Below, piece by piece: positions 1 through 64,000 of a DNA stretch of 64,000 bases. This stretch comes from Variovorax paradoxus (GTDB taxonomy: Bacteria; Pseudomonadota; Gammaproteobacteria; Burkholderiales; Burkholderiaceae_C). Numbering within the stretch: position 1 is the stretch's first letter; every line of letters starts with the position of its first letter. The stretch covers positions 3,398,501 through 3,462,500 of the forward strand of contig NZ_JAUSXL010000002.1 of assembly GCF_030815975.1 (NCBI RefSeq). Reading direction: 5' to 3'. The position numbers and the translations under genes are program-made. The notes beneath the pieces were generated by a model, which did no database searches, was not told where the DNA came from, and worked only from the letters and a program-made list of their open reading frames with translations.

Positions 1-656
1 CGCGTCTCGAGGCCAGCCGCCTCGGCCGCGCCGGCCTGCCAGGCGGCGCCCGCGTAGTCCGCATGCGCTTCCGAGAACACGAATTCGTCCGCGCCCAGTC
101 CCGCCTGCTGCGCGAGCCAGCTCACGAAAGCCGCCGACCATGGCGTGTCGATCGCCGCCACGCGGTTCACCGCGGTGGCCATCGCGCGCAGCTCGGCCGC
201 GTCGAGGCCCTGGTCCGGCCCCACGCCCAGTCCCTGCAGGTGCGAGGCGCTGGCCTGGTTGAGCGCCTGCTGCAGCAGCGTGCGGTCGGCTGGCTGCAGC
301 GCGCCGAAGCGCACCAGCGACGGCAGCGGAGTGCGAGGTTGCGCTACCGCCTCCCAATAGCCGAGCACGCGCTGCCACGGCGCGGGGGCTGCGAGCGTGG
401 GACGCGAATCCTCGGCCTCTGAACGGCCGGGCTCGACGAGCCGCCCTTCGGCGTCCATCGTCTGTGCGCCGAAGGCTTCGTGCTCGCGCTGCGCGGCGTC
501 GGCCATCGCAAGGGCACGCGCGGGTGGCGGCGTCCGCACGGCGGTGTCCAGGCATGCCGATTCGGCCGCGGCAGCTGCCGATGCGAGCAGAAGCACCGCG
601 GCCGCCGCCAGCGTGCGCGCCGGTGGCCCAGGAAAGAATGATGAAGAAGGCAGCAT
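1..656 (-). CDS. DUF2272 family protein, 3' end cut by the window edge
   Basis: From the ATG at 656 the minus strand stays open to the window edge, giving about 218 residues with no stop, so the C-terminal part is missing. Residues roughly 14–31 form a hydrophobic, alanine-rich segment that looks like a signal peptide or membrane anchor. Near residue 168 there is a TPWSAAFVSW block followed by a segment containing S-E-A-H-A-D-Y. These resemble the conserved core of DUF2272 proteins, whose fold suggests a peptidoglycan- or amidase-related role that is not established. The gene is read away from sauT and lies 58 bases downstream of its stop on the same strand. The function is unknown and the family call comes from pattern recognition only. 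Confidence 0.6.
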   Translation of the reverse strand, partial: MLPSSSFFPGPPARTLAAAAVLLLASAAAAAESACLDTAVRTPPPARALAMADAAQREHEAFGAQTMDAEGRLVEPGRSEAEDSRPTLAAPAPWQRVLGYWEAVAQPRTPLPSLVRFGALQPADRTLLQQALNQASASHLQGLGVGPDQGLDAAELRAMATAVNRVAAIDTPWSAAFVSWLAQQAGLGADEFVFSEAHADYAGAAWQAGAAEAAGLET

Positions 657-714
657 GTCGTGCGCAGCATAGCCAGGCCAGAGCGATGCGGCAGTGCCCA
701 CACGGCCGCCGCCG

Positions 715-2235
715 TCATGCCCCGAACAGCGGCAGCAGCTTCAGGCGCTGCACTTTGCCAGACGGGCCTCGCGGCAGGTCGGTGACAAAGCGGTAGTGGC
801 CCGGCGCCTTGTAGCGGCCGAGCGTGTCGGCGCAGAAGGCGCGCAGTTCGTCCTCAGTGCAGGCGCAGCCTTCGCGCAGCACGATGCACACGCCGATCTC
901 CTGGCCGTAGTGGCGGTCGGGCACGCCGACGGCCGCCGCCTCGAGCACCGCGGGATGCCGCAGCAGCGCCTCGTCGATCTCGCGCGGCGCGATGTTCTCG
1001 CCGCCCTTGATGATCAGCTCCTTGATGCGGCCGGTCACGAAGAAGAAGCCATCCGCATCGCGGTGGCCGAGATCGCCGGTGCGCAGCCATCCATCGGGCG
1101 TGAAGCTCGCGCGCGTGGCTTCGTCGTTCTTGTAGTAGCCGCGCATCACGTTGGCGCCGCGGATCGCCAGCTCGCCGGTCGTGCCGTCGGGCACCTCGGC
1201 CAGCGCGGCGTCGATGACCCGCGCCTCGCAGCCCGAGGCGCGGCCCACCGAGCCCAGCTTGCGCAGCGCGGGGTCGAGCGGGTTGGAGAAGGACGGCGCC
1301 GCGGTTTCGGTGAGCCCCATGGTTTCGACGATGCCGATGCCGAACTTCTGCTCGAAGGCGCGGTGGTGCTCCGGCGGCAGCGCGGCCGATGCCGAGCGGC
1401 AGAAGCGGATGGACGCGGTCTGTGCGGGCCGCGGCTCTTCGCCTTCGAGCAGGTACGAGATCATGGTGGGCACCACGTTGATCCAGCTGCACCCCGTGCC
1501 CGACGCCTGCTCCCAGAAGCGGCCGGCCGAGAACTTCGGTGGCATCGCGAGGCTGCCGCCATGGGCGAGCGGCGCGAGCATGGTCACGGCGAAGGCGTTG
1601 ATGTGATAGAGCGGCAACACGGCCAGCACGCGGTCGGTGGGCTGCAGCGCGTGCTCGGCGCTGATCGCATGCGCGTTGGCCGTGAGGTTGCCCTGCGTGA
1701 GCATCACGCCCTTGGGCATGCCGGTGGTGCCGGAGGTGTACATCAGCAGGGCCACGTCGCCGGCCGCGGGTTGCGGCGTTTCCTCGTCGGGCGGTGCCTG
1801 CGCCTCGCCCGGCAGTGCATCGGCGTCGGGGCTGGCGACCAGCACCTCGACCGGCCGGCCGATGCCTTCGAGCATCGCGCGCACGCGTGCTTCCCATTCG
1901 GGCGCGACACACACCACGCGGCAATCCGAATGTGCGAGCACGTAGCGCATCTGCTCGGGCTGCGACAGCAGGTTGACCGGGTTCACGCACAGGCCGCCGT
2001 GCATGGCGCCGAGCAGCACGCGCAGCGTCTGCAGCCCGTTGGGCATGACCACCGACACCGTGTCGCTCGGCCGCGCGCCATGCGCGCGCAGCACCGCCGC
2101 CACCGTGCGGCAGCCGCGCGCGAGCTCGCCGAAGCCGATGCTTCTGCGTCCGCTCTCGGTGGACAACGCATACACCGCCTGCGGCTGCGCCGCCGCCTGC
2201 AGCTCGATCAGTTCATGAACGGTGGAGGCCGCCAC
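715..2235 (-). CDS. sauT: Acyl-CoA ligase, probable sulfoacetate–CoA ligase (SauT-like)
   Basis: This is an AMP-forming acyl-CoA synthetase of 506 residues. The adenylate-binding signature YTSGTTGMPKG lies near residue 165. A later GWLRTGDLG block, a GRIKELIIKGGENI block and a C-terminal PSGKVQR lysine motif complete the family set. In this context the expected reaction is sulfoacetate + CoA + ATP to sulfoacetyl-CoA + AMP + PPi, feeding SauS directly upstream. I chose the GTG at 2235, two bases after the sauS stop, because homology starts right there and the spacing implies translational coupling; no good ribosome site is visible. Membership of the ligase family is clear. The substrate is inferred from the neighbouring sauS and the nearby xsc, and another short acid is possible. 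Confidence 0.75.
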   Translation of the reverse strand: MAASTVHELIELQAAAQPQAVYALSTESGRRSIGFGELARGCRTVAAVLRAHGARPSDTVSVVMPNGLQTLRVLLGAMHGGLCVNPVNLLSQPEQMRYVLAHSDCRVVCVAPEWEARVRAMLEGIGRPVEVLVASPDADALPGEAQAPPDEETPQPAAGDVALLMYTSGTTGMPKGVMLTQGNLTANAHAISAEHALQPTDRVLAVLPLYHINAFAVTMLAPLAHGGSLAMPPKFSAGRFWEQASGTGCSWINVVPTMISYLLEGEEPRPAQTASIRFCRSASAALPPEHHRAFEQKFGIGIVETMGLTETAAPSFSNPLDPALRKLGSVGRASGCEARVIDAALAEVPDGTTGELAIRGANVMRGYYKNDEATRASFTPDGWLRTGDLGHRDADGFFFVTGRIKELIIKGGENIAPREIDEALLRHPAVLEAAAVGVPDRHYGQEIGVCIVLREGCACTEDELRAFCADTLGRYKAPGHYRFVTDLPRGPSGKVQRLKLLPLFGA

Positions 2236-2237
2236 GT

Positions 2238-3680
2238 TCAGCCCGCACCGTACTCGGCGAAGAAGGCGCCGAAGATGTCGTCCTCGCTCGGCACCCGTTC
2301 CGGAATCGGCCGCGACACGCGCGTGATGTTCAGGTAGTGCCGCAAGGTCATGTTGTCGGAGAAGTTGTTCTTGCCCCAGGTGCCGCAGCCCATCGACAGC
2401 GAGAACGGCAGGCCGTTGTCGAAGCTGCCGCCGGTGGCGATGCAGTGCGCCTGGTCGACGATCACGCGCGACACCGGCAGCGTGAGGCCGAGCGTCAATG
2501 CACGCTCGGGCACCGTGCTGTGCAGGCCGACCGAATGGCCTGCGCCTTCGTAGGCGTAGATGCGTGCGACCGTGGCGGCGGCTTCGTCGAAATTGCGTGC
2601 GGAATAGATCGCCAGCACCGGGCTCAGTTTCTCGCCCGAGAACGGATGCTCGTGGCCCACGCCGTCCTCGGCCACCATGAGGATGCGCGGATCCCTCGCC
2701 GCAATGGCCAGCCAGCCCTCGCGGTTGGCGCCGTCGAGGGCGGCCGCGCGCTCGGCGATCACGCGCGCCGACTGGCCGATGACGGCGGCCGAGAGCTTGC
2801 CATCGGGCCACATCAGCGACTGCAGCGTGGCCTTCTGCGCGGCCGCGAGCATGAATGCGCCGCGGTCCTTCAGCGCCGAGAGCATCCGGGCGCGCACCGC
2901 GTCCACGATCACCAGGCTGTTCTCCGACGAGCAGCTGGTCGCGTTGTCGAAGGTCTTGGACAGCAGGATGCGATCGGCCGCCGCGTTCACGTCGGCCGTT
3001 TCGTCGACGATGCCCGCCACGTTGCCCGCCCCCACGCCGAAGGCCGGCGTGCCGCTGGCGTAGGCCGCGCGCACGTTGGCCTGCGAGCCGGTCGCCACCA
3101 CCAGGTCGCACAGGCGCATCAGCTCGGCCGTCGACTGCTTGTTGACCGGTGACGGCAGCAGCTGCACCAGGTCGCGCGGCGCGCCGATGCGGTCGAACTG
3201 CGCGTGGATGAATTCGATCAGCCGCGCCGCCGTCGACCAGCCCTTGGGCGAGGGCGCGACAATGACCGCGTTGCGCCCCTTGAGCGCGTTGATGATCTTG
3301 TTGGCCGGCGTGGCGCCCGGGTTGGTGGACGGCGTGACCGCGCACACCACGCCCACGGGCCGCGCGATCTCGACGATGCCGCGCGCCGGGTCTTCGGAGA
3401 TCACGCCCACCGAGCGCGCGCCGCGCAGGTCGCGCAGCAGGCCGAAGGTCTTGCGGTGGTTCTTGCGCACCTTGTCTTCGACGTTGCCCACGCCCGTGTC
3501 GGCCACCGCCAGCTCGGCCAGTTCGCGGTTGCGCGCCGGCTCGATGATGGCCCAGCCCGCGGCGACCACGGCGGTGTCGACCTGCGCCTGCGACCAGGTT
3601 TCGTAGATGCGCTGTGCGGCGCGCGCGCGCGCCACCAGCTCGGCGATGGGGGAGGAGGGGGAATGGTTTTCCATGTGCAT
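2238..3680 (-). CDS. sauS: Acylating sulfoacetaldehyde dehydrogenase (SauS-like)
   Basis: This 480-residue protein belongs to the CoA-dependent acylating aldehyde dehydrogenase family. The catalytic cysteine is Cys250 in NATSCSSENS. A VTPSTNP cofactor-binding segment lies near residue 115, and the C-terminal GGSFDNGLPFSLSMGCGTWG region is typical of this family. The inferred role is NAD(P)H-dependent reduction of sulfoacetyl-CoA to sulfoacetaldehyde in the cytoplasm, the second step of sulfoacetate degradation. It sits between a TctC receptor gene (12 bases upstream) and the acyl-CoA ligase. Acetaldehyde or another aldehyde could be the substrate. The pairing with a ligase and the Xsc gene nearby favour sulfoacetaldehyde. 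The start is ATG at 3680; a second ATG lies two codons in. Confidence 0.8.
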   Translation of the reverse strand: MHMENHSPSSPIAELVARARAAQRIYETWSQAQVDTAVVAAGWAIIEPARNRELAELAVADTGVGNVEDKVRKNHRKTFGLLRDLRGARSVGVISEDPARGIVEIARPVGVVCAVTPSTNPGATPANKIINALKGRNAVIVAPSPKGWSTAARLIEFIHAQFDRIGAPRDLVQLLPSPVNKQSTAELMRLCDLVVATGSQANVRAAYASGTPAFGVGAGNVAGIVDETADVNAAADRILLSKTFDNATSCSSENSLVIVDAVRARMLSALKDRGAFMLAAAQKATLQSLMWPDGKLSAAVIGQSARVIAERAAALDGANREGWLAIAARDPRILMVAEDGVGHEHPFSGEKLSPVLAIYSARNFDEAAATVARIYAYEGAGHSVGLHSTVPERALTLGLTLPVSRVIVDQAHCIATGGSFDNGLPFSLSMGCGTWGKNNFSDNMTLRHYLNITRVSRPIPERVPSEDDIFGAFFAEYGAG

Positions 3681-3692
3681 GCCTGTTTGCAG

Positions 3693-4685
3693 TCAGTCCA
3701 CTTTGATGCTGGCCTCTTTCGCAAGCTTCTGCCAGCGCACGAGTTCCGTGGCCACCACCTTGCCCAATTGCTCCGGCGTGCCGCCGACGCCTTCGCTGCC
3801 CTGCGCCAGCAGCTTGTCGCGGATCTCCGGTTCCTTGACCACCGTGTTGATCACGCGGTTGAGCTTGTCGATGGTGGGCTGCGGCGTCTTCGCGGGCACG
3901 AACACCGCGTACCAGGAGTCGACGTCGAAATCGGCAATGCCCGCTTCCTGCATCGTGGGCACGTCGGGAAAGGCGGCGCTGCGCCGGGTGGTCGACACCG
4001 CCAGCGCCTTGAGCTTGCCGGCCTTCACGAACTGCGCGGCCGCGGGAATCGACACCCACAGCAGCGGCACCTGCCCGCCCATCACGTCGGTCACGGCCGG
4101 GCCGCCGCCGCGGTAGGGGATGTGCGTCATCTGGGTGCCGGTGCGCAGCTTCAGCAGCTCGCCCGCCAGGTGCCCGGGAGAGCCGTTGCCCACCGAGGCG
4201 AAGGACAACGATCCCGGCTTGGCCTTGGCGAGCGCCACCAGTTCAGCCACCGTGTTGGGCGCGAACTGCGTGTTGGCCACCAGGATCTGCGGCAGCGAGG
4301 CCACCAGCCCCACGGGCGCGAAGTCTTTCGCGGTGTCGAACGAGAGCTTGGCGTAGATCGCCGGGTTGATGGTGTGCGAAGACAGCGTGAACAGCACCGT
4401 GTAGCCGTCGGGTGCGGCCTTGGCCGCGATCTCGGTGCCGATGGAGCCGGCCGCGCCGCCGCGGTTGTCGATGAGCACCTGCTGGCCGAGCAGCGCCGAG
4501 AAGCGCTCCTGCACGATCCGCGCGATCACGTCGGTGCCGCCGCCGGGCGGGTACGGAACGATGAGCCTGATCGGCTTGTTCGGGTAGTCGGTGCCGTTTT
4601 GCGCCTGCGCAGCAAAAGGCGCGGCCAGGGTGGCGACCGCCAGCAGCGCGGCGCGCAGCCAGGGGGCGGGGAACAACAGCTTCAT
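3693..4685 (-). CDS. Bug/TctC-family periplasmic substrate-binding protein
   Basis: This 330-residue protein has an N-terminal signal peptide (hydrophobic to about residue 28, cleaved after an AQA motif). The mature part opens with YPNKPIRLIVPYPPGGGTD, the standard Bug-receptor start. Such proteins bind small carboxylates in the periplasm and normally hand them to a TctA–TctB permease, but no TctA or TctB gene is present in this window. Its place in the iclR–tctC–sauS–sauT operon suggests sulfoacetate or a related sulfonate as ligand; this is inference. The start ATG at 4685 overlaps the iclR stop in an ATGA arrangement, so the two are translationally coupled. Confidence 0.85.
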   Translation of the reverse strand: MKLLFPAPWLRAALLAVATLAAPFAAQAQNGTDYPNKPIRLIVPYPPGGGTDVIARIVQERFSALLGQQVLIDNRGGAAGSIGTEIAAKAAPDGYTVLFTLSSHTINPAIYAKLSFDTAKDFAPVGLVASLPQILVANTQFAPNTVAELVALAKAKPGSLSFASVGNGSPGHLAGELLKLRTGTQMTHIPYRGGGPAVTDVMGGQVPLLWVSIPAAAQFVKAGKLKALAVSTTRRSAAFPDVPTMQEAGIADFDVDSWYAVFVPAKTPQPTIDKLNRVINTVVKEPEIRDKLLAQGSEGVGGTPEQLGKVVATELVRWQKLAKEASIKVD

Positions 4686-5494
4686 TCGAGTCTCCTTCTC
4701 CTTGTGGTGGATGCCGGCAGCGGCGCCGAGGCCGGCACCGGGCTTGCCCGGTAGCCCAGCGTGACGCTCGCGTCGCGCGCGCAGGCCAACAGGCGGTCGG
4801 CCAGTCCGCGCGCCTGCGTCCGCGCGAAGCGGATCGAGGGCACGCTCATGCCGACGGCCGCGACCGCCTCGCCGCGCGCGTTGAACACCGGCACGCCGAG
4901 ACCGCAGACGCCCAGGCGCCATTCCTCGCGGTTTTCCGCATAGCCGCGAACGCGCGTGCGTTCGAGTTCCGAGAGAAGTGCATCGAAGCTGGTGATGCTG
5001 TTCTTCGTGTGCGCCGTGAGCGTGCCGAGGCGCTCGTGCAGCGCGGAAAGATCCGGCGCGGCCGCGGCGAGCAGGGCCTTGCCCGAAGCCACGCAATACG
5101 CCGCCGCCCGCCCGCCGACGCGCGAATAGGCGGCCACGGGCAGGGGACTGTCGAACTTGTCGAGGTAGACGATCTCGGCGCCGTCGAGCACCGCAAGATG
5201 GATGGTCTCGCCGGTCTGCTGTGCCAGCGCGGCGAGGTGCGGCCGCAGCAGCGAGCCCATGTCGGTGGCCTCGGACACCAGCGCGCCCAGCTCGAACAGG
5301 CGCAGGCTCGGGCGGTAGGCGCTGGTGGCCGGGTCCTGCACGGCCCAGCCGCAATCGACCAGGGTCTGCAGCGTGCGGTGCGCATTGCTGCGCGCCATGC
5401 CGAAGGCCTGGGCCAGGTCGGTGACGCGGCAGTCGCGCTGTTGCCGCGTCATCCATTCGATGGCGGCAAGGCCTTTGGCGAGGGTGGAATCCAT
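4682..5494 (-). CDS. IclR-family transcriptional regulator (sauST operon)
   Basis: A 270-residue IclR-type protein. The N-terminal winged helix-turn-helix covers about residues 1–65, with the recognition segment around MARSNAHRTLQTL. The IclR effector domain follows, including a GRAAAYCVASGKALLA segment characteristic of the family. It is the first gene of the iclR–tctC–sauS–sauT operon, so it probably controls its own expression along with the transport and ligase genes in response to sulfoacetate or a CoA derivative. Alternating GTTCC/GGAAC half-sites lie 13 bases upstream of its start at 5507–5531 and are the likely operator. The C-terminal tail is arginine-rich and low in complexity. Confidence 0.85.
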   Translation of the reverse strand: MDSTLAKGLAAIEWMTRQQRDCRVTDLAQAFGMARSNAHRTLQTLVDCGWAVQDPATSAYRPSLRLFELGALVSEATDMGSLLRPHLAALAQQTGETIHLAVLDGAEIVYLDKFDSPLPVAAYSRVGGRAAAYCVASGKALLAAAAPDLSALHERLGTLTAHTKNSITSFDALLSELERTRVRGYAENREEWRLGVCGLGVPVFNARGEAVAAVGMSVPSIRFARTQARGLADRLLACARDASVTLGYRASPVPASAPLPASTTRRRRLE

Positions 5495-5506
5495 GAGGCT
5501 TTAGAT

Positions 5507-5531
5507 GTTCCGAATATTGGAACGTTGTTCC
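5507..5531. promoter_or_regulatory. Candidate IclR operator: alternating GTTCC/GGAAC half-sites
   Basis: The segment reads GTTCC, 7 bases, GGAAC, 3 bases, GTTCC. The first pair forms a 17-base near-palindrome (5507–5523). The second pair, GGAAC-GTT-GTTCC (5519–5531), is perfect. It lies just upstream of the iclR start codon at 5494. A TTGACA box on the minus strand at 5575–5570 could be the matching −35 element. Binding by the adjacent IclR protein is inferred from position and symmetry. Confidence 0.5.
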
Positions 5532-5620
5532 TGGATATGAGACGCAATGTTTGGACTGATCGTCCGGTTTGTCAATCGGGGACTTGGATGTAGGTCTAAA
5601 CGTTTCAGGTCTTGCTTTTT

Positions 5621-5712
5621 TTCAGGGCGCGTGCACAGGCCACCGGGTACTCCCCTCCGCGCGGGGGACATTCGCGGAGCAAGGTACCCCGTCGGCGGGA
5701 GCGCGCCCTGAA
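5621..5712. repeat. GC-rich palindromic intergenic element
   Basis: This element is bounded by a perfect 11-base inverted repeat (5621–5631 TTCAGGGCGCG and 5702–5712 CGCGCCCTGAA). Inner complementary stretches include GGTAC blocks and a CCTCCGCG/CGCGGAG pair. It lies between the convergent-looking 3' end of cobT and the 5' side of the IclR operon. Its form suggests a dispersed interspersed repeat, which would need a genome comparison to confirm. It could fold into a long RNA hairpin and help end transcription. Confidence 0.5.
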
Positions 5713-5744
5713 CAGCAGCGCCCCGATAGACCACAGACAGTCAA

Positions 5745-7496
5745 TCAGCGCCTGTGCCGCCCCGCCATCAAATCAATCACTTCGCGGAAGATCGTGTTAC
5801 CGGTAGACGTTGCAAGGTCGAGCACATGGCTGCGGCTGTAGTACGGACTCAGGTCGAGGCCGACCCCAACACCCGCGATCTCGATGTCGCCGCGCTGCTC
5901 CTGCCGCGCCACCACGTCGCGCAGGTGATGGTCGAGGTAGTGCGCGTCGTTGGCCAGGTGCGTGGCGCTGTCCATCGGCGAACCGTCGGAAATCACCAGC
6001 AGCAGCTTGCGCGCCTCCGGCCGCTGGCGCAGGCGCGCGCAGGCCCAGTCGACCGCCTCGCCGTCGATGCCTTCGCGGAACAGGTCGGCCTTCAGCAGCG
6101 CGGCCATCGCCGGGCGCGCGCGGCGCCAGGGCGTGGCGGCGGCCTTGAAGACGATGTGGCAGCGCTCGTTGAGGCGGCCGGGGTGAGCGGGTTTGCCGGC
6201 GCGCACCCACTCGCGCTGCGCACGGCCGCCATTCCAGGCGCCGGTGGTGAAGCCCAGCACCTCGCTGGCCGCGCCGGCCTGCTCGAGCGCGCGTGCGAAC
6301 ACGTCGGCCATCATCGCGACCGATTCGGCATGCTCTTTCATCGAACCCGAGCAGTCGATCAGGAACGTCACGATGCAGTCGGCCGCCGGCTCCATGCGTT
6401 CGGTCCGGAACAGGCGGCGCTCGGTCGGCGAGGCCACGAGTTGCGCGAGCCGGCGGCCGTCGATCAGGCCTTCCTCTTGGCCGCCGTCCCAGCCGTCGCG
6501 CGTGGGGTCGGCCAGCAGCGCGCGCAGCTCGCGCGCCAGGCGGGCGATGTTCACGCCCTGCGCGGCGATGCGGCGGTCGAGCTTCTCGCGGTGGCCGGCG
6601 AGCACCTCCCTGCGCGCGAGCGCGGCGGCGTCGTGTTCGCGGTCGTAGGCGGCGGTGAAGACGCGGTAGGCGCCGCCCGCGTCGTCAAGCACGGCGCTGC
6701 GGCCCGATTCGGCGGTGGTGAAGCGCTCGATGATCTCCTGGTCCATGTCGGCGACGAGGCTGAAGACGCTGCGCTTGTCGTCCACATGCGGGTCGCGCGC
6801 GGCCTCGCTTTCGCCTCCGGCCTCGTGCAGCATCGCGGCCACGGTGCGCGCGATCGACAGCGCATGCACCGCATAGGCCGCCTGGTCGGCACGGTCGCGG
6901 CGTAGGCCGGCCAGCTGGTGGCCGATCAGCGGCGCGAGCGCGAAGCGCGTGGCTTCGAGCATGTCCTCGGTTTCTTCCACCACCTGCTGGCCGCTCACGC
7001 GGGCGCGGCAGATCTGCGCCACGGCATAGAGCAGCAGGCCGCGCGCGGTGTCGGTCAGCCCCGAATGGTGGAAGGCCAGCGACCACTGTTCATGGCGATG
7101 CCGAAGGTTGCGGCGCATGCCCGCCATGATGTCGGGCACCATCGCTTCGGCGCGGAACTGCTCGAACATTTCGAACAGCATGCGCTCGACCGGATCCCCG
7201 GGCCGCAGGCTTTCGTGCAGCGCGGCATCGGATGCCGTGAGCCGCAGCGCCAATCCGTCGGCCACGCCGCGAAACGAGGCGAAGTCGTCGATCTCGGGCG
7301 AGGGATGCAGGTGCGGTGCGAACCACGGCAGCGCCACGCGGCCGCGATGCAGGCGCCGGCCGCGAAAGTGCAGGTCGCGCTCGCCGCTGAGGGCGCGCAC
7401 CACGCCCGCGCAGAGTTCGGCCACCTGTTCCTCCTGCCGCACGCGGCGCTGCATGGCGCTGGCAGATGCAGTGGCGGGGGCAGGCGCGTCGGTCAT
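5745..7496 (-). CDS. cobT: CobT-like VWA-domain protein (orphan cobaltochelatase subunit homologue)
   Basis: This 583-residue protein has an N-terminal CobT-type helical region. A C-terminal von Willebrand factor A domain carries the metal-ion-dependent adhesion motif DCSGS (within FLIDCSGSMKEH) and a later LLLVISDGSPMD segment. In aerobic cobaltochelatase, CobT forms a chaperone-like complex with the AAA+ ATPase CobS and works with CobN to insert cobalt into the corrin ring. No cobN or other cobalamin gene lies in this window. The start ATG at 7496 overlaps the cobS stop (ATGA), so the two are translationally coupled. The sulfonate locus around it makes a role in activating another metalloprotein or enzyme possible, but that is speculation. 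Confidence 0.8.
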   Translation of the reverse strand: MTDAPAPATASASAMQRRVRQEEQVAELCAGVVRALSGERDLHFRGRRLHRGRVALPWFAPHLHPSPEIDDFASFRGVADGLALRLTASDAALHESLRPGDPVERMLFEMFEQFRAEAMVPDIMAGMRRNLRHRHEQWSLAFHHSGLTDTARGLLLYAVAQICRARVSGQQVVEETEDMLEATRFALAPLIGHQLAGLRRDRADQAAYAVHALSIARTVAAMLHEAGGESEAARDPHVDDKRSVFSLVADMDQEIIERFTTAESGRSAVLDDAGGAYRVFTAAYDREHDAAALARREVLAGHREKLDRRIAAQGVNIARLARELRALLADPTRDGWDGGQEEGLIDGRRLAQLVASPTERRLFRTERMEPAADCIVTFLIDCSGSMKEHAESVAMMADVFARALEQAGAASEVLGFTTGAWNGGRAQREWVRAGKPAHPGRLNERCHIVFKAAATPWRRARPAMAALLKADLFREGIDGEAVDWACARLRQRPEARKLLLVISDGSPMDSATHLANDAHYLDHHLRDVVARQEQRGDIEIAGVGVGLDLSPYYSRSHVLDLATSTGNTIFREVIDLMAGRHRR

Positions 7497-8476
7497 TCGC
7501 GCGGTCCCGACAGCTCGTGCGACTCCTTCAGTTCCTGGTCGAAGCAGCGCTGGAAGTATTCGGCCACCAGGGGCCGCTCCGCGTCGTCGCACTTGTTGAC
7601 GAAGGACAGCCGAAACGCGAGTGCCGGGTCCTTGAAGATCTCGACGTTCTCGGCCCAGGTGATCACGGTGCGCGGCGACATCAGCGTCGAGAGGTCGCCG
7701 GCCGCGAAGCCCTTGCGCGTGAGATCGGCTACGGCCACCATCGATGCGACCAGCGTGCGGCCCGCGTCGCCCGCCAGCGACGGCACGCGCGCCTGCACGA
7801 TCGCGATCTCTTCGCCGGCCGGCAGGTAGTTGAGCGAAGCGACGATGTTCCAGCGGTCGATCTGTGCATGGTTGAGCCGCTGCGCGCCGTGGTACAGGCC
7901 GTTGAGGTTGCCCAGCCCCACTGTGTTGGCGGTGGCGAACAGGCGGAAGAAGGGATGCGGGCGCAGCACCTTGTTCTGGTCCATCAGCGTGAACTTGCCG
8001 TCCCGCTCCAGGATGCGCTGGATCACGAACATCACGTCGGGCCGGCCCGCGTCGTACTCGTCGAACACCAGCGCCACCGGCCGCTGCAGCGACCACGGCA
8101 CGATGCCTTCCTGGAACTCGGTGACCTGCTGGCCCTCGCGCAGCACGACCGCGTCCTTGCCCACGAGGTCGAGCCGGCTGATGTGGCCGTCGAGGTTCAG
8201 GCGCACGCAGGGCCAGTTCAGCCGCGCCGCCACCTGTTCGATGTGGCTCGACTTGCCGGTGCCGTGCAGCCCCTGCACCATCACGCGCCGGTCGCGCATG
8301 AAGCCCGCGAGGATGGCGAGCGTCACGTCGGGGTTGAAGCGGTAGACCGCATCCACTTCGGGCACGTGGTCGTCGCGTTCGCTGAAGGCGGGCACCTGCA
8401 GCTCGGTGTCGATGCCGAACACCTCGCGCACGCTCAGCATGCGGTCGGGCCGAAGGTCTGCGATGTCGATCGTCAC
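7493..8476 (-). CDS. cobS: CobS-like AAA+ ATPase (MoxR-type, orphan cobaltochelatase subunit homologue)
   Basis: A 327-residue AAA+ ATPase closely resembling CobS of the aerobic cobalamin pathway. The N-terminus has the EVFGIDTELQVPAFSERDDH block seen in CobS. A Walker A motif (GLHGTGKSS) and a Walker B motif (PVALVFDEYDAG) follow, then an ATANTVGLG sensor segment. The GTG at 8476 was chosen because the CobS-like homology begins there; an upstream ATG at 8536 would run back into the iclR gene. It lies 25 bases downstream of the IclR regulator that is divergent to xsc, so it is probably co-transcribed with that regulator and with cobT. Without cobN nearby, whether it serves cobalamin synthesis is open. 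Confidence 0.82.
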   Translation of the reverse strand: MTIDIADLRPDRMLSVREVFGIDTELQVPAFSERDDHVPEVDAVYRFNPDVTLAILAGFMRDRRVMVQGLHGTGKSSHIEQVAARLNWPCVRLNLDGHISRLDLVGKDAVVLREGQQVTEFQEGIVPWSLQRPVALVFDEYDAGRPDVMFVIQRILERDGKFTLMDQNKVLRPHPFFRLFATANTVGLGNLNGLYHGAQRLNHAQIDRWNIVASLNYLPAGEEIAIVQARVPSLAGDAGRTLVASMVAVADLTRKGFAAGDLSTLMSPRTVITWAENVEIFKDPALAFRLSFVNKCDDAERPLVAEYFQRCFDQELKESHELSGPRE

Positions 8477-8501
8477 GGTGGGCTTTCGGGAATGGTGGGG
8501 G

Positions 8502-9323
8502 TCAGGCCTGCGCGCGGTCGGTGCCCGCGTCGGCATCGATGCGGCTCAGCGCCTCTGCGGCGCGCTGCAGGGCGGGCAGCAGCGTCTTCGCCTTGGCCAC
8601 GTCGAGCCGCATGACCGGCGCCTGCACCGCGATGCACAGGTTCGAGGGGCCGTCGTCGCCCGACGGCACCAGCGCGGCAATGCACAGCAGGCCGGGCAGG
8701 AACTCTTCGTTGTCGATGGCGTAGCCGTCCTTGCGCACGCGCTGCACTTCCTTTTCGAGCGCGTCGGGGTCGGTGAGCGTGCGTGGCGTGTAGGGCTCCA
8801 GCGGCGCGTTGGAGAGCAGCCGCCGGCGCTGCGCCGCGCTCATCTGCGCGAGAAAGATCTTGCCGCTGGCCGAGCAGTGCACCGGCACGCGCGAGCCCGA
8901 ATGCAGGTAGAAGCGCAGCGGCGCGGCGGTTTCCACGCGGTCGAGGTACACCACCTCGCTGCCCGAGAGCGCGGTGAGGTTGCAGCTCTCGCCGATTTCT
9001 TCCACCAGTTGACGCAGCACCGTATGGCGCGCACCGTGGAGGCTGTCGTTGAGCAGCAGGTTCTCGGCCAGCCGCCGCAGCCGCGTGCCGATGCCGTAGT
9101 GGCGGCCGTCGCCCTCGCGCTGCAAGAGGCCCGCGCCTTCGAGCTGCTGGAGCATGCGATGCAGGGTGGGCTTGGGCATGCCGGTTTCTTCCACCAGGCC
9201 CTGCAGCGAGTAGCGCTGGTCCTTGGCGGCCATGACTTCGAGCAGCCCGAACAGGCGCATGGTGGGCGTGTCGCCCGGCGCCGGTTCAGGGATTTCGGGC
9301 GCGAGCCCCTTGACGATTTTCAT
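8502..9323 (-). CDS. IclR-family transcriptional regulator (divergent to xsc)
   Basis: This 273-residue protein has an N-terminal winged helix-turn-helix (about residues 22–85, recognition region TGMPKPTLHRMLQQL) and a C-terminal IclR effector-binding domain. The effector domain includes the block CSASGKIFLAQM. It is divergently transcribed from xsc, with a 171-base gap that contains a 10-base inverted repeat. It probably senses a sulfonate-derived metabolite and controls xsc–ackA as well as its own operon with cobS and cobT. Whether it activates or represses cannot be read from sequence. The inverted repeat lies immediately upstream of the xsc −35 box, a position that favours activation. Confidence 0.85.
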   Translation of the reverse strand: MKIVKGLAPEIPEPAPGDTPTMRLFGLLEVMAAKDQRYSLQGLVEETGMPKPTLHRMLQQLEGAGLLQREGDGRHYGIGTRLRRLAENLLLNDSLHGARHTVLRQLVEEIGESCNLTALSGSEVVYLDRVETAAPLRFYLHSGSRVPVHCSASGKIFLAQMSAAQRRRLLSNAPLEPYTPRTLTDPDALEKEVQRVRKDGYAIDNEEFLPGLLCIAALVPSGDDGPSNLCIAVQAPVMRLDVAKAKTLLPALQRAAEALSRIDADAGTDRAQA

Positions 9324-9341
9324 GGGCCGGATCATAGTCTT

Positions 9342-9380
9342 TTTACAAAAAACAAGACAAGACGTACCGATTTTTGTAAA
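9342..9380. promoter_or_regulatory. Candidate IclR operator in the iclR–xsc gap
   Basis: A perfect 10-base inverted repeat, TTTACAAAAA (9342–9351) and TTTTTGTAAA (9371–9380), is separated by 19 bases. It stands out as AT-rich in GC-rich DNA. It lies just upstream of the xsc −35 box and overlaps a plausible minus-strand iclR promoter (TTGTCT, 18 bases, TATGAT). Binding by the adjacent IclR protein is inferred. Confidence 0.55.
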
Positions 9381-9384
9381 TTGT

Positions 9385-9413
9385 TTGACGCAATGGCCTT
9401 GCCGTCCTATATT
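9385..9413 (+). promoter_or_regulatory. Sigma-70-type promoter of xsc
   Basis: TTGACG at 9385–9390 is separated by 17 bases from TATATT at 9408–9413, close to consensus in both boxes. It reads toward xsc, whose start is at 9495 with an AGGAGA ribosome site at 9480–9485. The operator-like inverted repeat ends 4 bases upstream of the −35 box. Confidence 0.6.
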
Positions 9414-9494
9414 CCGCCGGAACGAAATTCGGAACAACTGGTTCCGGCTTTTGAAACCCGCCGATCGCCCCATTCCTTTCAGGAGACGCCTTCC

Positions 9495-11318
9495 ATGAGC
9501 CAGAAGCAACCCGCCGCACCCACCCGCGAAGCCGTCGCCGGCGTGCAGAAGATGACGCCCTCCGAGGCCTTCGTCGAAACCATGGTCGCCAACGGCGTGA
9601 CCGACATCTTCGGCATCATGGGCTCGGCCTTCATGGACGCGATGGACATCTTCGCGCCTGCCGGCATCCGCCTGATCCCGGTGGTGCACGAGCAGGGCGG
9701 GGCCCACATGGCCGACGGCTATGCGCGCGTGTCGGGCCGCCACGGCGTCGTCATCGGCCAGAACGGCCCCGGCATCAGCAACTGCGTGACGGCCATCGCG
9801 GCCGCCTACTGGGCGCACAGCCCGGTCGTGATGATCACGCCCGAGACCGGCACCATGGGCATGGGCCTGGGCGGCTTCCAGGAAGCCAACCAGTTGCCGA
9901 TGTTCCAGGAGTTCACCAGGTACCAGGGCCACGTGAACAACCCCAAGCGCATGGCCGAGTACACGGCGCGCTGTTTCGACCGCGCCATCTCCGAGATGGG
10001 CCCGACGCAGCTCAACATTCCGCGCGACTATTTCTATGGCGAGATCACCACCGAGATCCCGAAGCCCATGCGCGTGGAGCGCGGCGCGGGCGGCGAGATG
10101 AGCCTGAACGCGGCCGTCGAGCTGCTGGCCTCGGCGAAGTTTCCGGTGATCCTCTCGGGCGGCGGCGTGGTGATGGGCGATGCGGTCGAAGAGTGCAAGG
10201 CGTTGGCCGAGCGCCTGGGTGCACCCGTGGCCAACGGGTATCTGCGCAACGATTCGTTCCCCGCGAGCCATCCGCTCGCCGCGGGCCCGCTGGGCTACCA
10301 GGGCTCCAAGGCCGCGATGAAGCTGATCGCGCAGGCCGACGTGGTGCTCGCGCTCGGCTCGCGCATGGGCCCCTTCGGCACCTTGCCGCAGCACGGCATG
10401 GACTACTGGCCGAAGGACGCGAAGATCATCCAGGTGGAGGCCGACCACACCAACCTCGGCCTCGTGAAGAAGATCACCGTCGGCATCCACGGCGACGCCA
10501 AGGCCACGGCCAATGAACTGCTCAAGCGGCTGGCTGGCAAGACGCTCGCCTGCGACGCCACCAAGGCCCAGCGCGCTGAAAAGATCAAGGCCGAAAAGGC
10601 CGCGTGGGAAAAAGAGCTCGACGAGTGGACCCACGAGCGCGACCAATTCAGCCTCGACGCCATCGAGGAGGCCAAGGGCGAGAAGACGCCCACCGGCGGC
10701 ACTTACCTGCACCCGCGCCAGGTGCTGCGCGAGCTCGAGAAGGCCATGCCGCCGCGCGTGATGGTCTCCACCGACATCGGCAACATCAACGCTATTGCCA
10801 ACAGCTACCTGCGCTTCGAGGAGCCGAGGAGTTTCTTCGCGCCGATGAGCTTCGGCAACTGCGGCTACTCGCTGCCGACCATGATCGGCGCCAAGTGCGC
10901 GGCACCCGACCGACCGGCCGTGGCCTATGCCGGCGACGGCGCCTGGGGCATGAGCATGGTCGAGATCATGACCGCCGTGCGGCACGACATCCCGGTCACG
11001 GCCGTGGTCTTCCACAACCGCCAGTGGGGCGCCGAGAAGAAGAACCAGGTCGACTTCTACAACCGCCGCTTCGTCGCGGGCGAGCTCGAGAGCGAGAGCT
11101 TCGCGGGCATTGCCAAGGCCATGGGCGCCGAGGGCATCGTGGTCGACCGGCTCGAAGACGTGGGCCCTGCGCTCAAGAAGGCCATCGACATGCAGATGAA
11201 CCAGGGCAAGACCTGCGTGATCGAGATCATGTGCACCCGCGAGCTCGGCGATCCGTTCCGCCGCGATGCGCTGGCCAAGCCGGTGCGCTTCCTCGACAAG
11301 TACAAGGACTACGTTTGA
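9495..11318 (+). CDS. xsc: Sulfoacetaldehyde acetyltransferase
   Basis: This 607-residue thiamine-diphosphate enzyme cleaves sulfoacetaldehyde with phosphate to acetyl phosphate and sulfite, the desulfonation step for C2 sulfonates. The N-terminal catalytic-glutamate region HEQGGAHMADGYARV lies near residue 65. The central domain is of the acetolactate-synthase type. The ThDP/Mg motif begins with GDGAWGM near residue 481 and ends at the asparagine of FHNRQWG. Length and the C-terminal GDPFRRDAL block fit Xsc rather than acetolactate synthase. The ATG at 9495 has an AGGAGA ribosome site. The gene is coupled to acetate kinase by a 4-base overlap. Its substrate would come from SauST; no taurine transaminase or dehydrogenase genes are in the window. 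Confidence 0.93.
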   Translation: MSQKQPAAPTREAVAGVQKMTPSEAFVETMVANGVTDIFGIMGSAFMDAMDIFAPAGIRLIPVVHEQGGAHMADGYARVSGRHGVVIGQNGPGISNCVTAIAAAYWAHSPVVMITPETGTMGMGLGGFQEANQLPMFQEFTRYQGHVNNPKRMAEYTARCFDRAISEMGPTQLNIPRDYFYGEITTEIPKPMRVERGAGGEMSLNAAVELLASAKFPVILSGGGVVMGDAVEECKALAERLGAPVANGYLRNDSFPASHPLAAGPLGYQGSKAAMKLIAQADVVLALGSRMGPFGTLPQHGMDYWPKDAKIIQVEADHTNLGLVKKITVGIHGDAKATANELLKRLAGKTLACDATKAQRAEKIKAEKAAWEKELDEWTHERDQFSLDAIEEAKGEKTPTGGTYLHPRQVLRELEKAMPPRVMVSTDIGNINAIANSYLRFEEPRSFFAPMSFGNCGYSLPTMIGAKCAAPDRPAVAYAGDGAWGMSMVEIMTAVRHDIPVTAVVFHNRQWGAEKKNQVDFYNRRFVAGELESESFAGIAKAMGAEGIVVDRLEDVGPALKKAIDMQMNQGKTCVIEIMCTRELGDPFRRDALAKPVRFLDKYKDYV

Positions 11319-12520
11319 GCGAATCGCTGTTCACGCTGAACGCCGGGTCGTCGTCGATCAAGGTCGCCTTGTTCGATGCGGCCGGCAAGGGCGGCGCGCT
11401 GCCCGCGGCGCGCTGGTCGGGCCAGGCCGATGGCCTGGGCGCGGGGCTGAAGGCGCGGCTGCGTGTGCGCGATGCCGAGGGCCGCACGCTGCACGATGCG
11501 GCGCTGGAAGGCGACAGCCGCTCGCACCAGGGCGCGCTGGCCGCGCTGCTCGAATGGCATGCGCAGCAGGGCGGCGGTGGCCGCATCGCAGCGGTCGGCC
11601 ATCGCATCGTGCATGGCGGCGCCAACTTCATAGAGCCGGTGCGCATCGACGATGCGGTGCTTGCCGAACTGGCTGCGCTCGAGCCGCTTGCGCCGCTGCA
11701 CCAGCCGCACAACCTTGCGGGCGTGCGTGCGGCCATGAAGGCTTTCGATGGCGTGCCGCAGGTGGCGTGCTTCGATACCGCCTTTCACGCGAGCCAGCCC
11801 GATGTGAACCGCCGCTTCGCGCTGCCGCGCGCGCTGCACGATGCGGGCGTGCGGCGCTACGGGTTCCACGGGCTTTCCTACGAATCGATCGTGACGCAAT
11901 TCGCGCAACTGGCGCCGCAGCTCGCGCAGCAGCGCGTGATCGTCGCGCACCTGGGCAACGGCGCGTCGATGTGCGGCATGGCGCAAGGCCGGTCGGTCGC
12001 AACGACGATGAGCTTCTCGCCGCTCGACGGCCTCACCATGGGCACGCGCTGCGGGCACCTCGATGCGGCCGTGGTGCTGTACCTGATGCGCTCGCACGGC
12101 ATGTCGGCGGACGATGTAGAGAAGCTGCTGTTCCGCGAGTCGGGCCTGCTGGGGCTGTCGGGAATTTCCAGCGACATGCGCGAGCTGGAGGCTTCGGCCG
12201 CGCCCGCCGCCGCCGAAGCCATCACGCATTTCGTCGAGCAGGTGGTGCAGCACATGGGCAGCCTGGCCGCGGCGCTGCGCGGTGTGGATGCCATCGTGTT
12301 CACCGGCGGCATCGGCGAGAACGCCGCCGGGCTGCGCGAGCGCATCCTTGCGCAGTGCGGCTGGCTCGGCCTTCGCGTCGACGCGGAGGCGAACCGCGCA
12401 GGACATGCGCGGCTCACCACGTCTGAAAGCCCCGTCAGCGCCTGGGTGCTGCGCACCGACGAAGAGGCCGTGATCGCGCGGCACACCGCGCGGCTGCTGC
12501 GGCTCAGCCAGGCTGGATAG
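11315..12520 (+). CDS. ackA: Acetate kinase, coupled to xsc
   Basis: A 401-residue acetate kinase that would convert acetyl phosphate from Xsc plus ADP into acetate and ATP. Family motifs are NAGSSSIKV at residues 9–17, RRYGFHGLSY, HLGNGASMCG, the GTRCGHLD stretch and FTGGIGENA near the C-terminus. The start is a TTG at 11315 that overlaps the xsc stop codon, giving direct translational coupling; the next in-frame start would cut into the phosphate-binding motif. Xsc genes are more often paired with a phosphotransacetylase. Here substrate-level phosphorylation and acetate release (later activated by acetyl-CoA synthetase) seem to be the design. Its 3' end overlaps the convergent TctC gene by 17 bases. 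Confidence 0.93.
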   Translation: MSESLFTLNAGSSSIKVALFDAAGKGGALPAARWSGQADGLGAGLKARLRVRDAEGRTLHDAALEGDSRSHQGALAALLEWHAQQGGGGRIAAVGHRIVHGGANFIEPVRIDDAVLAELAALEPLAPLHQPHNLAGVRAAMKAFDGVPQVACFDTAFHASQPDVNRRFALPRALHDAGVRRYGFHGLSYESIVTQFAQLAPQLAQQRVIVAHLGNGASMCGMAQGRSVATTMSFSPLDGLTMGTRCGHLDAAVVLYLMRSHGMSADDVEKLLFRESGLLGLSGISSDMRELEASAAPAAAEAITHFVEQVVQHMGSLAAALRGVDAIVFTGGIGENAAGLRERILAQCGWLGLRVDAEANRAGHARLTTSESPVSAWVLRTDEEAVIARHTARLLRLSQAG

Positions 12521-13496
12521 CCGCCGCCTTGATGACGTGCGCCCAGCGCGCGATCTCGTCGGCCAGGAACGCAGCGAAGCGGTCCGGCCCGCGCGCATCG
12601 ATCACGAAACCCTGCTGGCGCATGCGTTCGTCCAGGCCGGGCTGCGCGAGGATCTTCACCACCTCCGCGCCCAGCTTCTGCACCGCGGCGTCGGGCATGC
12701 CGGCCGGCGCCATCATGCCGGTCCAGTTCTCGACCTGCAGCTCGGGCATGCCGGCTTCGGCGGTCGTCGGCACCTCGGGCAGCAGCGGATAGCGGGTCTT
12801 GCTCGCGATGGCGAGCGCGCGCAGCTTGCCGCCCTTCACGTGCGCGATCGACTCCGGGAGGTTCGAGAACACCACGTCGAGCTGGCTGCCGATGAGATCG
12901 GTGATGCACGGCGCGCCGCCCTTGTAGGGCACGTGCTGGATGGTCGACTTGTTGAGGTCGTTGAAGAGCGCGAGCGTCAGGTGGGGCGGCGTGCCGTTGC
13001 CGCTGGAGCCCGCGTTGAGCTTGCGCTCCTTCGCCGCCGCGACCAGGCCCTTCATGTCCTGGATCGGGCTGGCCGCGGGCACCACGATCAGCATCGGGCT
13101 GCCGGCCAGCAGCGCCACCGGCCGCAGGTCCTTCTGGAAGCTGAACGGCGACTTCGGGAACAGCGTGACGTTGGCCGCATGCGTCAGCGTGACCGCGAGC
13201 AGCGTGTTGCCGTCGGGCGGCGCCTTGGCTACCAGGTCGGCGCCGATCTGCCCGTTGCCGCCGGGCCGGTTGTCCACCAGCACGTTGACCTTCCAGCGCT
13301 CGCCCAGCTGCTGGCCGATCTGCCGCGCCATCACGTCCGTCAGGCCGCCAGGCGGAAAGGGCACCACATAGCGCAGCGTGGCGTCCGGTTTGGGGTAGTC
13401 GCCGCCTTGCGCCCTGGCAAGCATCGGCATGAGCGCGCCCAGCGATCCCGCCGCAGCCAGGGCGGCGGTCCCCTGCATCCATTCGCGTCGTTTCAT
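12504..13496 (-). CDS. Bug/TctC-family periplasmic substrate-binding protein (sulfolactate operon)
   Basis: This 330-residue protein starts MKRREWMQGTAALAAAG, a leader with adjacent arginines that may suit Tat export, followed by an ARAQ cleavage region. The mature domain begins with the YVVPFPPGGLTD block of Bug receptors. It is the last gene of the suyA–suyB–slcC–comC–tctC operon, which suggests sulfolactate or a related C3 sulfonate as ligand. No TctA/TctB permease is encoded in the window, so the transporter is incomplete here. The only link to a specific ligand is gene context. Confidence 0.85.
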   Translation of the reverse strand: MKRREWMQGTAALAAAGSLGALMPMLARAQGGDYPKPDATLRYVVPFPPGGLTDVMARQIGQQLGERWKVNVLVDNRPGGNGQIGADLVAKAPPDGNTLLAVTLTHAANVTLFPKSPFSFQKDLRPVALLAGSPMLIVVPAASPIQDMKGLVAAAKERKLNAGSSGNGTPPHLTLALFNDLNKSTIQHVPYKGGAPCITDLIGSQLDVVFSNLPESIAHVKGGKLRALAIASKTRYPLLPEVPTTAEAGMPELQVENWTGMMAPAGMPDAAVQKLGAEVVKILAQPGLDERMRQQGFVIDARGPDRFAAFLADEIARWAHVIKAAAIQPG

Positions 13497-13532
13497 CGTG
13501 TTGTCTCCTGTTGTTGTGTGGGGTCGTGGCGC

Positions 13533-14534
13533 CTAGCTTCGCCACTGCGCGAGCAGCGCCTCGGGCACCTCGATGCCCTCTGCCTCGGCGCGCAGCCGCA
13601 GTTCCTCGCGCCGCGCACCGGGCAGGCGCACGCCGTCGTCGCGCAGCATCTCCGCGACCAGCACCTCGACGCGGTCGAGGTAGCTCGCCGAGCCCGCGAG
13701 CGCGCCGGGATCGATGACGATGAAGGCCTGGCCGATGCGCGGCCGGTTGCCGGCATCCTCGAAGAAGCTCGATGCCTCGAAGCCGAACTGCGCACCGATC
13801 AGCGCCGTGACCAAGAGCTCGACCACTAGCGCCAGCATCGCGCCCTTGGGGCTGGTGGCCGCGCCTATGGGCAGCATCGAGCCTTCGAGCGCGGCCTGTG
13901 CGTCGGTGGTCGGCTGGCCGTGGCGGTCGATGGCCCAGCCGATCGGTATGGCCTTGCCTTGCTTCGCGGCCACCATGACCTTGCCGCGCGCCACTTCCGA
14001 CAGGCTCAGGTCGATGGCGAGCGGAAGCGCACCGCGGCGCGGGAACACCGCCGCCACCGGGTTGGTCCCGAAGATGGGATGGCGCCCGCCGGCCGCCGGC
14101 ATCGCGGCCGGCGAGTTGGCAAAGCCGAGCCCGACCATGCCGGCCTCGGCCACCGGGCGCAAATGGTCGACCACCACGCCGCAATGGTGGCTGCCCGTGA
14201 CGCCCGCAATGGCAATGCCGAAGTCGCGCGCCCGGCCGATGGCTTCGGCAATGGCCATCTCGCAGGCGGCGAAGGCAAGGCCTTCGTGTGCATCGATCAG
14301 CGCCGCTGCGCCTTTCTGGCGGCGCAGCGCCGGCACCGCGTCGCCGTTCACCCGGCCGTTGCGCAGGTGCGTGGCGTACTGGGCCACGCGGGCGAGGCCG
14401 TGCGAGCCCAGGCCCTGCGCCTCGGCCAGCACCAGTGCGCGTGCGGTGGCTGCCGCCATCGCCTCGTTGGCGCCGGCCGCGCGCAAGGCCGCGGCCACGG
14501 CGTCCCGCGCTTGCGGAAGACTCAGCATCGTCAT
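13533..14534 (-). CDS. comC: Ldh_2-family (R)-sulfolactate dehydrogenase
   Basis: A 333-residue member of the malate/L-lactate/ComC dehydrogenase family (Ldh_2), which is unrelated to Rossmann lactate dehydrogenases. Visible signatures are GSHGLARVAQY, GSHHCGVVVDHLRPVAEAG, GTNPVAAVFPR and AIDLSLSEVARGK. In the published bacterial sulfolactate racemisation scheme, ComC reduces sulfopyruvate to (R)-sulfolactate with NAD(P)H, complementing the (S)-specific SlcC. That is the expected role here because it is directly downstream of slcC (start overlaps the slcC stop by 4 bases) and in the same operon as suyAB. Other 2-hydroxyacids are possible substrates for the family. Confidence 0.8.
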   Translation of the reverse strand: MTMLSLPQARDAVAAALRAAGANEAMAAATARALVLAEAQGLGSHGLARVAQYATHLRNGRVNGDAVPALRRQKGAAALIDAHEGLAFAACEMAIAEAIGRARDFGIAIAGVTGSHHCGVVVDHLRPVAEAGMVGLGFANSPAAMPAAGGRHPIFGTNPVAAVFPRRGALPLAIDLSLSEVARGKVMVAAKQGKAIPIGWAIDRHGQPTTDAQAALEGSMLPIGAATSPKGAMLALVVELLVTALIGAQFGFEASSFFEDAGNRPRIGQAFIVIDPGALAGSASYLDRVEVLVAEMLRDDGVRLPGARREELRLRAEAEGIEVPEALLAQWRS

Positions 14535-15460
14535 GGTTCCAGCGCCTCCAGCACCTTCTGTGCAATCAGGTTGCTCACGCGCTCGTTCGATTCGGCCGTC
14601 ACGCCCGCGATGTGCGGAGTCAGCAGCAGGTTGGGGCAGTCCTCGAAATGCGGGCTGGCCGCGAGCGGCTCGGCATCGAACACGTCGAGCGCCGCACCGC
14701 CGAGCCGGCCTTCGCGCAGCGCAAGCGCCACGGCGGCTTCGTCGACGATGCCGCCGCGCGAGGTGTTGACGAGCACCGCGCCGCCCTTCATGGCCGCGAT
14801 GCGCTCCGCATGGAAGAGGTTGCGCGTGCTGTCCACCAGCGGCAGGTGCAGGCTCACCACGTCCGCCTGCGCCACCAGCGCGTCGAGACCCAGCGGCTGC
14901 GTGCCCGTTGCACCGAAGGCCGGATGGCTGCCGTCCATCATGGCATCGAAGGCCACCGTGCGCATGCCGAGCGCCTGCGCGAGCCGCGCCGTCAGCTGCC
15001 CGATGGCGCCGAAGCCGACCAGCCCGAGCGTCTTGCCCGCCAGCTCGCGCCCGTTCGACAGCGCGTTGCGCGGCCAGCGCCCCGCGGCCACCGCGGCGGT
15101 GGAGCCGTAGGCGCCGCGCAGCAGCATCATGGCGCTCGCAATCACGTACTCGGCCACGCTCAGTGCATTGGCGCCCGTGGCCGGAATCACCCGGATGCCA
15201 CGCGCTTCGCAGCCCGCCACGTCGATGTTGTCGAGGCCCACGCCCAGGCGGCCCACCACCGTGCACTGTGTGAGTGCGTCCAGCAGTTCGCCGCGCACCT
15301 GCGTGCGGTTGCGCACGATCAGCGCATGGGCCCACTTCGCTTCCTTGTAGAGCCGGGTGCCGTCGTCCACCAGCGCCACGTCGTAGAGAACGTCGTGTCG
15401 CGCGCGCAATTGCGCAACCGCGGCGGCGTCCATGAACTCCGCAATCACTATTCGCTTCAT
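14531..15460 (-). CDS. slcC: (S)-sulfolactate dehydrogenase (D-isomer-specific 2-hydroxyacid dehydrogenase family)
   Basis: This 309-residue NAD-dependent 2-hydroxyacid dehydrogenase has the dinucleotide-binding motif GLVGFGAIG at residues 146–154. The catalytic arginine is in NTSRGGIVDE, the glutamate in FDAEP, and the histidine in TPHIAGVT. Its expected role is oxidation of (S)-sulfolactate to sulfopyruvate, after which ComC gives the R isomer for SuyAB. The ATG at 15460 (MKRIV) was taken as start; an in-frame ATG at 15472 is also possible. It lies 25 bases downstream of suyB. Family membership is certain and the substrate is inferred from the suyAB–comC context. Confidence 0.8.
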   Translation of the reverse strand: MKRIVIAEFMDAAAVAQLRARHDVLYDVALVDDGTRLYKEAKWAHALIVRNRTQVRGELLDALTQCTVVGRLGVGLDNIDVAGCEARGIRVIPATGANALSVAEYVIASAMMLLRGAYGSTAAVAAGRWPRNALSNGRELAGKTLGLVGFGAIGQLTARLAQALGMRTVAFDAMMDGSHPAFGATGTQPLGLDALVAQADVVSLHLPLVDSTRNLFHAERIAAMKGGAVLVNTSRGGIVDEAAVALALREGRLGGAALDVFDAEPLAASPHFEDCPNLLLTPHIAGVTAESNERVSNLIAQKVLEALEP

Positions 15461-15485
15461 GATGCCTGCCATCGCGCGGGCGCCG

Positions 15486-16661
15486 TCAGGCCGACTCGTA
15501 CAGCCGCGTCAGCACGAACTCGCGGTGGCCCAGCGCTTCCGCCGCGGTGAGCCGGCCGTTGGCGGTGCGCAGCATGCATTCGAGCAGCTGGTCGCCGGCC
15601 TGGTCGAGCGTCATCTCGCGCTGCAGCAGGCCCGAGGTGTCGACGTCGACGTGCTCGCTCATGAGCCGCACGGTGCGCGGATTGGCGCAGATCTTGATGA
15701 CCGGCAGGATCGGGTTGCCGATCACGTTGCCCTGGCCCGTGGGGAAGAAGTGCACTGCGTAGCCCGATGCGGCGCACAGCGTCACCATCTCGGCGGCCGC
15801 GCTGGACGAGTCCATGAACCACAGGCCCGGGGCGGTCGGCACCTCGGCCTTGTCGAGCACGCCGTCCACCATGCACTTCTTGCCGATCTTCTGGATGTTG
15901 CCGAGTGCCTTCTCCTCGATGGTCGTCAGGCCGCCCGCGATGTTGCCCTTGGTGGGCTGCGAGTCCGACAGGTCGCTGGTCTTGTGGCGGTTGATCATGT
16001 CCTGGTAGCGGTTGAACATGAACATGAAGCGCTCCTTCACGTCGGGCGTGCGGCAGCGGTCGGCCACGATGCGCTCGCCGCCGGTGATCTCGGAGGTCTC
16101 GCCGAACACCAGCGTGTTGCCGGTCTCGTAGAGCTTGTCGAAGGCGTTGCCCACGGTGGGGTTGGAGCCGCAGCCCGAGGTGGTGTCGCTCTCGCCGCAC
16201 TTGGTCGAGACCCAGAGTTCGTGGATGCCGCAAGGCTCGCGCTGCTTTTCGCTGGCCGCCTGCACGAACTCGCGCGCCACCTTGCTCGCGCGCAGGATGG
16301 TGTCGTGGTCGCCGTGGCCCTCGATGCCGAAACCGGCCACCGGCTTGCCCGTGGTGGCGATGCCGTCGACCACCTTCTGCGTCCAGCTGTCCTCGATGCC
16401 GATGACGACGACCGCCGCCACGTTCGGGTTGCAGCCCGCGCCGATCAGCGTGCGGAAATGCAGCTCCAGGTCGGCGCCGAACTGCAGGCGGCCGTAGGGA
16501 TGCGGAATGGCGAGCGCGCCCTTGATGTTGTGGGCCACGGCTTCTGCGGCCGCGTTGGAGAGATCGTCCAGCGGCAGGATGATGACGTGGTTGCGCACGC
16601 CGACGCGGCCGTTTTCGCGGCGGTAGCCGAGGAAGGTGGTGTCTTTGGAAATGATGGACAT
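15486..16661 (-). CDS. suyB: (2R)-sulfolactate sulfo-lyase, large subunit
   Basis: This 391-residue protein of the altronate-dehydratase/SuyB family starts with the [16 protein letters not shown] block and contains conserved cysteine sites such as [17 protein letters not shown]. With SuyA it forms the enzyme that splits (R)-sulfolactate into pyruvate and sulfite in the cytoplasm. SuyA, encoded 52 bases upstream, supplies the separate small SAF-type subunit; this split arrangement is typical of SuyAB. The [13 protein letters not shown] start at 16661 is the natural N-terminus. Altronate or galactarate dehydratase is an alternative at family level, but flanking slcC and comC support sulfolactate. 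Confidence 0.9.
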
Positions 16662-16713
16662 GCTGTGCTTTCTGATTCGTGGGGAATGGAAGTGGGCGAA
16701 GCGGGGCGGTGTC

Positions 16714-16995
16714 CTACCAGCGCTTGGTCTTGATGTTCTGCACGTGCGCGTGTTCGCCGGCCTTGATCGGCGCCACCACCTTGCCCATGTCGATGCCGTA
16801 CTTCCACACCGTGTCGCCGGGCGCCATGTCCCGGAGCGCGACCTTGTGGCCGATCGGAATGTCCTGGCGCGCATCGACGCTGGTCATGCGGTCCTCGTCC
16901 ATGATCCAGCCGCTGAGCGACATGCCGGCCTTGACGCCTTCCACCACCACGACCGCGACCGTGTCCTTCGCGTCGTGCAGAACGAAATGAATCAT
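16714..16995 (-). CDS. suyA: (2R)-sulfolactate sulfo-lyase, small subunit
   Basis: A 93-residue SAF-domain protein matching the small subunit of SuyAB and the N-terminal domain of altronate/galactarate dehydratases. The central block [17 protein letters not shown] is the typical signature, followed by a histidine-bearing [12 protein letters not shown] end. It is the first gene of the suy–slc–com operon. The start at 16995 has a CAGGAGA ribosome site a few bases upstream. A TTGACA box on the minus strand at 17068–17063 probably belongs to its promoter, and a symmetric operator-like site lies immediately upstream of that box. Confidence 0.9.
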
Positions 16996-17069
16996 CGTTG
17001 TCTCCTGTTGTGACTCGCTGAGAATTTGCAGCCGGGCCAGTGTCCGAGTGCGCGTCTCCGCATGTCAAA

Positions 17070-17089
17070 CAGGTCATATGGATGACTTG
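17070..17089. promoter_or_regulatory. Candidate GntR operator between suyA and its regulator
   Basis: An inverted repeat reads CAGGTCAT, 4 bases, ATGACTTG; 7 of 8 arm positions pair. It directly abuts the minus-strand TTGACA box (17068–17063) proposed for suyA and overlaps the first ATG (17078) of the gntR-type gene. Binding by that regulator is inferred from symmetry and position. Confidence 0.45.
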
Positions 17090-17893
17090 GATGAATGGCG
17101 ACGCGGCCATCACAATGCGCCATGCTCCGCTCGACAGACATTTCCCGCGTTCGAACCCATTCACGCCGATGCGGCGGGCGCGCCGCTCTACCGGCTCGTG
17201 AAGCGTTCGCTGCTGCGCGCCATCGAATCGGGGCGTTGCGCGGCCGGCAGCGTGCTGCCGAGCGAGAGCAAGCTGGCGGCGGCGCTCGGCGTGTCGATCG
17301 GCACGCTGCGCCATGCCACCGACGATCTCGTGGCCGAGCACATCCTCGTGCGGCGGCAGGGGCGCGGCACCTTCGTTGCGGTGCACAACGACGACCGCTT
17401 CATGTTCCAGTTCTTCCACGTGGAGCGCAGCGACGGCCTCAGGCAGGCGCCGCAGGTGGAGTTCGTCGCCTTCGAGCGCGTGCGCATGGACGAGGAGCCC
17501 GCGCAGGCGCTGGGCCTGCGAACCGGCGAGCCCGCCATCCAGATCGACAACCGGCTGCTGCTGCAGGGCAGGGCGGCGATCCACGACCGGCTCACGCTGC
17601 CGGCGCTGCTGTTCAAGGGCCTGACCGAGAAGCGCTTTCGCGAGCGGCCGAGCACCATCTACCACCTCTACCAGACCGAGTTCGGCATCACGGTGACGCT
17701 GGCGCGCGAGCGCGCACGCGCGATGGCGGCCGACCGCAGCGTGGTGCGCATCCTGGGCGTGGCGCCGGGCGCGCCGGTGATGGAGGTGCGGCGCACCGCG
17801 CTCACCTTCGGCGACAAGCCGGTGGAGTACCGCGTGTCGATCATCAACACGGCGCAATACGAGTACGTGCACCAGCTGTCGCGGCCGGCCTGA
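17078..17893 (+). CDS. GntR-family (HutC/UTRA) regulator of the sulfolactate operon
   Basis: The N-terminal winged helix begins around APLYRLVKRSLLRAIESG and includes VLPSESKLAAALGVSIGTLRHA-like recognition elements. The C-terminal two-thirds is a UTRA ligand-binding domain ending YRVSIINTAQYEY. It is divergent from suyA and very likely controls the suyA–tctC operon in response to sulfolactate or a product. The start is uncertain. The ATG at 17078 gives 271 residues, and a GTG at 17048 is in frame. Both starts lie in or before the operator-like palindrome, and a TTG at 17087 is another option. The roughly 30 residues before the winged helix are not conserved-looking. Confidence 0.82.
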   Translation: MDDLDEWRRGHHNAPCSARQTFPAFEPIHADAAGAPLYRLVKRSLLRAIESGRCAAGSVLPSESKLAAALGVSIGTLRHATDDLVAEHILVRRQGRGTFVAVHNDDRFMFQFFHVERSDGLRQAPQVEFVAFERVRMDEEPAQALGLRTGEPAIQIDNRLLLQGRAAIHDRLTLPALLFKGLTEKRFRERPSTIYHLYQTEFGITVTLARERARAMAADRSVVRILGVAPGAPVMEVRRTALTFGDKPVEYRVSIINTAQYEYVHQLSRPA

Positions 17894-17908
17894 GCGGCTT
17901 CGTGCGGC

Positions 17909-18850
17909 CTAGCGCGCGGATGGAGCGCGCGGTACGGTCGCCCCGCAGTGCCGCAAGAAATCCGCCGTCGCGCGGCCGAGCAGCTTGTCGCGGTGCATCA
18001 CCGTGGCCAGCCGCCGCATGCCGGCCGGCAGCCGCGTGCGCAACTCGATCAGGTGGCCGTCTTCCAGCGCCTGCGCCACCGTGTAGCGCGAGAGGCAGGC
18101 CAGCCCGGTGCCCGAAGCCACCACGCGCTTGATGGCCTCGGTGCTGCCGAGCTCGAAGCCCACGCGCACCTGCTCCAGGTTCTGGATCAGCCACGCATCG
18201 GTGACCTGCCGCGTGCCCGAACCATGCTCGCGCAGCACCCACGTGGCCTGCGAGAGCTGGCGGTGCGTGGCGGTGCGCTTTGCGAGCGGATGCCCTGGCG
18301 CGGCGACGATCACCAGCTCGTCCTCGCGCCATGCGCGCACCACGAGGTCGGGGTGGGTCTGCGGCCCCTCGATGAAGCCGACATCGACGTCGAACCCCGC
18401 CACCGCCTCGATCACGTCGCGCGTGTTGGCAATGTGCAGGTGCACCTGGCTCTGCGGATGCAGCGCCGTCCATTGCGACACGCGCTCGGGCAGCAGGTAT
18501 TCGCCGATGGTGAAGCTGGCCGCCACGCGCAGCGGCGCCGCATGCTCGCCGCTGAAGAGCGCCTCCACCTCGCCGGCCTGGTCGAGCAGTGCCTGGGCCT
18601 TGGGCAGCAGCGCGCGGCCGTTCTCGTTGAGCACCAGGCGGCGGCCGAGCCGGTCGAACAGCAGGGCGCCGACGGAAGACTCCAGGTCGGCCAGCGCGCT
18701 GCTCGCGGCCGACTGCGAGCGCGCGATGCGGTCGGCCGCGGCGCGCGTGCTGCCCCCCCGGGCCGTGGCCACGAACACTTCGAGCTGGCGCAGGTTGAGC
18801 CGAAGCCGCTGCGCGCTGTGCTGTTGCTGCTGATCTGTTTTTCCGGTCAT
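17909..18850 (-). CDS. LysR-family regulator divergent to soeABC
   Basis: This 313-residue LysR-type regulator has an N-terminal helix-turn-helix (LRQLEVFVATARGGSTRAAA, with AARSQSAASSALADLE-type recognition) and a periplasmic-binding-protein-like effector domain. The mid part resembles CysB/CbbR-type regulators only at family level. It starts 83 bases from the proposed soeA start on the opposite strand, the classic arrangement for a LysR activator of the neighbouring operon. The effector could be sulfite or an upstream sulfonate intermediate; this is inferred. Its 3' end faces the 3' end of the GntR gene across 15 bases. Confidence 0.85.
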   Translation of the reverse strand: MTGKTDQQQQHSAQRLRLNLRQLEVFVATARGGSTRAAADRIARSQSAASSALADLESSVGALLFDRLGRRLVLNENGRALLPKAQALLDQAGEVEALFSGEHAAPLRVAASFTIGEYLLPERVSQWTALHPQSQVHLHIANTRDVIEAVAGFDVDVGFIEGPQTHPDLVVRAWREDELVIVAAPGHPLAKRTATHRQLSQATWVLREHGSGTRQVTDAWLIQNLEQVRVGFELGSTEAIKRVVASGTGLACLSRYTVAQALEDGHLIELRTRLPAGMRRLATVMHRDKLLGRATADFLRHCGATVPRAPSAR

Positions 18851-18932
18851 CGTGAGCGATATTCTCCGCTTTTTCGTTTGATCGATGCTCTCTAACATCG
18901 GCCCAGCCCCGCATGAAGACAAAGGACCGCCA

Positions 18933-21878
18933 GTGTTCAGTTTCCTGTCCCGAGAGCCCGTCCACGATCCGCTCGACGCCCCGACACCTACGGCGGACAC
19001 CCAGGTCAAGACCACCACCTGCTACATGTGCGCCTGCCGCTGCGGCATCCGCGTGCACCTGCGCGAAGGCGAGCACGGCCCCGAGGTGCGCTACATCGAC
19101 GGCAACCCCGAGCATCCGCTGAACAAGGGCGTGATCTGCGCCAAGGGCTCGTCGGGGATCATGAAGCAGGTGTCGCCCGCGCGCCTTACGCAGCCGCTGC
19201 TGCGCAAGGCCGGCAGCGAGCGCGGGGCCGGGGAGTTCGAGCCCATCAGCTGGGAGCGTGCCTTCGACATGCTGACCGAGCGGCTCGGCAAGATCCGCGC
19301 GACCGATCCGAAGAAGTTCGCGCTCTTCACGGGCCGCGACCAGATGCAGGCGCTCACCGGCCTGTTCGCGCGCCAGTTCGGCACGCCCAACTATGCGGCG
19401 CACGGCGGCTTCTGCTCGGTCAACATGGCCGCGGGAATGATCTACACCATCGGCGGGAGCTTCTGGGAGTTCGGCGGGCCCGACCTCGACCGCGCCAAGC
19501 TGTTCGTGATGATCGGCACGGCCGAGGACCATCACAGCAACCCGATGAAGATCGCGATCAGCAAGTTCAAGCGCGCAGGCGGCCGCTTCATTTCGATCAA
19601 CCCGGTGCGCACGGGCTACTCAGCCATTGCCGACGAGTGGATCCCGATCAAGCCCGGCACCGACGGCGCATTGTTCATGGCGCTGCTGCACGAGCTCATT
19701 GCCGGCGAGCTGATCGACCATGCCTTCCTGAAGCGCTTCACCAACGCGCCGCAGCTCGTGGTGCTGGACGACTGCGAGCGCCAGGGCCTCTTCGCTTTCG
19801 ACCCGGACCCTACGCGCGGGCCGCCCGGCGACGGCCGCAACCCGCACAACAAGCTGGTGTGGGACAAAAGCAGCGGCAGCGTGAAGAACGCCTACCCCGA
19901 AGGCATTGCCGACGGCTGCGACCCCGCGCTCGAAGGCCACTACACGCTGGCCGACGGCACGCGGGTGGCGCCGTCGTTCCAACTGCTGCGCGATCGCGTG
20001 GCCAGTTGCACGCCCGAATGGGCCGAGGCCATCACAGGCATCGACGCGCAGCGCATCCGCAAGCTCGCGCGCGAGATGGGCGAGACCGCGCTCAGGCAGG
20101 CTTTCGAACTGCCCATTCCATGGACCGATGCCTGGGGCAAGCAGCATGCGACCACGCAGGCGCGGCCCGTGGCCTTCCACGCCATGCGCGGGCTGGCGGC
20201 GCATTCCAACGGCTTCCAGACCGTGCGCGCGCTGGCGGTGCTGATGAGCGTGCTCGGCACCATCGATGCGCCGGGCGGCTTCCGCCACAAGGCGCCGTAT
20301 CCGCGCCACATCGTGCCCAACTACCGGGCCTTCAACGACCCCGGCATGATCCAGCCCAACACGCCGCTCAATGCCGCGCCGCTGGGCTTTCCGGCCAACC
20401 CGGAGGAGCTGGCCATCAACCCCGACGGCTCGCCCATTCGCATCGACCATGCGTTCTCGTGGGAGCACCCGCTGTCGGCGCACGGGCTCATGCACAACGT
20501 GATCACCAACGCGGTCAAGGGCGACCCCTACCGCATCGACACACTGCTGATCTTCATGGCCAACATGGCCTGGAACTCCAGCATGAACACCATGGCCGTG
20601 CGCGAGATGCTCAACCGCAAGGACGAGCAGGGCGAGCACATGATCCCCTTCCTGGTGGTGTGCGACGCCTTCCAGAGCGAGACCGTGGCCTTTGCCGACC
20701 TGGTGCTGCCCGACACCACCTACCTCGAGCGCCACGACGTGATGAGCATGCTTGACCGGCCAATCTCGGAGTTCGACGGGCCGGTCGATTCGGTGCGCAT
20801 TCCTGTGGTGCCGCCCACCGGCCAGTGCAAGCCTTTCCAGGAAGTGCTGATCGAACTGGCCTCGCGCCTGAAGTTTCCGGCCTTCACCACGCCAGAAGGG
20901 GGGCGCAAGTTCACGGGCTATCCGGACTTTGTCGTCAACTTCCAGCCGCAGCCGGGCATCGGCTTTCTGATGGGCTGGCGCGGCAAGGACGGCACCGAGC
21001 ACCTGCGCGGCGAGCCCAACCCCAAGCAGTGGGAAGCGTATGCAGAGAACAACTGCGTGTTCCAGTACCACATGCCAGAGACCATGCACTACATGCGCAA
21101 CTGGAACCGCGAGTACCTCGACTTTGCAAAGGACAAGGGCTGGCGCCAGCGCAACGACCCGGTGCAGCTGGCGCTGTACTCCGACACGCTGCAGAGCTTC
21201 CGCTTGGCCGCGCAAGGCAAGAGCGCGGGCCGGCAGCCGCCCGATGCGCTGCGGGAGCGCATCGACACCTACTTCGATCCGCTGCCTTTCTGGTACCCGC
21301 CGCTCGAAGAGGCCTCGACCGATCTCGACGCCTATCCGCTCAACGCCATCACCCAGCGGCCGATGGCGATGTACCACTCGTGGGATTCGCAGAACGCGTG
21401 GCTGCGGCAGATCCACAGCCACAACTACCTTCACGTGAACCCGCTCACCGCGCAGGCCGCGGGCATTGCCGACGGCGGCTGGTGCTGGGTGGAGAGCCAG
21501 TGGGGCAGGGTGCGCTGCATGCTGCGCTACAGCGAGGCGGTGGAGCCCGGCACCGTGTGGACCTGGAACGCGATCGGCAAGGCCGATGGCGCATGGCAGC
21601 TGGCGCCCGGCGCGGACGAGGCGCGCAAGGGCTTCCTGCTCAACCACCTGATCAGCGAGGAGCTGCCTTGCGCGGGCACCGCGAGCGGGCGCATCAGCAA
21701 CTCCGACCCGATCACCGGGCAGGCGGGCTGGTACGACGTGCGGGTGCGCATACGGCCCGCGGAACCGGGCGAGCCGGAAGAGAGCTTTCCGCAGATGGCG
21801 AGCATGCCGAGCGCGCCGGGGGTGCTGGGGAAGGCGGCGAGTGTGCTGACGTACTTTGCGGGGAGGGGGAAGAAATGA
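18933..21878 (+). CDS. soeA: Molybdopterin subunit of membrane-bound sulfite dehydrogenase
   Basis: A 981-residue molybdopterin oxidoreductase of the DMSO-reductase superfamily. The N-terminal [4Fe-4S] cluster ligands are in CYMCACRCG and GVICAKG. There is no Tat leader, as expected for the cytoplasm-facing SoeABC complex that oxidises sulfite to sulfate and passes electrons to quinone. The GTG at 18933 was chosen because it has an AAAGGA ribosome site; an in-frame ATG at 18885 lacks one. The subunit set SoeA, four-cluster ferredoxin SoeB and DmsC-like SoeC, next to sulfite-releasing enzymes, supports sulfite as substrate. Related complexes act on tetrathionate, polysulfide or formate, so the substrate call rests on context. 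Confidence 0.85.
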   Translation: MFSFLSREPVHDPLDAPTPTADTQVKTTTCYMCACRCGIRVHLREGEHGPEVRYIDGNPEHPLNKGVICAKGSSGIMKQVSPARLTQPLLRKAGSERGAGEFEPISWERAFDMLTERLGKIRATDPKKFALFTGRDQMQALTGLFARQFGTPNYAAHGGFCSVNMAAGMIYTIGGSFWEFGGPDLDRAKLFVMIGTAEDHHSNPMKIAISKFKRAGGRFISINPVRTGYSAIADEWIPIKPGTDGALFMALLHELIAGELIDHAFLKRFTNAPQLVVLDDCERQGLFAFDPDPTRGPPGDGRNPHNKLVWDKSSGSVKNAYPEGIADGCDPALEGHYTLADGTRVAPSFQLLRDRVASCTPEWAEAITGIDAQRIRKLAREMGETALRQAFELPIPWTDAWGKQHATTQARPVAFHAMRGLAAHSNGFQTVRALAVLMSVLGTIDAPGGFRHKAPYPRHIVPNYRAFNDPGMIQPNTPLNAAPLGFPANPEELAINPDGSPIRIDHAFSWEHPLSAHGLMHNVITNAVKGDPYRIDTLLIFMANMAWNSSMNTMAVREMLNRKDEQGEHMIPFLVVCDAFQSETVAFADLVLPDTTYLERHDVMSMLDRPISEFDGPVDSVRIPVVPPTGQCKPFQEVLIELASRLKFPAFTTPEGGRKFTGYPDFVVNFQPQPGIGFLMGWRGKDGTEHLRGEPNPKQWEAYAENNCVFQYHMPETMHYMRNWNREYLDFAKDKGWRQRNDPVQLALYSDTLQSFRLAAQGKSAGRQPPDALRERIDTYFDPLPFWYPPLEEASTDLDAYPLNAITQRPMAMYHSWDSQNAWLRQIHSHNYLHVNPLTAQAAGIADGGWCWVESQWGRVRCMLRYSEAVEPGTVWTWNAIGKADGAWQLAPGADEARKGFLLNHLISEELPCAGTASGRISNSDPITGQAGWYDVRVRIRPAEPGEPEESFPQMASMPSAPGVLGKAASVLTYFAGRGKK

Positions 21879-22708
21879 TGCAGTGGCTCAAGGACCTGAT
21901 GGCCCCGGATCTGCTCCCTCCCCTTCCGGGGGAGGGCAGGGGTGGGGGCAGCGGCGTTGGAACCGGCAGCCATGCGGCGATGAAAGCCGCCGTGCCCCCA
22001 CCCCAACCCTCCCCCGAGAGGGGAGGGAGGAATGCCAGCGTACGCGCCGAACCGGGCGAAACCCTCGCCAAGCAACTCGCCCTCGTCATCGACCTCAACG
22101 TCTGCGTCGGCTGCCATGCCTGCGTCACTTCGTGCAAGCAGTGGAACACCTCCGGCAGCGCCGGCCCGCTCGCGGATGCGCAGCCCTACGGTGCCAACCC
22201 CACCGGCACTTTCTTCAACCGCGTGCAGACCTACGAGGCCGGCACCTTCCCGGCCACGCAGACGGTTCACTTCCCCAAGAGCTGCCTGCACTGCGAAGAC
22301 CCGCCCTGCGTGCCCGTGTGCCCCACGGGTGCCAGCTACAAGCGCAAGGAAGACGGCATCGTGCTGGTCGACTACGACAAGTGCATCGGCTGCAAGTACT
22401 GCGCATGGGCCTGCCCCTACGGCGCACGCGAACTCGACGAAGAGCGCCAGGTCATGACCAAGTGCACGCTGTGCGTCGACCGCATCTACGACGAGCACCT
22501 GCCCAAGGAAGACCGCAAGCCCGCCTGCGTGAAGGCCTGTCCCACCGGGGCGCGCCTGTTCGGCGACGTGAAGGACCCGGACTCCGAAGTGTCGAAGGCC
22601 ATCCGCGAACGCGGCGGCTACCAACTGATGCCGGAATGGGAAACCAGCCCGGCCAACCAGTACCTGCCGCGCCGCATCACGCAGCAGACCGCAGGGCAGG
22701 AGGAATAA
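21875..22708 (+). CDS. soeB: Iron–sulfur subunit of membrane-bound sulfite dehydrogenase, with a repeat-derived insert
   Basis: This 277-residue ferredoxin carries four cysteine clusters: CVGCHACVTSC, CLHCEDPPCVPVCP, CIGCKYCAWACP and CTLCVDRI with CVKACP. That makes four [4Fe-4S] centres for electron transfer from SoeA to SoeC. The start ATG at 21875 overlaps the soeA stop. Residues about 14–52, before the first cluster, are encoded by a palindromic GC-rich repeat (21914–22030) and give a low-complexity Pro/Gly/Arg segment not expected in the family. The insert keeps the frame, and the conserved part begins at TLAKQLALVIDLN. The gene is followed by soeC after 4 bases. Confidence 0.88.
   Translation: MMQWLKDLMAPDLLPPLPGEGRGGGSGVGTGSHAAMKAAVPPPQPSPERGGRNASVRAEPGETLAKQLALVIDLNVCVGCHACVTSCKQWNTSGSAGPLADAQPYGANPTGTFFNRVQTYEAGTFPATQTVHFPKSCLHCEDPPCVPVCPTGASYKRKEDGIVLVDYDKCIGCKYCAWACPYGARELDEERQVMTKCTLCVDRIYDEHLPKEDRKPACVKACPTGARLFGDVKDPDSEVSKAIRERGGYQLMPEWETSPANQYLPRRITQQTAGQEE
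21914..22030. repeat. Palindromic GC-rich repeat inside soeB
   Basis: This element of about 117 bases consists of CTCCCTCCCC…GGGGGAGGGC…GGGGTGGGGGC and, at the far end, GTGCCCCCACCCC…CTCCC…GGGGAGGG. The ends are complementary to each other and each end is itself a hairpin. A second copy with the same layout is at 40588–40702. At 117 bases (39 codons) it preserves the soeB frame. It looks like a dispersed repeat that has landed in a coding region. Confidence 0.7.
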
Positions 22709-22712
22709 GGGC

Positions 22713-23645
22713 ATGCATCCCGCGTTCTCCATTCTTTTTTTCACCACTCTCGCCGGCGCCGCGCAGGGCCTGGTCGTCGCGCTCGCGCTCGCGGTGCTGT
22801 TCGGCCTGGGGCTCGCGCCCGGCTTTCTCGCGCTGGCGCTGGGCGTGGCCGAAGTGCTGCTCGGGGCCGGGCTCGCGGCCTCGTTCATGCACCTGGGCCG
22901 CAAGAGCCGCGCATGGCGCGCGGTGCTGATGTGGCGCACCTCGTGGATGTCGCGCGAGGTCATCGTGCTGCCGGGCTTCATCGCGCTGGTGGCGCTGTGG
23001 TGGCTGTCGCTGCGCTTCGGCGCCGGCGCGCCATGGTCGTGGCTGCTGCCGGTGCTGGTGCTGTGTGGCGCGGCCGCGCTCTGGTACTGCACCGCCATGA
23101 TCTACGCCTGCCTGCGCTTCATCGAGGAATGGGCGCATCCGCTGACGGTCGTCAACTTCACGCTCATCGGCCTGTCGTCGGGGCTGGTGCTGGCCTGTGC
23201 GATGGCCGCATTGGCGGGCGAGTCGCGCTTCGTGCAGTTGTTCGGGCCGTGTGCGCTCGCCGCCACGCTCGCGGCATGGGCCGCACGCGGCGGGGCGCTC
23301 AGGCGGAACGCGGCGATCCGCCACAAGTCGACGCTGCAGTCGGCCACCGGCATCCGCGCCGAGAAGCTCACGCAAAAGTCGATGGGCATGTCGGCCGGCT
23401 CGTTCAACACGCGCGAGTTCTTTCATGGCGCCACGCTGGCCGGGCTCAGGAACATGAAGCTCGGCTTCCTGCTGCTGGCCTTCGTGCTGCCTTCGCTGCT
23501 GCTGCTGTGGGGCATTGCGACTGCCGCCGTGTGGCCGTGGCTGCTCGCGGTGCTGGTGCAGGCGCCCGGCCTGCTGGCGGAGCGCTGGTTCTTCTTCGCG
23601 CAGGCGAAGCACCCGCAGAACCTGTATTACCAGGTGGTGTCCTGA
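22713..23645 (+). CDS. soeC: Membrane anchor subunit of sulfite dehydrogenase (DmsC family)
   Basis: A 310-residue integral membrane protein with about eight hydrophobic segments, of the DmsC/NrfD-like anchor family. It has the HPAFSILFFTTLAGAAQGL first helix, a FMHLGRKSRAWRA loop and the C-terminal ERWFFFAQAKHPQNLYY motif typical of DmsC-type anchors. It would hold SoeAB on the inner face of the cytoplasmic membrane and pass electrons to ubiquinone. It is the third gene of soeABC with tight spacing. Its 3' end faces the convergent SMP-30-like gene 25 bases away. Confidence 0.88.
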   Translation: MHPAFSILFFTTLAGAAQGLVVALALAVLFGLGLAPGFLALALGVAEVLLGAGLAASFMHLGRKSRAWRAVLMWRTSWMSREVIVLPGFIALVALWWLSLRFGAGAPWSWLLPVLVLCGAAALWYCTAMIYACLRFIEEWAHPLTVVNFTLIGLSSGLVLACAMAALAGESRFVQLFGPCALAATLAAWAARGGALRRNAAIRHKSTLQSATGIRAEKLTQKSMGMSAGSFNTREFFHGATLAGLRNMKLGFLLLAFVLPSLLLLWGIATAAVWPWLLAVLVQAPGLLAERWFFFAQAKHPQNLYYQVVS

Positions 23646-23670
23646 CAGCGCAACCCGTACATGCCTTCGG

Positions 23671-24600
23671 TCAGGCCTGGAAGTTCAGCCGCAGCCCCGG
23701 CGTCGGCCAGTCGTCGATGGCAATCAGCCGCCCGCTGCCCGACAGCGTGATGTAGGCCGTGCGCATGTCGCGTCCGCCAAAGCAGATGTTGGTGGTGTAG
23801 CGGTCGGGCAGCGGCACGTGCTCGCAGCTGCTGCCGTCGGGCGCGACGATGGTGATGCCGCCGTGCAGCAGCGTGGCCACGCACAGGTTGCCCAGCGCAT
23901 CGGTTGCCATCGAGTCGAAGCGCTGGTAGTGCCCGCCCGGCGATGCGCACAGCATGCGGCCGCCGTGCGGTGACGGCCAGCCGTCCTTGCGCACGCGCCC
24001 CGGCGCCGTGATGTCGAAGGCCCAGAGCCGCGCGCCTTCGGTCTCGGCGTAGTAGAGCGTGCGGCCGTCGGGCGACAGCGCGATGCCGTTGGGCGTCATC
24101 ACCGGCCGCGCGATCGCATGCGCGCCGCTGCCGTCGCTGTGCCCGTAGAACACGCCGCCGCGGTCCATGTCGCGCTCGCGCGTCTTGCCCAGGTCGGTGA
24201 AGTAGAAGCCGCCCTGCGCGTCGAACATGATGTCGTTCGGCCCGCACAGCGCGCCGCCGTCGGCCGTGTCGTAGAGCCGCTCGGCCCGGCCCGTGGCCAG
24301 GTTCACGCGCTCGATGCGTCCGCCCGAATAGTCGTCGGCCTGGCCCACCGGGCGGTGGCAGCCGTCGGCCTCGGTGTGCCAGCGGAAGCCGCCGTTGTTG
24401 CACACGTACACCGCGCCGTCCGGCCCCATGGCCGCGCCGTTCGGCCCGCCGCCCAGGTCGGCCACCACCTGCACCAGCCCGTCGTGCCGCACACGCGTGA
24501 GCGTGCCGCGGGCAATTTCGACCAGCAGCACGGAGCCGTCGTCCATGGCAACGGGCCCTTCGGGAAACTGCAGGCCGGTGGCGAGTTCGCGGATGTGCAT
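23671..24600 (-). CDS. SMP-30/gluconolactonase-like hydrolase
   Basis: This 309-residue six-bladed beta-propeller belongs to the SMP-30/gluconolactonase family. Signs are the N-terminal FPEGPVAMDDG metal-binding glutamate motif, the NGAAMGPDGAVYVCNNGG blade, GPNDIMFDAQGGFYFTD, and the TPNGIALSPDGRTLYYAET segment. Such enzymes open sugar or aromatic lactones with a divalent metal. No signal peptide is visible. It lies 55 bases downstream of paoC on the same strand, so it may be the last gene of that operon and act on a lactone or acid produced there. The actual substrate cannot be read from sequence. Confidence 0.8.
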   Translation of the reverse strand: MHIRELATGLQFPEGPVAMDDGSVLLVEIARGTLTRVRHDGLVQVVADLGGGPNGAAMGPDGAVYVCNNGGFRWHTEADGCHRPVGQADDYSGGRIERVNLATGRAERLYDTADGGALCGPNDIMFDAQGGFYFTDLGKTRERDMDRGGVFYGHSDGSGAHAIARPVMTPNGIALSPDGRTLYYAETEGARLWAFDITAPGRVRKDGWPSPHGGRMLCASPGGHYQRFDSMATDALGNLCVATLLHGGITIVAPDGSSCEHVPLPDRYTTNICFGGRDMRTAYITLSGSGRLIAIDDWPTPGLRLNFQA

Positions 24601-24655
24601 CGGAGGCCCCTTTTCTTTGCAAGGCCTCGGAGTTTGCTTCTTCCTGGCTGCTTCG

Positions 24656-26833
24656 TCACGCCTGCATCGGCGTCAGCAGTTTGTCGGGCGTGATGGGCAG
24701 GTCACGCACGCGGCGCCCGGTGGCGTTGTACACCGCGTTGGCAATGGCGGCGGCCACGCTGGTGATGCCGATCTCGCCCACGCCCTTCACGCCCATGCGG
24801 TTGACCCGGGTGTCGGTTTCGGGCGCGAAGAGCACCTGCACGTCGCCGACGTCCGCGTTCACGGGCACGTGATAGTCGGCCAGCGTGCGCGTGACGAAGT
24901 GGCCGCTGCGTTCGTCGAGCACCGACTCTTCCATCAACGCGTTGCCGATGCCCCAGACGATGCCGCCGATGATCTGCGACGCCGCGGTCTTGGGGTTGAG
25001 GATGCGCCCGGCCGCAATCACCGCCAGGTAGCGCGGCACGCGCACCAGCCCCAGGTCTTCGTCGACCCACACTTCGGCAAAGTTGGCACCGAAGGCGTAG
25101 TGCGACCAGGCGGCGATGTCCGCGCCCGGCGTGGCCGTGTTGCTGGCGCGCCATTCGTTCAGCTGGGCCGCCTGCAGCAGCTCGGCCACGCTGGGTTCGC
25201 GAACGAAGCGCAGGTTGACCTTCTCGCGCAGTTGCTGTTTGGCCGCTTCGCAGACCGCGAGCGCCGCGGTGCAGAAGGTGTTGGCGCCCCAGGAGCCGCC
25301 CGAGCCGGGCGTGGGCGGAAGGGCCGAATCGCCGAGCCGCACCTGGACCTTGTCGAGCGGCAGCCCCAGCGTCTCGGCGGCGGTCTGCGCAATGACGGTG
25401 TAGCTGCCGGTGCCGAGATCGGTCGCGCACATCTCCACCACCGCGCGCACGTCGCGGCCGCTGCGCGTGAGCAGCAGGTTGGCCGAGGCGCCGCGATGCG
25501 GTGCGCCGCGCGATGCCGCGCTCATGCCGTAGCCCACGAGCCAGTGGCCCTGCCTTCGGCTACGCGGCATGGCGCTGCGATTGCTCCAGCCAAATTTCTC
25601 GGCGCCGATGCGCATGCATTCGACGAGCGAGCGGCTGCCGAAGGGCTTGCCGGTGTCCAGGTCGGTTCTGGCATCGTTCCTTATGCGCAACTCCACCGGA
25701 TCGATCTTCAGTTGCTCGGCAAGCTCGTCCATCGCCGATTCGAGCGCAAAGCTGCCGGGCGCCTCGCCCGGTGCGCGGGTCCACTTGGGCGTTTGCACGT
25801 TGAGCCGGAAGGCGCGGTGCGTGACCTGCGAGTTGGGCACCTCGTACATCATTCGCGAGATGACGCCGGTCTGCTCGACGAACTCCTCGTGCACCGAAGT
25901 GTGGGCGACGGTGTCGTGGCCCAGCCCCGTGAGCCGGCCGCTGGCGTCGGCGCCCAGCCGCATGTGCTGGCGGTTGTGCTGGCGCAGGCCGACCACCATG
26001 AACATCTGCTGCCGCGTGAGCACGTGCTTGACCGGCCGCTTCACGAGGCGCGCGGCCAGCACGGTCAGCATCGCGTTGTCGCGCGTGAGGATCTTGCTGC
26101 CGAAGCCGCCGCCCACGAACGGGCACACCACCCGCACGTTCTCGCGCGGAATGTCGAAGGTGGCGGCAATCGCGGGAGCGGCATCGCTCACCATCTGCAG
26201 CGAATGGTGCACCGTGACCTTGTCGCCCTCCCACACAGCGACCGTGGCGTGCATCTCCATCGGGTGGTGGTGCTCGATGGGCGTGTTGTAGACCGCATCG
26301 ACCGTGCCTGCCGCGGCGCGCAGGCCTTGGTCGAGATCGCCGCGCCGCGTGTCGGTCTTGTAGCCGGCGTTGACGGCTGCCGGCGCATAGGCGTTCTTCA
26401 CATGAGCGTCGAAGCCGATGCGGGGCTGGGCCGCGTCGTAGCTCACCTTCACCAGCGTGGCCGCATGGCGTGCCTGCTCGAGGGTCTCGGCCACCACGAA
26501 GCCGATGAGCTGGCCGTGGTGGTGAATGGCCGTGTCCTGCAGCAACGGCGTGGCGCGCGTGAAGCGGTTCTGCGGCGTCTCGGGCGCGGGTGGCGGCATC
26601 CTGGGAACGTTCTTGTGCGTCAGCACCAGCAGCACGCCAGGCGATTGTTCTGCCGCCGCGCTGTCGATGTCGCGCACGCGCCCGGCCGCAACGGTGCTGC
26701 CCAGCGCAACGCCATACACCAGGCCCGGGTAGGAAAACTCGGCCGCATAGCGCGCCCGGCCGGTCACCTTGAGGCGGCCGTCCACGCGGTCAACCGGCTG
26801 GCCGATGAGGGGGAGAGCTTGTTGCCTGTTCAT
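24656..26833 (-). CDS. paoC: Molybdenum-binding subunit of aldehyde/xanthine oxidoreductase (PaoC-like)
   Basis: This 725-residue molybdenum hydroxylase large subunit carries the family's GGFGSK motif (VGGGFGSKILTRDN) and the catalytic glutamate in GVGEIG near the C-terminus. With PaoB (FAD and a [4Fe-4S] cluster) and PaoA (2Fe-2S) it forms a periplasmic-type aldehyde oxidoreductase that converts aldehydes to acids. The ATG at 26833 overlaps the paoB stop (ATGA). No chaperone of the PaoD/XdhC type lies nearby. The length and the gene order paoA–paoB–paoC match the E. coli PaoABC set more closely than xanthine dehydrogenase. Confidence 0.85.
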   Translation of the reverse strand: MNRQQALPLIGQPVDRVDGRLKVTGRARYAAEFSYPGLVYGVALGSTVAAGRVRDIDSAAAEQSPGVLLVLTHKNVPRMPPPAPETPQNRFTRATPLLQDTAIHHHGQLIGFVVAETLEQARHAATLVKVSYDAAQPRIGFDAHVKNAYAPAAVNAGYKTDTRRGDLDQGLRAAAGTVDAVYNTPIEHHHPMEMHATVAVWEGDKVTVHHSLQMVSDAAPAIAATFDIPRENVRVVCPFVGGGFGSKILTRDNAMLTVLAARLVKRPVKHVLTRQQMFMVVGLRQHNRQHMRLGADASGRLTGLGHDTVAHTSVHEEFVEQTGVISRMMYEVPNSQVTHRAFRLNVQTPKWTRAPGEAPGSFALESAMDELAEQLKIDPVELRIRNDARTDLDTGKPFGSRSLVECMRIGAEKFGWSNRSAMPRSRRQGHWLVGYGMSAASRGAPHRGASANLLLTRSGRDVRAVVEMCATDLGTGSYTVIAQTAAETLGLPLDKVQVRLGDSALPPTPGSGGSWGANTFCTAALAVCEAAKQQLREKVNLRFVREPSVAELLQAAQLNEWRASNTATPGADIAAWSHYAFGANFAEVWVDEDLGLVRVPRYLAVIAAGRILNPKTAASQIIGGIVWGIGNALMEESVLDERSGHFVTRTLADYHVPVNADVGDVQVLFAPETDTRVNRMGVKGVGEIGITSVAAAIANAVYNATGRRVRDLPITPDKLLTPMQA

Positions 26834-27822
26834 GCGGTGTTCCTCGTCGTGGTTTCCAGCGCTCGCACGATGCTCCGCTTGGCCAGTTCGATCTTGAATC
26901 GGTTGTGCTCGAAGCCCGTGGCACCGGCCAGCGCGGCTTCCGCCGCTTGCCGGAACAGCGGCGTGCCGGGCTCGGCGCCTTGCAGCAAAGCCTCGGCCTC
27001 GCGCGCGCGCCAGGGCATGTGTGCCACGCCGCCCAGGCAGATGCGCGCCTGCCGGATGCGGCTGCCCTCCATGTCGAGCGCAGCCGCCACCGACACCAGC
27101 GCAAAGGCATAGCTCGCCCGGTCGCGCACCTTCAGGTAGTGCGAGCGCTGCGCGAAGCGGGCGCTCTCGGCCGGCAGGTCGATGGCGGTGATCAGCTCGC
27201 CCGGCGCCAGGTTGGCATCGAGCTCGGGCGCGTCGCCCGGCAGGCGGTGGAACTGCGCAATCGGAATCGTCCTGCGGCCTGACGGCCCCTGCAGCTGAAC
27301 CACTGCATCGAGCGCGTGCAGCGCCTGCGCCATGTCGCCCGGATAGCTCGCGATGCACTTCGCGCTGGTGCCCAGCACCGCGTGGTTGCGGTTGAAGCCC
27401 TGCAGCGCGCTGCAGCCCGTGCCCGGCTCGCGCTTGTTGCAGGGCTGGGTCACGTCGTAGAAGTAGGGGCAGCGCGTGCGCTGGCGCAGGTTGCCGCCGT
27501 TGGTGGCGGCGTTGCGCAGCTGACCCGAGGCGCCCGCAAGAATGGCCTGCGCCACCAGCGGGTAGCGCGTGCGCAGCAGCGGGTGGTTGGCCGTGTCGCT
27601 GTTGCGTGCCAGCGCGCCCAGCCGAAGCCCGCCCGCGGGCTGCGCCTCGATGGCCGCGAGCGGCAGGCGGTTGATGTCCACCAGTTGGTCGGGCGCTTCC
27701 ACGCCTTCCTTCATCAGGTCGACGATGTTGGTGCCGCCGGCCAGGAATCGTGCCCCCGGCTGCGTGGCCGCCTGAACGGCCGTGTCCACGTCGGTTGCAC
27801 GGGTGAATGCGAAGGGTTTCAT
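26830..27822 (-). CDS. paoB: FAD/[4Fe-4S] subunit of aldehyde oxidoreductase (PaoB-like)
   Basis: A 330-residue FAD-binding subunit of the molybdenum hydroxylase family. The FAD site is FLAGGTNIVDLMK, followed by an ATNGGNLRQRTRC segment. A cysteine-rich stretch, RCPYFYDVTQPCNKREPGTGC and on to AKCIASYPGD, fits the additional [4Fe-4S] site seen in PaoB but absent from xanthine dehydrogenase FAD subunits. It starts at 27822, overlapping the paoA stop by 4 bases. It passes electrons between the molybdenum subunit and its acceptor. Confidence 0.87.
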   Translation of the reverse strand: MKPFAFTRATDVDTAVQAATQPGARFLAGGTNIVDLMKEGVEAPDQLVDINRLPLAAIEAQPAGGLRLGALARNSDTANHPLLRTRYPLVAQAILAGASGQLRNAATNGGNLRQRTRCPYFYDVTQPCNKREPGTGCSALQGFNRNHAVLGTSAKCIASYPGDMAQALHALDAVVQLQGPSGRRTIPIAQFHRLPGDAPELDANLAPGELITAIDLPAESARFAQRSHYLKVRDRASYAFALVSVAAALDMEGSRIRQARICLGGVAHMPWRAREAEALLQGAEPGTPLFRQAAEAALAGATGFEHNRFKIELAKRSIVRALETTTRNTA

Positions 27823-28583
27823 GCGCGGCTCCTTCGGCTGTTGGCGCGGCGCGGCATCGTCAGGCTCACTTCGCGCACCGCGGCCACGATGCCGGGGTAG
27901 GCGCCGCAGCGGCAGATGTTGCCCGACATGCGCTCTCGGATCTCGGCGTCGCTCAGCTGCGCCACCGGCCCGGTGCGCCGCACATCGGCCGTGACATGGC
28001 TGGGCGCGCCTTGCTCCGCTTCGCGCAGCATGCCCACGGCCGAGCAGATCTGCCCCGAGGTGCAATAGCCGCACTGGAACCCGTCGTGCTTGATGAAGGC
28101 GGCCTGCATCGGATGCAGCTCGTTGCCGCGCGCGAGCCCCTCGATGGTGGTGATCTCCGCCCCGTCGTGCGAGAGTGCGAGCGCCAGGCAGGAGTTGATG
28201 CGCCGCCCATTGACGAGCACCGTGCACGCGCCGCATTGGCCGTGGTCGCAGCCTTTCTTCGTACCCGGCAGCGCCATCTGCTCGCGCAGCAGGTCGAGCA
28301 GGGTCGTGCGCGGATCGACTTGCAGCGCATGCGGCTTGCCGTTGACGCGCAGGGCGAGGGCCATGGAAGAAGAAGGCGGCGCGGCATCGGCGTCCGCCTG
28401 CGCGGCCGATGCCACCGACGCCGCCATGGGCGCCGACGCCAGGATGCCGGCGATGCCGGTCGTTCCGCTTTCCGCAAGGAAGGCGCGGCGGGTCAGCTGG
28501 CCGGCGAGCGGGGGGAGAAGAGGGCTGCTGTCGTCGTCAGGCAACTCATCGGCCTGCCGTTCATCGGAAAGGAGGGATGTCAT
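27819..28583 (-). CDS. paoA: 2Fe-2S subunit of aldehyde oxidoreductase with Tat-type leader (PaoA-like)
   Basis: A 254-residue protein. Residues 31–36 (TRRAFL) form a twin-arginine motif ahead of a hydrophobic stretch, so the folded complex is probably exported to the periplasm. The mature part has the plant-ferredoxin cluster C-D-H-G-Q-C-G-A-C and a second cluster in the FQCGYC and CRCG motifs. It is the first gene of the paoABC operon, with the start ATG at 28583 and a GGAGGG-type ribosome site nearby. The roughly 30 residues before the Tat motif are longer than usual and end in a proline-rich stretch. Confidence 0.85.
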   Translation of the reverse strand: MTSLLSDERQADELPDDDSSPLLPPLAGQLTRRAFLAESGTTGIAGILASAPMAASVASAAQADADAAPPSSSMALALRVNGKPHALQVDPRTTLLDLLREQMALPGTKKGCDHGQCGACTVLVNGRRINSCLALALSHDGAEITTIEGLARGNELHPMQAAFIKHDGFQCGYCTSGQICSAVGMLREAEQGAPSHVTADVRRTGPVAQLSDAEIRERMSGNICRCGAYPGIVAAVREVSLTMPRRANSRRSRA

Positions 28584-28814
28584 CGTGTGTGGCAAGTGCT
28601 GGTCGATCGATCGATGAAGGAACCTCGTCGCGCAGGCGGTGGCCCGTGCGCTTTTTTTCCGAGGCGTCGATTTCTCAGCTTAGCTATCGATAACTTGTTG
28701 CAGGCATCGGTTTTTTTTATACCTGCGGGGTTTGCCCAAGTCATCCTGCACTGCGTGCCGGTCGATATGATTTGGTGGAATCGCTCCATGGAAGGGCGAA
28801 TCCAGGGAGAAGAT

Positions 28815-28895
28815 ATGTCGACAAATTCGAATGCCGTGGCGCAAGCGCAGCCTTGGAAGCCGAACAAGGCTTCCACATGTGAGGCGATTCGATGA
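28815..28895 (+). CDS. Short leader ORF overlapping a membrane-protein gene
   Basis: A 26-residue ORF starts with ATG at 28815, a few bases after a GGGAGAAG ribosome site. Its TGA stop (28893–28895) overlaps the ATG (28892) of the next gene as ATGA. The peptide has no recognisable family. The arrangement suggests translational coupling that feeds ribosomes into the membrane-protein gene, or a small protein of its own. No sequence shows that it is translated. Confidence 0.35.
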   Translation: MSTNSNAVAQAQPWKPNKASTCEAIR

Positions 28896-29197
28896 CAGCC
28901 GGCCTGCGCCTTGCGCTGAACGTGTTCGCGTGGTTTCTGGCCATGCCAGTGCTTTTCGTTTCAGCGGCGGCACTCGAAAGCCACAGGATTCTCTCGATCT
29001 CCAATCACATGGCTCCGATGACCGCAGTCGTGCTTTCACTGTGGGCCGGCGTGATCTATTGGCGCTGTGTGCCGGGCACGCCAGGCATGTGGCGCCGAGC
29101 TGGCTACCTTGCTGCTTTCCTGGGCGTCATGTTCCTCTTGGGATGGGCCGCGATGTGGCTGACCTTCGTCGTCATGCTGGCAATCTACGGCGCGTAG
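28892..29197 (+). CDS. Small integral membrane protein
   Basis: This 101-residue ORF has about three hydrophobic helices (near residues 8–28, 41–58 and 70–98) with short polar connections. No family is recognised. It lies between the divergent paoA promoter region and the convergent penicillin-binding protein, with its own ribosome supply from the overlapping short ORF. Its moderate GC content and codon pattern fit a real gene, but there is no homology evidence here. Confidence 0.5.
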   Translation: MTAGLRLALNVFAWFLAMPVLFVSAAALESHRILSISNHMAPMTAVVLSLWAGVIYWRCVPGTPGMWRRAGYLAAFLGVMFLLGWAAMWLTFVVMLAIYGA

Positions 29198-29204
29198 TCG
29201 CCGG

Positions 29205-32200
29205 TCAATCCCCCCCGCACCCGCTGCCCTCGAGCACCGGCAGCAGCTGCGGCCCCAGCGACTTCAGCAACTGCGTGGGCAGCGCGCTCGTGAACCGGTA
29301 GCGGGCGGCGTACGGCTCGTTCACGTAGGCCATGATGGTGCCGAAGTAGCGGTCGCCGATCATGAACACGAAGGTGGCCGAGCGACTGATCTTGCGCTCC
29401 GGGCCCGCCCGTCCGCCGCGGCCGTTGTGCCCGTAGCGATGGTCGCCGGTGCCGGTCTTGCCGCCGATCTCGATGACGCGGCCATTCGCGTCCACGAGCG
29501 AGTCCTTCAGGCGCCGCGCCGTGCCGTCCTGCACCACCTGGATCAGCGCGCGGCGCACCGTTGCGGCCACCTCGGGGGGCAGCACCTGCTCGGCGGCCGC
29601 GTCGCGCGGCTCCAGCCGCGTTTCGTAGGGCGTGTCGCGCGCGAAGTGCAGTGCGCCGACCCGTTGCACCGGCCGCCGCGCGCCATCGCTGGCGATGATG
29701 CCCATCAGCTCCGCCAGGGCGGCCGGCCGGTCGCCCGACGCGCCGATGGCGCTTGCGTACGACGGCGTCAGCGATGCGAACGGGTAGCCCAGGCGCTGCC
29801 ACGAGCGATGGATCTGCGCGAAGGCGTCGAGCTCGACCAGCTCGCGCAGGCGCTTGTCCTGCGCGCTCTTGTGGCGCGTCTTGAAGAGCCAGGCATAGAC
29901 CTCCTGGCGCTCGCGCTCGCTCGCCTCCAGCACCTCGGTCAGCGTTGCGCCCGGGTGGCGCCGCAGGAATCCCACCAGCCAGAGTTCGAGCGGATGCACG
30001 CGCGCGACGTAGCCGCGATCGGCGAGCGACAGGCCGGCGTAGGTGGTGCGCAGCGCCCGCAGTGCGCGCGGCGAGCCGGCGCCGCGGCCCAGGCGCTGCG
30101 TGAGCAGCTCGTCGAGCTGGGCTTCGCTGGCTTCGGGCTCGATCGTGAACAGTACGCTCGCCAGGCGTGGCGCCGATGGCCGGATGCCGCGCATCAGCAG
30201 CGCTTCGGCCTCGGCCGCGGGCAGGCGCTGGTACTTGCGATAGAAGCGGATCAGGAAGGCCGAGCCCTCGCGGTCGGCAAAGCGCTCGAGCATTTCGCGC
30301 CGGCCCGGATCGGCAGGGTCCTTCAGCAGGCGCTCGGCGCCCGACGCGCCGCCGAACATGCGGTGGCGCACCAGGTCGCGCATCAGGCGGATGAACACCA
30401 GGTTGACCGAATGCTTGAAGCCCTCGCGCACCGTCATCGACTCGTTGTTGCGCGAGCGCTCGAAGTTCTCGAACTGGTGCAGGCCGCCGCCGGTGAAGAA
30501 GGATTCGCCCGGGTTCGCCGAATACTTGCGCTCCATGGCCGCCTCGAGCATTGGCACCAGACGGCGGTCCTTGGCACGCAGCAGGTACTGCCGCGCCCAC
30601 TCGCCCAGCGGATCGCGCGGGTTGGGCGCCAGCGCCGACAGCTGGGCGGGGCTCAGCCCGGCCCAGTCCGCGTGCAGTTCGGCCACGAGCTCGAGGTAGC
30701 TCACCAGCGTGCGCAGCTTGGCGGTCGAGCCCAGGTCCAGCCGCGCGCCCTGGTTCACGTCGAAAGGCTGGTCGATGTTGTCGGCCTGCACGCGCAGCAG
30801 GTTGGCCTGGGCGCCGCGCTCGAACAGCGTGAAGCTGTAGATCAGCGGGCTCGGGTCCGCGCCCGGGTCGAGCATGTGGGAGCCGAACAATCCCGCGGCC
30901 TTGGCTGCGGCGGGCGTCCGCAGGCCGGCCAGCACCCGCGCCGCCAGGGCTTGCGCTTCGCTGTCCAGGCTGGTTTCGGCCTCCAGGTCGAGGCGCTCCA
31001 GGTCGTAGGCACGCGGCACGTCGAGCAGGGTGGAGATGTGGGTGCGCAGCGCGGTCGCGGCCTTGCGCTGCACGAAGTCCGGCCGCGGCGTCGAGGGCAG
31101 GTCGGGCCTCAGATGCAGCGGCAGCGGCAGTGCCGCATCGCGCAGCGTGGGCGCGATCAGGCCCGCCTCGGCCATCAGCCGCAGGTAGCTGTCGGTCAGC
31201 CGGGCCAGGCCCGCGCCGTCGCCGAGCAGGTGCTGCGACGGGCGGCGCTGCGCGATCATCAGCGACAGCGACTGCTTGAAAGCCTCGGCCTGGCGCTGGA
31301 GCATTTCGGGCGTGGGCGCCGCCCCCTCGGCGTTGTCGGCGAGCAGGCGGTTCACTTCGCGGAAGTCGCGTCCGTACCAGGCCCACAGGCCGTCGCCCAG
31401 GCCGTGCACCTCGCCCATGCCCGGGCGCGCGGCCAGCGGCACGGTGTCGAGGTAGTCGACGACGATCTGGCGGCGCCGCGCCAGCGTGTCGTCGCCGTCC
31501 TGGTAGGCGCGCACGGAGGCAGACATCATCTGGCGCAGCTTTTCGCGGACCGACCCGGTGCGGCCCTGCGGCGAATGGCGGTACTTTTCGATCTGGGTGG
31601 CCAGCGTGCTGCCGCCCGTCGCCGACCCGCCCGGGTTGAACACCCGCAGCCCCTGCTCGACCGCGGCCTTGGCAAAGCGTTCCGGATCGAGCGCGGGGTT
31701 GCGCTGCGCCGGCTCCGCGTCCAGCAGGTGGCGGTCCTCGACGAACAGCAGGGCGCTCACCAGCAGCGGCGGCACATCCTCGAAACGCTCGTACGCGCGC
31801 TGGGGCACGCGCGTGTTCAGCAGCGCCGCATTGCGGCAGTCGCGCACGGTCAGGCCGGCCTGGTTCTTCTCGCGGTAGGGCATGAAAAGCCCGCGCTCCT
31901 GCAGTTCGATCAGCCGCGGCGACAGGCGCGCCTGGCGGGTGATGGCATAGCCGTGGGGCTCCAGGCGCTGGATGAATTCGGGAAGATCGTGGTAGCCGAG
32001 CCGCTCGTCGTATGGCCCCGTGTGGGGAAAGCGGATGGCATCGCTGGCACCGGCGCTGACGCTGAAGCCGGCGCCGCTGGCAAAGTCGCGCCAGAAGGCC
32101 GATTGCCATCGGGAAGTCTTCAGCTCGTTGACAACCGCGTATGCGGCAAGCGCACCCAGCACGGTGAGCCCGCCACCCATCCACAAGACCTTTTTGAACC

Positions 32201-32207
32201 TTGTCAT
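29205..32207 (-). CDS. Divergent class A penicillin-binding protein (GT51 plus transpeptidase)
   Basis: A 1000-residue protein with one N-terminal membrane anchor (about residues 7–27). A glycosyltransferase-51 domain follows, with VEDRH near residue 157 and GGSTLATQIEKY near 200. A large C-terminal transpeptidase domain carries S-T-A-K (the SxxK motif) near residue 496, S-R-N near 584 and K-T-G-T near 916. Such enzymes build and cross-link peptidoglycan in the periplasm. The GT51 motifs depart from consensus: the usual ED-x-x-F and TLTQQ are altered. The transpeptidase part is also larger than in PBP1a, so it is a divergent PBP1c-like type whose activity is uncertain. The start at 32207 (MTRFKKVLW) precedes the anchor directly. 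Confidence 0.82.
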   Translation of the reverse strand: MTRFKKVLWMGGGLTVLGALAAYAVVNELKTSRWQSAFWRDFASGAGFSVSAGASDAIRFPHTGPYDERLGYHDLPEFIQRLEPHGYAITRQARLSPRLIELQERGLFMPYREKNQAGLTVRDCRNAALLNTRVPQRAYERFEDVPPLLVSALLFVEDRHLLDAEPAQRNPALDPERFAKAAVEQGLRVFNPGGSATGGSTLATQIEKYRHSPQGRTGSVREKLRQMMSASVRAYQDGDDTLARRRQIVVDYLDTVPLAARPGMGEVHGLGDGLWAWYGRDFREVNRLLADNAEGAAPTPEMLQRQAEAFKQSLSLMIAQRRPSQHLLGDGAGLARLTDSYLRLMAEAGLIAPTLRDAALPLPLHLRPDLPSTPRPDFVQRKAATALRTHISTLLDVPRAYDLERLDLEAETSLDSEAQALAARVLAGLRTPAAAKAAGLFGSHMLDPGADPSPLIYSFTLFERGAQANLLRVQADNIDQPFDVNQGARLDLGSTAKLRTLVSYLELVAELHADWAGLSPAQLSALAPNPRDPLGEWARQYLLRAKDRRLVPMLEAAMERKYSANPGESFFTGGGLHQFENFERSRNNESMTVREGFKHSVNLVFIRLMRDLVRHRMFGGASGAERLLKDPADPGRREMLERFADREGSAFLIRFYRKYQRLPAAEAEALLMRGIRPSAPRLASVLFTIEPEASEAQLDELLTQRLGRGAGSPRALRALRTTYAGLSLADRGYVARVHPLELWLVGFLRRHPGATLTEVLEASERERQEVYAWLFKTRHKSAQDKRLRELVELDAFAQIHRSWQRLGYPFASLTPSYASAIGASGDRPAALAELMGIIASDGARRPVQRVGALHFARDTPYETRLEPRDAAAEQVLPPEVAATVRRALIQVVQDGTARRLKDSLVDANGRVIEIGGKTGTGDHRYGHNGRGGRAGPERKISRSATFVFMIGDRYFGTIMAYVNEPYAARYRFTSALPTQLLKSLGPQLLPVLEGSGCGGD

Positions 32208-32386
32208 GCTGCCTCGCAAACAGTCTGAACCACGGGTTCGTGCATCGTGATGATGCGCTTTCCGCGGCCGCTTGGCGCATGTGCACGGCGTTCTTCGATG
32301 CCGGAGAACTACCTATGGCGAATCAGCGCTGCATTGGCATACAAGATGTAGTTGGATTGTCTTATCGGCAACAAGACGTGGCCTTC

Positions 32387-33340
32387 TCAGCCCACCGCCT
32401 TGATGAGCCGTTCGCGCCCCGCCTTGGCCAGCATCGACGCCACCGCGCACGAGGCCAGGCGTGCCGGTTCCGAGTCGGCGCGGCTCGTCAGGATCACCGG
32501 CACCTTCGTGCCCAGCACGATGCCCGCCGCAAACGCCCCGCCCAGGAAGGTGAGGCTCTTGGCCAGCATGTTGCCCGCGTCCAGGCTGGGCACGATCAGC
32601 ACGTTGGCGCGGCCTGCCACCGGCGAGACGATGCCCTTGATGCGCGCCGCCTCGGCGTCGATGGCGTTGTCCATGGCCAGCGGCCCGTCGAGCTGCGCGC
32701 CGGTGATCTGGCCGCGATCGGCCATCTTGCACAGCACGGCGGCATCCAGCGTGGAAGGCACCTTGGTGTTGACCGTTTCCGTGGCCGAGAGAATCGCCAC
32801 GCGAACCGCCGGCATCAGCAGCGCATGCGCAAGGTCGATCGCGTTCTGCACGATGTCGACCTTCTCTTCGAGCGTGGGCGCGATGTTGATGGCGGCGTCC
32901 GAAATGATCAGCGGCTGCGAATGGCCCGGAATATCCATCACGAAGCAGTGGCTGATGCGCCGCGACGTGCGCAGGCCCCCTTCGCGCCGCACCACCGCGC
33001 CCATCAGCTCGTCGGTGTGCAGGCTGCCCTTCATCAACGCATCGACCTCGCCGCGCAAGGCCATGGCGACGGCTGCGTCGGCCGCGGCGTGGCTGTGGGG
33101 GGCGTCGACGATGGGGATGGCAGAGAGATCAGCTCCGGCTTCGCGTGCCGCGGCCTCGATCTTTGCGCGCGGGCCGACCAGCGTGGGAGCGATGAGGCCC
33201 AGCGCGGCTGAAGCTAGCGCCGCTTCGAGCGACACGGCGTTGGCTGGGTGGACGACCGCGACGCGCAGGGGAGGGAGGGCGCGGGCGGCGGCGATGAGGC
33301 GGTCGTAGTGGGGGTGGGAGGCGGAGGAGGAGGGGGCCAT
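32387..33340 (-). CDS. pta: Phosphate acetyl/butyryltransferase
   Basis: This 317-residue protein belongs to the phosphate acetyl/butyryltransferase family, short form without the N-terminal regulatory domain. Markers are the SDAAINIAP segment, SATETVNTKVPSTLDAA and the C-terminal LTSRADS motif. It interconverts acetyl-CoA and acetyl phosphate (or butyryl analogues). It is not adjacent to xsc–ackA, which lie about 21 kb away. It could still supply the acetyl phosphate to acetyl-CoA step for Xsc. The start ATG at 33340 was chosen because the longer reading frame has no homology upstream of it. Confidence 0.82.
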   Translation of the reverse strand: MAPSSSASHPHYDRLIAAARALPPLRVAVVHPANAVSLEAALASAALGLIAPTLVGPRAKIEAAAREAGADLSAIPIVDAPHSHAAADAAVAMALRGEVDALMKGSLHTDELMGAVVRREGGLRTSRRISHCFVMDIPGHSQPLIISDAAINIAPTLEEKVDIVQNAIDLAHALLMPAVRVAILSATETVNTKVPSTLDAAVLCKMADRGQITGAQLDGPLAMDNAIDAEAARIKGIVSPVAGRANVLIVPSLDAGNMLAKSLTFLGGAFAAGIVLGTKVPVILTSRADSEPARLASCAVASMLAKAGRERLIKAVG

Positions 33341-33438
33341 GCGGGCTCCGGAGGATGGGTGTTCGGTGCGTAGCGGAAGGTGCGGAGAGGCGACAACGAA
33401 TGTTTCCCCGAAGCAAACAGTTAACAAGTTACACCACA

Positions 33439-34521
33439 ATGTGTCCATTCCAAGCAATGAACACAATGAGCCCCATCCACGCGGCGCGCGAATACGTTTT
33501 AGAAGCTGTTCAGAAGCCCGCGCTCGCTAGCGCTCTGCCCGATTCGATCAAGTTCAAGATCCGTAGCGCCGGCATATGGGTGAGCCGTTTCAGACGGGTA
33601 GGGGACTTGTTCGCATACCTGAAGCGATTCAACGGGAGTACACAAGACGGCCTCTCTGATGAGATGCGCGCGCTTGGACTCCAAACGTTCGAAGACATCG
33701 TTGACCCCTTTGAAAGGCGATTCGCCGATTGGGTTGGTGATCGGTTTCGCGCATCGGACTTCGTCATCGGCGAGACGTACAGCTCGCATGACATCCTGAT
33801 CTTTGCAGGGATCTACGACACCCGCACTGAAGGGATGTTGGTCATTGAATCAGGTGATCAACCAACGGCAGTCGTCATCAAGGCGACCATGAGCGGCGGC
33901 AAGTACAACAACGCGTGGCTGGAAGAGGGCCGACGGCTGAAGTACTACCTGAAGAGCATCACTCGGAACGGCGTCGTGCAATTTGGTGAGCACTTCAAGC
34001 CCAACGCGGCGGTCTTGAACGTGCCGGGATTGCCAGTACTCGCTTTCGTTCGACAAGCGGAGGGCGACCCATTCGTTTATGCGGGAGCCTTCTCGCGTCA
34101 ACAGATGCACGAAGAGCCGGACGGTGCGAAGTGGTTTGAGCTTGCGCTCACGAGCTCTGATGATTTGATCGCCGACGCGGGCTATGTGCAGCAAGAGTTG
34201 CAAGACCGTGTGGTTCAAGCCTCAACGCGACCAAGGAAAGAGCGCCTCGCCCGCTTGGCCAACGCGCCGAAGAAGCCCAAGACCATTCGAACTGTTTCAA
34301 CGGCGTTCGTGAGAAATCCCGATGTGGTTGCCGAGGTCCTCTTTCGAGCAGAGGGGCAATGCGAAGGGTGCAAGAAGCCTGCTCCGTTTGTCAGCAAGGC
34401 CACTGGCGATCCATACCTTGAGGTGCATCACATCACGCCGTTGGCGCAAGGTGGTGATGACACCGTCGACAACGCTTGGGCCCTCTGCCCAAACTGCCAT
34501 CGCGAAAAGCACTTCGGATAG
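33439..34521 (+). CDS. HNH endonuclease domain protein, lower GC than its neighbours
   Basis: A 360-residue protein whose C-terminal 60 residues form an HNH nuclease. Zinc ligands are CEGC near residue 309 and CPNC near residue 351, around the HHITPLAQGG metal site near residue 329. This is the McrA-like arrangement seen in restriction enzymes that target modified DNA. The N-terminal 250 residues match no family I recognise; a YAGAFSRQQM-like segment recalls modified-base reader domains, but weakly. The 60 bases at 33541–33600 are 53% G+C, clearly below the surrounding genes, which suggests transfer. In-frame ATG starts at 33439, 33457 and 33466 are all possible, and no strong ribosome site decides between them. 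Confidence 0.65.
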   Translation: MCPFQAMNTMSPIHAAREYVLEAVQKPALASALPDSIKFKIRSAGIWVSRFRRVGDLFAYLKRFNGSTQDGLSDEMRALGLQTFEDIVDPFERRFADWVGDRFRASDFVIGETYSSHDILIFAGIYDTRTEGMLVIESGDQPTAVVIKATMSGGKYNNAWLEEGRRLKYYLKSITRNGVVQFGEHFKPNAAVLNVPGLPVLAFVRQAEGDPFVYAGAFSRQQMHEEPDGAKWFELALTSSDDLIADAGYVQQELQDRVVQASTRPRKERLARLANAPKKPKTIRTVSTAFVRNPDVVAEVLFRAEGQCEGCKKPAPFVSKATGDPYLEVHHITPLAQGGDDTVDNAWALCPNCHREKHFG

Positions 34522-34814
34522 CAGCTAAAGCGTTTCGACCAACCGCGCTGCAGTGCCATCAGACAGCATGAGCCGCTCCACCCGCAGAGGCTGTGCGCAA
34601 TGGGCACAAACTCCGAATCGTTGGTGCCCATGACGAACTCCAGCGAGGGCGACGCGAGTGCATCACGCCAGTCGATGTCATCGAGCATCGCTTCGTTGAC
34701 TGTGGTGCCCCGCAAAGTTTTGGAGAGAAGAGTGCCGTGCGCGCGACAAGGCGAATGACCTGAGGTCTGCCAGGGACTACAAAATCCTCTTCATCAGCCG
34801 CCAAGCGCCCATGA
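34522..34814. other. Gene-free interval between the HNH gene and the tRNA terminator
   Basis: I see no convincing gene, repeat or structured RNA in this stretch. A minus-strand ORF covering 34428–34715 overlaps the HNH gene and has no family features. The interval may be a decayed remnant of acquired DNA. Confidence 0.4.
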
Positions 34815-34855
34815 AAAAAGCCCCTTGCTATCGAATAAATAGCAACGGGCTTTTT
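34815..34855 (-). terminator. Terminator hairpin downstream of tRNA-Thr
   Basis: A long stem (AAAAAGCCC … GGGCTTTTT, with an inner TTGCTAT/ATAGCAA stem around a short AT-rich loop) lies just past the 3' end of the minus-strand tRNA. It ends in a T-run in that orientation. It is a typical intrinsic terminator and may serve both directions. Confidence 0.75.
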
Positions 34856-34859
34856 AGAT

Positions 34860-34935
34860 TGGTGCCGGAGAGATGAATCGAACACCCGACCTTCTCATTA
34901 CGAATGAGCTGCTCTACCGACTGAGCTACACCGGC
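34860..34935 (-). tRNA. tRNA-Thr (anticodon CGT)
   Basis: The minus strand folds as a 76-base tRNA. The acceptor is GCCGGTG/CTCCGGC with a single T–T mismatch at the sixth pair. The D arm is GCTC…GAGC. The anticodon stem is GCTCA/TGAGA with loop TTCGTAA, giving anticodon CGT that reads the threonine codon ACG. A TTCGATT T-loop follows and an encoded CCA ends the molecule. It is followed by a strong terminator hairpin. Confidence 0.93.
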
Positions 34936-34960
34936 GAAGCCTCGGATTATAGCAACACCG

Positions 34961-35977
34961 TCAGGCCTTTTCGGCGTGGTACTTGGTCAAACGCTCGACT
35001 TCGTTACGCGAACCCAACATCACGCTCACGCGCTCGTGCAGTTTGGTGGGCTGCAACTCCAGGATGCGCTGCTTGCCGTTGGTGGCCGCGCCGCCGGCCT
35101 GCTCGACCAGCCAGCTCATCGGGTTGGCCTCGTACATCAGGCGCAGCTTGCCGGCCTTTTCGGGCTCGCGCTTGTCCCACGGGTACATGAACACGCCGCC
35201 GCGCATCAGGATGCGGTGCACGTCGGCCACCATGCTGGCAATCCAGCGCATGTTGAAGTCCTTGCCGCGCGGGCCTTCCTTGCCGGCCAGGCATTCGTCG
35301 ATGTAGCGCTTCATGGGCTCGTCCCAGTGGCGCATGTTGCTCATGTTGACGGCAAATTCTTTCGTATCGGCCGGAATCTGGATGTCTTCCTGCGTGAGCA
35401 CGAAGCTGCCTTGCTCGCGGTCGAGCGTGAACATGGCCACGCCGTTGCCCACGGTCAGCACCAGGGTGGTCTGCGGGCCGTAGATGCAGTAGCCGGCCGC
35501 CACCTGCTGGGTGCCGGGCTGCAGGAAGTCGGCTTCCTGCACGCCGGGGGTGTCGTCGGGCTTCTTCAGCACGCTGAAGATGGTGCCGATGCTCACGTTC
35601 ACGTCGATGTTGCTGCTGCCGTCGAGCGGGTCGAACATGAGCAGGTATTCGCCCTGCGGGTAGCGGTTGGGCACCACGTAGATGCTGTCCATTTCCTCGC
35701 TGGCCATGGCCGCAAGGTGGCCGCCCCATTCGTTGGCCTCGATCAGCACTTCGTTGGCGATGATGTCCAGCTTCTTCTGGATCTCGCCTTGCACGTTCTC
35801 GGTTTCGGCCGTGCCGAGCACGCCGCCGAGCGCGCCCTTGTTGACGGCCTGGCTGATGCTCTTGCAGGCACGAGCCACCACTTCGAGCAGCAGGCGCAGC
35901 TGGCCGGGAATGAGGCCGTCGGCGCGTTGCTGTTCGACGAGGTAGCGGGTGAGGGAAATCTTTTGTTGTTGAGCCAT
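34961..35977 (-). CDS. fbp: Fructose-1,6-bisphosphatase, class I
   Basis: This 338-residue protein hydrolyses fructose-1,6-bisphosphate to fructose-6-phosphate in gluconeogenesis. The metal-binding signature [13 protein letters not shown] is followed by TIFSV. The C-terminal [17 protein letters not shown] and [19 protein letters not shown] blocks are diagnostic of class I Fbp. It starts [13 protein letters not shown] at 35977, a full-length N-terminus. It lies 23 bases downstream of pepN's stop on the same strand and just upstream of tRNA-Thr. Making sugars from the acetate or pyruvate released by sulfonates would need this step. Confidence 0.95.
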
Positions 35978-36000
35978 GTGCTTTCTGTGTTCCTTGCTGT

Positions 36001-38727
36001 TTAGTTACCGGCCAGGGCGCGGGTCACCACTTCGTGGGTGTCCTTGCTCAGGTCAGGCTTGGCGGCCACGCGGGCGATCGCTTCGCGCGCGGCGCTGCGG
36101 TAGGGCTCGGCCAGCTTGCTCCAGCGGTCGAGCGCGCGGGCAAGGCGGGCGGCCACCTGGGGGTTGATGGCGTCCAGCTCTATGACGCGCTCGCACCAGA
36201 ACACGTAGCCGGCCGCGTCGGGGCGGTGGAACGCGCCGGGGTTGGCGCTGCAATAGCTGAAGATCACGCTGCGCGCGCGGTTGGGGTTCTTGATGGAGAA
36301 GTCCGGGTGCTTCATCAGCTGCCTGACCAGCGGCAGGATGTCGCCGCCGCGGTCGGGTGCGCCAGCCTGCAGCGAGAACCACTTGTCGATGACCAGCGCC
36401 TCGTCCTTGAAGATGGCGTGAAAGCGCGCGAGCGCCTGCGCTGCCAGCGTGTGGCCCGACGACACCAGCGCATTGAGCGCGTTGAAGCGGTCGGTCATGT
36501 TGCCGGCATCCTTGAAGCGCTGCAGCGTCTTGCCGGGCCACACGGTGTCGCCCGATGAGCGCGCCGCCAGGCACAGGAAGTTGAGCGCCATGCCGGCCAG
36601 CGCGCGGCGGCCCGACGAGGTCGGGTCGGGCGTGTAGGCGCCGGTGTCGTGGTTTTCTTCGTAGACCTGTTGCCAGTCGGCAAAGAGGGCGATGGCCAGC
36701 TGGGCGCGCATGGCTTCGCGCACGAGGTGCACGCGCTGCGGGTCGACCACGTCGAGCTGCTCGGAAATGTAGGTTTCCGAAGGCAGCGTGAGCACCAGTT
36801 CCTTGAAGGCGGCATCGAGCTTGGGGTTGCGCAGCACGCTGCGCATGGCGTCGATGTAGGCGTCGTTCAGCACCGGGGTGGTGTCGGTGGCCAGGGCGGC
36901 AATGCCCTGCAGCGCGGCGCGCAGGCCCAGGCGCTGGCCGGCTTCCCAGCGGTTGAACGGGTCGGGATCGTTGGCCAGGAGGGTGAGCAGCTGGGCGTCG
37001 GTGTATTCGAAGTCGAGGATCACCGGCGCGCTGAAGCCGCGCAGGATGGACGGCACGGGCTCGGCGTCGAGGCCCACGAAGGTGATCTGCTCGCCGGCGC
37101 GCGAGAGCACCACGGTGCGCGTGCAGGGCGTGCCTGGCGCGCCGCGAGTCACTTCACTTTCGCCTTCGAGCTGCAGCGGCAGTTCGCGTCCGCTGGCATC
37201 GAGCAGGCCGATGTTCACCGGAATGACGAAGGGTTCCTTGGCCGGCTGGCCCGGCGTGGGCAGGCAGCTTTGAACGATGCTCAAGGTGTAGCTGCGGTTC
37301 TGCGTGTCGTACACGCCGTGCGCGGCCAGGCGGGGCGTGCCGGCCTGGCTGTACCAGCGCTTGAACTGGGGCAGCAGGCGGGCCAGTTCCGAATCGGGGT
37401 TGGCGTCGGCAATGGCCTGGGCGAAATCGTCGCAGGTCACGGCCTGGCCGTCATGGCGTTCGAAGTAGAGCGTGATGCCCTTCTCGAAGCCCTTGCGGCC
37501 GACCAGCGTCTGCATCATGCGGACCACCTCGGCACCCTTTTCGTAGATGGTGACGGTGTAGAAGTTGCTGATCTCGATGTAGCTGTCGGGCCGCACCGGG
37601 TGGGCCATGGGGCCGGCGTCTTCGGGGAACTGGGCGGTACGCAGCACGCGCACGTCCTCGATGCGCTTCACGGCGCGGGCCGAGGCGTCGGCGCACAGGT
37701 CCTGGCTGAACTCTTGGTCGCGGAAGACGGTGAGGCCTTCCTTCAGCGAGAGCTGGAACCAGTCGCGGCAGGTGACGCGGTCGCCGGTCCAGTTGTGGAA
37801 GTACTCGTGGCCGACCACGCTTTCGATGTTGCTGTAGTCGGCGTCGGTGGCGGTGGCCTGGTTGGCCAGAACGTACTTCGTGTTGAAGATGTTCAGGCCC
37901 TTGTTTTCCATCGCGCCCATGTTGAAGTCGCTGGTGGCCACGATCATGAAGCGGTCCAGGTCCAGCGGCAGGCCGAAGCGGGCTTCGTCCCACAGCACGG
38001 AGTTGACCAGCGAGTTCATCGCATGCTCGGTCTTGTCGAGGTCGCCGGCGCGCACGTACACCTGCAGCAGGTGTTCCTTGCCGCTGCGCGCGGTGATGCG
38101 CTGCTCGCGCGCCACCAGCTTGCCGGCCACCAGCGCGAACAGGTAGCAGGGCTTCCTGAAGGGGTCGACCCACTTGGCAAAGTGGCGGCCTTCGGGCAGC
38201 TCGCCCTGCTCGACGAGGTTGCCGTTCGACAGCAGCACCGGGTAGGCGGCCTTGGCGGCGCGCAGCGTGACGGTGTACATCGCCATCACGTCCGGACGGT
38301 CGAGAAAATAGGTGATGCGGCGGAAGCCCTCGGCCTCGCACTGCGTGAAGAAGGTGTCTTCGCTCACGAACAGGCCCATCAGCTTGGTGTTCTTGATGGG
38401 GCAGCAGGTGGTGAAGATCTCGAGCTCGAAGGCCCCTTCTTCGGCGGACGGCAGACCGTCCAGCACGAGCTGGTCGCCTTCCATGCGGAAGGAGGCGCCC
38501 TGGCCGTTGACCAGCACGCGCGCCAGGTTCAGCTCGTCGCCGTCCAGGCGCAGGGGCTGCGCCGGCGCGTCGGGGTTGCGGCGCAGCTGCATGCGGTTGA
38601 GCACGCGGGTCTTGGCGGGGTCGAGGTCGAAGGTGAGGTCGACGGTGTCGATCCAGAATGCCGGAGCGGCATAGTCTTCGCGGCGAATGGCAATCGGTTG
38701 CCCTTGGGCGTCACGCTGCAGCAGCAT
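36001..38727 (-). CDS. pepN: Aminopeptidase N (M1 family)
   Basis: A 908-residue M1 metallopeptidase. The exopeptidase motif [11 protein letters not shown] and the zinc site HEYFHNW (HExxH followed by a downstream glutamate in [13 protein letters not shown]) are present. It trims N-terminal residues from peptides in the cytoplasm. The size fits the long PepN type with the C-terminal alpha-solenoid. The start ATG at 38727 ([14 protein letters not shown]) overlaps the 3' end of the preceding HAD gene by 17 bases. The upstream in-frame extension to 38784 has no homology and was left out. Confidence 0.95.
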
Positions 38728-39400
38728 CGAGTGTCTCCAGAAAATTCGAATGGGCGAGTTCGTCGTAGTCGCGAACCGCGGCAATCACATGGGGGCCGGC
38801 AAGCTCGGCGGCGGAATGGGTGCTGCACACGGCCACGGCGCGCATGCCGCCGCGGCGCGCGGCCTCGATGCCGAAGGGGGCATCTTCAAAGACGATGCAG
38901 CGCTCGGGCGCCACGCCGATGCGGCGTGCGGCTTCCAGAAAGATCTCGGGCGTGGGCTTGCCGGCAAAGCCTTCGTCGCCGCCGACGATGGCCAGCGGCA
39001 GCGGGTCCATCTTCAGGCGCGACATCGCAAACTCGATGTTGTGCCGGTCGCCGGCGGTGCCCACGGCCACCTTCAGGCCGCGTGCGACGGCGGCCCTGGC
39101 AAAGGCGGTGAAGCCGGCCACTTCGGCGAAGTTGTCGTGGAAGAGGGCGCGGTAGATCTCTTCCTTCTCGTGCACCAGGCCCAAGCACTCTTCGTCGGAA
39201 AGCTCGCGCTCGAACAGCTCGCGCATGCACTCGGTGCCGGTGCGGCCCGTGGTGCGCGCAAGAATGTCGCTCACGTCGAGCTTCAGGCCGTGGCGTTCCG
39301 CAAATTCCACCCACGAGCGCGCATGCCAGGGCATGGAGTCGATCATGGTGCCGTCCATGTCGAAGATCAGGGCTTCGACCTTGTCGTGGGGCAGGCTCAT
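38711..39400 (-). CDS. HAD-superfamily phosphatase (beta-phosphoglucomutase-like)
   Basis: This 229-residue HAD-superfamily protein has the nucleophile motif FDMDGTMIDS near the N-terminus. A cap domain follows, then a GTAGDRHN region with motif II and the KPTPEIFLEAA and VFEDAPFGIEAARRGG blocks (motifs III and IV). The subfamily resembles phosphoglycolate phosphatase and beta-phosphoglucomutase. It probably hydrolyses a phosphorylated sugar or 2-phosphoglycolate. It lies between pepN and prfB, three bases from prfB's stop, in a compact minus-strand run. The substrate is not determinable from sequence. Confidence 0.85.
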   Translation of the reverse strand: MSLPHDKVEALIFDMDGTMIDSMPWHARSWVEFAERHGLKLDVSDILARTTGRTGTECMRELFERELSDEECLGLVHEKEEIYRALFHDNFAEVAGFTAFARAAVARGLKVAVGTAGDRHNIEFAMSRLKMDPLPLAIVGGDEGFAGKPTPEIFLEAARRIGVAPERCIVFEDAPFGIEAARRGGMRAVAVCSTHSAAELAGPHVIAAVRDYDELAHSNFLETLDAAAA

Positions 39401-39403
39401 CGC

Positions 39404-40508
39404 TTACACGCCCTGCTTGAGAGAGGCTTCGATGAACACATCGAGGTCGCCGTCGAGCACCTTCTGCGTGGCCGAGACTTCGACGTTGGTGCGCAGGTCC
39501 TTGATGCGGCTGTTGTCCAGCACGTAGCTGCGGATCTGGTGGCCCCAGCCCACGTCGGTCTTGCTGTCCTCGAGCTTCTGCTGTTCTTCCTGGCGCTTGC
39601 GCATCTCGTGGTCGTACAGGCGCGAGCGCAGGCGCTTCCACGCCACGTCGCGGTTGCTGTGCTGGCTGCGGCCGTCCTGGCACTGCACCACGATGCCGGT
39701 CGGGATGTGCGTCAGGCGCACGGCCGAGTCGGTCTTGTTGATGTGCTGGCCGCCCGCGCCGCTGGCGCGGAAGGTGTCGGTGCGCACGTCGGAGGGGTTG
39801 ATGTCGATCTCGATCGAGTCGTCGATTTCCGGGTACACGAAGATGCTCGCAAAGCTGGTGTGGCGCCCGCCCGACGAGTCGAAAGGCGACTTGCGCACCA
39901 GGCGGTGCACGCCGGTCTCGGTGCGCAGCAGGCCGAAGGCGTAGTCGCCTTCCACCTTGATGGTCGCGCCCTTGATGCCCGCGGTGTCGCCCGGGGTTTC
40001 GTCTTCGATCTGCGTCTTGAAGCCCTTGCGCTCGGCGTACTTCAGGTACTGGCGCAGCAGCATGCTGGCCCAGTCGCAGGCCTCGGTGCCGCCGGCGCCG
40101 GCCTGGATGTCGACGAAGGCGTTGAGCGGATCGGCCGGGTTGTTGAACATCCGGCGGAATTCGAGCTGCTTGATGTCGGCTTCGAGCGTGGCGGCGTCAT
40201 CGGCGATGGACTGCAGGCCGTCCATGTCGCCGTCGGCCTTCGACATTTCGAAGAGCTCGGTGTTGTCCGACAGCCCGTTGGTGAGGCGGTCGAGCGTGAC
40301 GACCACGTCGTCGAGCGATTTCTTCTCGCGGCCCAGTTCCTGGGCCTTCTTGGGGTCGTTCCAGACGTTGGGATCTTCGAGCGATGCGTTGACCGTCCTC
40401 AGACGTTCGGCTTTGGCATCGTAGTCAAAGATACCTCCGTAAATCGACCGTACGGACGCTCAGGTCCGCGAGCATTGCGCCGATTTGGTTGATTTGTTCT
40501 GCGTCCAT
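39404..40508 (-). CDS. prfB: Peptide chain release factor 2, with programmed +1 frameshift
   Basis: Release factor 2, which ends translation at UGA and UAA. The gene is in two overlapping frames: a 27-codon leader (40508 to 40425) ending LRRYL followed by an in-frame UGA, and a +1 frame (40426 to 39404). Joined at CUU-UGA-C they give about 367 residues. The shift site has the CUU slippery codon at 40430–40428, the UGA at 40427–40425 and an upstream GGAGG Shine–Dalgarno-like stimulator at 40438–40434. The release motifs are GAGGQ and SPF (specificity loop, within KSPFDSSGG). This is the well-known autoregulation of RF2. A single-frame prediction would miss the N-terminus. Confidence 0.95.
40425..40439 (-). 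promoter_or_regulatory. prfB programmed frameshift site
   Basis: On the minus strand the sequence is CGGAGG, TAT, CTT, TGA, C. The CGGAGG mimic of a ribosome site lies a few bases before the CUU-UGA slippery stop, the classic RF2 autoregulatory arrangement. When release factor 2 is scarce, ribosomes shift +1 and continue. Confidence 0.9.
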
Positions 40509-40587
40509 GGGGTGTCCTGACTGTGTTCGGGGGAAACCGGGCATTTTCTCACGCTCCGGTAACCCGCCCTGCAGAGCCCCTGTATTG

Positions 40588-40702
40588 CTCCTTCCCCCTT
40601 TGGGGGAAGGCTGGGATGGGGGCTGCCCCCGCATTCGGCGCGGCTTGTCTTTTTGGCGCCGGCGTGCCCCCACCCCTCCCCTCCCCCGGGAGGGGAGGGA
40701 GA
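40588..40702. repeat. Palindromic GC-rich intergenic repeat, second copy
   Basis: About 115 bases with the same layout as the copy in soeB (21914–22030): CTCC-T-TCCCC…GGGGGAAGG, a middle spacer, then GTGCCCCCACCCC…CTCCC…GGGAGGGGAGGG. It lies between the 5' end of prfB and the 3' end of metQ, so it may act as a terminator for metQ. The two copies differ in sequence but share their architecture. Confidence 0.7.
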
Positions 40703-40705
40703 AAG

Positions 40706-41527
40706 TCAGAAGGCGGGAACCAGCGAACCCTTGAACTGCGTCTCGATGAAGCTCTTCACCTCGGGCGACTGATAAGCCGCCACCAGCCGCTTCGCCCAGG
40801 GCTTGTCCTTGTCCGCGCGGCGCACGGCGATCAGGTTGGCGTACGGGCTCTTCGGGGCCTCCTTGATCACGGCGTCCCTGTCGAGCGAGAGGCCCGCCTT
40901 CTCGGCGTAGTCGTTGTTGATGGCGGCAATGGCCAGGTCGTCGAGCGAGCGCGGCAGCTGGGCGGCGTCGAGCGCCACCAGCTTGAGCTTCTTCGGGTTG
41001 CTCACCACGTCCAGCGGCGTGGCCGTGTTGTTCTTCACCGCCTCAGGTTTCAGCGTGATCAGGCCGGCCGTCTGCAGCAAGAGCAGCGCGCGGTTGCCGT
41101 TCGACGGATCATTCTGGATACCGACCGAGGCACCATCAGGCAGCTGGTCGATGGCCTTGATCTTGCGCGAGTAGAAGCCCAGCGGCGCGGTGATGGTCAG
41201 GCCCACGGGCACGATGTCGAAGCCGCGCGCCTTGTTCTGGTTGTCGAGGAAGGGCTGGTGCTGGAACGCGTTGGCGTCGAGGTCGCCCGAGGCCAGCGCC
41301 GCGTTGGGCAACTGGTAGTCGTTGAACACCACGACCTGGATGTTCAGGCCGTCCCTGGCGGCCACCTTCTTGACCACCTCGAAGATCTGCTCCCCGTTGC
41401 CGACGGAGACGCCGACCTTGAGCGTGTTCTTGTCTTGCGCGAGCGCGGCGCCGCCGGCGAAAAGGGCGGCGGCCAGCGTGGCGAGCGTTGCAAGGGCGAG
41501 CGTGCGGCGGCGGAAAGTGGTGTGCAT
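40706..41527 (-). CDS. metQ: MetQ/NlpA-family substrate-binding lipoprotein, first copy
   Basis: A 273-residue MetQ/NlpA-type binding protein. The N-terminus is a hydrophobic signal ending AALAQ; no clear lipobox cysteine is visible near it, so lipidation is uncertain. The mature part starts KNTLKVGVSVGNGEQIFEVV and contains the conserved FNDYQLPNAALASGDLDANAFQH block. It delivers methionine or a related compound to the MetNI importer. It is divergent from metN across a gap with nested inverted repeats. A second receptor, metQ2, is downstream of metI. It could bind D-methionine, a dipeptide or a sulfonate analogue. Confidence 0.82.
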   Translation of the reverse strand: MHTTFRRRTLALATLATLAAALFAGGAALAQDKNTLKVGVSVGNGEQIFEVVKKVAARDGLNIQVVVFNDYQLPNAALASGDLDANAFQHQPFLDNQNKARGFDIVPVGLTITAPLGFYSRKIKAIDQLPDGASVGIQNDPSNGNRALLLLQTAGLITLKPEAVKNNTATPLDVVSNPKKLKLVALDAAQLPRSLDDLAIAAINNDYAEKAGLSLDRDAVIKEAPKSPYANLIAVRRADKDKPWAKRLVAAYQSPEVKSFIETQFKGSLVPAF

Positions 41528-41583
41528 GTTGTTGCGCGAAATCAAAAAATGAAGGCGCGAATGTGGCATTGCCACCCGCGTTT

Positions 41584-41683
41584 GGGAACGAACCAATACG
41601 CATATCGATATGGCGTTCGCTGCAAGCGTTTCGAAAGGCTTATGCGTTTTCATGCATAAGCAAGCGCCGATTTGTTCGTTCCC
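41584..41683. promoter_or_regulatory. Nested inverted repeats between metQ and metN
   Basis: The divergent gap contains a perfect 10-base inverted repeat, GGGAACGAAC (41584–41593) with GTTCGTTCCC (41674–41683). Two smaller symmetric sites lie inside: the 12-base palindrome CATATCGATATG (41601–41612) and CTTATGC…GCATAAG (41639–41645 and 41654–41660). They are likely operators for the divergent promoters. The regulator is not encoded next to them. Confidence 0.5.
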
Positions 41684-41764
41684 TTTTGCCGCCTTTGTTT
41701 TCATACTCGGGCCCTTTTGCGAACTCCCGCGACCGCGCTTTCACGCGGGCCGCGCATCTTTTCC

Positions 41765-42634
41765 ATGACCCACCCATCGCCCGATGCGGCCCGCGGCAAC
41801 GCGGAGCCGGTCATCCGCCTTCAATCGGTGCAGAAGTCCTTCGCCTTGCCCAGCGGCGAGGTGTTCGACGCCGTGCAGTCGCTCTCGCTCGACATCCACC
41901 AGGGCGACGTGTTCGGCCTGATCGGCAAGAGCGGCGCCGGCAAGTCGACCCTGCTGCGCCTCATCAACCTGCTGGAGCGGCCCGATGCGGGCCAGGTCTT
42001 TGTCGGCGGGCGCGACCTCACCACGCTCTCGCGCCGCGAGCTGCGCGACACGCGCCAGAACATCGGCATGATCTTCCAGCAGTTCAACCTGCTGCAGAAC
42101 GCCACGGTGTTCGACAACGTGGCCTTTCCGCTGAAGATCCACGGCCGCCATTCCCGCGCCGAGATCGATGCCCGCGTGCGCGAGTGCCTGGCCCTGGTGG
42201 GCCTGGCCGAGAAGATCGACACCTACCCGGCCCAGCTCTCGGGCGGCCAGAAGCAGCGCGTGGCCATTGCGCGCGCGCTGGCGCCGCGCCCGCAGGTGCT
42301 GCTGTGCGACGAGCCCACCTCGGCGCTCGACACCGAAACCACGCGCGCGCTGCTCGAGACGCTGCGCGACATCAACCAGAAGATCGGCGTGACCATCGTG
42401 ATCGTCACGCACGAACTGTCGGTGGTCGAGGTGCTGTGCCGCCACGTGGCCATCCTGGAGAAGGGCCGGCTGGTGGAGCAGTTCGCGGTCGATGCGCCGA
42501 GCGAGGAGCGCCAGACCGCGCTGGGCCGCGAGATCGACGCGCTGGTGCGCCGGCGCGAGCGCGAGGCGCGCGAACCGATCGAGCCGCGTCCTTCGTCGCT
42601 GCGGCGCAATCCGCAGGAGGTGGCCTATGTTTGA
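41765..42634 (+). CDS. metN: Methionine-type ABC transporter ATPase
   Basis: This 289-residue ATPase energises the import of methionine-type substrates. Walker [15 protein letters not shown], signature [15 protein letters not shown] and Walker [13 protein letters not shown] are all present. The N-terminus after the Walker A region matches MetN rather than other ABC ATPases. The C-terminal extension is shorter than in E. coli MetN, so the regulatory methionine-sensing (ACT/C2) domain seems to be missing. The start at 41765 has no strong ribosome site. Its end overlaps metI by 8 bases. Confidence 0.9.
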
Positions 42635-43289
42635 GAACATCGCCCCCATCCTTCCCGAGCTCTGGACCGCCACGGGCCAGACCTTCCTGATGCTGGCCAT
42701 CGGCCTTTCGGCCGCGGTGCTGATCGGCGGGCCGCTGGGCATCCTGCTGTTCCTGTTGGGTCCCGGCCAGTCGCTGGAGAACAAGCCGGCGTTCCTGGTG
42801 CTGAACTGGATCGTCAACACCGTGCGCTCGTTTCCTTTCATCATCCTGCTGGTGGCGCTGGTGCCGTTCACGCGGGTGATCGCGGGCACTTCCATCGGGC
42901 CGCTGGCGGCCGCGGTGCCGCTGTCGTTCGCGGCCATTCCCTACTTTGCGCGGCTGGTCGACCAGTGCCTGCGCGAAGTGCCGCGCGGCGTGATCGAGGC
43001 GGCGCATGCCATGGGCGCCTCCGAGCTGCAGATCGTCTGGCGCGTGCTGGTGGTCGAGGCGCGCTCGGGCCTGGTGCTCGCGCTCACGGTGCTGGCGGTG
43101 AGCTTTCTCTCCTATTCGGCGATTGCCGGCGTGGTGGGCGGCGGCGGCATCGGCGACCTCGCCATCCGCTACGGCTACTACCGCTTCCAGACCGACGTGA
43201 TGGTACTCACGGTGGCGCTGCTCGTGGTGCTGGTACAGATCCTGCAGTTCGTGGGCAACACCGCGGCGCGCAGGCTGGACAAGCGTTGA
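42627..43289 (+). CDS. metI: Methionine-type ABC transporter permease
   Basis: A 220-residue permease with about five membrane segments, matching MetI. The EAA-loop signature is in VIEAAHAMGASELQIVWRVLV, the point where it contacts MetN. The AIPYFARLVDQCLREVP region is also conserved. It overlaps metN by 8 bases, and metQ2 follows 34 bases later. It forms the inner-membrane channel of the transporter. Confidence 0.92.
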   Translation: MFENIAPILPELWTATGQTFLMLAIGLSAAVLIGGPLGILLFLLGPGQSLENKPAFLVLNWIVNTVRSFPFIILLVALVPFTRVIAGTSIGPLAAAVPLSFAAIPYFARLVDQCLREVPRGVIEAAHAMGASELQIVWRVLVVEARSGLVLALTVLAVSFLSYSAIAGVVGGGGIGDLAIRYGYYRFQTDVMVLTVALLVVLVQILQFVGNTAARRLDKR

Positions 43290-43323
43290 TTCTTTTCTTT
43301 TTTCCTCTTTCCCAGCTCATTTC

Positions 43324-44145
43324 ATGAAAACCGCACTGCTGCGCCGCTCCGTCCTCGCCCTGTCCCTGGTTGCCCTGTCGTTCGGCGGCCTTTCGCTGGC
43401 AGAGGCCCAGGAAGCCAAGAAGAACCTCGTGATCGGCGGCACCGCCGGCTCCAACATCGACCAGCTCAAGGCCGGCATCGTGCCCATCCTCGAGAAGAAG
43501 GGCTACAAGGTGAAGCTGGTCGAGTTCAACGACTACGTGCAGCCCAACCTCGCGCTCGCGCAAGGGTCTCTCGATGCCAACTTCTTCCAGCATCAGGTCT
43601 ACCTGAAGAAGTTCTCGGCCGACCAGAAGCTCGACCTCACCGAGTTGGTGCAGGGCCCGATCGCGCCGCTGGGCGTGTACTCCACCAAGCGCAAGACGCT
43701 GGCCGAGGTGAAGGAGGGCGACCGCGTCACGCTGCCGAACGACCCCAGCAACCAGGCCCGCGCATTGGTGCTGCTGGAGCAGAACAAGCTGATCACCATC
43801 AAGCCCGGCGTGGACCCGATCCGCGCGTCCGAAAAGGACGTGGCCGAGAACCCGAAGAAGCTCAAGTTCATTCCGCTCGAGGCCGCGCAGCTGCCGCGCT
43901 CGCTGGGCGACACCGAATACGCCATCGTCAACGGCAACTTCGCGATCTCGTCGGGCCTGAAGCTCAATGAAGCCGTGGTGCTCGAGAAGACGCCCGACTA
44001 CTACCTGAACGTGGTGGCCGTGAAGAGTGCCGACAAGAACACCGCCTGGGCCAGGGACATCGTCGAGGCCTACCATTCGAAGGAATTCAAGACGGTGGTG
44101 GACACCAAGTTCCAGGGCTATGCCAAGCCCAGCTTCCTGCAGTAA
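43324..44145 (+). CDS. metQ: MetQ/NlpA-family substrate-binding protein, second copy
   Basis: A 273-residue receptor, the second MetQ-like protein of this cluster. A signal peptide ends near LSLAEAQE; as with the other copy, no lipobox cysteine is obvious. The mature domain has GGTAGSNIDQLKAGIVPILEK, FNDYVQPNLALAQGSLDANFFQHQ and NDPSNQARALVLLEQ, typical of MetQ. It sits directly after metI, so it is probably the main receptor for MetNI, while the divergent copy is an alternative with another specificity. The start ATG at 43324 follows the leader directly. Confidence 0.88.
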   Translation: MKTALLRRSVLALSLVALSFGGLSLAEAQEAKKNLVIGGTAGSNIDQLKAGIVPILEKKGYKVKLVEFNDYVQPNLALAQGSLDANFFQHQVYLKKFSADQKLDLTELVQGPIAPLGVYSTKRKTLAEVKEGDRVTLPNDPSNQARALVLLEQNKLITIKPGVDPIRASEKDVAENPKKLKFIPLEAAQLPRSLGDTEYAIVNGNFAISSGLKLNEAVVLEKTPDYYLNVVAVKSADKNTAWARDIVEAYHSKEFKTVVDTKFQGYAKPSFLQ

Positions 44146-44167
44146 CTTTCAACCGAGGAATCCCTCC

Positions 44168-44521
44168 ATGCCCGTGCTCGCCGTTTTCGATGCGGAAGGA
44201 AGCTGGCGCGACACGCACGTGTGCGACGGCTGGATCACCGAGCACCTGGCGCAGCAGGGCGTGAGCTGGGGGCGCGGCAAGGCGAAGAAGGGGCAGCGCG
44301 CGCTCAAGGCGGCGGGGCTGTTCTACCTGCCCACGGCGGACGGCTACCTGGGGTTGCTGTTCGAAGGAGGCGAGTGGGTCGGCATTCCAGCCGACAAGCC
44401 GCATTTCTTCGACGCCGGCGAGGCGATGGCTCTCGATGGCTTGCCCGCCGCGCTGCCGCTCTTCGAAGCCTTCGTCGAGGAAGTGCTGTCACTGACGGGC
44501 AACGACGCCGACGAAGAGTGA
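44168..44521 (+). CDS. Hypothetical protein downstream of metQ2
   Basis: A 117-residue ORF (ATG at 44168, GAGGAA ribosome site 8–10 bases upstream) that follows metQ2 by 22 bases and is probably in the same transcript. Residues start MPVLAVFDAEGSWRDTHV, followed by acidic and hydrophobic stretches. No family is recognised; a very loose resemblance to acireductone dioxygenase-type cupins cannot be supported, because metal ligands are not visible. It faces the T6SS PAAR-like gene convergently. Confidence 0.55.
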   Translation: MPVLAVFDAEGSWRDTHVCDGWITEHLAQQGVSWGRGKAKKGQRALKAAGLFYLPTADGYLGLLFEGGEWVGIPADKPHFFDAGEAMALDGLPAALPLFEAFVEEVLSLTGNDADEE

Positions 44522-44555
44522 AGAGGCGGCCGATCCGGGGCCGTGCCCGGCGGCC

Positions 44556-44948
44556 TCAGGGCGAAAGAATCATCACCTTGCACTGGCTCGGCACGATGCG
44601 CATGCCGACCATGTTGTTGCGGTTCTGCGTGCTCAGGCTGGTCATGCGCGTGGCCGGCGTGCCTTTGATGAGCACCGTGAACGCGCCGGTCAGGTGCCGC
44701 GACTGGCTCATGAAAGTCTGCGAGACAATGCCGCCGCCGGCACCAGTGGTGTCGCCCAGCGTGATGGGCGTGGTGGTGGCCATGTTGTGCGCGGGCATGC
44801 CCATGAAGAGGATGTTCCATGCGTTGGGCACCGCCGTGGGACCGAACGCCATGTTCGGGTACGGAATGGGCGCCATGGCCGCGGGCGGCGTCTTGCAGAC
44901 ATCCGGGAAAGCCAGGTCCATTCCCATCAGCTGGCAGTTGGCAAACAT
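44556..44948 (-). CDS. PAAR-like (DUF4150) tip protein of a VgrG cluster
   Basis: This 130-residue protein has the DUF4150 PAAR-like pattern: repeated hydrophobic/proline segments (PDVCKTPPAAMAPIPYPN), an AHNMATTTPITLGDTTG block and a final VPSQCKVMILSP. In type VI secretion, such proteins cap the VgrG spike and are often fused to effectors. Here there is no extra toxin domain and the next gene is convergent and unrelated. It is the last gene of the six-gene VgrG cluster. Confidence 0.75.
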   Translation of the reverse strand: MFANCQLMGMDLAFPDVCKTPPAAMAPIPYPNMAFGPTAVPNAWNILFMGMPAHNMATTTPITLGDTTGAGGGIVSQTFMSQSRHLTGAFTVLIKGTPATRMTSLSTQNRNNMVGMRIVPSQCKVMILSP

Positions 44949-44977
44949 CGGTGGTTCTCCTTGAAGCGGGCCGCGCA

Positions 44978-45622
44978 TCAGCCCATGTGAATCTGCGCGC
45001 CGTCGACCTTGACGAGCTCGCTGGCCGTGAGCACGGTGTGCCTGGCATGCAGCCGCGTGGTTCCGGTGGCCTCGCAGTCCAGGTGGCCCACGCGCACCTG
45101 TTCGGTTTCGTCCACCACGCGCAGTGCGCTGCGCGCCATCTGCACGATGCGGTCGGCCACCGATTCGAAGACCCGACCGACCAGCCGCAGGCGGCCGACG
45201 GTGGCGTCGAGCGCCTGGCCGGTGTAGCGCATGTCGTCGACGCGGCAATGGGCGCCGGCGGCTTGCAGGTTCCATTGCGCGGCCTTCATCAGCAGCTGGC
45301 CGCCGCTCTGAAGGCGCACATCGCCGGGGCTTTCGATCGAGACCGCGCCGGGCGCATCGATGCGGCTGAGCGTGGCGTCGGCCTGTTCGAGCACGGCAAT
45401 CAAATAGACCTTGTGGCTGTCGGGGCCGCAGAGCAGCACGGTGTCTCCCACCTCGGGCTTGAGCAGGCAGCTGGCGGCGCGCCGGCAGCGCCAGGCAGCG
45501 CCGTCCTCGTCCTCGACTTCGAAGAGTCGCGAATCGGGCAGCGCCGCAACGAGGCGGCCCATGAAATGAACCGGTGCGGCTGCGGACGCGGCGGCAGCGG
45601 GGCGGAGTGGAACGACATTCAT
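44978..45622 (-). CDS. DUF3540 protein of the VgrG cluster
   Basis: This 214-residue protein resembles DUF3540, a family found in DUF2169/PAAR type VI clusters. Its middle part, with alternating hydrophobic beta-type stretches (IESPGDVRLQSGGQLLMKA, DDMRYTGQALDATVGRLRL), suggests a beta-helix or spike-like fold. It is expected to help assemble or load a VgrG-associated cargo. It lies 38 bases downstream of the pentapeptide gene and 29 bases upstream of the PAAR-like gene on the minus strand. The exact role is unknown. Confidence 0.65.
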   Translation of the reverse strand: MNVVPLRPAAAASAAAPVHFMGRLVAALPDSRLFEVEDEDGAAWRCRRAASCLLKPEVGDTVLLCGPDSHKVYLIAVLEQADATLSRIDAPGAVSIESPGDVRLQSGGQLLMKAAQWNLQAAGAHCRVDDMRYTGQALDATVGRLRLVGRVFESVADRIVQMARSALRVVDETEQVRVGHLDCEATGTTRLHARHTVLTASELVKVDGAQIHMG

Positions 45623-45660
45623 CGGGATTCCCTTCGTGCTGTTGATTTGTTGGTCGGCCT

Positions 45661-46710
45661 TCAATGCGCGTCGGACCATGCCTGGGCCTTGAAGAGCTCC
45701 GGCTCGCTGTCGATGATTCCGCTGCGGCTGGTGAAGCGGGCGCCTTGCTGCAGCGCGCGATGAAAACGGGTGCGCAGGAAATGGGCGCCGCCCAGGTCGG
45801 CGCCGTTCAGGTCGGCGTATGAAAGATCCGCGTCCTGCAGGTCGGCGCCGCGCAAGTTGGCCCCGGCGCAGCGTGCACGGTGAAAGACGCACAGCGGCAG
45901 GCGGGCGTGGTTGAAATCGGTGCGTTCCAGCACGGCTTCCACCCAGATCGACTGGTCGAAGCGCCCGCCGCCGCAGTTCGCGTCCGTGAGGTCGGCTTCC
46001 GGGAACAGCGCCTGGCAGGCATCCGCTTGCGAGAAATTCGCGCGCTGCAGCGATGCCCCCTTGAAGTTGCCCTGCGTGAGCGTGGCGCCGCTGAAATCGG
46101 CATCGTCGAGCCGGCTGTCGGTGAACTGGCACAGGCGCAGCGACAGGCCCGCGAAGCCTTGCCCGCGCAGGTCGCATTCCAGGAACATGACGCTCAGGCA
46201 CTGCGCCTTGGCAAAGACCGACGTCCTCAGGTCGAGGCGGTGAAAGGTGACGAAGTTCAGCGCGGCGCCGCCGAAGTCGACCCGGTCGAGCTGCGATTCC
46301 AGGAAGCTCGCCCGTTCGAAGTGCCGCGACTGCAGAAAGCTTCCGGTCAGCTCGCAGCGGAAGAAGTTGGCCAGGTCCAGCCGGGCTTCGCGAAAGCTTG
46401 CCTGCAGCGCCTGGCACTCGACGAAGGCTGCGCCTTCGAGCGTGGCCGCATCGAAGCGCGCGCCGTTCATGCGGCAGCGAAAGAACTGCAGTTCCTTCAG
46501 GTTGCCGCCGGAAAACTCGCAGCCCGACAGGTTGCAGTGCGACAGCGCGCTGCCTTCGAGATTGGCCTGCGCAAAACTGGCGCCGCTGAAATCGACGTCG
46601 TCCAGCAGTGCGCCCGAGAGGTCGAGGCCGCTCAAGTCCCACCCCCTGCAATCGGCGCTGCCGATCTGTATGCCGTGGCGGATCCTGTCGACGAAGTCAT
46701 CGCGCGTCAT
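45661..46710 (-). CDS. Pentapeptide-repeat protein of the VgrG cluster
   Basis: This 349-residue protein consists almost wholly of pentapeptide repeats of the A(D/N)LXX type, which fold as a right-handed quadrilateral beta-helix. It opens with a short non-repeat stretch (about residues 1–20). The repeat tract then runs to about residue 320, and a short acidic tail follows. It sits 7 bases downstream of the larger DUF2169–pentapeptide protein. Its job may be structural in assembly of the VgrG spike or cargo, but repeat proteins of this kind have many functions. No catalytic residue is visible. Confidence 0.75.
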   Translation of the reverse strand: MTRDDFVDRIRHGIQIGSADCRGWDLSGLDLSGALLDDVDFSGASFAQANLEGSALSHCNLSGCEFSGGNLKELQFFRCRMNGARFDAATLEGAAFVECQALQASFREARLDLANFFRCELTGSFLQSRHFERASFLESQLDRVDFGGAALNFVTFHRLDLRTSVFAKAQCLSVMFLECDLRGQGFAGLSLRLCQFTDSRLDDADFSGATLTQGNFKGASLQRANFSQADACQALFPEADLTDANCGGGRFDQSIWVEAVLERTDFNHARLPLCVFHRARCAGANLRGADLQDADLSYADLNGADLGGAHFLRTRFHRALQQGARFTSRSGIIDSEPELFKAQAWSDAH

Positions 46711-46717
46711 TCCGGGG

Positions 46718-49324
46718 TCATTCGGGCGCTTCAGCGCGCCGCGCCGGCCAGATCTTCGTCTGCTGCGTGTAGGCGCCCAGTAGATGGGTGGTGCCGTCGA
46801 TCAGGCTCTGCGACACGTCGGTGCGGAACAAGTTGGCGCCGCTCAGGTCGGCCTGCGTGAAGTCGGCCTTGGAGAAATTGGCGTCGATGAGGTTGGCGCC
46901 GCGCAGCGACGCGCCCCTGAGGTCGGCGCGCACGAAAAGGCTTTCGCCCGCCGCCATGCGCTCGAGCCTGGCGCCGCGCAGGTCGCACTCCGAGAAATCG
47001 CAGTTGTCCAGCCGTGCCTCGCCAAGATCGGCACCAGCGAGCGGCGTGGTGCGAAAGCCGCATTGCTTGAGCGCGGCGCGGCGGAACACGGCGCCGGCCA
47101 GCGAGCTCCCATGCGCGAAGCTGCTGCCGTCGATGCGGGCATCGGAGAAATCGACCGCCTCGCTGCAATCGGTGGTGACGAATCCGCAGCGCACCAGCGT
47201 GGCGTTGACAAAGCGCACGTCCTGCAACGTGCATTCGAGCCACACCACCTGGTTGAACGAGGCGCCGTCGAAAGCCATGCCGTCCATGCGCAGTTTCATC
47301 AGGAAGACCTGCTGCCAGTCGGAGCCGCGAAAGTCGCATTGGCTGAGTTCGGCTTCGGTGAGCCGCGTCTGGTCGAACTGGGTGTTGGCCATGTTGCAGG
47401 ACTTGAAGCGCGTCTTCTCGCAAAGGGCGCCGCCCAGGTCGGCGCCGGCGAAGTTGGCGAACTCGCATTGCGCGCCGCCGAGATTGGCGTTCCTGAACGT
47501 GGCGTTCATCAGCGACGTGCGCGAGAGCCGGGCGCGCGCCAGCACCGCACCGTTGAAATTGGCATCGTCGAGCAGGGCCGCATCGAGGTTGGCGTCTTCG
47601 AGGGAGGCGCCCGAGAAGTCGGCTCCGCGCAGATCCATGCCCGACAGATCGGCGCCGATCAGGCGCATGCCCGCGAAATTGCGTTCGCCTGGCGCGGCCT
47701 TGGCCAGGCGGCGCCGGATCTTGGCGGAGCGGTAGGAGGGCATCGGCGCAGCGGCGTCGAACAGGTGCGCTCCATAGAGATAGCCGAGCTCGATCTGCGC
47801 GCTCATGCGCTCCTTCGCGTTGGCGGCAATGAGCGCAGCAGGCGCAGCTGCGGCGTTGGCCGGGCTCTGTGGAGCCAGCGCCGCGAGCTCCTCGAGTCGA
47901 AGCAGCAACTCGTCCGGGTCGAAGCGCTGCGGCTGGCTGCGGCTTTGCTGCCGCAAGGCCGGGTCGATTTCTTCTTCCTGCTCCCTGTGCATCCGTTCGG
48001 CATGCGCCTGCAGTTCTTGCCGGGTCTTCATCATGTCTTCCTGCATGCGCTCGAAATATTTCGGCACGTCGTCGAATGCCAGCGGCTCGGCCGGGGGCGG
48101 GGGCGCTGGCAGGTACTTCTCGGGATCGACATCCAGCGCCAGCAGTTCGGCGCGGCGGTTTTCGTGGTCGCGCTGCTGGCCGGCGCGCAGGTTGCGAAGC
48201 AGCGGCCGCGCCATCGGGTCGGGCATGTCGATGGCGCTCCAGCGCCCGAGGATGGCCTTGGGGGCGAGGTCGCTGTCGCGAAACGCCAGCAGGGCGCCGC
48301 GCGCCGGGTCGAGCCGCTGCAGCAGCACCGACTGGTAGTGCGCAAGCGTCCGGGGTTCGTGCCGGAGTTCGAGCGCCGGCATGATGTGCCGGACGTCGGA
48401 CGCGTCGTCCTCGCGCACCGGCAGCGTTCCGTGCCAGACCAGCGCCACGCGTTCGCGGTGCGGAAAGAACCAGGCGGTGGTGAGCCGCAGCGCAATTTCC
48501 CGCAGATCGCGACCCTGCTTGTCGAGGCTCACGAAGCAGCGCGCGAGCCAGTCGGGCAGGTGTCCGCTGAGCACCGGCTGTTCGGGGTGCATGTTGAGAA
48601 TCTCGTAGGCCGCGCCGGGCGGCAGTTCCTGGCGGCCGGGCCATTGCTGGTCGGCGGGGGCGGCGTTGAAGAAGCGCCAGTCCATGTCCTCGGCGAAACC
48701 GGGGAACTGGTGCTGCAGCCAGTCCTGGCCGTACCTGCTGCCCATCAGGGCCATGCGCTGCGGGCTCTCCACCGGCACGGCGCCGAAGCTGGCGGGGCGC
48801 ACGGCCTGACCGCGCGACCTCACGCGTGCGCCAACGGCTTCCACGTTGGGCGCGCGGCGTGTGTGAACTCCGTTCACCAGTTCGTCGAACGCGCCGATGC
48901 CCGCGGGGTTTTCGGGCACGCCGGGGCCGCCGTAGGCATGGGCCCAGTCCAGGCGCATCTGCTCGAAGGGCTGGGGCGCCGTGAGCCGTCCATCGAGCCA
49001 GTAGCGGTCGCCGGACACGAACAACGACTTCTCGATGTCGGCAACGCGGATGCGCACCGCGCACGCGGTCTTGTCCTGTTGATGGCGGGTGTAGCCGTAG
49101 CCGCTCGCCAGAACTTCCGGTGCGCGTTTGGGAATGCCCATGTCGAACACGCCCGAGCTGCCGATCTCCTCGCCCACGGTCTGCCACAGTTCCTGGTCGG
49201 CCATGAGGCGGGGTTCGGCGTCCATGCTGGCCAGCGCCATGACGGAAACGCCCAGGTGATCGGCGCCCTGCCAGCGGTAGGGTCGCGTGAGGATGCCGAG
49301 CCGCAGCGGCTTGACGGTTTTCAT
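46718..49324 (-). CDS. DUF2169 T6SS adaptor fused to pentapeptide repeats
   Basis: An 868-residue protein. The N-terminal third matches DUF2169, a T6SS accessory or adaptor family: GILTRPYRWQGADHLGVSVM at the start, with GGPGVPENPAGIGAF-like and PAADQQW-like regions. A charged linker with EEIDPALRQQ coiled-coil-like stretches covers residues about 480–560. The last third is a long run of pentapeptide repeats (NLXX/ADLXX). DUF2169 proteins are thought to pair VgrG with its cargo. This fusion with pentapeptides is a large adaptor that could present or stabilise an effector. The gene overlaps the DUF3592-like gene by 4 bases. Confidence 0.75.
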   Translation of the reverse strand: MKTVKPLRLGILTRPYRWQGADHLGVSVMALASMDAEPRLMADQELWQTVGEEIGSSGVFDMGIPKRAPEVLASGYGYTRHQQDKTACAVRIRVADIEKSLFVSGDRYWLDGRLTAPQPFEQMRLDWAHAYGGPGVPENPAGIGAFDELVNGVHTRRAPNVEAVGARVRSRGQAVRPASFGAVPVESPQRMALMGSRYGQDWLQHQFPGFAEDMDWRFFNAAPADQQWPGRQELPPGAAYEILNMHPEQPVLSGHLPDWLARCFVSLDKQGRDLREIALRLTTAWFFPHRERVALVWHGTLPVREDDASDVRHIMPALELRHEPRTLAHYQSVLLQRLDPARGALLAFRDSDLAPKAILGRWSAIDMPDPMARPLLRNLRAGQQRDHENRRAELLALDVDPEKYLPAPPPPAEPLAFDDVPKYFERMQEDMMKTRQELQAHAERMHREQEEEIDPALRQQSRSQPQRFDPDELLLRLEELAALAPQSPANAAAAPAALIAANAKERMSAQIELGYLYGAHLFDAAAPMPSYRSAKIRRRLAKAAPGERNFAGMRLIGADLSGMDLRGADFSGASLEDANLDAALLDDANFNGAVLARARLSRTSLMNATFRNANLGGAQCEFANFAGADLGGALCEKTRFKSCNMANTQFDQTRLTEAELSQCDFRGSDWQQVFLMKLRMDGMAFDGASFNQVVWLECTLQDVRFVNATLVRCGFVTTDCSEAVDFSDARIDGSSFAHGSSLAGAVFRRAALKQCGFRTTPLAGADLGEARLDNCDFSECDLRGARLERMAAGESLFVRADLRGASLRGANLIDANFSKADFTQADLSGANLFRTDVSQSLIDGTTHLLGAYTQQTKIWPARRAEAPE

Positions 49325-49788
49325 GCGCCGGCTGTTTCGCTGGCGGCCGCACGCGGCCGGGACACATCGGCGCCGTAGTAGGCGGGCGAGCCGGCGCGGC
49401 GCTCGACGGCCAGCTCGCGGCTTGCGGGATCGAAGCGTACGGCAATGGTCTTGCCGGGGGCGTGGCCGGGCAGGTCGGCAACGGCAATCGAGGTGGTCTG
49501 CTCCACGTCGAAGGGCTCGGCTGCACCGGCGGGCCGCACCCGAAGCTCGAGCCTTGCCACGGCCCAGACGGTCCCGCTCGCGGAGCGGCGCTGTCCGGTG
49601 TCGGCGAGCGCGATCACCTCGGCCACGGCGGGCTCGCCGCGTTCGAGCAGCTCGGCGGCGCGTTGCGCGCGTGACGACTGCAGCTGGTGCCTGCGGTATT
49701 CGCGCAGCAGCGTGACGCCCAGCGTGAACGCGGTCCATGCGAGCACCGGAACAAGAATCCACCAGACCGAAAAGCTGGAAGTCGCCAT
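49321..49788 (-). CDS. DUF3592-like membrane protein of the VgrG cluster
   Basis: A 155-residue protein with an N-terminal transmembrane helix (about residues 8–28) and a soluble C-terminal beta domain of the DUF3592 type (AVARLELRVRP and ISVAVADLPGHAPG-like pattern). It lies 14 bases downstream of vgrG and overlaps the DUF2169 gene. It is probably an inner-membrane accessory protein or immunity-like partner, which is inference from context. A glycosyl or catalytic signature is not visible. Confidence 0.55.
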   Translation of the reverse strand: MATSSFSVWWILVPVLAWTAFTLGVTLLREYRRHQLQSSRAQRAAELLERGEPAVAEVIALADTGQRRSASGTVWAVARLELRVRPAGAAEPFDVEQTTSIAVADLPGHAPGKTIAVRFDPASRELAVERRAGSPAYYGADVSRPRAAASETAGA

Positions 49789-49802
49789 GCAGGGTGGTGC
49801 AT

Positions 49803-52193
49803 TCAGCCGAACAGCACGAAGCCCTTGAGTGCGCCCCAGAAGCCCCCGCTATGCGCCGAGGCCACCACGTTCGAGAAGCTCACCTGTCCAAAATTGGCCT
49901 GGTGCGCGTACATGTTCAGGATCTGCGCCGTGGCGTCCATCTTCTTGACGTTGGATGTGAATGTGAAGAGCGAATTGCTGTTGTTGACGCCATAAGTGGC
50001 GCTGGAGGCACCGAAGGCCGTGATGGCCGTGGGCGACCAGTCCCACAGCAGCACGCGGTTCACGTGCTTGACCTTGTTGCCCTCGAAGGTGAAGTCGCCG
50101 CTGGCCTTGACGTTGACGTCGCCGGCCGTGGCCTCGATGGTCACGGCCTTGGCCTTGCCCGAGTAGTTGCCGTCGGACACGGTGGAAATGTGGTCGCCGG
50201 TCTTGATGGTTTCCGTGAGCCCGCCCGTGATGGTGTCGGAACCGCCGCCGCCCACGATGGTTCTCTGCCAGCCGGTCTGGTAGCTTTCCTGCCGGTTGCC
50301 CGCCAGTGTCTTGAGGATCGAATCGCCGGTGTGCACCTCTTCGTCCATGCCGAGCTTGACGTCGACGAGCAGCCCCTTGTCGAAGGTTTCGTGGCGCAGG
50401 CCGGCATTGACGATGACTTCCGAATCGCCCGTGAGCACGGTTTCCTTCGAGCCGAGTTTGGTGGTGGTCTCGATGCGGTTGTCGAAGAAATGCTCGGTGA
50501 GCGCGCCCGACACGGTGAGCTTGGAACCGTTGCGGTACTCGGCCGTGTCCTTCTTCTTGATGGTGGTGTCGCGCGTCTTGTCGACGGTGAGGGTGTCGGT
50601 GCCCTGGATGTGGGTGGTGCGGTTGCCCTCGACCGTTTCGGTTTCGTTGCCCTCGATGTGAATGTCGAAGTCGTTCTCGACGTCGATCTCGAAATTCTTC
50701 TCGGCATGGATGCGCACCAGCTCGCAGCCCGGCGCGTCGTCCAGGATGAATTCGTTGGCGTTGGCCGGCGAGCCGTCCTGGCTGCGGCTCACGAAGCCGC
50801 TCACCGTCACCTGCGCCGGCAGTTCGAGCGGGGGCATCTGGTCGGCGTTGTAGACCCGGCCGATGATGATCGGCCGGTCGGGGTGGCCGCCGATGAAGTC
50901 GACCACCACTTCCTGTCCCTTGCGCGGATGATTGACGGCGCCGTAGTTGGAACCGGCCCAGGCGCTGGAGACGCGCACCCAGCAGGAGCTGTTCTCGTCG
51001 CTCTTGCCGTAGCGGTCCCAGCGGAACTGCACCTTCACGCGGCCGTACCGGTCGACCCAGAACTCCTGGCCCGCCTTGCCGACCACGGTGGCCGTTTGCG
51101 GCCCGTTGGCGCGCGGCAGCGGCGTGACGCGCGGCGCGCGGAAGACGTGGGTGGTGGGCTGCACGGCAAAGTCGAAGCTGTAGTGGCCTTCGGCGCCGCC
51201 GCTGGCATAGCCGCCTTCGCGCAGTGCATACGACACCGACACCACGAGGTATTCGCGGTTGTCTTCCTGTCGCGGGCAGTTCTGCATGGTGAAGCGGTAG
51301 CCGGGCGCCATGCCGCGCACGTTGGTGTGGCCGATGTCGCGTTCGGCCTGGGCCTGCGCTTCCTCGAGGCGGATGCGCGAGTAGTGCTCGCCCTGTTCCG
51401 CCTCGCTGAAGCCGCCGAGCCATTCGTACATTTCGTACTGGCCGTGGTCGTTGCTGCGCGGCTGGCTGCGCACGTTCATCAGGTCGGCGCGGGGCTTCTT
51501 GAAATCGAAGTCATCCACCACGTAGGTACCGGGGCGGATCTCCTCGGTGACCTGCCACTGGTCGATCACTTCCTGCCACGGGTCGGCGCCGCGGTCGGTG
51601 GCCAGATAGCTGATCTTCGCGTAGCCGGGCAGGGTCTCGTGCGCGCCGATGTCGTCGGCCAGCACCAGCGTGTGCTGGTCCTTGTCGTGCCTGAAGTAGT
51701 AGTAGATGCCTTCGTGCTCCATGAGGCGGCTCACGAAGGCGAAATCGGTTTCCTGGTATTGAACGCAGTACTCCCACTGCCGGTAGCTGGCGGCGAGTTT
51801 CTTCTCGAAGGCAAAGCCGTAGTCCGCAAACACTTCTTCGAGAATGTCGACCACCGACTTGTTCTGGAATATCTTGCAGTCGCTGGTGCGCGTCAGATAC
51901 CAGAGCCACGGCCGCACCGTGGCGCGGTAGACCACGTAGCGCGAGGTGCCGCCCTCCTTGCCGATCATCGTGAAGCGGACGATCTGGCCGTTCAGGAAGC
52001 GCGGCGCGCCCGCGGTCTGTATTTCGAGCGCCAGCGGCTTGCCCAGCACGGCTTTCATGTCGATCGACACGCTGGGGCTGAGCAGCTCGACTTCGAACTC
52101 GAACAGCTGCGACAGTCCTTCGGTTCCGTGCATCGAACGGAACATGAGCTGGTCTTCGCCCAGCGGCGTGTGTGCGCGTACGACCCGGGCCAT
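49803..52193 (-). CDS. vgrG: VgrG spike protein of a type VI secretion system
   Basis: This 796-residue VgrG has the standard N-terminal gp27-like domain starting ARVVRAHTPLGEDQLMFRSMHGTE. The gp44/base-plate type blocks follow (FAFVSRLMEHEGIYYYFRH, GYARISYL-like and NHPRKGQEVVVDFIGGHPDRP). A gp5-like beta-helix then carries many short repeats of the T-V-x-G-N-x-T type. It forms the tip of the tail spike. The last 80 residues (LLWDWSPTAITAFGASSATYG and onward) extend beyond a plain VgrG and might be a cargo- or PAAR-binding region. No core T6SS gene is in the window. Confidence 0.9.
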   Translation of the reverse strand: MARVVRAHTPLGEDQLMFRSMHGTEGLSQLFEFEVELLSPSVSIDMKAVLGKPLALEIQTAGAPRFLNGQIVRFTMIGKEGGTSRYVVYRATVRPWLWYLTRTSDCKIFQNKSVVDILEEVFADYGFAFEKKLAASYRQWEYCVQYQETDFAFVSRLMEHEGIYYYFRHDKDQHTLVLADDIGAHETLPGYAKISYLATDRGADPWQEVIDQWQVTEEIRPGTYVVDDFDFKKPRADLMNVRSQPRSNDHGQYEMYEWLGGFSEAEQGEHYSRIRLEEAQAQAERDIGHTNVRGMAPGYRFTMQNCPRQEDNREYLVVSVSYALREGGYASGGAEGHYSFDFAVQPTTHVFRAPRVTPLPRANGPQTATVVGKAGQEFWVDRYGRVKVQFRWDRYGKSDENSSCWVRVSSAWAGSNYGAVNHPRKGQEVVVDFIGGHPDRPIIIGRVYNADQMPPLELPAQVTVSGFVSRSQDGSPANANEFILDDAPGCELVRIHAEKNFEIDVENDFDIHIEGNETETVEGNRTTHIQGTDTLTVDKTRDTTIKKKDTAEYRNGSKLTVSGALTEHFFDNRIETTTKLGSKETVLTGDSEVIVNAGLRHETFDKGLLVDVKLGMDEEVHTGDSILKTLAGNRQESYQTGWQRTIVGGGGSDTITGGLTETIKTGDHISTVSDGNYSGKAKAVTIEATAGDVNVKASGDFTFEGNKVKHVNRVLLWDWSPTAITAFGASSATYGVNNSNSLFTFTSNVKKMDATAQILNMYAHQANFGQVSFSNVVASAHSGGFWGALKGFVLFG

Positions 52194-52439
52194 GCGAAAG
52201 TCTCTCTTGTTCAAGAGCGCACTCCCTGCACCAGCATCGACCACCGCATTGTGGCCGAGGCTGTGATTGCGAACTTATGTTTGAACCGCTTGTTCGCCGG
52301 TGAACCCGCATGGGGCCAGAGCTGCTTCATCGTTGGGCCCTTTGCATTGGCATGTCCGCTTCTTTGCAAGTAGCAGGCCAGCGTGCGCCGGGCCTCGGCC
52401 GTGTTGCGGCTTCGGCGACGCCGCTTGTAGGATGCGCGG

Positions 52440-53132
52440 ATGACCCAGCACATCGGAATCGTCGGGTGTTCCGCCGAAGGCGCGGCGCTCTGCTACCAGA
52501 CCATCTGCGTGGAAGGAGCCGGGCTGCTCGGCCCGCATGCCCATCCCGAAGTGGCCATGCACACGCCGTCGCTCGCGGACTACATGGCGCACATCTATCG
52601 CAACGACTGGCATGCCGTGGGCGAGGTGATGCTTGCCTCGGCGAGCAAGCTCGCGAAGATCGGCGCCGACTTTCTGGTCTGTCCCGACAACACGATCCAC
52701 CAGGCGCTGCCCTTCATCGAGGCGCGCTCGCCGCTGCCGTGGCTGCATATTGCGCAGTGCGTGGCCGACGAGGCCGCGCGGCGCGGTTTCCGGCGCCTCG
52801 CCATCACCGGCACGCGCTGGCTGGTCGACAGCGAGGTCTATCCGGAGAAGCTCTCGGCCAGGGGCCTCGAATACGTCCGGCCCACCGCCCTGGAGCGCGA
52901 GGAGATCAACCGCATCATCATGGACGAGCTGGTCCGCGGTGTGTTCACGCCCGACGCGGTTCTGGCGTTCCGGCGCGTCATACAGCGCATGAAGGACGAC
53001 GACGGCTGCGATGCGGTCGTGCTTGGCTGCACCGAGATTCCGCTGATCATGAACGACGTGAATTCGCCGCTGCCCACGCTCGACTCCACGCGGCTGCTGG
53101 CGCGCGCGGCGCTGCGGCGCGCGGTGGCCTGA
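52440..53132 (+). CDS. Asp/Glu-type amino acid racemase
   Basis: A 230-residue protein of the aspartate/glutamate racemase superfamily. The two catalytic cysteines lie in the CPDNTIH block and in the VLGCTEIPLIM block. It interconverts L and D forms of an acidic amino acid without cofactor; a few family members act on other 2-substituted acids. The start at 52440 directly precedes the conserved MTQHIGIVGCSAEGAALCY region. It lies on the plus strand, divergent from vgrG, with a 246-base gap that holds no other gene. Its specificity is not clear from sequence. Confidence 0.85.
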   Translation: MTQHIGIVGCSAEGAALCYQTICVEGAGLLGPHAHPEVAMHTPSLADYMAHIYRNDWHAVGEVMLASASKLAKIGADFLVCPDNTIHQALPFIEARSPLPWLHIAQCVADEAARRGFRRLAITGTRWLVDSEVYPEKLSARGLEYVRPTALEREEINRIIMDELVRGVFTPDAVLAFRRVIQRMKDDDGCDAVVLGCTEIPLIMNDVNSPLPTLDSTRLLARAALRRAVA

Positions 53133-53149
53133 GGCGCCTGCCTGCCGCT

Positions 53150-54079
53150 TCAGCCGGCCAGGAACTGCTCGATCAGCTCGGCCACGCGCTGCGGCTGGTC
53201 GTGGTGCAGCATGTGGCCGGCGTCGGCCAACTGCTCGATGCGCACCGAAGGCACGGACTTCAATCGTTCGTGGAATTCTTCGAGCGTGAAGCGGTTCTTC
53301 CACCAGCCGTGCAGGCTGTCGTCGGCAGCCTCGACCATCAGCGTGGGCGCCGAGATCCGCGCATAGAGCGCGAGCGTTTCGTCGACCCGGAAGATGTTCG
53401 CATTGATGATCTTGTGCGCGGCGTCGCCGAGGATCTGCCAGCGCTCGCTGCCGTCGGCCTGCGTCTGGAGCGCCGACCAATGGCCGGCAAGCCAGCCGGC
53501 CTTGTCGGGCGTGAGGCGCGGATTGGTCTTCATGAGGCGGCGGGCCACGCCGTCCACCGCCGAGTAGCCGGCGAGCGCCTTCTCGCCACGGTGCAGGCTC
53601 TTCAGTTCGTCGATCCACTGGCCGTAGCGCGCAGGCGCTTCCTCGGGCTTGCGCGCCGGCATGCCGAAGCCTTCGAGGTTGACGAGGCGGCGGATGCGCC
53701 CGGGCCTGGTGCCCGCGTAATGCATGGCGACGTTACCGCCCATGCTGTGGCCGACCAGGTCGACCGGGCGCTGCGCATCGCCTTCGCCCGCGTAGTGGTC
53801 GAGCAGCCATTCGAGATCGGCCAGGTAGTCGGGCAGCCAGTAGTTGTCGGCTCCGCCGCCGTCGGTGAGGCCGAAGCCGCGCCAGTCGGGCGCGACGATG
53901 AAGCGCTCCTCGGCCATCGCATCGACCACGAACTGCCAGGACGCCGCCACGTCCATCCAGCCATGCAGCAGCACCAATGGCGGCTTGTGGGGCGAGGGCT
54001 CGCCCCAGAGGCGCACGTGGTAGCGGAGGTTGCGCACGGGCACGAATTCGCTGCGCGAGGGACGGAGGGCTTGGTACAT
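53150..54079 (-). CDS. Alpha/beta-hydrolase
   Basis: A 309-residue alpha/beta-hydrolase. The nucleophile elbow is GHSMGGNVAM, an oxyanion-type HGWMDVAASWQF block precedes it, and a catalytic histidine is in LADAGHMLHHDQP near the C-terminus. The active-site acid is probably in the DDSLHGWWK region. Substrate is not identifiable; many such proteins are esterases or epoxide hydrolases. Its 3' end is 17 bases from the convergent racemase gene. The longer upstream reading frame has no homology, so the ATG at 54079 was used. Confidence 0.8.
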   Translation of the reverse strand: MYQALRPSRSEFVPVRNLRYHVRLWGEPSPHKPPLVLLHGWMDVAASWQFVVDAMAEERFIVAPDWRGFGLTDGGGADNYWLPDYLADLEWLLDHYAGEGDAQRPVDLVGHSMGGNVAMHYAGTRPGRIRRLVNLEGFGMPARKPEEAPARYGQWIDELKSLHRGEKALAGYSAVDGVARRLMKTNPRLTPDKAGWLAGHWSALQTQADGSERWQILGDAAHKIINANIFRVDETLALYARISAPTLMVEAADDSLHGWWKNRFTLEEFHERLKSVPSVRIEQLADAGHMLHHDQPQRVAELIEQFLAG

Positions 54080-54194
54080 GGGCGTCGATGATAAGGAGCC
54101 CGGCGCCGCGGCGCAGTCCGGCACAGGACAGCGCCCGCTCGGGTTTTCGGCTCGTGGCCAGCGCATTGCAGGGGAGGGCGGTAGCATCCCGCGC

Positions 54195-55256
54195 ATGAAA
54201 AAAATCCAACTCGGCCAGAGCGACCTGCACGTTACCCCGATCTGCCTGGGCACCATGACCTTCGGCGAACAGGTGGACGAGCCCACGTCCCATGCCATCC
54301 TGAGCCGCTCGCTCGAGCGCGGCGTCGATTTCATCGACACGGCCGAGATGTACTCGGTGCCCACGCGCCAGGAAACCTACAGCGTCACCGAAACCATCAT
54401 CGGCAACTGGTTCGCGGCCAACCCCGGCACGCGCCAGAAGATCACGCTTGCCACCAAGGTGGCCGGCCCGGTGCGCGGCACGCCCTGGGTGCGCGAAGGC
54501 GCGGGCATGACGGCGGCCGACATCGTGGCGTCGTGCAATGCCAGCCTGAAGCGGCTGAAGACCGACGTCATCGACCTGTACCAGATCCACTGGCCCGAGC
54601 GCCATGTGCCGGCCTTCGGCAACATCTACTACGACCCGTCCAGGGAAAGTTCGCAGACCCCGATCCGCGAGCAGCTCGAAGCGCTCGGCGGGCTGGTCAA
54701 GGCCGGCAAGGTGCGCGAGATCGGCCTGTCGAACGAAACGCCCTACGGCGTGCATGAGTTCGTGCGGCTGGCCGAGCAGCACGGCCTGCCGCGCGTGGCC
54801 TCGGTGCAGAACGTCTACAGCCTGGTGAGCCGGGGGCACGAGAACGGGCTCGACGAGACGATGCACCGGCTCGGCGTGTCGCTGCTGGCGTACTCGCCGC
54901 TGGCCTTCGGCCTCTTGACCGGCAAGTACGACAAGGGCGGCATCGAGGGCCCGGATGCACCGAAAGGTGCGCGCATCTCGAGCTACGAATCGGTGCGCAA
55001 GCAGCGCTGGGGCCGGCCCGATGCACTCAGGGCGGCACGCCGCTACAACCAGCTCGCGCGCGACAACGGCCTGACGCCCGTTCAGCTCGCGCTGGCCTTC
55101 TGCTACACCAAGTGGCAGGTGGCGAGCACCATCATCGGCGTGACGACGGTGGCGCAGCTCGATGAAAACATCGATGCCTGGGGCACCACGCTCTCGCCCG
55201 AGGTGCTGGCCGAGATCGACAAGATCCGCTGGGAAATCCGGGATCCCGCGACGTGA
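54195..55256 (+). CDS. Aldo/keto reductase (Tas-like)
   Basis: A 353-residue aldo/keto reductase of the Tas type. The catalytic tetrad elements are visible: DFIDTAEMYSVP with the aspartate and tyrosine, ITLATKV with the lysine, and DLYQIHWPER with the histidine. NADPH-binding segments (SPLAFGLLTGKY, STIIGVTTVAQLDENI) are present. Length and motifs fit proteins like E. coli Tas. It likely reduces aldehydes or ketones with NADPH. It lies upstream of a YbaK-like gene on the same strand. Confidence 0.88.
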   Translation: MKKIQLGQSDLHVTPICLGTMTFGEQVDEPTSHAILSRSLERGVDFIDTAEMYSVPTRQETYSVTETIIGNWFAANPGTRQKITLATKVAGPVRGTPWVREGAGMTAADIVASCNASLKRLKTDVIDLYQIHWPERHVPAFGNIYYDPSRESSQTPIREQLEALGGLVKAGKVREIGLSNETPYGVHEFVRLAEQHGLPRVASVQNVYSLVSRGHENGLDETMHRLGVSLLAYSPLAFGLLTGKYDKGGIEGPDAPKGARISSYESVRKQRWGRPDALRAARRYNQLARDNGLTPVQLALAFCYTKWQVASTIIGVTTVAQLDENIDAWGTTLSPEVLAEIDKIRWEIRDPAT

Positions 55257-55278
55257 GCGCAGCGCCAAGGGTGCAGCA

Positions 55279-55770
55279 GTGAGCAAGAAGGCGCACGTTT
55301 CAGAAACGCCCGCCACGCAACTGCTGCGCGAGAACAAGGTCGCCTTCACCGAGCATCCGTACGAGTACCTGGAGCATGGCGGCGCCCAGCACAGCGCCGC
55401 CGTGCTGGGCTTCGACCCGTTCACGGTGGTGAAAACGCTGGTGATGCAGGACCAGGACGCCAAACCGCTGATCGTGCTGATGCATGGCAACCGCACCGTG
55501 TCGACCAAGAACCTGGCGCGGCAGATCGGCGCCAAGTCGGTCGAGCCCTGCAAGCCCGAGGTCGCGCAGCGCCACAGCGGCTACATGGTGGGCGGCACTT
55601 CGCCCTTCGGCACGCGGCGCCAGATGCCGGTCTACATCGAGTCGACCATCCTCGAACTGCCGAGGATCGCGATCAACGGCGGGCGGCGCGGCTACTTGGT
55701 GGGCATCGATCCGCAGATGTGCGTCGGCCTGCTGGGCGCCAGGCCCGTGCAGTGCGCGCTGGCAGAATAG
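55279..55770 (+). CDS. YbaK/EbsC-like aminoacyl-tRNA deacylase
   Basis: A 163-residue YbaK/ProX-like protein. The conserved block VFDPFTVVKTLVMQ and the lysine-containing YMVGGTSPFGTR segment near residues 112–120 match the editing domain family that hydrolyses mis-charged Cys-tRNA(Pro). It begins at a GTG (55279) with no ATG that preserves homology. It is 22 bases downstream of the aldo/keto reductase gene, likely on the same transcript. Which tRNA it edits cannot be determined by eye. Confidence 0.82.
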   Translation: MSKKAHVSETPATQLLRENKVAFTEHPYEYLEHGGAQHSAAVLGFDPFTVVKTLVMQDQDAKPLIVLMHGNRTVSTKNLARQIGAKSVEPCKPEVAQRHSGYMVGGTSPFGTRRQMPVYIESTILELPRIAINGGRRGYLVGIDPQMCVGLLGARPVQCALAE

Positions 55771-55842
55771 CCGGCGCGACGCAGCCCGGCCCGGGCCGGC
55801 GTCGCCGAATAAAAGAACAACCATCCCCCGCGGAGCGCCGTC

Positions 55843-56478
55843 TTGAGCTTTCACCTGCCGTCCCTCATCGCCATCGTGGCCTCGTACCTGATCGGCTCGC
55901 TGTCCTTCGCGGTCATCGTGAGCAAGTCGCTCGGCATGGCCGACCCGCGCAGCTATGGCAGCGGGAACCCCGGCGCCACCAACGTGCTGCGCTCGGGCAA
56001 CAAGGGCGCGGCGCTGGCCACGCTGCTGCTCGATGCGCTCAAGGGCTGGCTGCCGGTGTTCCTGATCCGCCATTTCGGCGCGCAGTGGGGCCTGGGCGAG
56101 GGCGTGGCCGCGCTGGCGGGCCTGGCGGCCTTCCTGGGCCACCTTTACCCCGTGTTCTTCGGCTTTCAGGGCGGCAAGGGCGTGGCCACGGCAGCGGGCG
56201 TGCTGGTGGGCGTTGCGCCCTGGCTGGGGCTGGCCACCGGCGCCACCTGGCTGATCATCGCGGTGTTCTTCCGCTATTCGTCGCTGTCGTCGCTGGCGGC
56301 GGCTTTCTTTGCGCCGGCCTATTACCTGCTGGGCGGCAACATTGCGTGGCCGCTCGACCGCACGGTGCTGATTGCGGTCATCATCATGAGTCTGCTGCTG
56401 GTCTGGCGGCACCGCGAAAACATCCGCCGGCTCGCGGCCGGCACGGAGTCGAAACTCGGCTCGAAGAAAAAGGCTTGA
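55843..56478 (+). CDS. plsY: Acyl-phosphate:glycerol-3-phosphate acyltransferase
   Basis: A 211-residue inner-membrane protein with five to seven hydrophobic helices and the three PlsY motifs: SYLIGSLSF…GSGNPGATN, the GWLPVF loop, and [11 protein letters not shown]. It transfers an acyl chain from acyl-phosphate to glycerol-3-phosphate, the first committed step of phospholipid synthesis. The start is a TTG at 55843, a common choice in this group, and a ribosome site is not strong. A charged C-terminus (SKKKA) lies in the cytoplasm. Confidence 0.9.
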
Positions 56479-56483
56479 ACATC

Positions 56484-56837
56484 ATGGCTTCCATCACCCG
56501 CTTCCACGTCGGTCCGCGCCTGTCGGAGACAGCCGTGCACAACGGCACCATCTACCTTGCGGGCCAGGTGCCCGACGACACCACGCAGGACATCCGCGGC
56601 CAGACCACGCAGGTGCTGGCCATGGTCGACCGCCTGCTGGCCGAGGCCGGCAGCGACAAGTCGCGCATCCTCATGACGCAGATCTTCCTGGCCGACATCA
56701 CCGACATCACGGCCATGAACGAGGTGTGGGACGCATGGATTCCCGCCGGCAACACCCCGCCGCGCGCAACGGTGCAGGCCAAGATGGCCAATGCGGCCTA
56801 CAAGATCGAGATCGTGGTCACGGCCGCACAGGCCTGA
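56484..56837 (+). CDS. RidA-family protein
   Basis: A 117-residue RidA/YjgF-type protein. The conserved arginine lies in NTPPRATVQAKM, with the QIFLADI block and the C-terminal IEIVVTA end. Family members hydrolyse reactive enamine/imine intermediates. It starts 5 bases after the plsY stop, so the two are co-transcribed. The sub-type with the YLAGQVPDDTTQDI block is one of several RidA groups, and the exact substrate is not known. Confidence 0.88.
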   Translation: MASITRFHVGPRLSETAVHNGTIYLAGQVPDDTTQDIRGQTTQVLAMVDRLLAEAGSDKSRILMTQIFLADITDITAMNEVWDAWIPAGNTPPRATVQAKMANAAYKIEIVVTAAQA

Positions 56838-56845
56838 CGCGGACG

Positions 56846-57490
56846 TCAATAGCGTTTTTCCAGGACCATCTGGTCCGCGTCGCGGCGCATCGAGAAGCGG
56901 TTGATGAAGCTGTTGCCCAGCAGAACGAAGGGCATGGGCTGCGGCGAGACGATGGCGTCGATGTCGTACACCTCGACATCGCCCACGCGCACCGATTGCA
57001 GCCGCAGCCTGTAGCCGGTGGACACGCCGTTGGCGGTGTTCATCTGGACGCGCTGCGCCTTGCTGTAGTCCAGGCCGATGCGCTGGGCGTCGTCGGCCGA
57101 CAGGGCGATCGACGTGGCACCGGTGTCGAGCATGAAGGTGACGGGGCGGCCGTTGATGGCGCCCTGCGTCATGAAATGGCCGCGGCTGTCGGCCGGCAGC
57201 ACGATGCGGCTGCCGCCGGCGCCCGAACCGCCGCCGCCGCCAATGCTGACCGGCGTGTCCATGCGCAGGTTGACGCGCTTGCCCTCGAGCTCGACCACCG
57301 CCTGCTCGGCCTGCAGCGACACCAGCTTCACGCCCTGGAAAGTCTCGCCGACCGCCACCGTCTTGGGCGGCGCGCCGTTCACGATCAGGATCGCGCGGCT
57401 GCCGATGGTGCCGGTCAGCATCACGGAGCTGGCCGCATGCGCCCCTGCAGCGGCAGCCAGCAGCTGCGCCGCGACCAGGAGGGATTTCAT
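56846..57490 (-). CDS. Retropepsin-like aspartic protease with signal peptide
   Basis: A 214-residue protein with a hydrophobic N-terminal signal (to about residue 20). The C-terminal half is a retroviral-type aspartic protease domain of the TIGR02281 type: the catalytic motif is FMLDTGATSIALS, and the flap-side segment is VLLGNSFINRFSM. It would act in the periplasm or be exported. The first half is a conserved beta-rich domain. It lies convergent to RidA and 7 bases downstream of the YajQ gene on the minus strand. Confidence 0.8.
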   Translation of the reverse strand: MKSLLVAAQLLAAAAGAHAASSVMLTGTIGSRAILIVNGAPPKTVAVGETFQGVKLVSLQAEQAVVELEGKRVNLRMDTPVSIGGGGGSGAGGSRIVLPADSRGHFMTQGAINGRPVTFMLDTGATSIALSADDAQRIGLDYSKAQRVQMNTANGVSTGYRLRLQSVRVGDVEVYDIDAIVSPQPMPFVLLGNSFINRFSMRRDADQMVLEKRY

Positions 57491-57497
57491 TCGCGGG

Positions 57498-57983
57498 TCA
57501 GTCGCGGAAGTTGTTGAACGACAGCGGCATGTCGGGCACGTCTTTCTTGATGAGTGCCATGGCGGCCTGCAGGTCGTCGCGCTTGGCGCCGGTGATGCGC
57601 ACCGCGTCGCCCTGGATGGCGGCCTGCACCTTGAGCTTGCTGTCCTTGATGATGCGGGTGATCTTCTTGGCCTGCTCGCTCTCGATGCCGCTCTTCACCT
57701 TGATGACCTGCTTGACCTTGTCGCCGCCGATCTTCTGCACGTCGCTCTTGTCGAGGAAGCGCACGTCGACGCTGCGCTTGGTGAGCTTGGCGCGAAGAAT
57801 GTCCTCGACCTGCACCAGCTGGAACTCGGCGTCGCCGATCATGGTGATTTCCTTGTCCTTGAGCTCGACGGCGGCGGCCGTGCCCTTGAAATCGAAGCGC
57901 GTTGCGATTTCCTTGGCGGTGTTTTCGACCGCATTCTTCACTTCGGGCAGATTCGGTTCGCAGACGGTATCGAACGACGGCAT
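57498..57983 (-). CDS. YajQ-family nucleotide-binding protein
   Basis: This 161-residue YajQ/DUF520 protein starts [19 protein letters not shown], the family's standard N-terminus. Two ferredoxin-like modules follow, ending with [17 protein letters not shown]. Proteins of this family bind cyclic di-GMP or other nucleotides and may regulate transcription or translation. It lies 7 bases upstream of the aspartic protease on the minus strand and divergent from murB. The exact ligand is unknown. Confidence 0.92.
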
Positions 57984-58027
57984 GGGCTCTCCTGAATTCA
58001 CGGGGTGCTGGATGCGACAATTCTCCC

Positions 58028-59081
58028 ATGATCGTGGAGAACAACGTCCCGCTGCAGCCGTACAACAGCTTCGGCATCGTCGCGCGCGCGCAGAACCTGG
58101 TGCGCATCGCCAGCGAGTCGGACGTGGCCGAGCTGCGGGCCGACCCCCCGCTGGCGCGACGCGCCCCGCTTCGTGCTGGGCGGCGGCAGCAACATCGTGC
58201 TCACCGGCGACGTCAAGCCGCTGGTGCTGAAGGTCGAGATCAAGGGGCTGCGGCTGGTCGAGGAAACCCCGCGCGCCTGGATCGTGGAGGCCGGCGCAGG
58301 CGAAATCTGGCACGACGCGGTGCAATGGATGCTCGCGCGCGGCTATCCGGGGCTCGAGAACCTGGCGCTCATTCCGGGCACGGTGGGCGGGGCGCCGGTG
58401 CAGAACATCGGTGCCTACGGCGTCGAGCTGCAGGACCGCTTCGATTCGCTCGACGCCATCGACCTGGACACCGGGCGCAGCTTTACGCTGGACGCCGCGC
58501 AGTGCGCCTTCGGCTACCGCGACTCGGTGTTCAAGCATGTGCGCAGCGGGCCGAACGATTTCGGCCTGTCGGGCCGGGCGCTGATCACCCGCGTTCGCTT
58601 TCGCCTGCCCAAGCCCTGGAAAGCCGTGGTGGGCTATCTCGATCTCGAACGCAAGATGGGGGAAACCGGCAACTTCACGCCCAGCGCCTCCGACGTGTTC
58701 GACTGGGTCTGCGCCATTCGCCGCGCCAAGCTGCCCGACTGGCGCGTGCTCGGCAATGCCGGCAGCTTCTTCAAGAACCCCACGGTCACGCCCGAGCAGT
58801 GCGCCGACATCATTGCGCGCGACCCCAAGATCGTGCACTACCCGATGGACGACGGCAGCATCAAGCTCGCGGCCGGCTGGCTCATCGACGCCTGCGGCTG
58901 GAAGGGCAAGTCGGTCGGCAATGCCGGCGTCTACGAAAGGCAGGCGCTGGTGCTGGTGAACCGCGGCGGCACGGAGAACCCGGTCACGGGCGGCGAAGTC
59001 ATGACACTTGCCAAGGCCATCCAGACCAGCGTGTACGAGCGCTTCGGCATTCGGCTGGAGCCGGAGCCGGTGGTCGTCTGA
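58028..59081 (+). CDS. murB: UDP-N-acetylenolpyruvoylglucosamine reductase, interrupted by a one-base frameshift
   Basis: MurB reduces UDP-GlcNAc-enolpyruvate to UDP-MurNAc with NADPH and FAD. The N-terminal part from ATG 58028 ([13 protein letters not shown]) is in one frame. The remainder, from [10 protein letters not shown] (58173) to the C-terminal [13 protein letters not shown], is in another. Removing one C from the run of six at 58144–58149 joins them through [16 protein letters not shown] and restores a normal 350-residue protein. The FAD-binding GGGSNIV block, NAGSFFKNP and the C-terminal glutamate region are intact. MurB is essential, so a sequencing or assembly error is likely, although a true frameshift is possible. 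Confidence 0.9.
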
Positions 59082-59085
59082 CGCG

Positions 59086-59925
59086 GTGGATCTCGACTTT
59101 CTCCACCTGAACTATCGGCGGCGCATCGCGGCGCTGGTGTGGGCCCGCCGGGCGGTGGTGGCGGGAGCGTTGGTCTCGGTGTTCTTCGCCTTCCGCCACG
59201 GCTGGCTGGCGCTGGTGCCGCTGATCCTGGCCGCCTGGGCGCTGGCGGCCGCGCTGGGCTTCATGGAAACCAGCCTGCGCCGCCAGTTCATCCGCGAGGC
59301 ACGCATGCCGCCCTTCCTGGTCGGCAAGCTGCGCGCGGCGCACCCCGGGCTCAGCCGGCGCGATGCCGAGCTGGTGCTGCGCGGGCTGCGGCAGTTCTTC
59401 ATGGCGCATCTGCGCAGCGGCCGCAAGTTCGTCGCCATGCCGTCGAAGGTGGTCGACACGGCCTGGCACGAATTCATCCTGCACACGCAGGGCTACCAGA
59501 ACTGGTGCAAGGCGGCCTTCGGCGGCATGCTGCACCACAGCCCGGCCGAGGTGCTGGGCAAGGACCCGAAGCGCAACGACGGCCTGCGCCGCAGCTGGTA
59601 TTGGGCCTGCAAGGAAGAAAGCATCGATCCGCGCACGCCGGCGCGCCTGCCGCTCTTGTTTGCGCTCGACGTCAAATTCGGCGTTCCGGGCGGCTTCGAC
59701 TACGTGCCCGACTGCAAGGCTGTCGATCGGCATGCCGGTTCGGATGCCCACTGCGGCAGCAGCTTCGGCGAGTCGTCGTCGGATGGCGGCGGCGCGGGCG
59801 ATGCCGGCGGCTTCGGCGGCAGCGAATCGAGCGGCGGCGGTGATGGCGGCAGCGGAGGAGGGGACTCCTCCGGCGGCGACGGCGGCGGCTGCGGTGGGGG
59901 GTGCGGAGGCGGCGGCGGCGACTGA
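59086..59925 (+). CDS. Glycine-rich-tailed membrane protein
   Basis: A 279-residue protein starting at a GTG (59086), four bases after murB. Two hydrophobic helices (about residues 18–60) are followed by a cytoplasmic domain with W-H-E-F-I-L and a G-M-L-H-H segment. Similar residues occur in eukaryotic glycine-rich domain proteins (DUF1399-like), which is only a loose resemblance. The tail from about residue 220 is a glycine- and serine-rich low-complexity segment ending in [11 protein letters not shown]. The role is unknown. A terminator hairpin lies just past its stop. Confidence 0.6.
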
Positions 59926-59953
59926 CCGACAACGCGTACAACGCACCAATGAA

Positions 59954-59974
59954 AACGGGCCCTCAGGGCCCGTT
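59954..59974 (-). terminator. Terminator between the glycine-rich protein gene and argG
   Basis: AACGGGCCCT, one base, AGGGCCCGTT forms a 10-base stem. On the minus strand it ends with a short T-run (TTTTC), fitting an intrinsic terminator for argG, 23 bases after its stop. It could also end the plus-strand transcript in the other direction. Confidence 0.7.
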
Positions 59975-59996
59975 CGTCATTGGAAAGCGCGTCGGC

Positions 59997-61772
<1,776 letters not shown>

Positions 61773-61818
61773 TTAGGGGGTGGCCGGCACTTGCCGCCCG
61801 GCCAGCGCATCGCGCGGC

Positions 61819-62430
61819 TCAGCGCCAGTGGCGGTAGCCGTATCCGCGATAGCCGCCCCAGCCCCTGGAATAGCCGAGGTTCAGCGAAATGCCGACCGGC
61901 GGGTACACGTACGGCTGCGCATAGGGGTAGGCGTATCCCGGCTGCACGTACACCGGCGGCGCATAGACGGGCGCCGGCTGTACATAGACGGGGGCGGGCT
62001 GCGCGTACACCGGCGCGGGCGGCGCGTTGGAAACCACCACGCCGGGTTCGGGCACGACGTTGTCCCAAGGCGAGCCGCCCGGCTGCGCGTATTGCGGCTG
62101 CTGCTGGTACTGCTGCTGGCCGCTGTTGGCCTCGACCGGATAGGGCTGCAACTGCGGCTGCGGTGCGACCGGTGCCGTCGTCACGCCGTAGGCGCTGGCC
62201 TCGATCGGAATGGTGGCGCCTGGCCGGCTGTTGGTGCGGGTCGTGTACTGGCGGCCGTTGTATTCGTAGGTGACGTTGTAGCTGACGTCGCTGCCGGTCG
62301 TTTCGCGGATCGGGGTCGCGGAAATCACCCGGGCCTGGACCACTTGCTGGGCCTGTACGACGCTGGCGCCTGTCGCCAGCAAACCGGCCACGGAAAGACC
62401 CGCAAGGGTGCGAAAAACGTGTGTGTTCAT
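61819..62430 (-). CDS. Secreted proline/tyrosine-rich protein
   Basis: A 203-residue protein with a cleavable signal peptide (to an AQA site near residue 28). A conserved-looking beta domain follows (ARVISATPIRETTG, YNVTYEYNGRQYTTR). The C-terminal half is repetitive and proline/tyrosine-rich with tandem PAPVYVQP-type units. It ends in glycine/tyrosine/arginine clusters. Such proteins are usually envelope or surface proteins of unknown job. It is 134 bases upstream of ppnP on the minus strand. Confidence 0.6.
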   Translation of the reverse strand: MNTHVFRTLAGLSVAGLLATGASVVQAQQVVQARVISATPIRETTGSDVSYNVTYEYNGRQYTTRTNSRPGATIPIEASAYGVTTAPVAPQPQLQPYPVEANSGQQQYQQQPQYAQPGGSPWDNVVPEPGVVVSNAPPAPVYAQPAPVYVQPAPVYAPPVYVQPGYAYPYAQPYVYPPVGISLNLGYSRGWGGYRGYGYRHWR

Positions 62431-62488
62431 GGTGTTCTCTCCTGCAGATCGGGGTTGGAGGCCGGCCGGCGAGACAGGGTTCCGGCGT

Positions 62489-62845
62489 TTACACGGCGTT
62501 CACGGCAGCCCAGGCTTCGGCGTCGAACCCTGTCGTAACGCCCGTTTTCGGCCCCCAGTTGACCACCGGCCGCTTGATCAGGCTGGGATTGGCCAGCAGC
62601 ACGGCGCGGGCAGAAGCGGCGTCGACCACCGCGTTGCGGGCGGCTTCGTCGAGCTTGCGCCAGGTGGTGCCGCGGCGATTGACCAGCGCCTCCCAGCCGG
62701 GCGTCTTCAGCCACTGGTCGAGTTCGGCCTCGGGCACGCCCTGTTTCTTGAAATCGTGGAAGGTGTAGGCGACGCCGTGGTCGTCGAGCCAGGCGCGGGC
62801 GCGCTTGACGGTGTCGCAATTCGGAATGCCGTAGAGGGTTGTCAT
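62489..62845 (-). CDS. ArsC/Spx-family thioredoxin-fold protein (YffB-like)
   Basis: A 118-residue member of the ArsC/Spx/YffB family. The single active-site cysteine is in the GIPNCDTVKRARAWL block, and KRPVVNWGP is the conserved loop near the C-terminus. Such proteins are glutaredoxin-related reductases or regulators. The arsenate-reductase label is doubtful, since only the N-terminal cysteine is clear. The ATG at 62845 fits the N-terminal family start. It is divergent from folC. Confidence 0.82.
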   Translation of the reverse strand: MTTLYGIPNCDTVKRARAWLDDHGVAYTFHDFKKQGVPEAELDQWLKTPGWEALVNRRGTTWRKLDEAARNAVVDAASARAVLLANPSLIKRPVVNWGPKTGVTTGFDAEAWAAVNAV

Positions 62846-62914
62846 GGACGCCAATGATGCCGATAAAACGCAGGGCGCCCGGCGCTTTCCGGGTCGGCGA
62901 CAATGCCGGGCTCC

Positions 62915-64000
62915 ATGGAAACCCTTAACGACTGGCTCGCACGCGCCGAGCACCTCCATCCGAAGAACATCGAGCTCGGCCTCGACCGCGCCAAGGAGAT
63001 GGCTGCCCGCATGGGGCTGCGCTTCGACTGCCCGGTGATCACCGTGGCCGGCACCAATGGCAAGGGTTCGACCTGCGCCATGCTCGAATCGATCCTCACG
63101 CATGCCGGCTACCGCACGGCGGTGTTCACGTCGCCGCACCTGGTGCGCTTCGAGGAACGGCTGCGGCTGGCGGGCGAGGCGGTCGACGCTTCAAAATTGA
63201 TAGCAAATTTCGAAGCAGTGGAGGTGGCCCGGGGCGACATGCCGCTGACCTACTTCGAATTCACCACGCTGGGCATCCTGCGCTGTATGACCGAAGAGAA
63301 GCCCGACGTGGCCATTCTCGAAGTCGGCCTCGGCGGCCGGCTCGACGCGGTCAACATCATCGATACCGATTGCGCGGTCATCACCAGCATCGACCTCGAC
63401 CACATGGACTATCTCGGGCCCGACCGCGAAAGCATCGGCTTCGAGAAGGCCGGCATCATGCGCGCGGGCAGGCCGGCCATCGTGAGCGACCCGATGCCGC
63501 CGCAAAGCGTGATCGACCACGCGGCGGCCATCGGCGCCGACCTCTGGCGCTTCGGGCACGATTTCAACGTGTCGGGCGACAAGCAGCAGTGGGGCTGGTC
63601 GGGCCGCGGCCGGCGCTACAGCGGGCTGGCCTATCCGGCGCTGCGCGGCGCCAACCAGCTGCTCAATGCCGCGGGCGTGCTCGCGGCGCTCGAGGCGCTG
63701 CGGCCCCGGTTGCCGATCACCGCGCAGGCGGTGCGCACGGGGCTCGCGATGGTCGAGCTGCCGGGCCGCTTCCAGATCGTGCCGGGCGAGCCCACGCTGG
63801 TGCTCGACGTGGCGCACAACGCGCACGCGGTGGCGGCGCTGGCCGAGAACCTCGACGCGATGGGCTTCTATCCCACCACGCACGGCGTGTTCGGCGTCAT
63901 GGCCGACAAGGATCTGGCCCCGATCCTCGCGCGCATCGGCCCGATGATCGACCGCTGGTACTTCACCGATCTGCCGACCCCGCGCGCCGCCAAGGCCGGC
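62915..64000 (+). CDS. folC: Dihydrofolate/folylpolyglutamate synthase, 3' end cut by the window edge
   Basis: FolC adds glutamate to dihydropteroate and folates. The reading frame is open from the ATG at 62915 to the window edge, giving about 362 residues; the C-terminal domain is incomplete. The P-loop is TVAGTNGKGST. A TSPHL block, an HMDYLG metal/folate segment and GFEKAGIMR follow, as in the family. An alternative start at 62903 adds four residues. An AT-rich inverted repeat lies within the gene near 63189. The C-terminal domain begins normally (NLDAMGFYPTTHGVFGVMADKDL). Confidence 0.93.
   Translation, partial: METLNDWLARAEHLHPKNIELGLDRAKEMAARMGLRFDCPVITVAGTNGKGSTCAMLESILTHAGYRTAVFTSPHLVRFEERLRLAGEAVDASKLIANFEAVEVARGDMPLTYFEFTTLGILRCMTEEKPDVAILEVGLGGRLDAVNIIDTDCAVITSIDLDHMDYLGPDRESIGFEKAGIMRAGRPAIVSDPMPPQSVIDHAAAIGADLWRFGHDFNVSGDKQQWGWSGRGRRYSGLAYPALRGANQLLNAAGVLAALEALRPRLPITAQAVRTGLAMVELPGRFQIVPGEPTLVLDVAHNAHAVAALAENLDAMGFYPTTHGVFGVMADKDLAPILARIGPMIDRWYFTDLPTPRAAKAG
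63189..63215. repeat. AT-rich inverted repeat inside folC
   Basis: CTTCAAAATT (63189–63198) is mirrored by AAATTTCGAAG (63205–63215) with one mismatch and a 6-base loop. It is strikingly AT-rich against its GC-rich surroundings, stays in frame and encodes S-K-L-I-A-N-F-E. It may be a captured short interspersed element of this bacterial group. Confidence 0.4.

Follow-up and report, generated by a model that had tools for sequence, protein, structure and literature searches.

The locus described here raises the question of what two proteins from a family named for cobalt chelatase, CobS and CobT, do beside sulfoacetaldehyde acetyltransferase (Xsc), the central enzyme for the desulfonation of taurine, isethionate, and sulfoacetate. 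Their genes lie in a 64-kb window of the Variovorax paradoxus genome, the window being the whole stretch of 64,000 nucleotides that was analysed. The original prediction read part of this stretch as a single locus for the complete breakdown of C2 and C3 organosulfonates to sulfate. The window does contain the organosulfonate genes it named: SauS and Xsc are supported by equivalog matches, and SauT, SlcC, ComC, SuyAB, and SoeABC by family and context. CobT, CobS, and an acetate kinase had been missed.

Catabolic Modules of the Island

The sulfoacetate arm comprises a SauT-like AMP-binding acyl-CoA ligase (715..2235, minus strand, GTG start; PF00501/PF13193) next to the CoA-acylating sulfoacetaldehyde dehydrogenase SauS (2238..3680, minus; NF047625, 743.1 bits, cut-off 600), with a TctC-type solute-binding protein (3693..4685, minus; PF03401) alongside. 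None of the 25 NCBIfam matches listed for the ligase passed its cut-off, and the SauT assignment is a putative one drawn from family and context. Xsc (9495..11318, plus) scores 1046.6 bits with TIGR03457 (cut-off 676.4), so that both SauS and Xsc reach equivalog level in the sulfoacetate route; its start is the ATG at 9495, and the NCBIfam match starts near 9550. The TTG start of the acetate kinase gene ackA (11315..12520, plus; PF00871; TIGR00016, 347.6 bits, cut-off 293.4) overlaps the stop of xsc, and a second TctC-type solute-binding protein is encoded at 12504..13496 (minus; PF03401). Sulfoacetate would be converted to sulfoacetaldehyde by SauT and SauS, and sulfoacetaldehyde to acetyl phosphate and sulfite by Xsc; AckA could consume the acetyl phosphate formed by Xsc, yielding acetate and ATP.

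The putative sulfolactate arm, assigned by family and by likeness to the known SlcC/ComC/SuyA/SuyB gene set, lies entirely on the minus strand. It consists of a ComC-like Ldh_2 dehydrogenase (13533..14534; PF02615), an SlcC-like D-2-hydroxyacid dehydrogenase (14531..15472; PF02826/PF00389), a SuyB-like protein with the GD_AH second and C-terminal domains (15486..16661; PF04295/PF20629), and a SuyA-like small protein of 93 amino acids, which was recognized as an ORF by its position (16714..16996) and gave no match in Pfam or NCBIfam. The best NCBIfam match of the ComC-like protein is the L-sulfolactate dehydrogenase model NF040650, even at 195.9 bits against a cut-off of 500, and the L-sulfolactate dehydrogenase structure 2x06 (E 4.8e-41) ranks second behind 1wtj among its PDB relatives; for the SuyB-like protein, galactarate dehydratase is the sole PDB relative at E <= 0.001. 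Molybdopterin, 4Fe-4S, and DmsC-type membrane-anchor subunits of the DMSO-reductase family follow one another on the plus strand as SoeA-like (18885..21878; PF00384/PF01568/PF04879), SoeB-like (21875..22708; PF13247), and SoeC-like (22713..23645; PF04976) proteins. Their family and context suggest a putative sulfite oxidase, and none of the NCBIfam matches listed for the three reached its cut-off. The predicted pathway is based, in its sulfoacetate arm, on the equivalog matches of SauS and Xsc, whereas ComC stays below its cut-off and, for SuyA, SuyB, and Soe, the NCBIfam matches listed include no equivalog above cut-off. No sulfite or sulfate exporter and no sulfopyruvate decarboxylase was found among the ORFs scanned with general models, which are part of the ORFs of the window.

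The gene set had also been called unusual, and this was upheld to the extent that SauS, SuyB, and SoeA occur together in four of the best 80 xsc-anchored loci, all four from Variovorax (L007, L008, L009, and L011). Four further Variovorax loci (L010, L012, L014, and L015) show the same gene order minus the suy block, which therefore looks like a removable module. SlcC, ComC, and SuyAB would form a separable sulfolactate module within a modular organosulfonate island, with a SoeABC-type sulfite oxidase alongside. The same four genes form one block in Paracoccus wurundjeri, according to an excerpt of PMC12421959; in Variovorax, the block differs in lying between ackA and lysR-soeABC, alongside the sulfoacetate arm.

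Regulators and a Candidate Operator

The four predicted regulators were all recovered with Pfam and NCBIfam models, as two IclR proteins, one GntR, and one LysR. IclR regulator 1 (4682..5494, minus) and IclR regulator 2, hereafter IclR2 (8502..9335, minus), both match PF01614/PF09339, and the gene of the latter is divergent from xsc. The GntR/UTRA regulator (17078..17893, plus; PF07702/PF00392) is neighboured by a LysR regulator of the YeiE subfamily (17909..18850, minus), which scores 327.6 bits with the subfamily model NF008095 (cut-off 281) and 349.3 bits, under the cut-off of 480, with the YeiE equivalog NF040889. Between iclR2 and xsc lies a GGAAC-N5-GTTCC palindrome (9431..9445), matched once in the 64-kb window against a mean expectation of 0.03 and kept in part across 27 aligned intergenic regions; it is a candidate IclR operator.

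The CobS-CobT Pair and Its Linkage to xsc

Between the sau genes and xsc, iclR2, cobS, and cobT form an overlapping gene row on one strand, iclR2 overlapping the longest cobS ORF by 35 bp. CobS (7493..8536, minus; 347 amino acids from the longest start) is a MoxR AAA+ ATPase (PF07728) that scores 516.3 bits with TIGR01650, under the cobaltochelatase cut-off of 558.55; CobT (5745..7496, minus; 583 amino acids; PF11775 and PF06213) is a VWA protein that reaches 312.5 bits with TIGR01651, likewise under its cobaltochelatase cut-off of 759.05. The functional motifs of both proteins are intact. Across 134 CobS sequences, conservation is >= 98% at the G-G-G-K-S positions of Walker A and the D-E positions of Walker B, and the MIDAS residues of CobT (DxSxS-T-D, as defined in PMC9976466; D381, S383, S385, T418, and D504) are invariant in 52 CobT sequences. 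Compared with four CobT proteins that are not linked to xsc, the VWA half is 39-45% identical and the N-half only 9-23%, a pattern that fits a changed target.

Across genomes, cobS-cobT is the gene pair in tightest linkage to xsc. CobS is encoded in 70 of the best 80 xsc-anchored loci, on the strand opposite to xsc in all 70 and within 1.5 kb of it in 65. Fifty-one of the 80 have 10 kb available on both sides, and these contain CobS in 46, CobT in 46, IclR2 in 40, SoeA in 21, SauT in 18, SauS in 16, AckA in 9, and SuyB in 6. With SuyB in 6 and SauS in 16 against CobS in 46, the catabolic modules are variable and the AAA+/VWA pair is mostly kept, and a plain sulfonate catabolic cluster was rejected as the whole finding.

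The co-occurrence extends to whole genomes. Among 150 genomes sampled from the family, CobS is present in 15, Xsc in 17, and both in 15 (Fisher 8.4e-19), with a cobS-xsc gap of 0.16-1.15 kb in all 15 CobS genomes; in an order sample of 160 genomes, the corresponding counts are 8, 21, and 7 (p = 1.8e-6). Within the class of the host, the six CobS genomes of a phylum sample of 249 genomes are also its six Xsc genomes, and two of them (G496 and G533) belong to another order and keep a cobS-xsc gap of 0.33 kb. Seven plasmid records, one of them from Photobacterium, encode a 76-80% identical CobS, and an 82-83% identical Xsc lies 0.27-5.7 kb away in all seven. In the CobS tree, the 58 linked rows all fall in one clade of 61 (SH-aLRT 99), and in the Xsc tree 47 of 48 linked rows fall in one clade of 55 (SH-aLRT 100). 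The pair is not strictly required, since three genomes with an Xsc of the linked clade (G167, G208, and G299) give no CobS match at E <= 1e-80 and three Rhodococcus plasmids with an 84% identical Xsc give none on the record at E <= 1e-40. In G283 (L211), CobS adjoins xsc and a CobT match is absent from the 13.6 kb contig; the CobS matches of G008 and G232 are flagged for an in-frame TGA. In a literature search of titles and abstract openings, CobS and CobT were not connected with Xsc or taurine. An excerpt of PMC4334477 names both search subjects, but in unrelated places.

The same locus counts bear on two other partners for the pair. CobS and CobT might serve in the maturation of a different pathway enzyme, with the molybdenum sulfite dehydrogenase SoeABC as the most plausible client, their linkage to xsc then reflecting common sulfonate islands. 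The MoxR-type CoxD is described as taking part in assembling the cluster of CO dehydrogenase, itself a molybdenum enzyme (PMC3471820), and SoeA lies within 10 kb in the 21 full-flank loci counted above; CobS, however, occurs without SoeA within 10 kb in 25 of the 51, where the neighbour retained is xsc, and we regard this role as unlikely. It is more doubtful still that the pair acts with IclR2 in sensing or regulation and not on an enzyme: the overlapping gene row and the 40 loci with IclR2 speak for such a role, but CobS and CobT also stand beside xsc where IclR2 is displaced or was not found (L187, L188, L210, and L227).

Separation from CobN

A CobNST cobaltochelatase would need its catalytic subunit, CobN, to be encoded in the same genome; CobN was sought with PF02514, a model that covers CobN and Mg-chelatase H together. 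The Variovorax paradoxus genome (99.98% complete) has no PF02514 match. In the family sample, PF02514 is found in 56 of the 150 genomes and in 6 of the 15 with CobS, against 5.6 expected (p = 1.0). In the phylum sample, CobS accompanies PF02514 in 63 of 63 genomes outside the class of the host and in 2 of 27 inside it, and the CobS equivalog cut-off is passed by 80 of the 85 genomes with CobS outside the class and by none of the six inside. Because of these CobN results in the host genome, the family sample, and the phylum sample, the cobaltochelatase identity was rejected.

That the pair nevertheless represents true cobaltochelatase subunits or their relics, placed by ancestral synteny and functionally unconnected with xsc, is very improbable. 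CobS is 59-68% identical to CobS proteins outside the class, and a PF02514 protein is encoded in 21 of 34 chosen xsc genomes. Against this, PF02514 gives no match at E <= 1e-80 in 9 of the family sample's 15 genomes with CobS, that of Variovorax paradoxus among them; the association with CobN is nil and that with Xsc near-perfect; both proteins score under the cobaltochelatase cut-offs; and the pair stays close to xsc on plasmids, in another order, and in several gene arrangements.

Proposed Role in Xsc Remodelling

Linkage, co-occurrence, separation from CobN, and intact motifs are observed, and Xsc is the genetic partner of the pair by the first two. We consider it probable that CobS and CobT do not work as cobaltochelatase subunits but form a MoxR/VWA remodelling chaperone for one clade of Xsc; Xsc as the physical target, its remodelling, and the repair of its cofactor are steps that we infer. 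CobT would be the target adaptor, binding Xsc, probably at an acidic surface residue through its MIDAS metal, and CobS the motor, whose use of ATP would strain the complex until a dead-end state is let go.

The contact site was sought in the linked Xsc proteins. They carry 32 clade-diagnostic positions, which include no convincing acidic contact site as judged from sequence, exposure aside. The conserved C-terminal tail, with KYKDYV at its end, resembled an activase handle but was rejected as one, some Xsc proteins of genomes devoid of CobST (L173 and L174) having the same ending. As a rule, Xsc proteins of the linked clade also have a linker insertion ahead of their C-terminal thiamine domain; this insertion is shorter in L040. 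Departures at conserved positions in Xsc proteins lacking CobST number 10 in L180, 7 in L184, 4 in L183, and 1 in Rhodococcus. Among the other Xsc proteins, the median is 1 and the highest count 12. Since L180 and L184 lie on long branches, their extra departures are not evidence.

Within the remodelling role, the favoured task would be clearing damaged or inhibited cofactor from Xsc, because Xsc makes sulfite beside thiamine diphosphate and sulfite is described as cleaving thiamine. Rubisco activases eject sugar phosphates. By analogy, CobST may be an AAA+ repair machine that ejects a product-damaged cofactor or trapped adduct, an Xsc reactivase, which we put forward as a tentative possibility; to our knowledge, it would be the first such machine for a thiamine-diphosphate enzyme. 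The pair could instead assemble Xsc, through folding, tetramer formation, or Mg-thiamine diphosphate loading, with no repair of inhibited enzyme. The genomic evidence for assembly is the same as for a remodelling chaperone, and NorQD is described as inserting metal while its target matures, but some Xsc homologues, both of the same clade and of other clades, occur without CobST, and assembly as the sole task seems improbable.

If Xsc is the partner, naming that implies B12 synthesis in genomes without CobN would be corrected, Xsc would be a new client for the poorly understood MoxR/VWA chaperones, and a dedicated ATP-driven partner would account for part of Xsc physiology. Should the reactivase proposal be true, a family named for cobalt chelatase would, in beta- and gammaproteobacteria, be the reactivase of Xsc. 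Xsc with CobST also makes it possible to ask directly whether thiamine enzymes that release sulfite depend on repair of the active site.

Comparison with Known AAA+/VWA Systems

The CobNST cobaltochelatase shares both the AAA+ and the VWA family with the pair, with scores of 466 bits for CobS against PDB 9ujv and of 236 bits against 9uka for the VWA half of CobT, whereas the N-half of CobT reaches only 38 bits; it differs in its CobN-family protein, which the host genome lacks and which does not co-occur with CobS in the family sample, and in the equivalog cut-offs, under which both proteins remain. In the CbbQ/CbbO system, as described in an excerpt of PMC4660213, a MoxR AAA+ motor and a VWA/MIDAS adaptor serve one enzyme, Rubisco. 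CobST, known here from its genes, has the same two components; the sequences are distant, CobS matching CbbQ-type PDB chains at E 8.5e-7 and 2e-6, and its neighbour is a thiamine-diphosphate enzyme where the CbbQO target is Rubisco. NorQ and NorD likewise form an AAA+/VWA pair acting on one enzyme, the activity of which requires the MIDAS (excerpts of PMC9976466 and PMC13036017). The relation of CobS to this system is also distant (E 4.5e-4), and NorQD puts iron into nitric oxide reductase.

Gene Content and Catabolic Modules

The window (C2:3398501–3462500) belongs to a genome of 6.09 Mb in two contigs. Profile searches bear out most of the sulfonate genes listed in the original prediction, with SauS (743.1 bits against an equivalog cut-off of 600) and the sulfoacetaldehyde acetyltransferase Xsc (1046.6 against 676.4) recognized at the equivalog level; for a SauT-like ligase, ComC-like and SlcC-like dehydrogenases, a SuyB-like lyase, and three SoeABC-like subunits, the assignment rests on family and position. 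The listed SuyA corresponds to a SuyA-like 93-residue ORF, which has no match in Pfam or NCBIfam, and all four claimed regulators are present. The prediction had passed over an acetate kinase gene (ackA, 11315–12520) lying directly behind xsc and overlapping its stop, and a minus-strand row between the sau genes and xsc (9335–5745) that encodes an IclR regulator (IclR2), a CobS-like AAA+ ATPase, and a CobT-like VWA protein. From overlaps of 35 and 4 bases between the successive ORFs, we infer that iclR2, cobS, and cobT form a single operon.

A protein with a PTA_PTB phosphate acetyltransferase domain is encoded on the minus strand about 20 kb from xsc (32390–33466) and, with AckA, offers two possible fates for the acetyl phosphate made by Xsc. 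Xanthine dehydrogenase/CO dehydrogenase-type molybdenum and FAD subunits (24659–28236, minus strand), adjoined by an SMP-30 family protein, lie just downstream of soeABC, and a VgrG-type baseplate hub protein with DUF2169-pentapeptide and pentapeptide-repeat proteins (45664–52244, minus strand) resembles a type VI secretion island.

An Xsc scan of genome contigs yielded a longer list of xsc-anchored loci, the best 80 of which were compared; the ten best named loci are all titled Variovorax (Xsc identity 96–98%). The co-location of both arms with a sulfite dehydrogenase, which had been called unusual, recurs as in the window (SauS, SuyB, and SoeA together) in four of these 80 loci (L007, L008, L009, and L011), all from Variovorax, and the same gene order without the suy block is found in loci L010, L012, L014, and L015. 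In the 51 loci whose flanks extend 10 kb on both sides, SauS occurs in 16, SauT in 18, SuyB in 6, SoeA in 21, and AckA in 9; the catabolic parts of the locus are therefore modules. In two Polynucleobacter loci (L071 and L079), SlcC, ComC, SuyB, GntR, and CobS adjoin xsc in a different order.

CobS–CobT as a Neighbor of xsc

Of these 51 fully flanked loci, 46 contain CobS, 46 contain CobT, and 40 contain IclR2. CobS lies near xsc in 70 of the best 80 loci (65 at <1.5 kb, 5 at 1.5–4 kb), upstream in 66 and downstream in 4, and always on the opposite strand (70/70). Among the ten loci without CobS, the sequence ends ≤1.3 kb upstream of xsc in four, L085 is an additional copy that shares a contig with the CobS-bearing L084, and the genomes of L075, L076, L082, and L086 each encode one strong CobS elsewhere, leaving L041. 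The Cupriavidus genomes of L075, L076, and L082 retain an intact iclR2–cobS–cobT trio (L090–L092) with xsc not within 10 kb, providing a natural test of whether an unlinked pair still serves Xsc. Two CobS matches contain an in-frame TGA, and genome G283 has CobS with no CobT match on its short contig.

Since the 80 loci had been picked by Xsc, three taxonomy-drawn samples were added, in which distances were measured between profile-match ends; the samples share some genomes, and the statistics take no account of phylogeny. In the family sample (150 genomes; CobS E ≤ 1e-80, Xsc E ≤ 1e-150, PF02514 E ≤ 1e-80), CobS occurs in 15 genomes, Xsc in 17, and both in 15 (Fisher 8.4e-19, phylogeny ignored), with a spacing of 0.16–1.15 kb in 15/15. 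The order sample (160 genomes) contains CobS in 8, Xsc in 21, and both in 7. In five of these seven, the two genes are within ~3 kb of each other, in G183 they share a contig at a distance of 29 kb, and in G115 they sit on separate contigs; the G115 CobS has a score of 590 bits, above the cobaltochelatase cut-off. G192 is the sole CobS genome without Xsc. Inside the class, the six CobS genomes of the phylum sample (249 genomes) are the same genomes as the six with Xsc, and in G496 and G533, from a different order, the two genes are 0.33 kb apart.

The PF02514 family, to which both CobN and Mg-chelatase H belong, has no match in the window's own genome. In the family sample, it is found in 56/150 genomes and in 6 of the 15 with CobS, against 5.6 expected, and inside the class in the phylum sample, it is found in 27 genomes, 2 of which have CobS. 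Outside the class, CobS accompanies PF02514 in 63/63 genomes; the search therefore detects this pairing where it is present. There, 22 of 85 CobS genomes are without PF02514 at E ≤ 1e-80, including G417 with its 1.5 Mb genome, and CobS–CobT may have a role independent of CobN outside the class too. In 34 further xsc genomes, one strong CobS (433–550 bits) is found in 34/34, with PF02514 in 21 and in none of the other 13.

In quick tree searches (LG+G4), a single CobS clade (SH-aLRT 99) takes in every one of the 58 linked rows along with three sequences whose genomes have Xsc elsewhere; the CobS from outside the class (98) fall outside it, as do those of G115 and G192. The Xsc tree places 47 of 48 linked rows in one clade (support 100), the exception being an extra copy in locus L062, whose other copy lies inside. 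This clade also holds two rows whose genomes encode CobS away from xsc, three rows unclassified for CobS, and three without CobS (G167, G208, and G299); CobS–CobT is thus dispensable in some genomes with linked-clade Xsc. The remaining beta Xsc belong to genomes without CobS, except G115.

Among 72,556 plasmid records, CobS matches, typed by identity, number 7 at 76–80% and 10 at 61–68%. All seven of the former carry Xsc (82–83% identity) 0.27–5.7 kb away on the opposite strand. In four plasmid regions, the genes are divergent (Photobacterium and Caballeronia) or convergent (Cupriavidus campinensis and Burkholderia multivorans), and the Caballeronia record annotates the pair as “AAA family ATPase” and “cobalt chelatase”. 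That the link recurs in a different order, on plasmids, and in several gene arrangements speaks against mere inherited synteny as its source. Three Rhodococcus plasmids with 84% Xsc gave no CobS match; on the actinobacterial linear plasmid pDK3 of Rhodococcus sp. DK176 (L229; Xsc 84% identical to that of the window), a phosphotransacetylase gene and a SauS-like gene accompany Xsc, CobS is absent, and the region looks like a transfer from proteobacteria.

Proposed Mechanism and Comparison with Known AAA+/VWA Pairs

A palindrome, GGAAC-N5-GTTCC, stands in front of xsc (one found against a mean of 0.03 expected), is partially conserved in 27 aligned intergenic regions, and is a plausible candidate for the IclR2 operator. 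The open-licence literature searched yielded no paper that links CobS/CobT to Xsc.

Xsc releases sulfite at its thiamine cofactor. Sulfite splits thiamine, according to an excerpt of PMC8839250. A possible reason for Xsc to need a remodeling partner is that the sulfite made at its own cofactor could split it. By analogy with CbbQO and NorQD, CobS–CobT would act on Xsc as their client. In CbbQO, as an excerpt of PMC4660213 describes, the AAA+ partner supplies the motor and the VWA partner serves as the adaptor, using its MIDAS to grip an acidic residue of Rubisco; the authors predicted that similar pairs work likewise on their own targets. The NorD MIDAS is required for nitric oxide reductase activity and dispensable for NorQ binding (PMC9976466, excerpt), and a twisting model was put forward later (PMC13036017, excerpt).

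Walker A and Walker B keep their catalytic positions in 134 CobS sequences, and the MIDAS residues D381, S383, S385, T418, and D504 are conserved in 52/52 aligned CobT sequences. Among 84 CobT of the linked kind, median identity to the window protein is 45% in the N-terminal half and 61% in the VWA half; in four non-linked CobT, these halves show 9–23% (the 9% over 46 residues only) and 39–45%. The window CobS and CobT each fall under the NCBI cobaltochelatase cut-off. In comparison with cobaltochelatase chains of solved structure, the scores are 466 bits for CobS, 236 for the VWA half of CobT, and only 38 for the N-terminal half of CobT. A conserved motor and VWA domain joined to otherwise divergent sequence fits a changed client.
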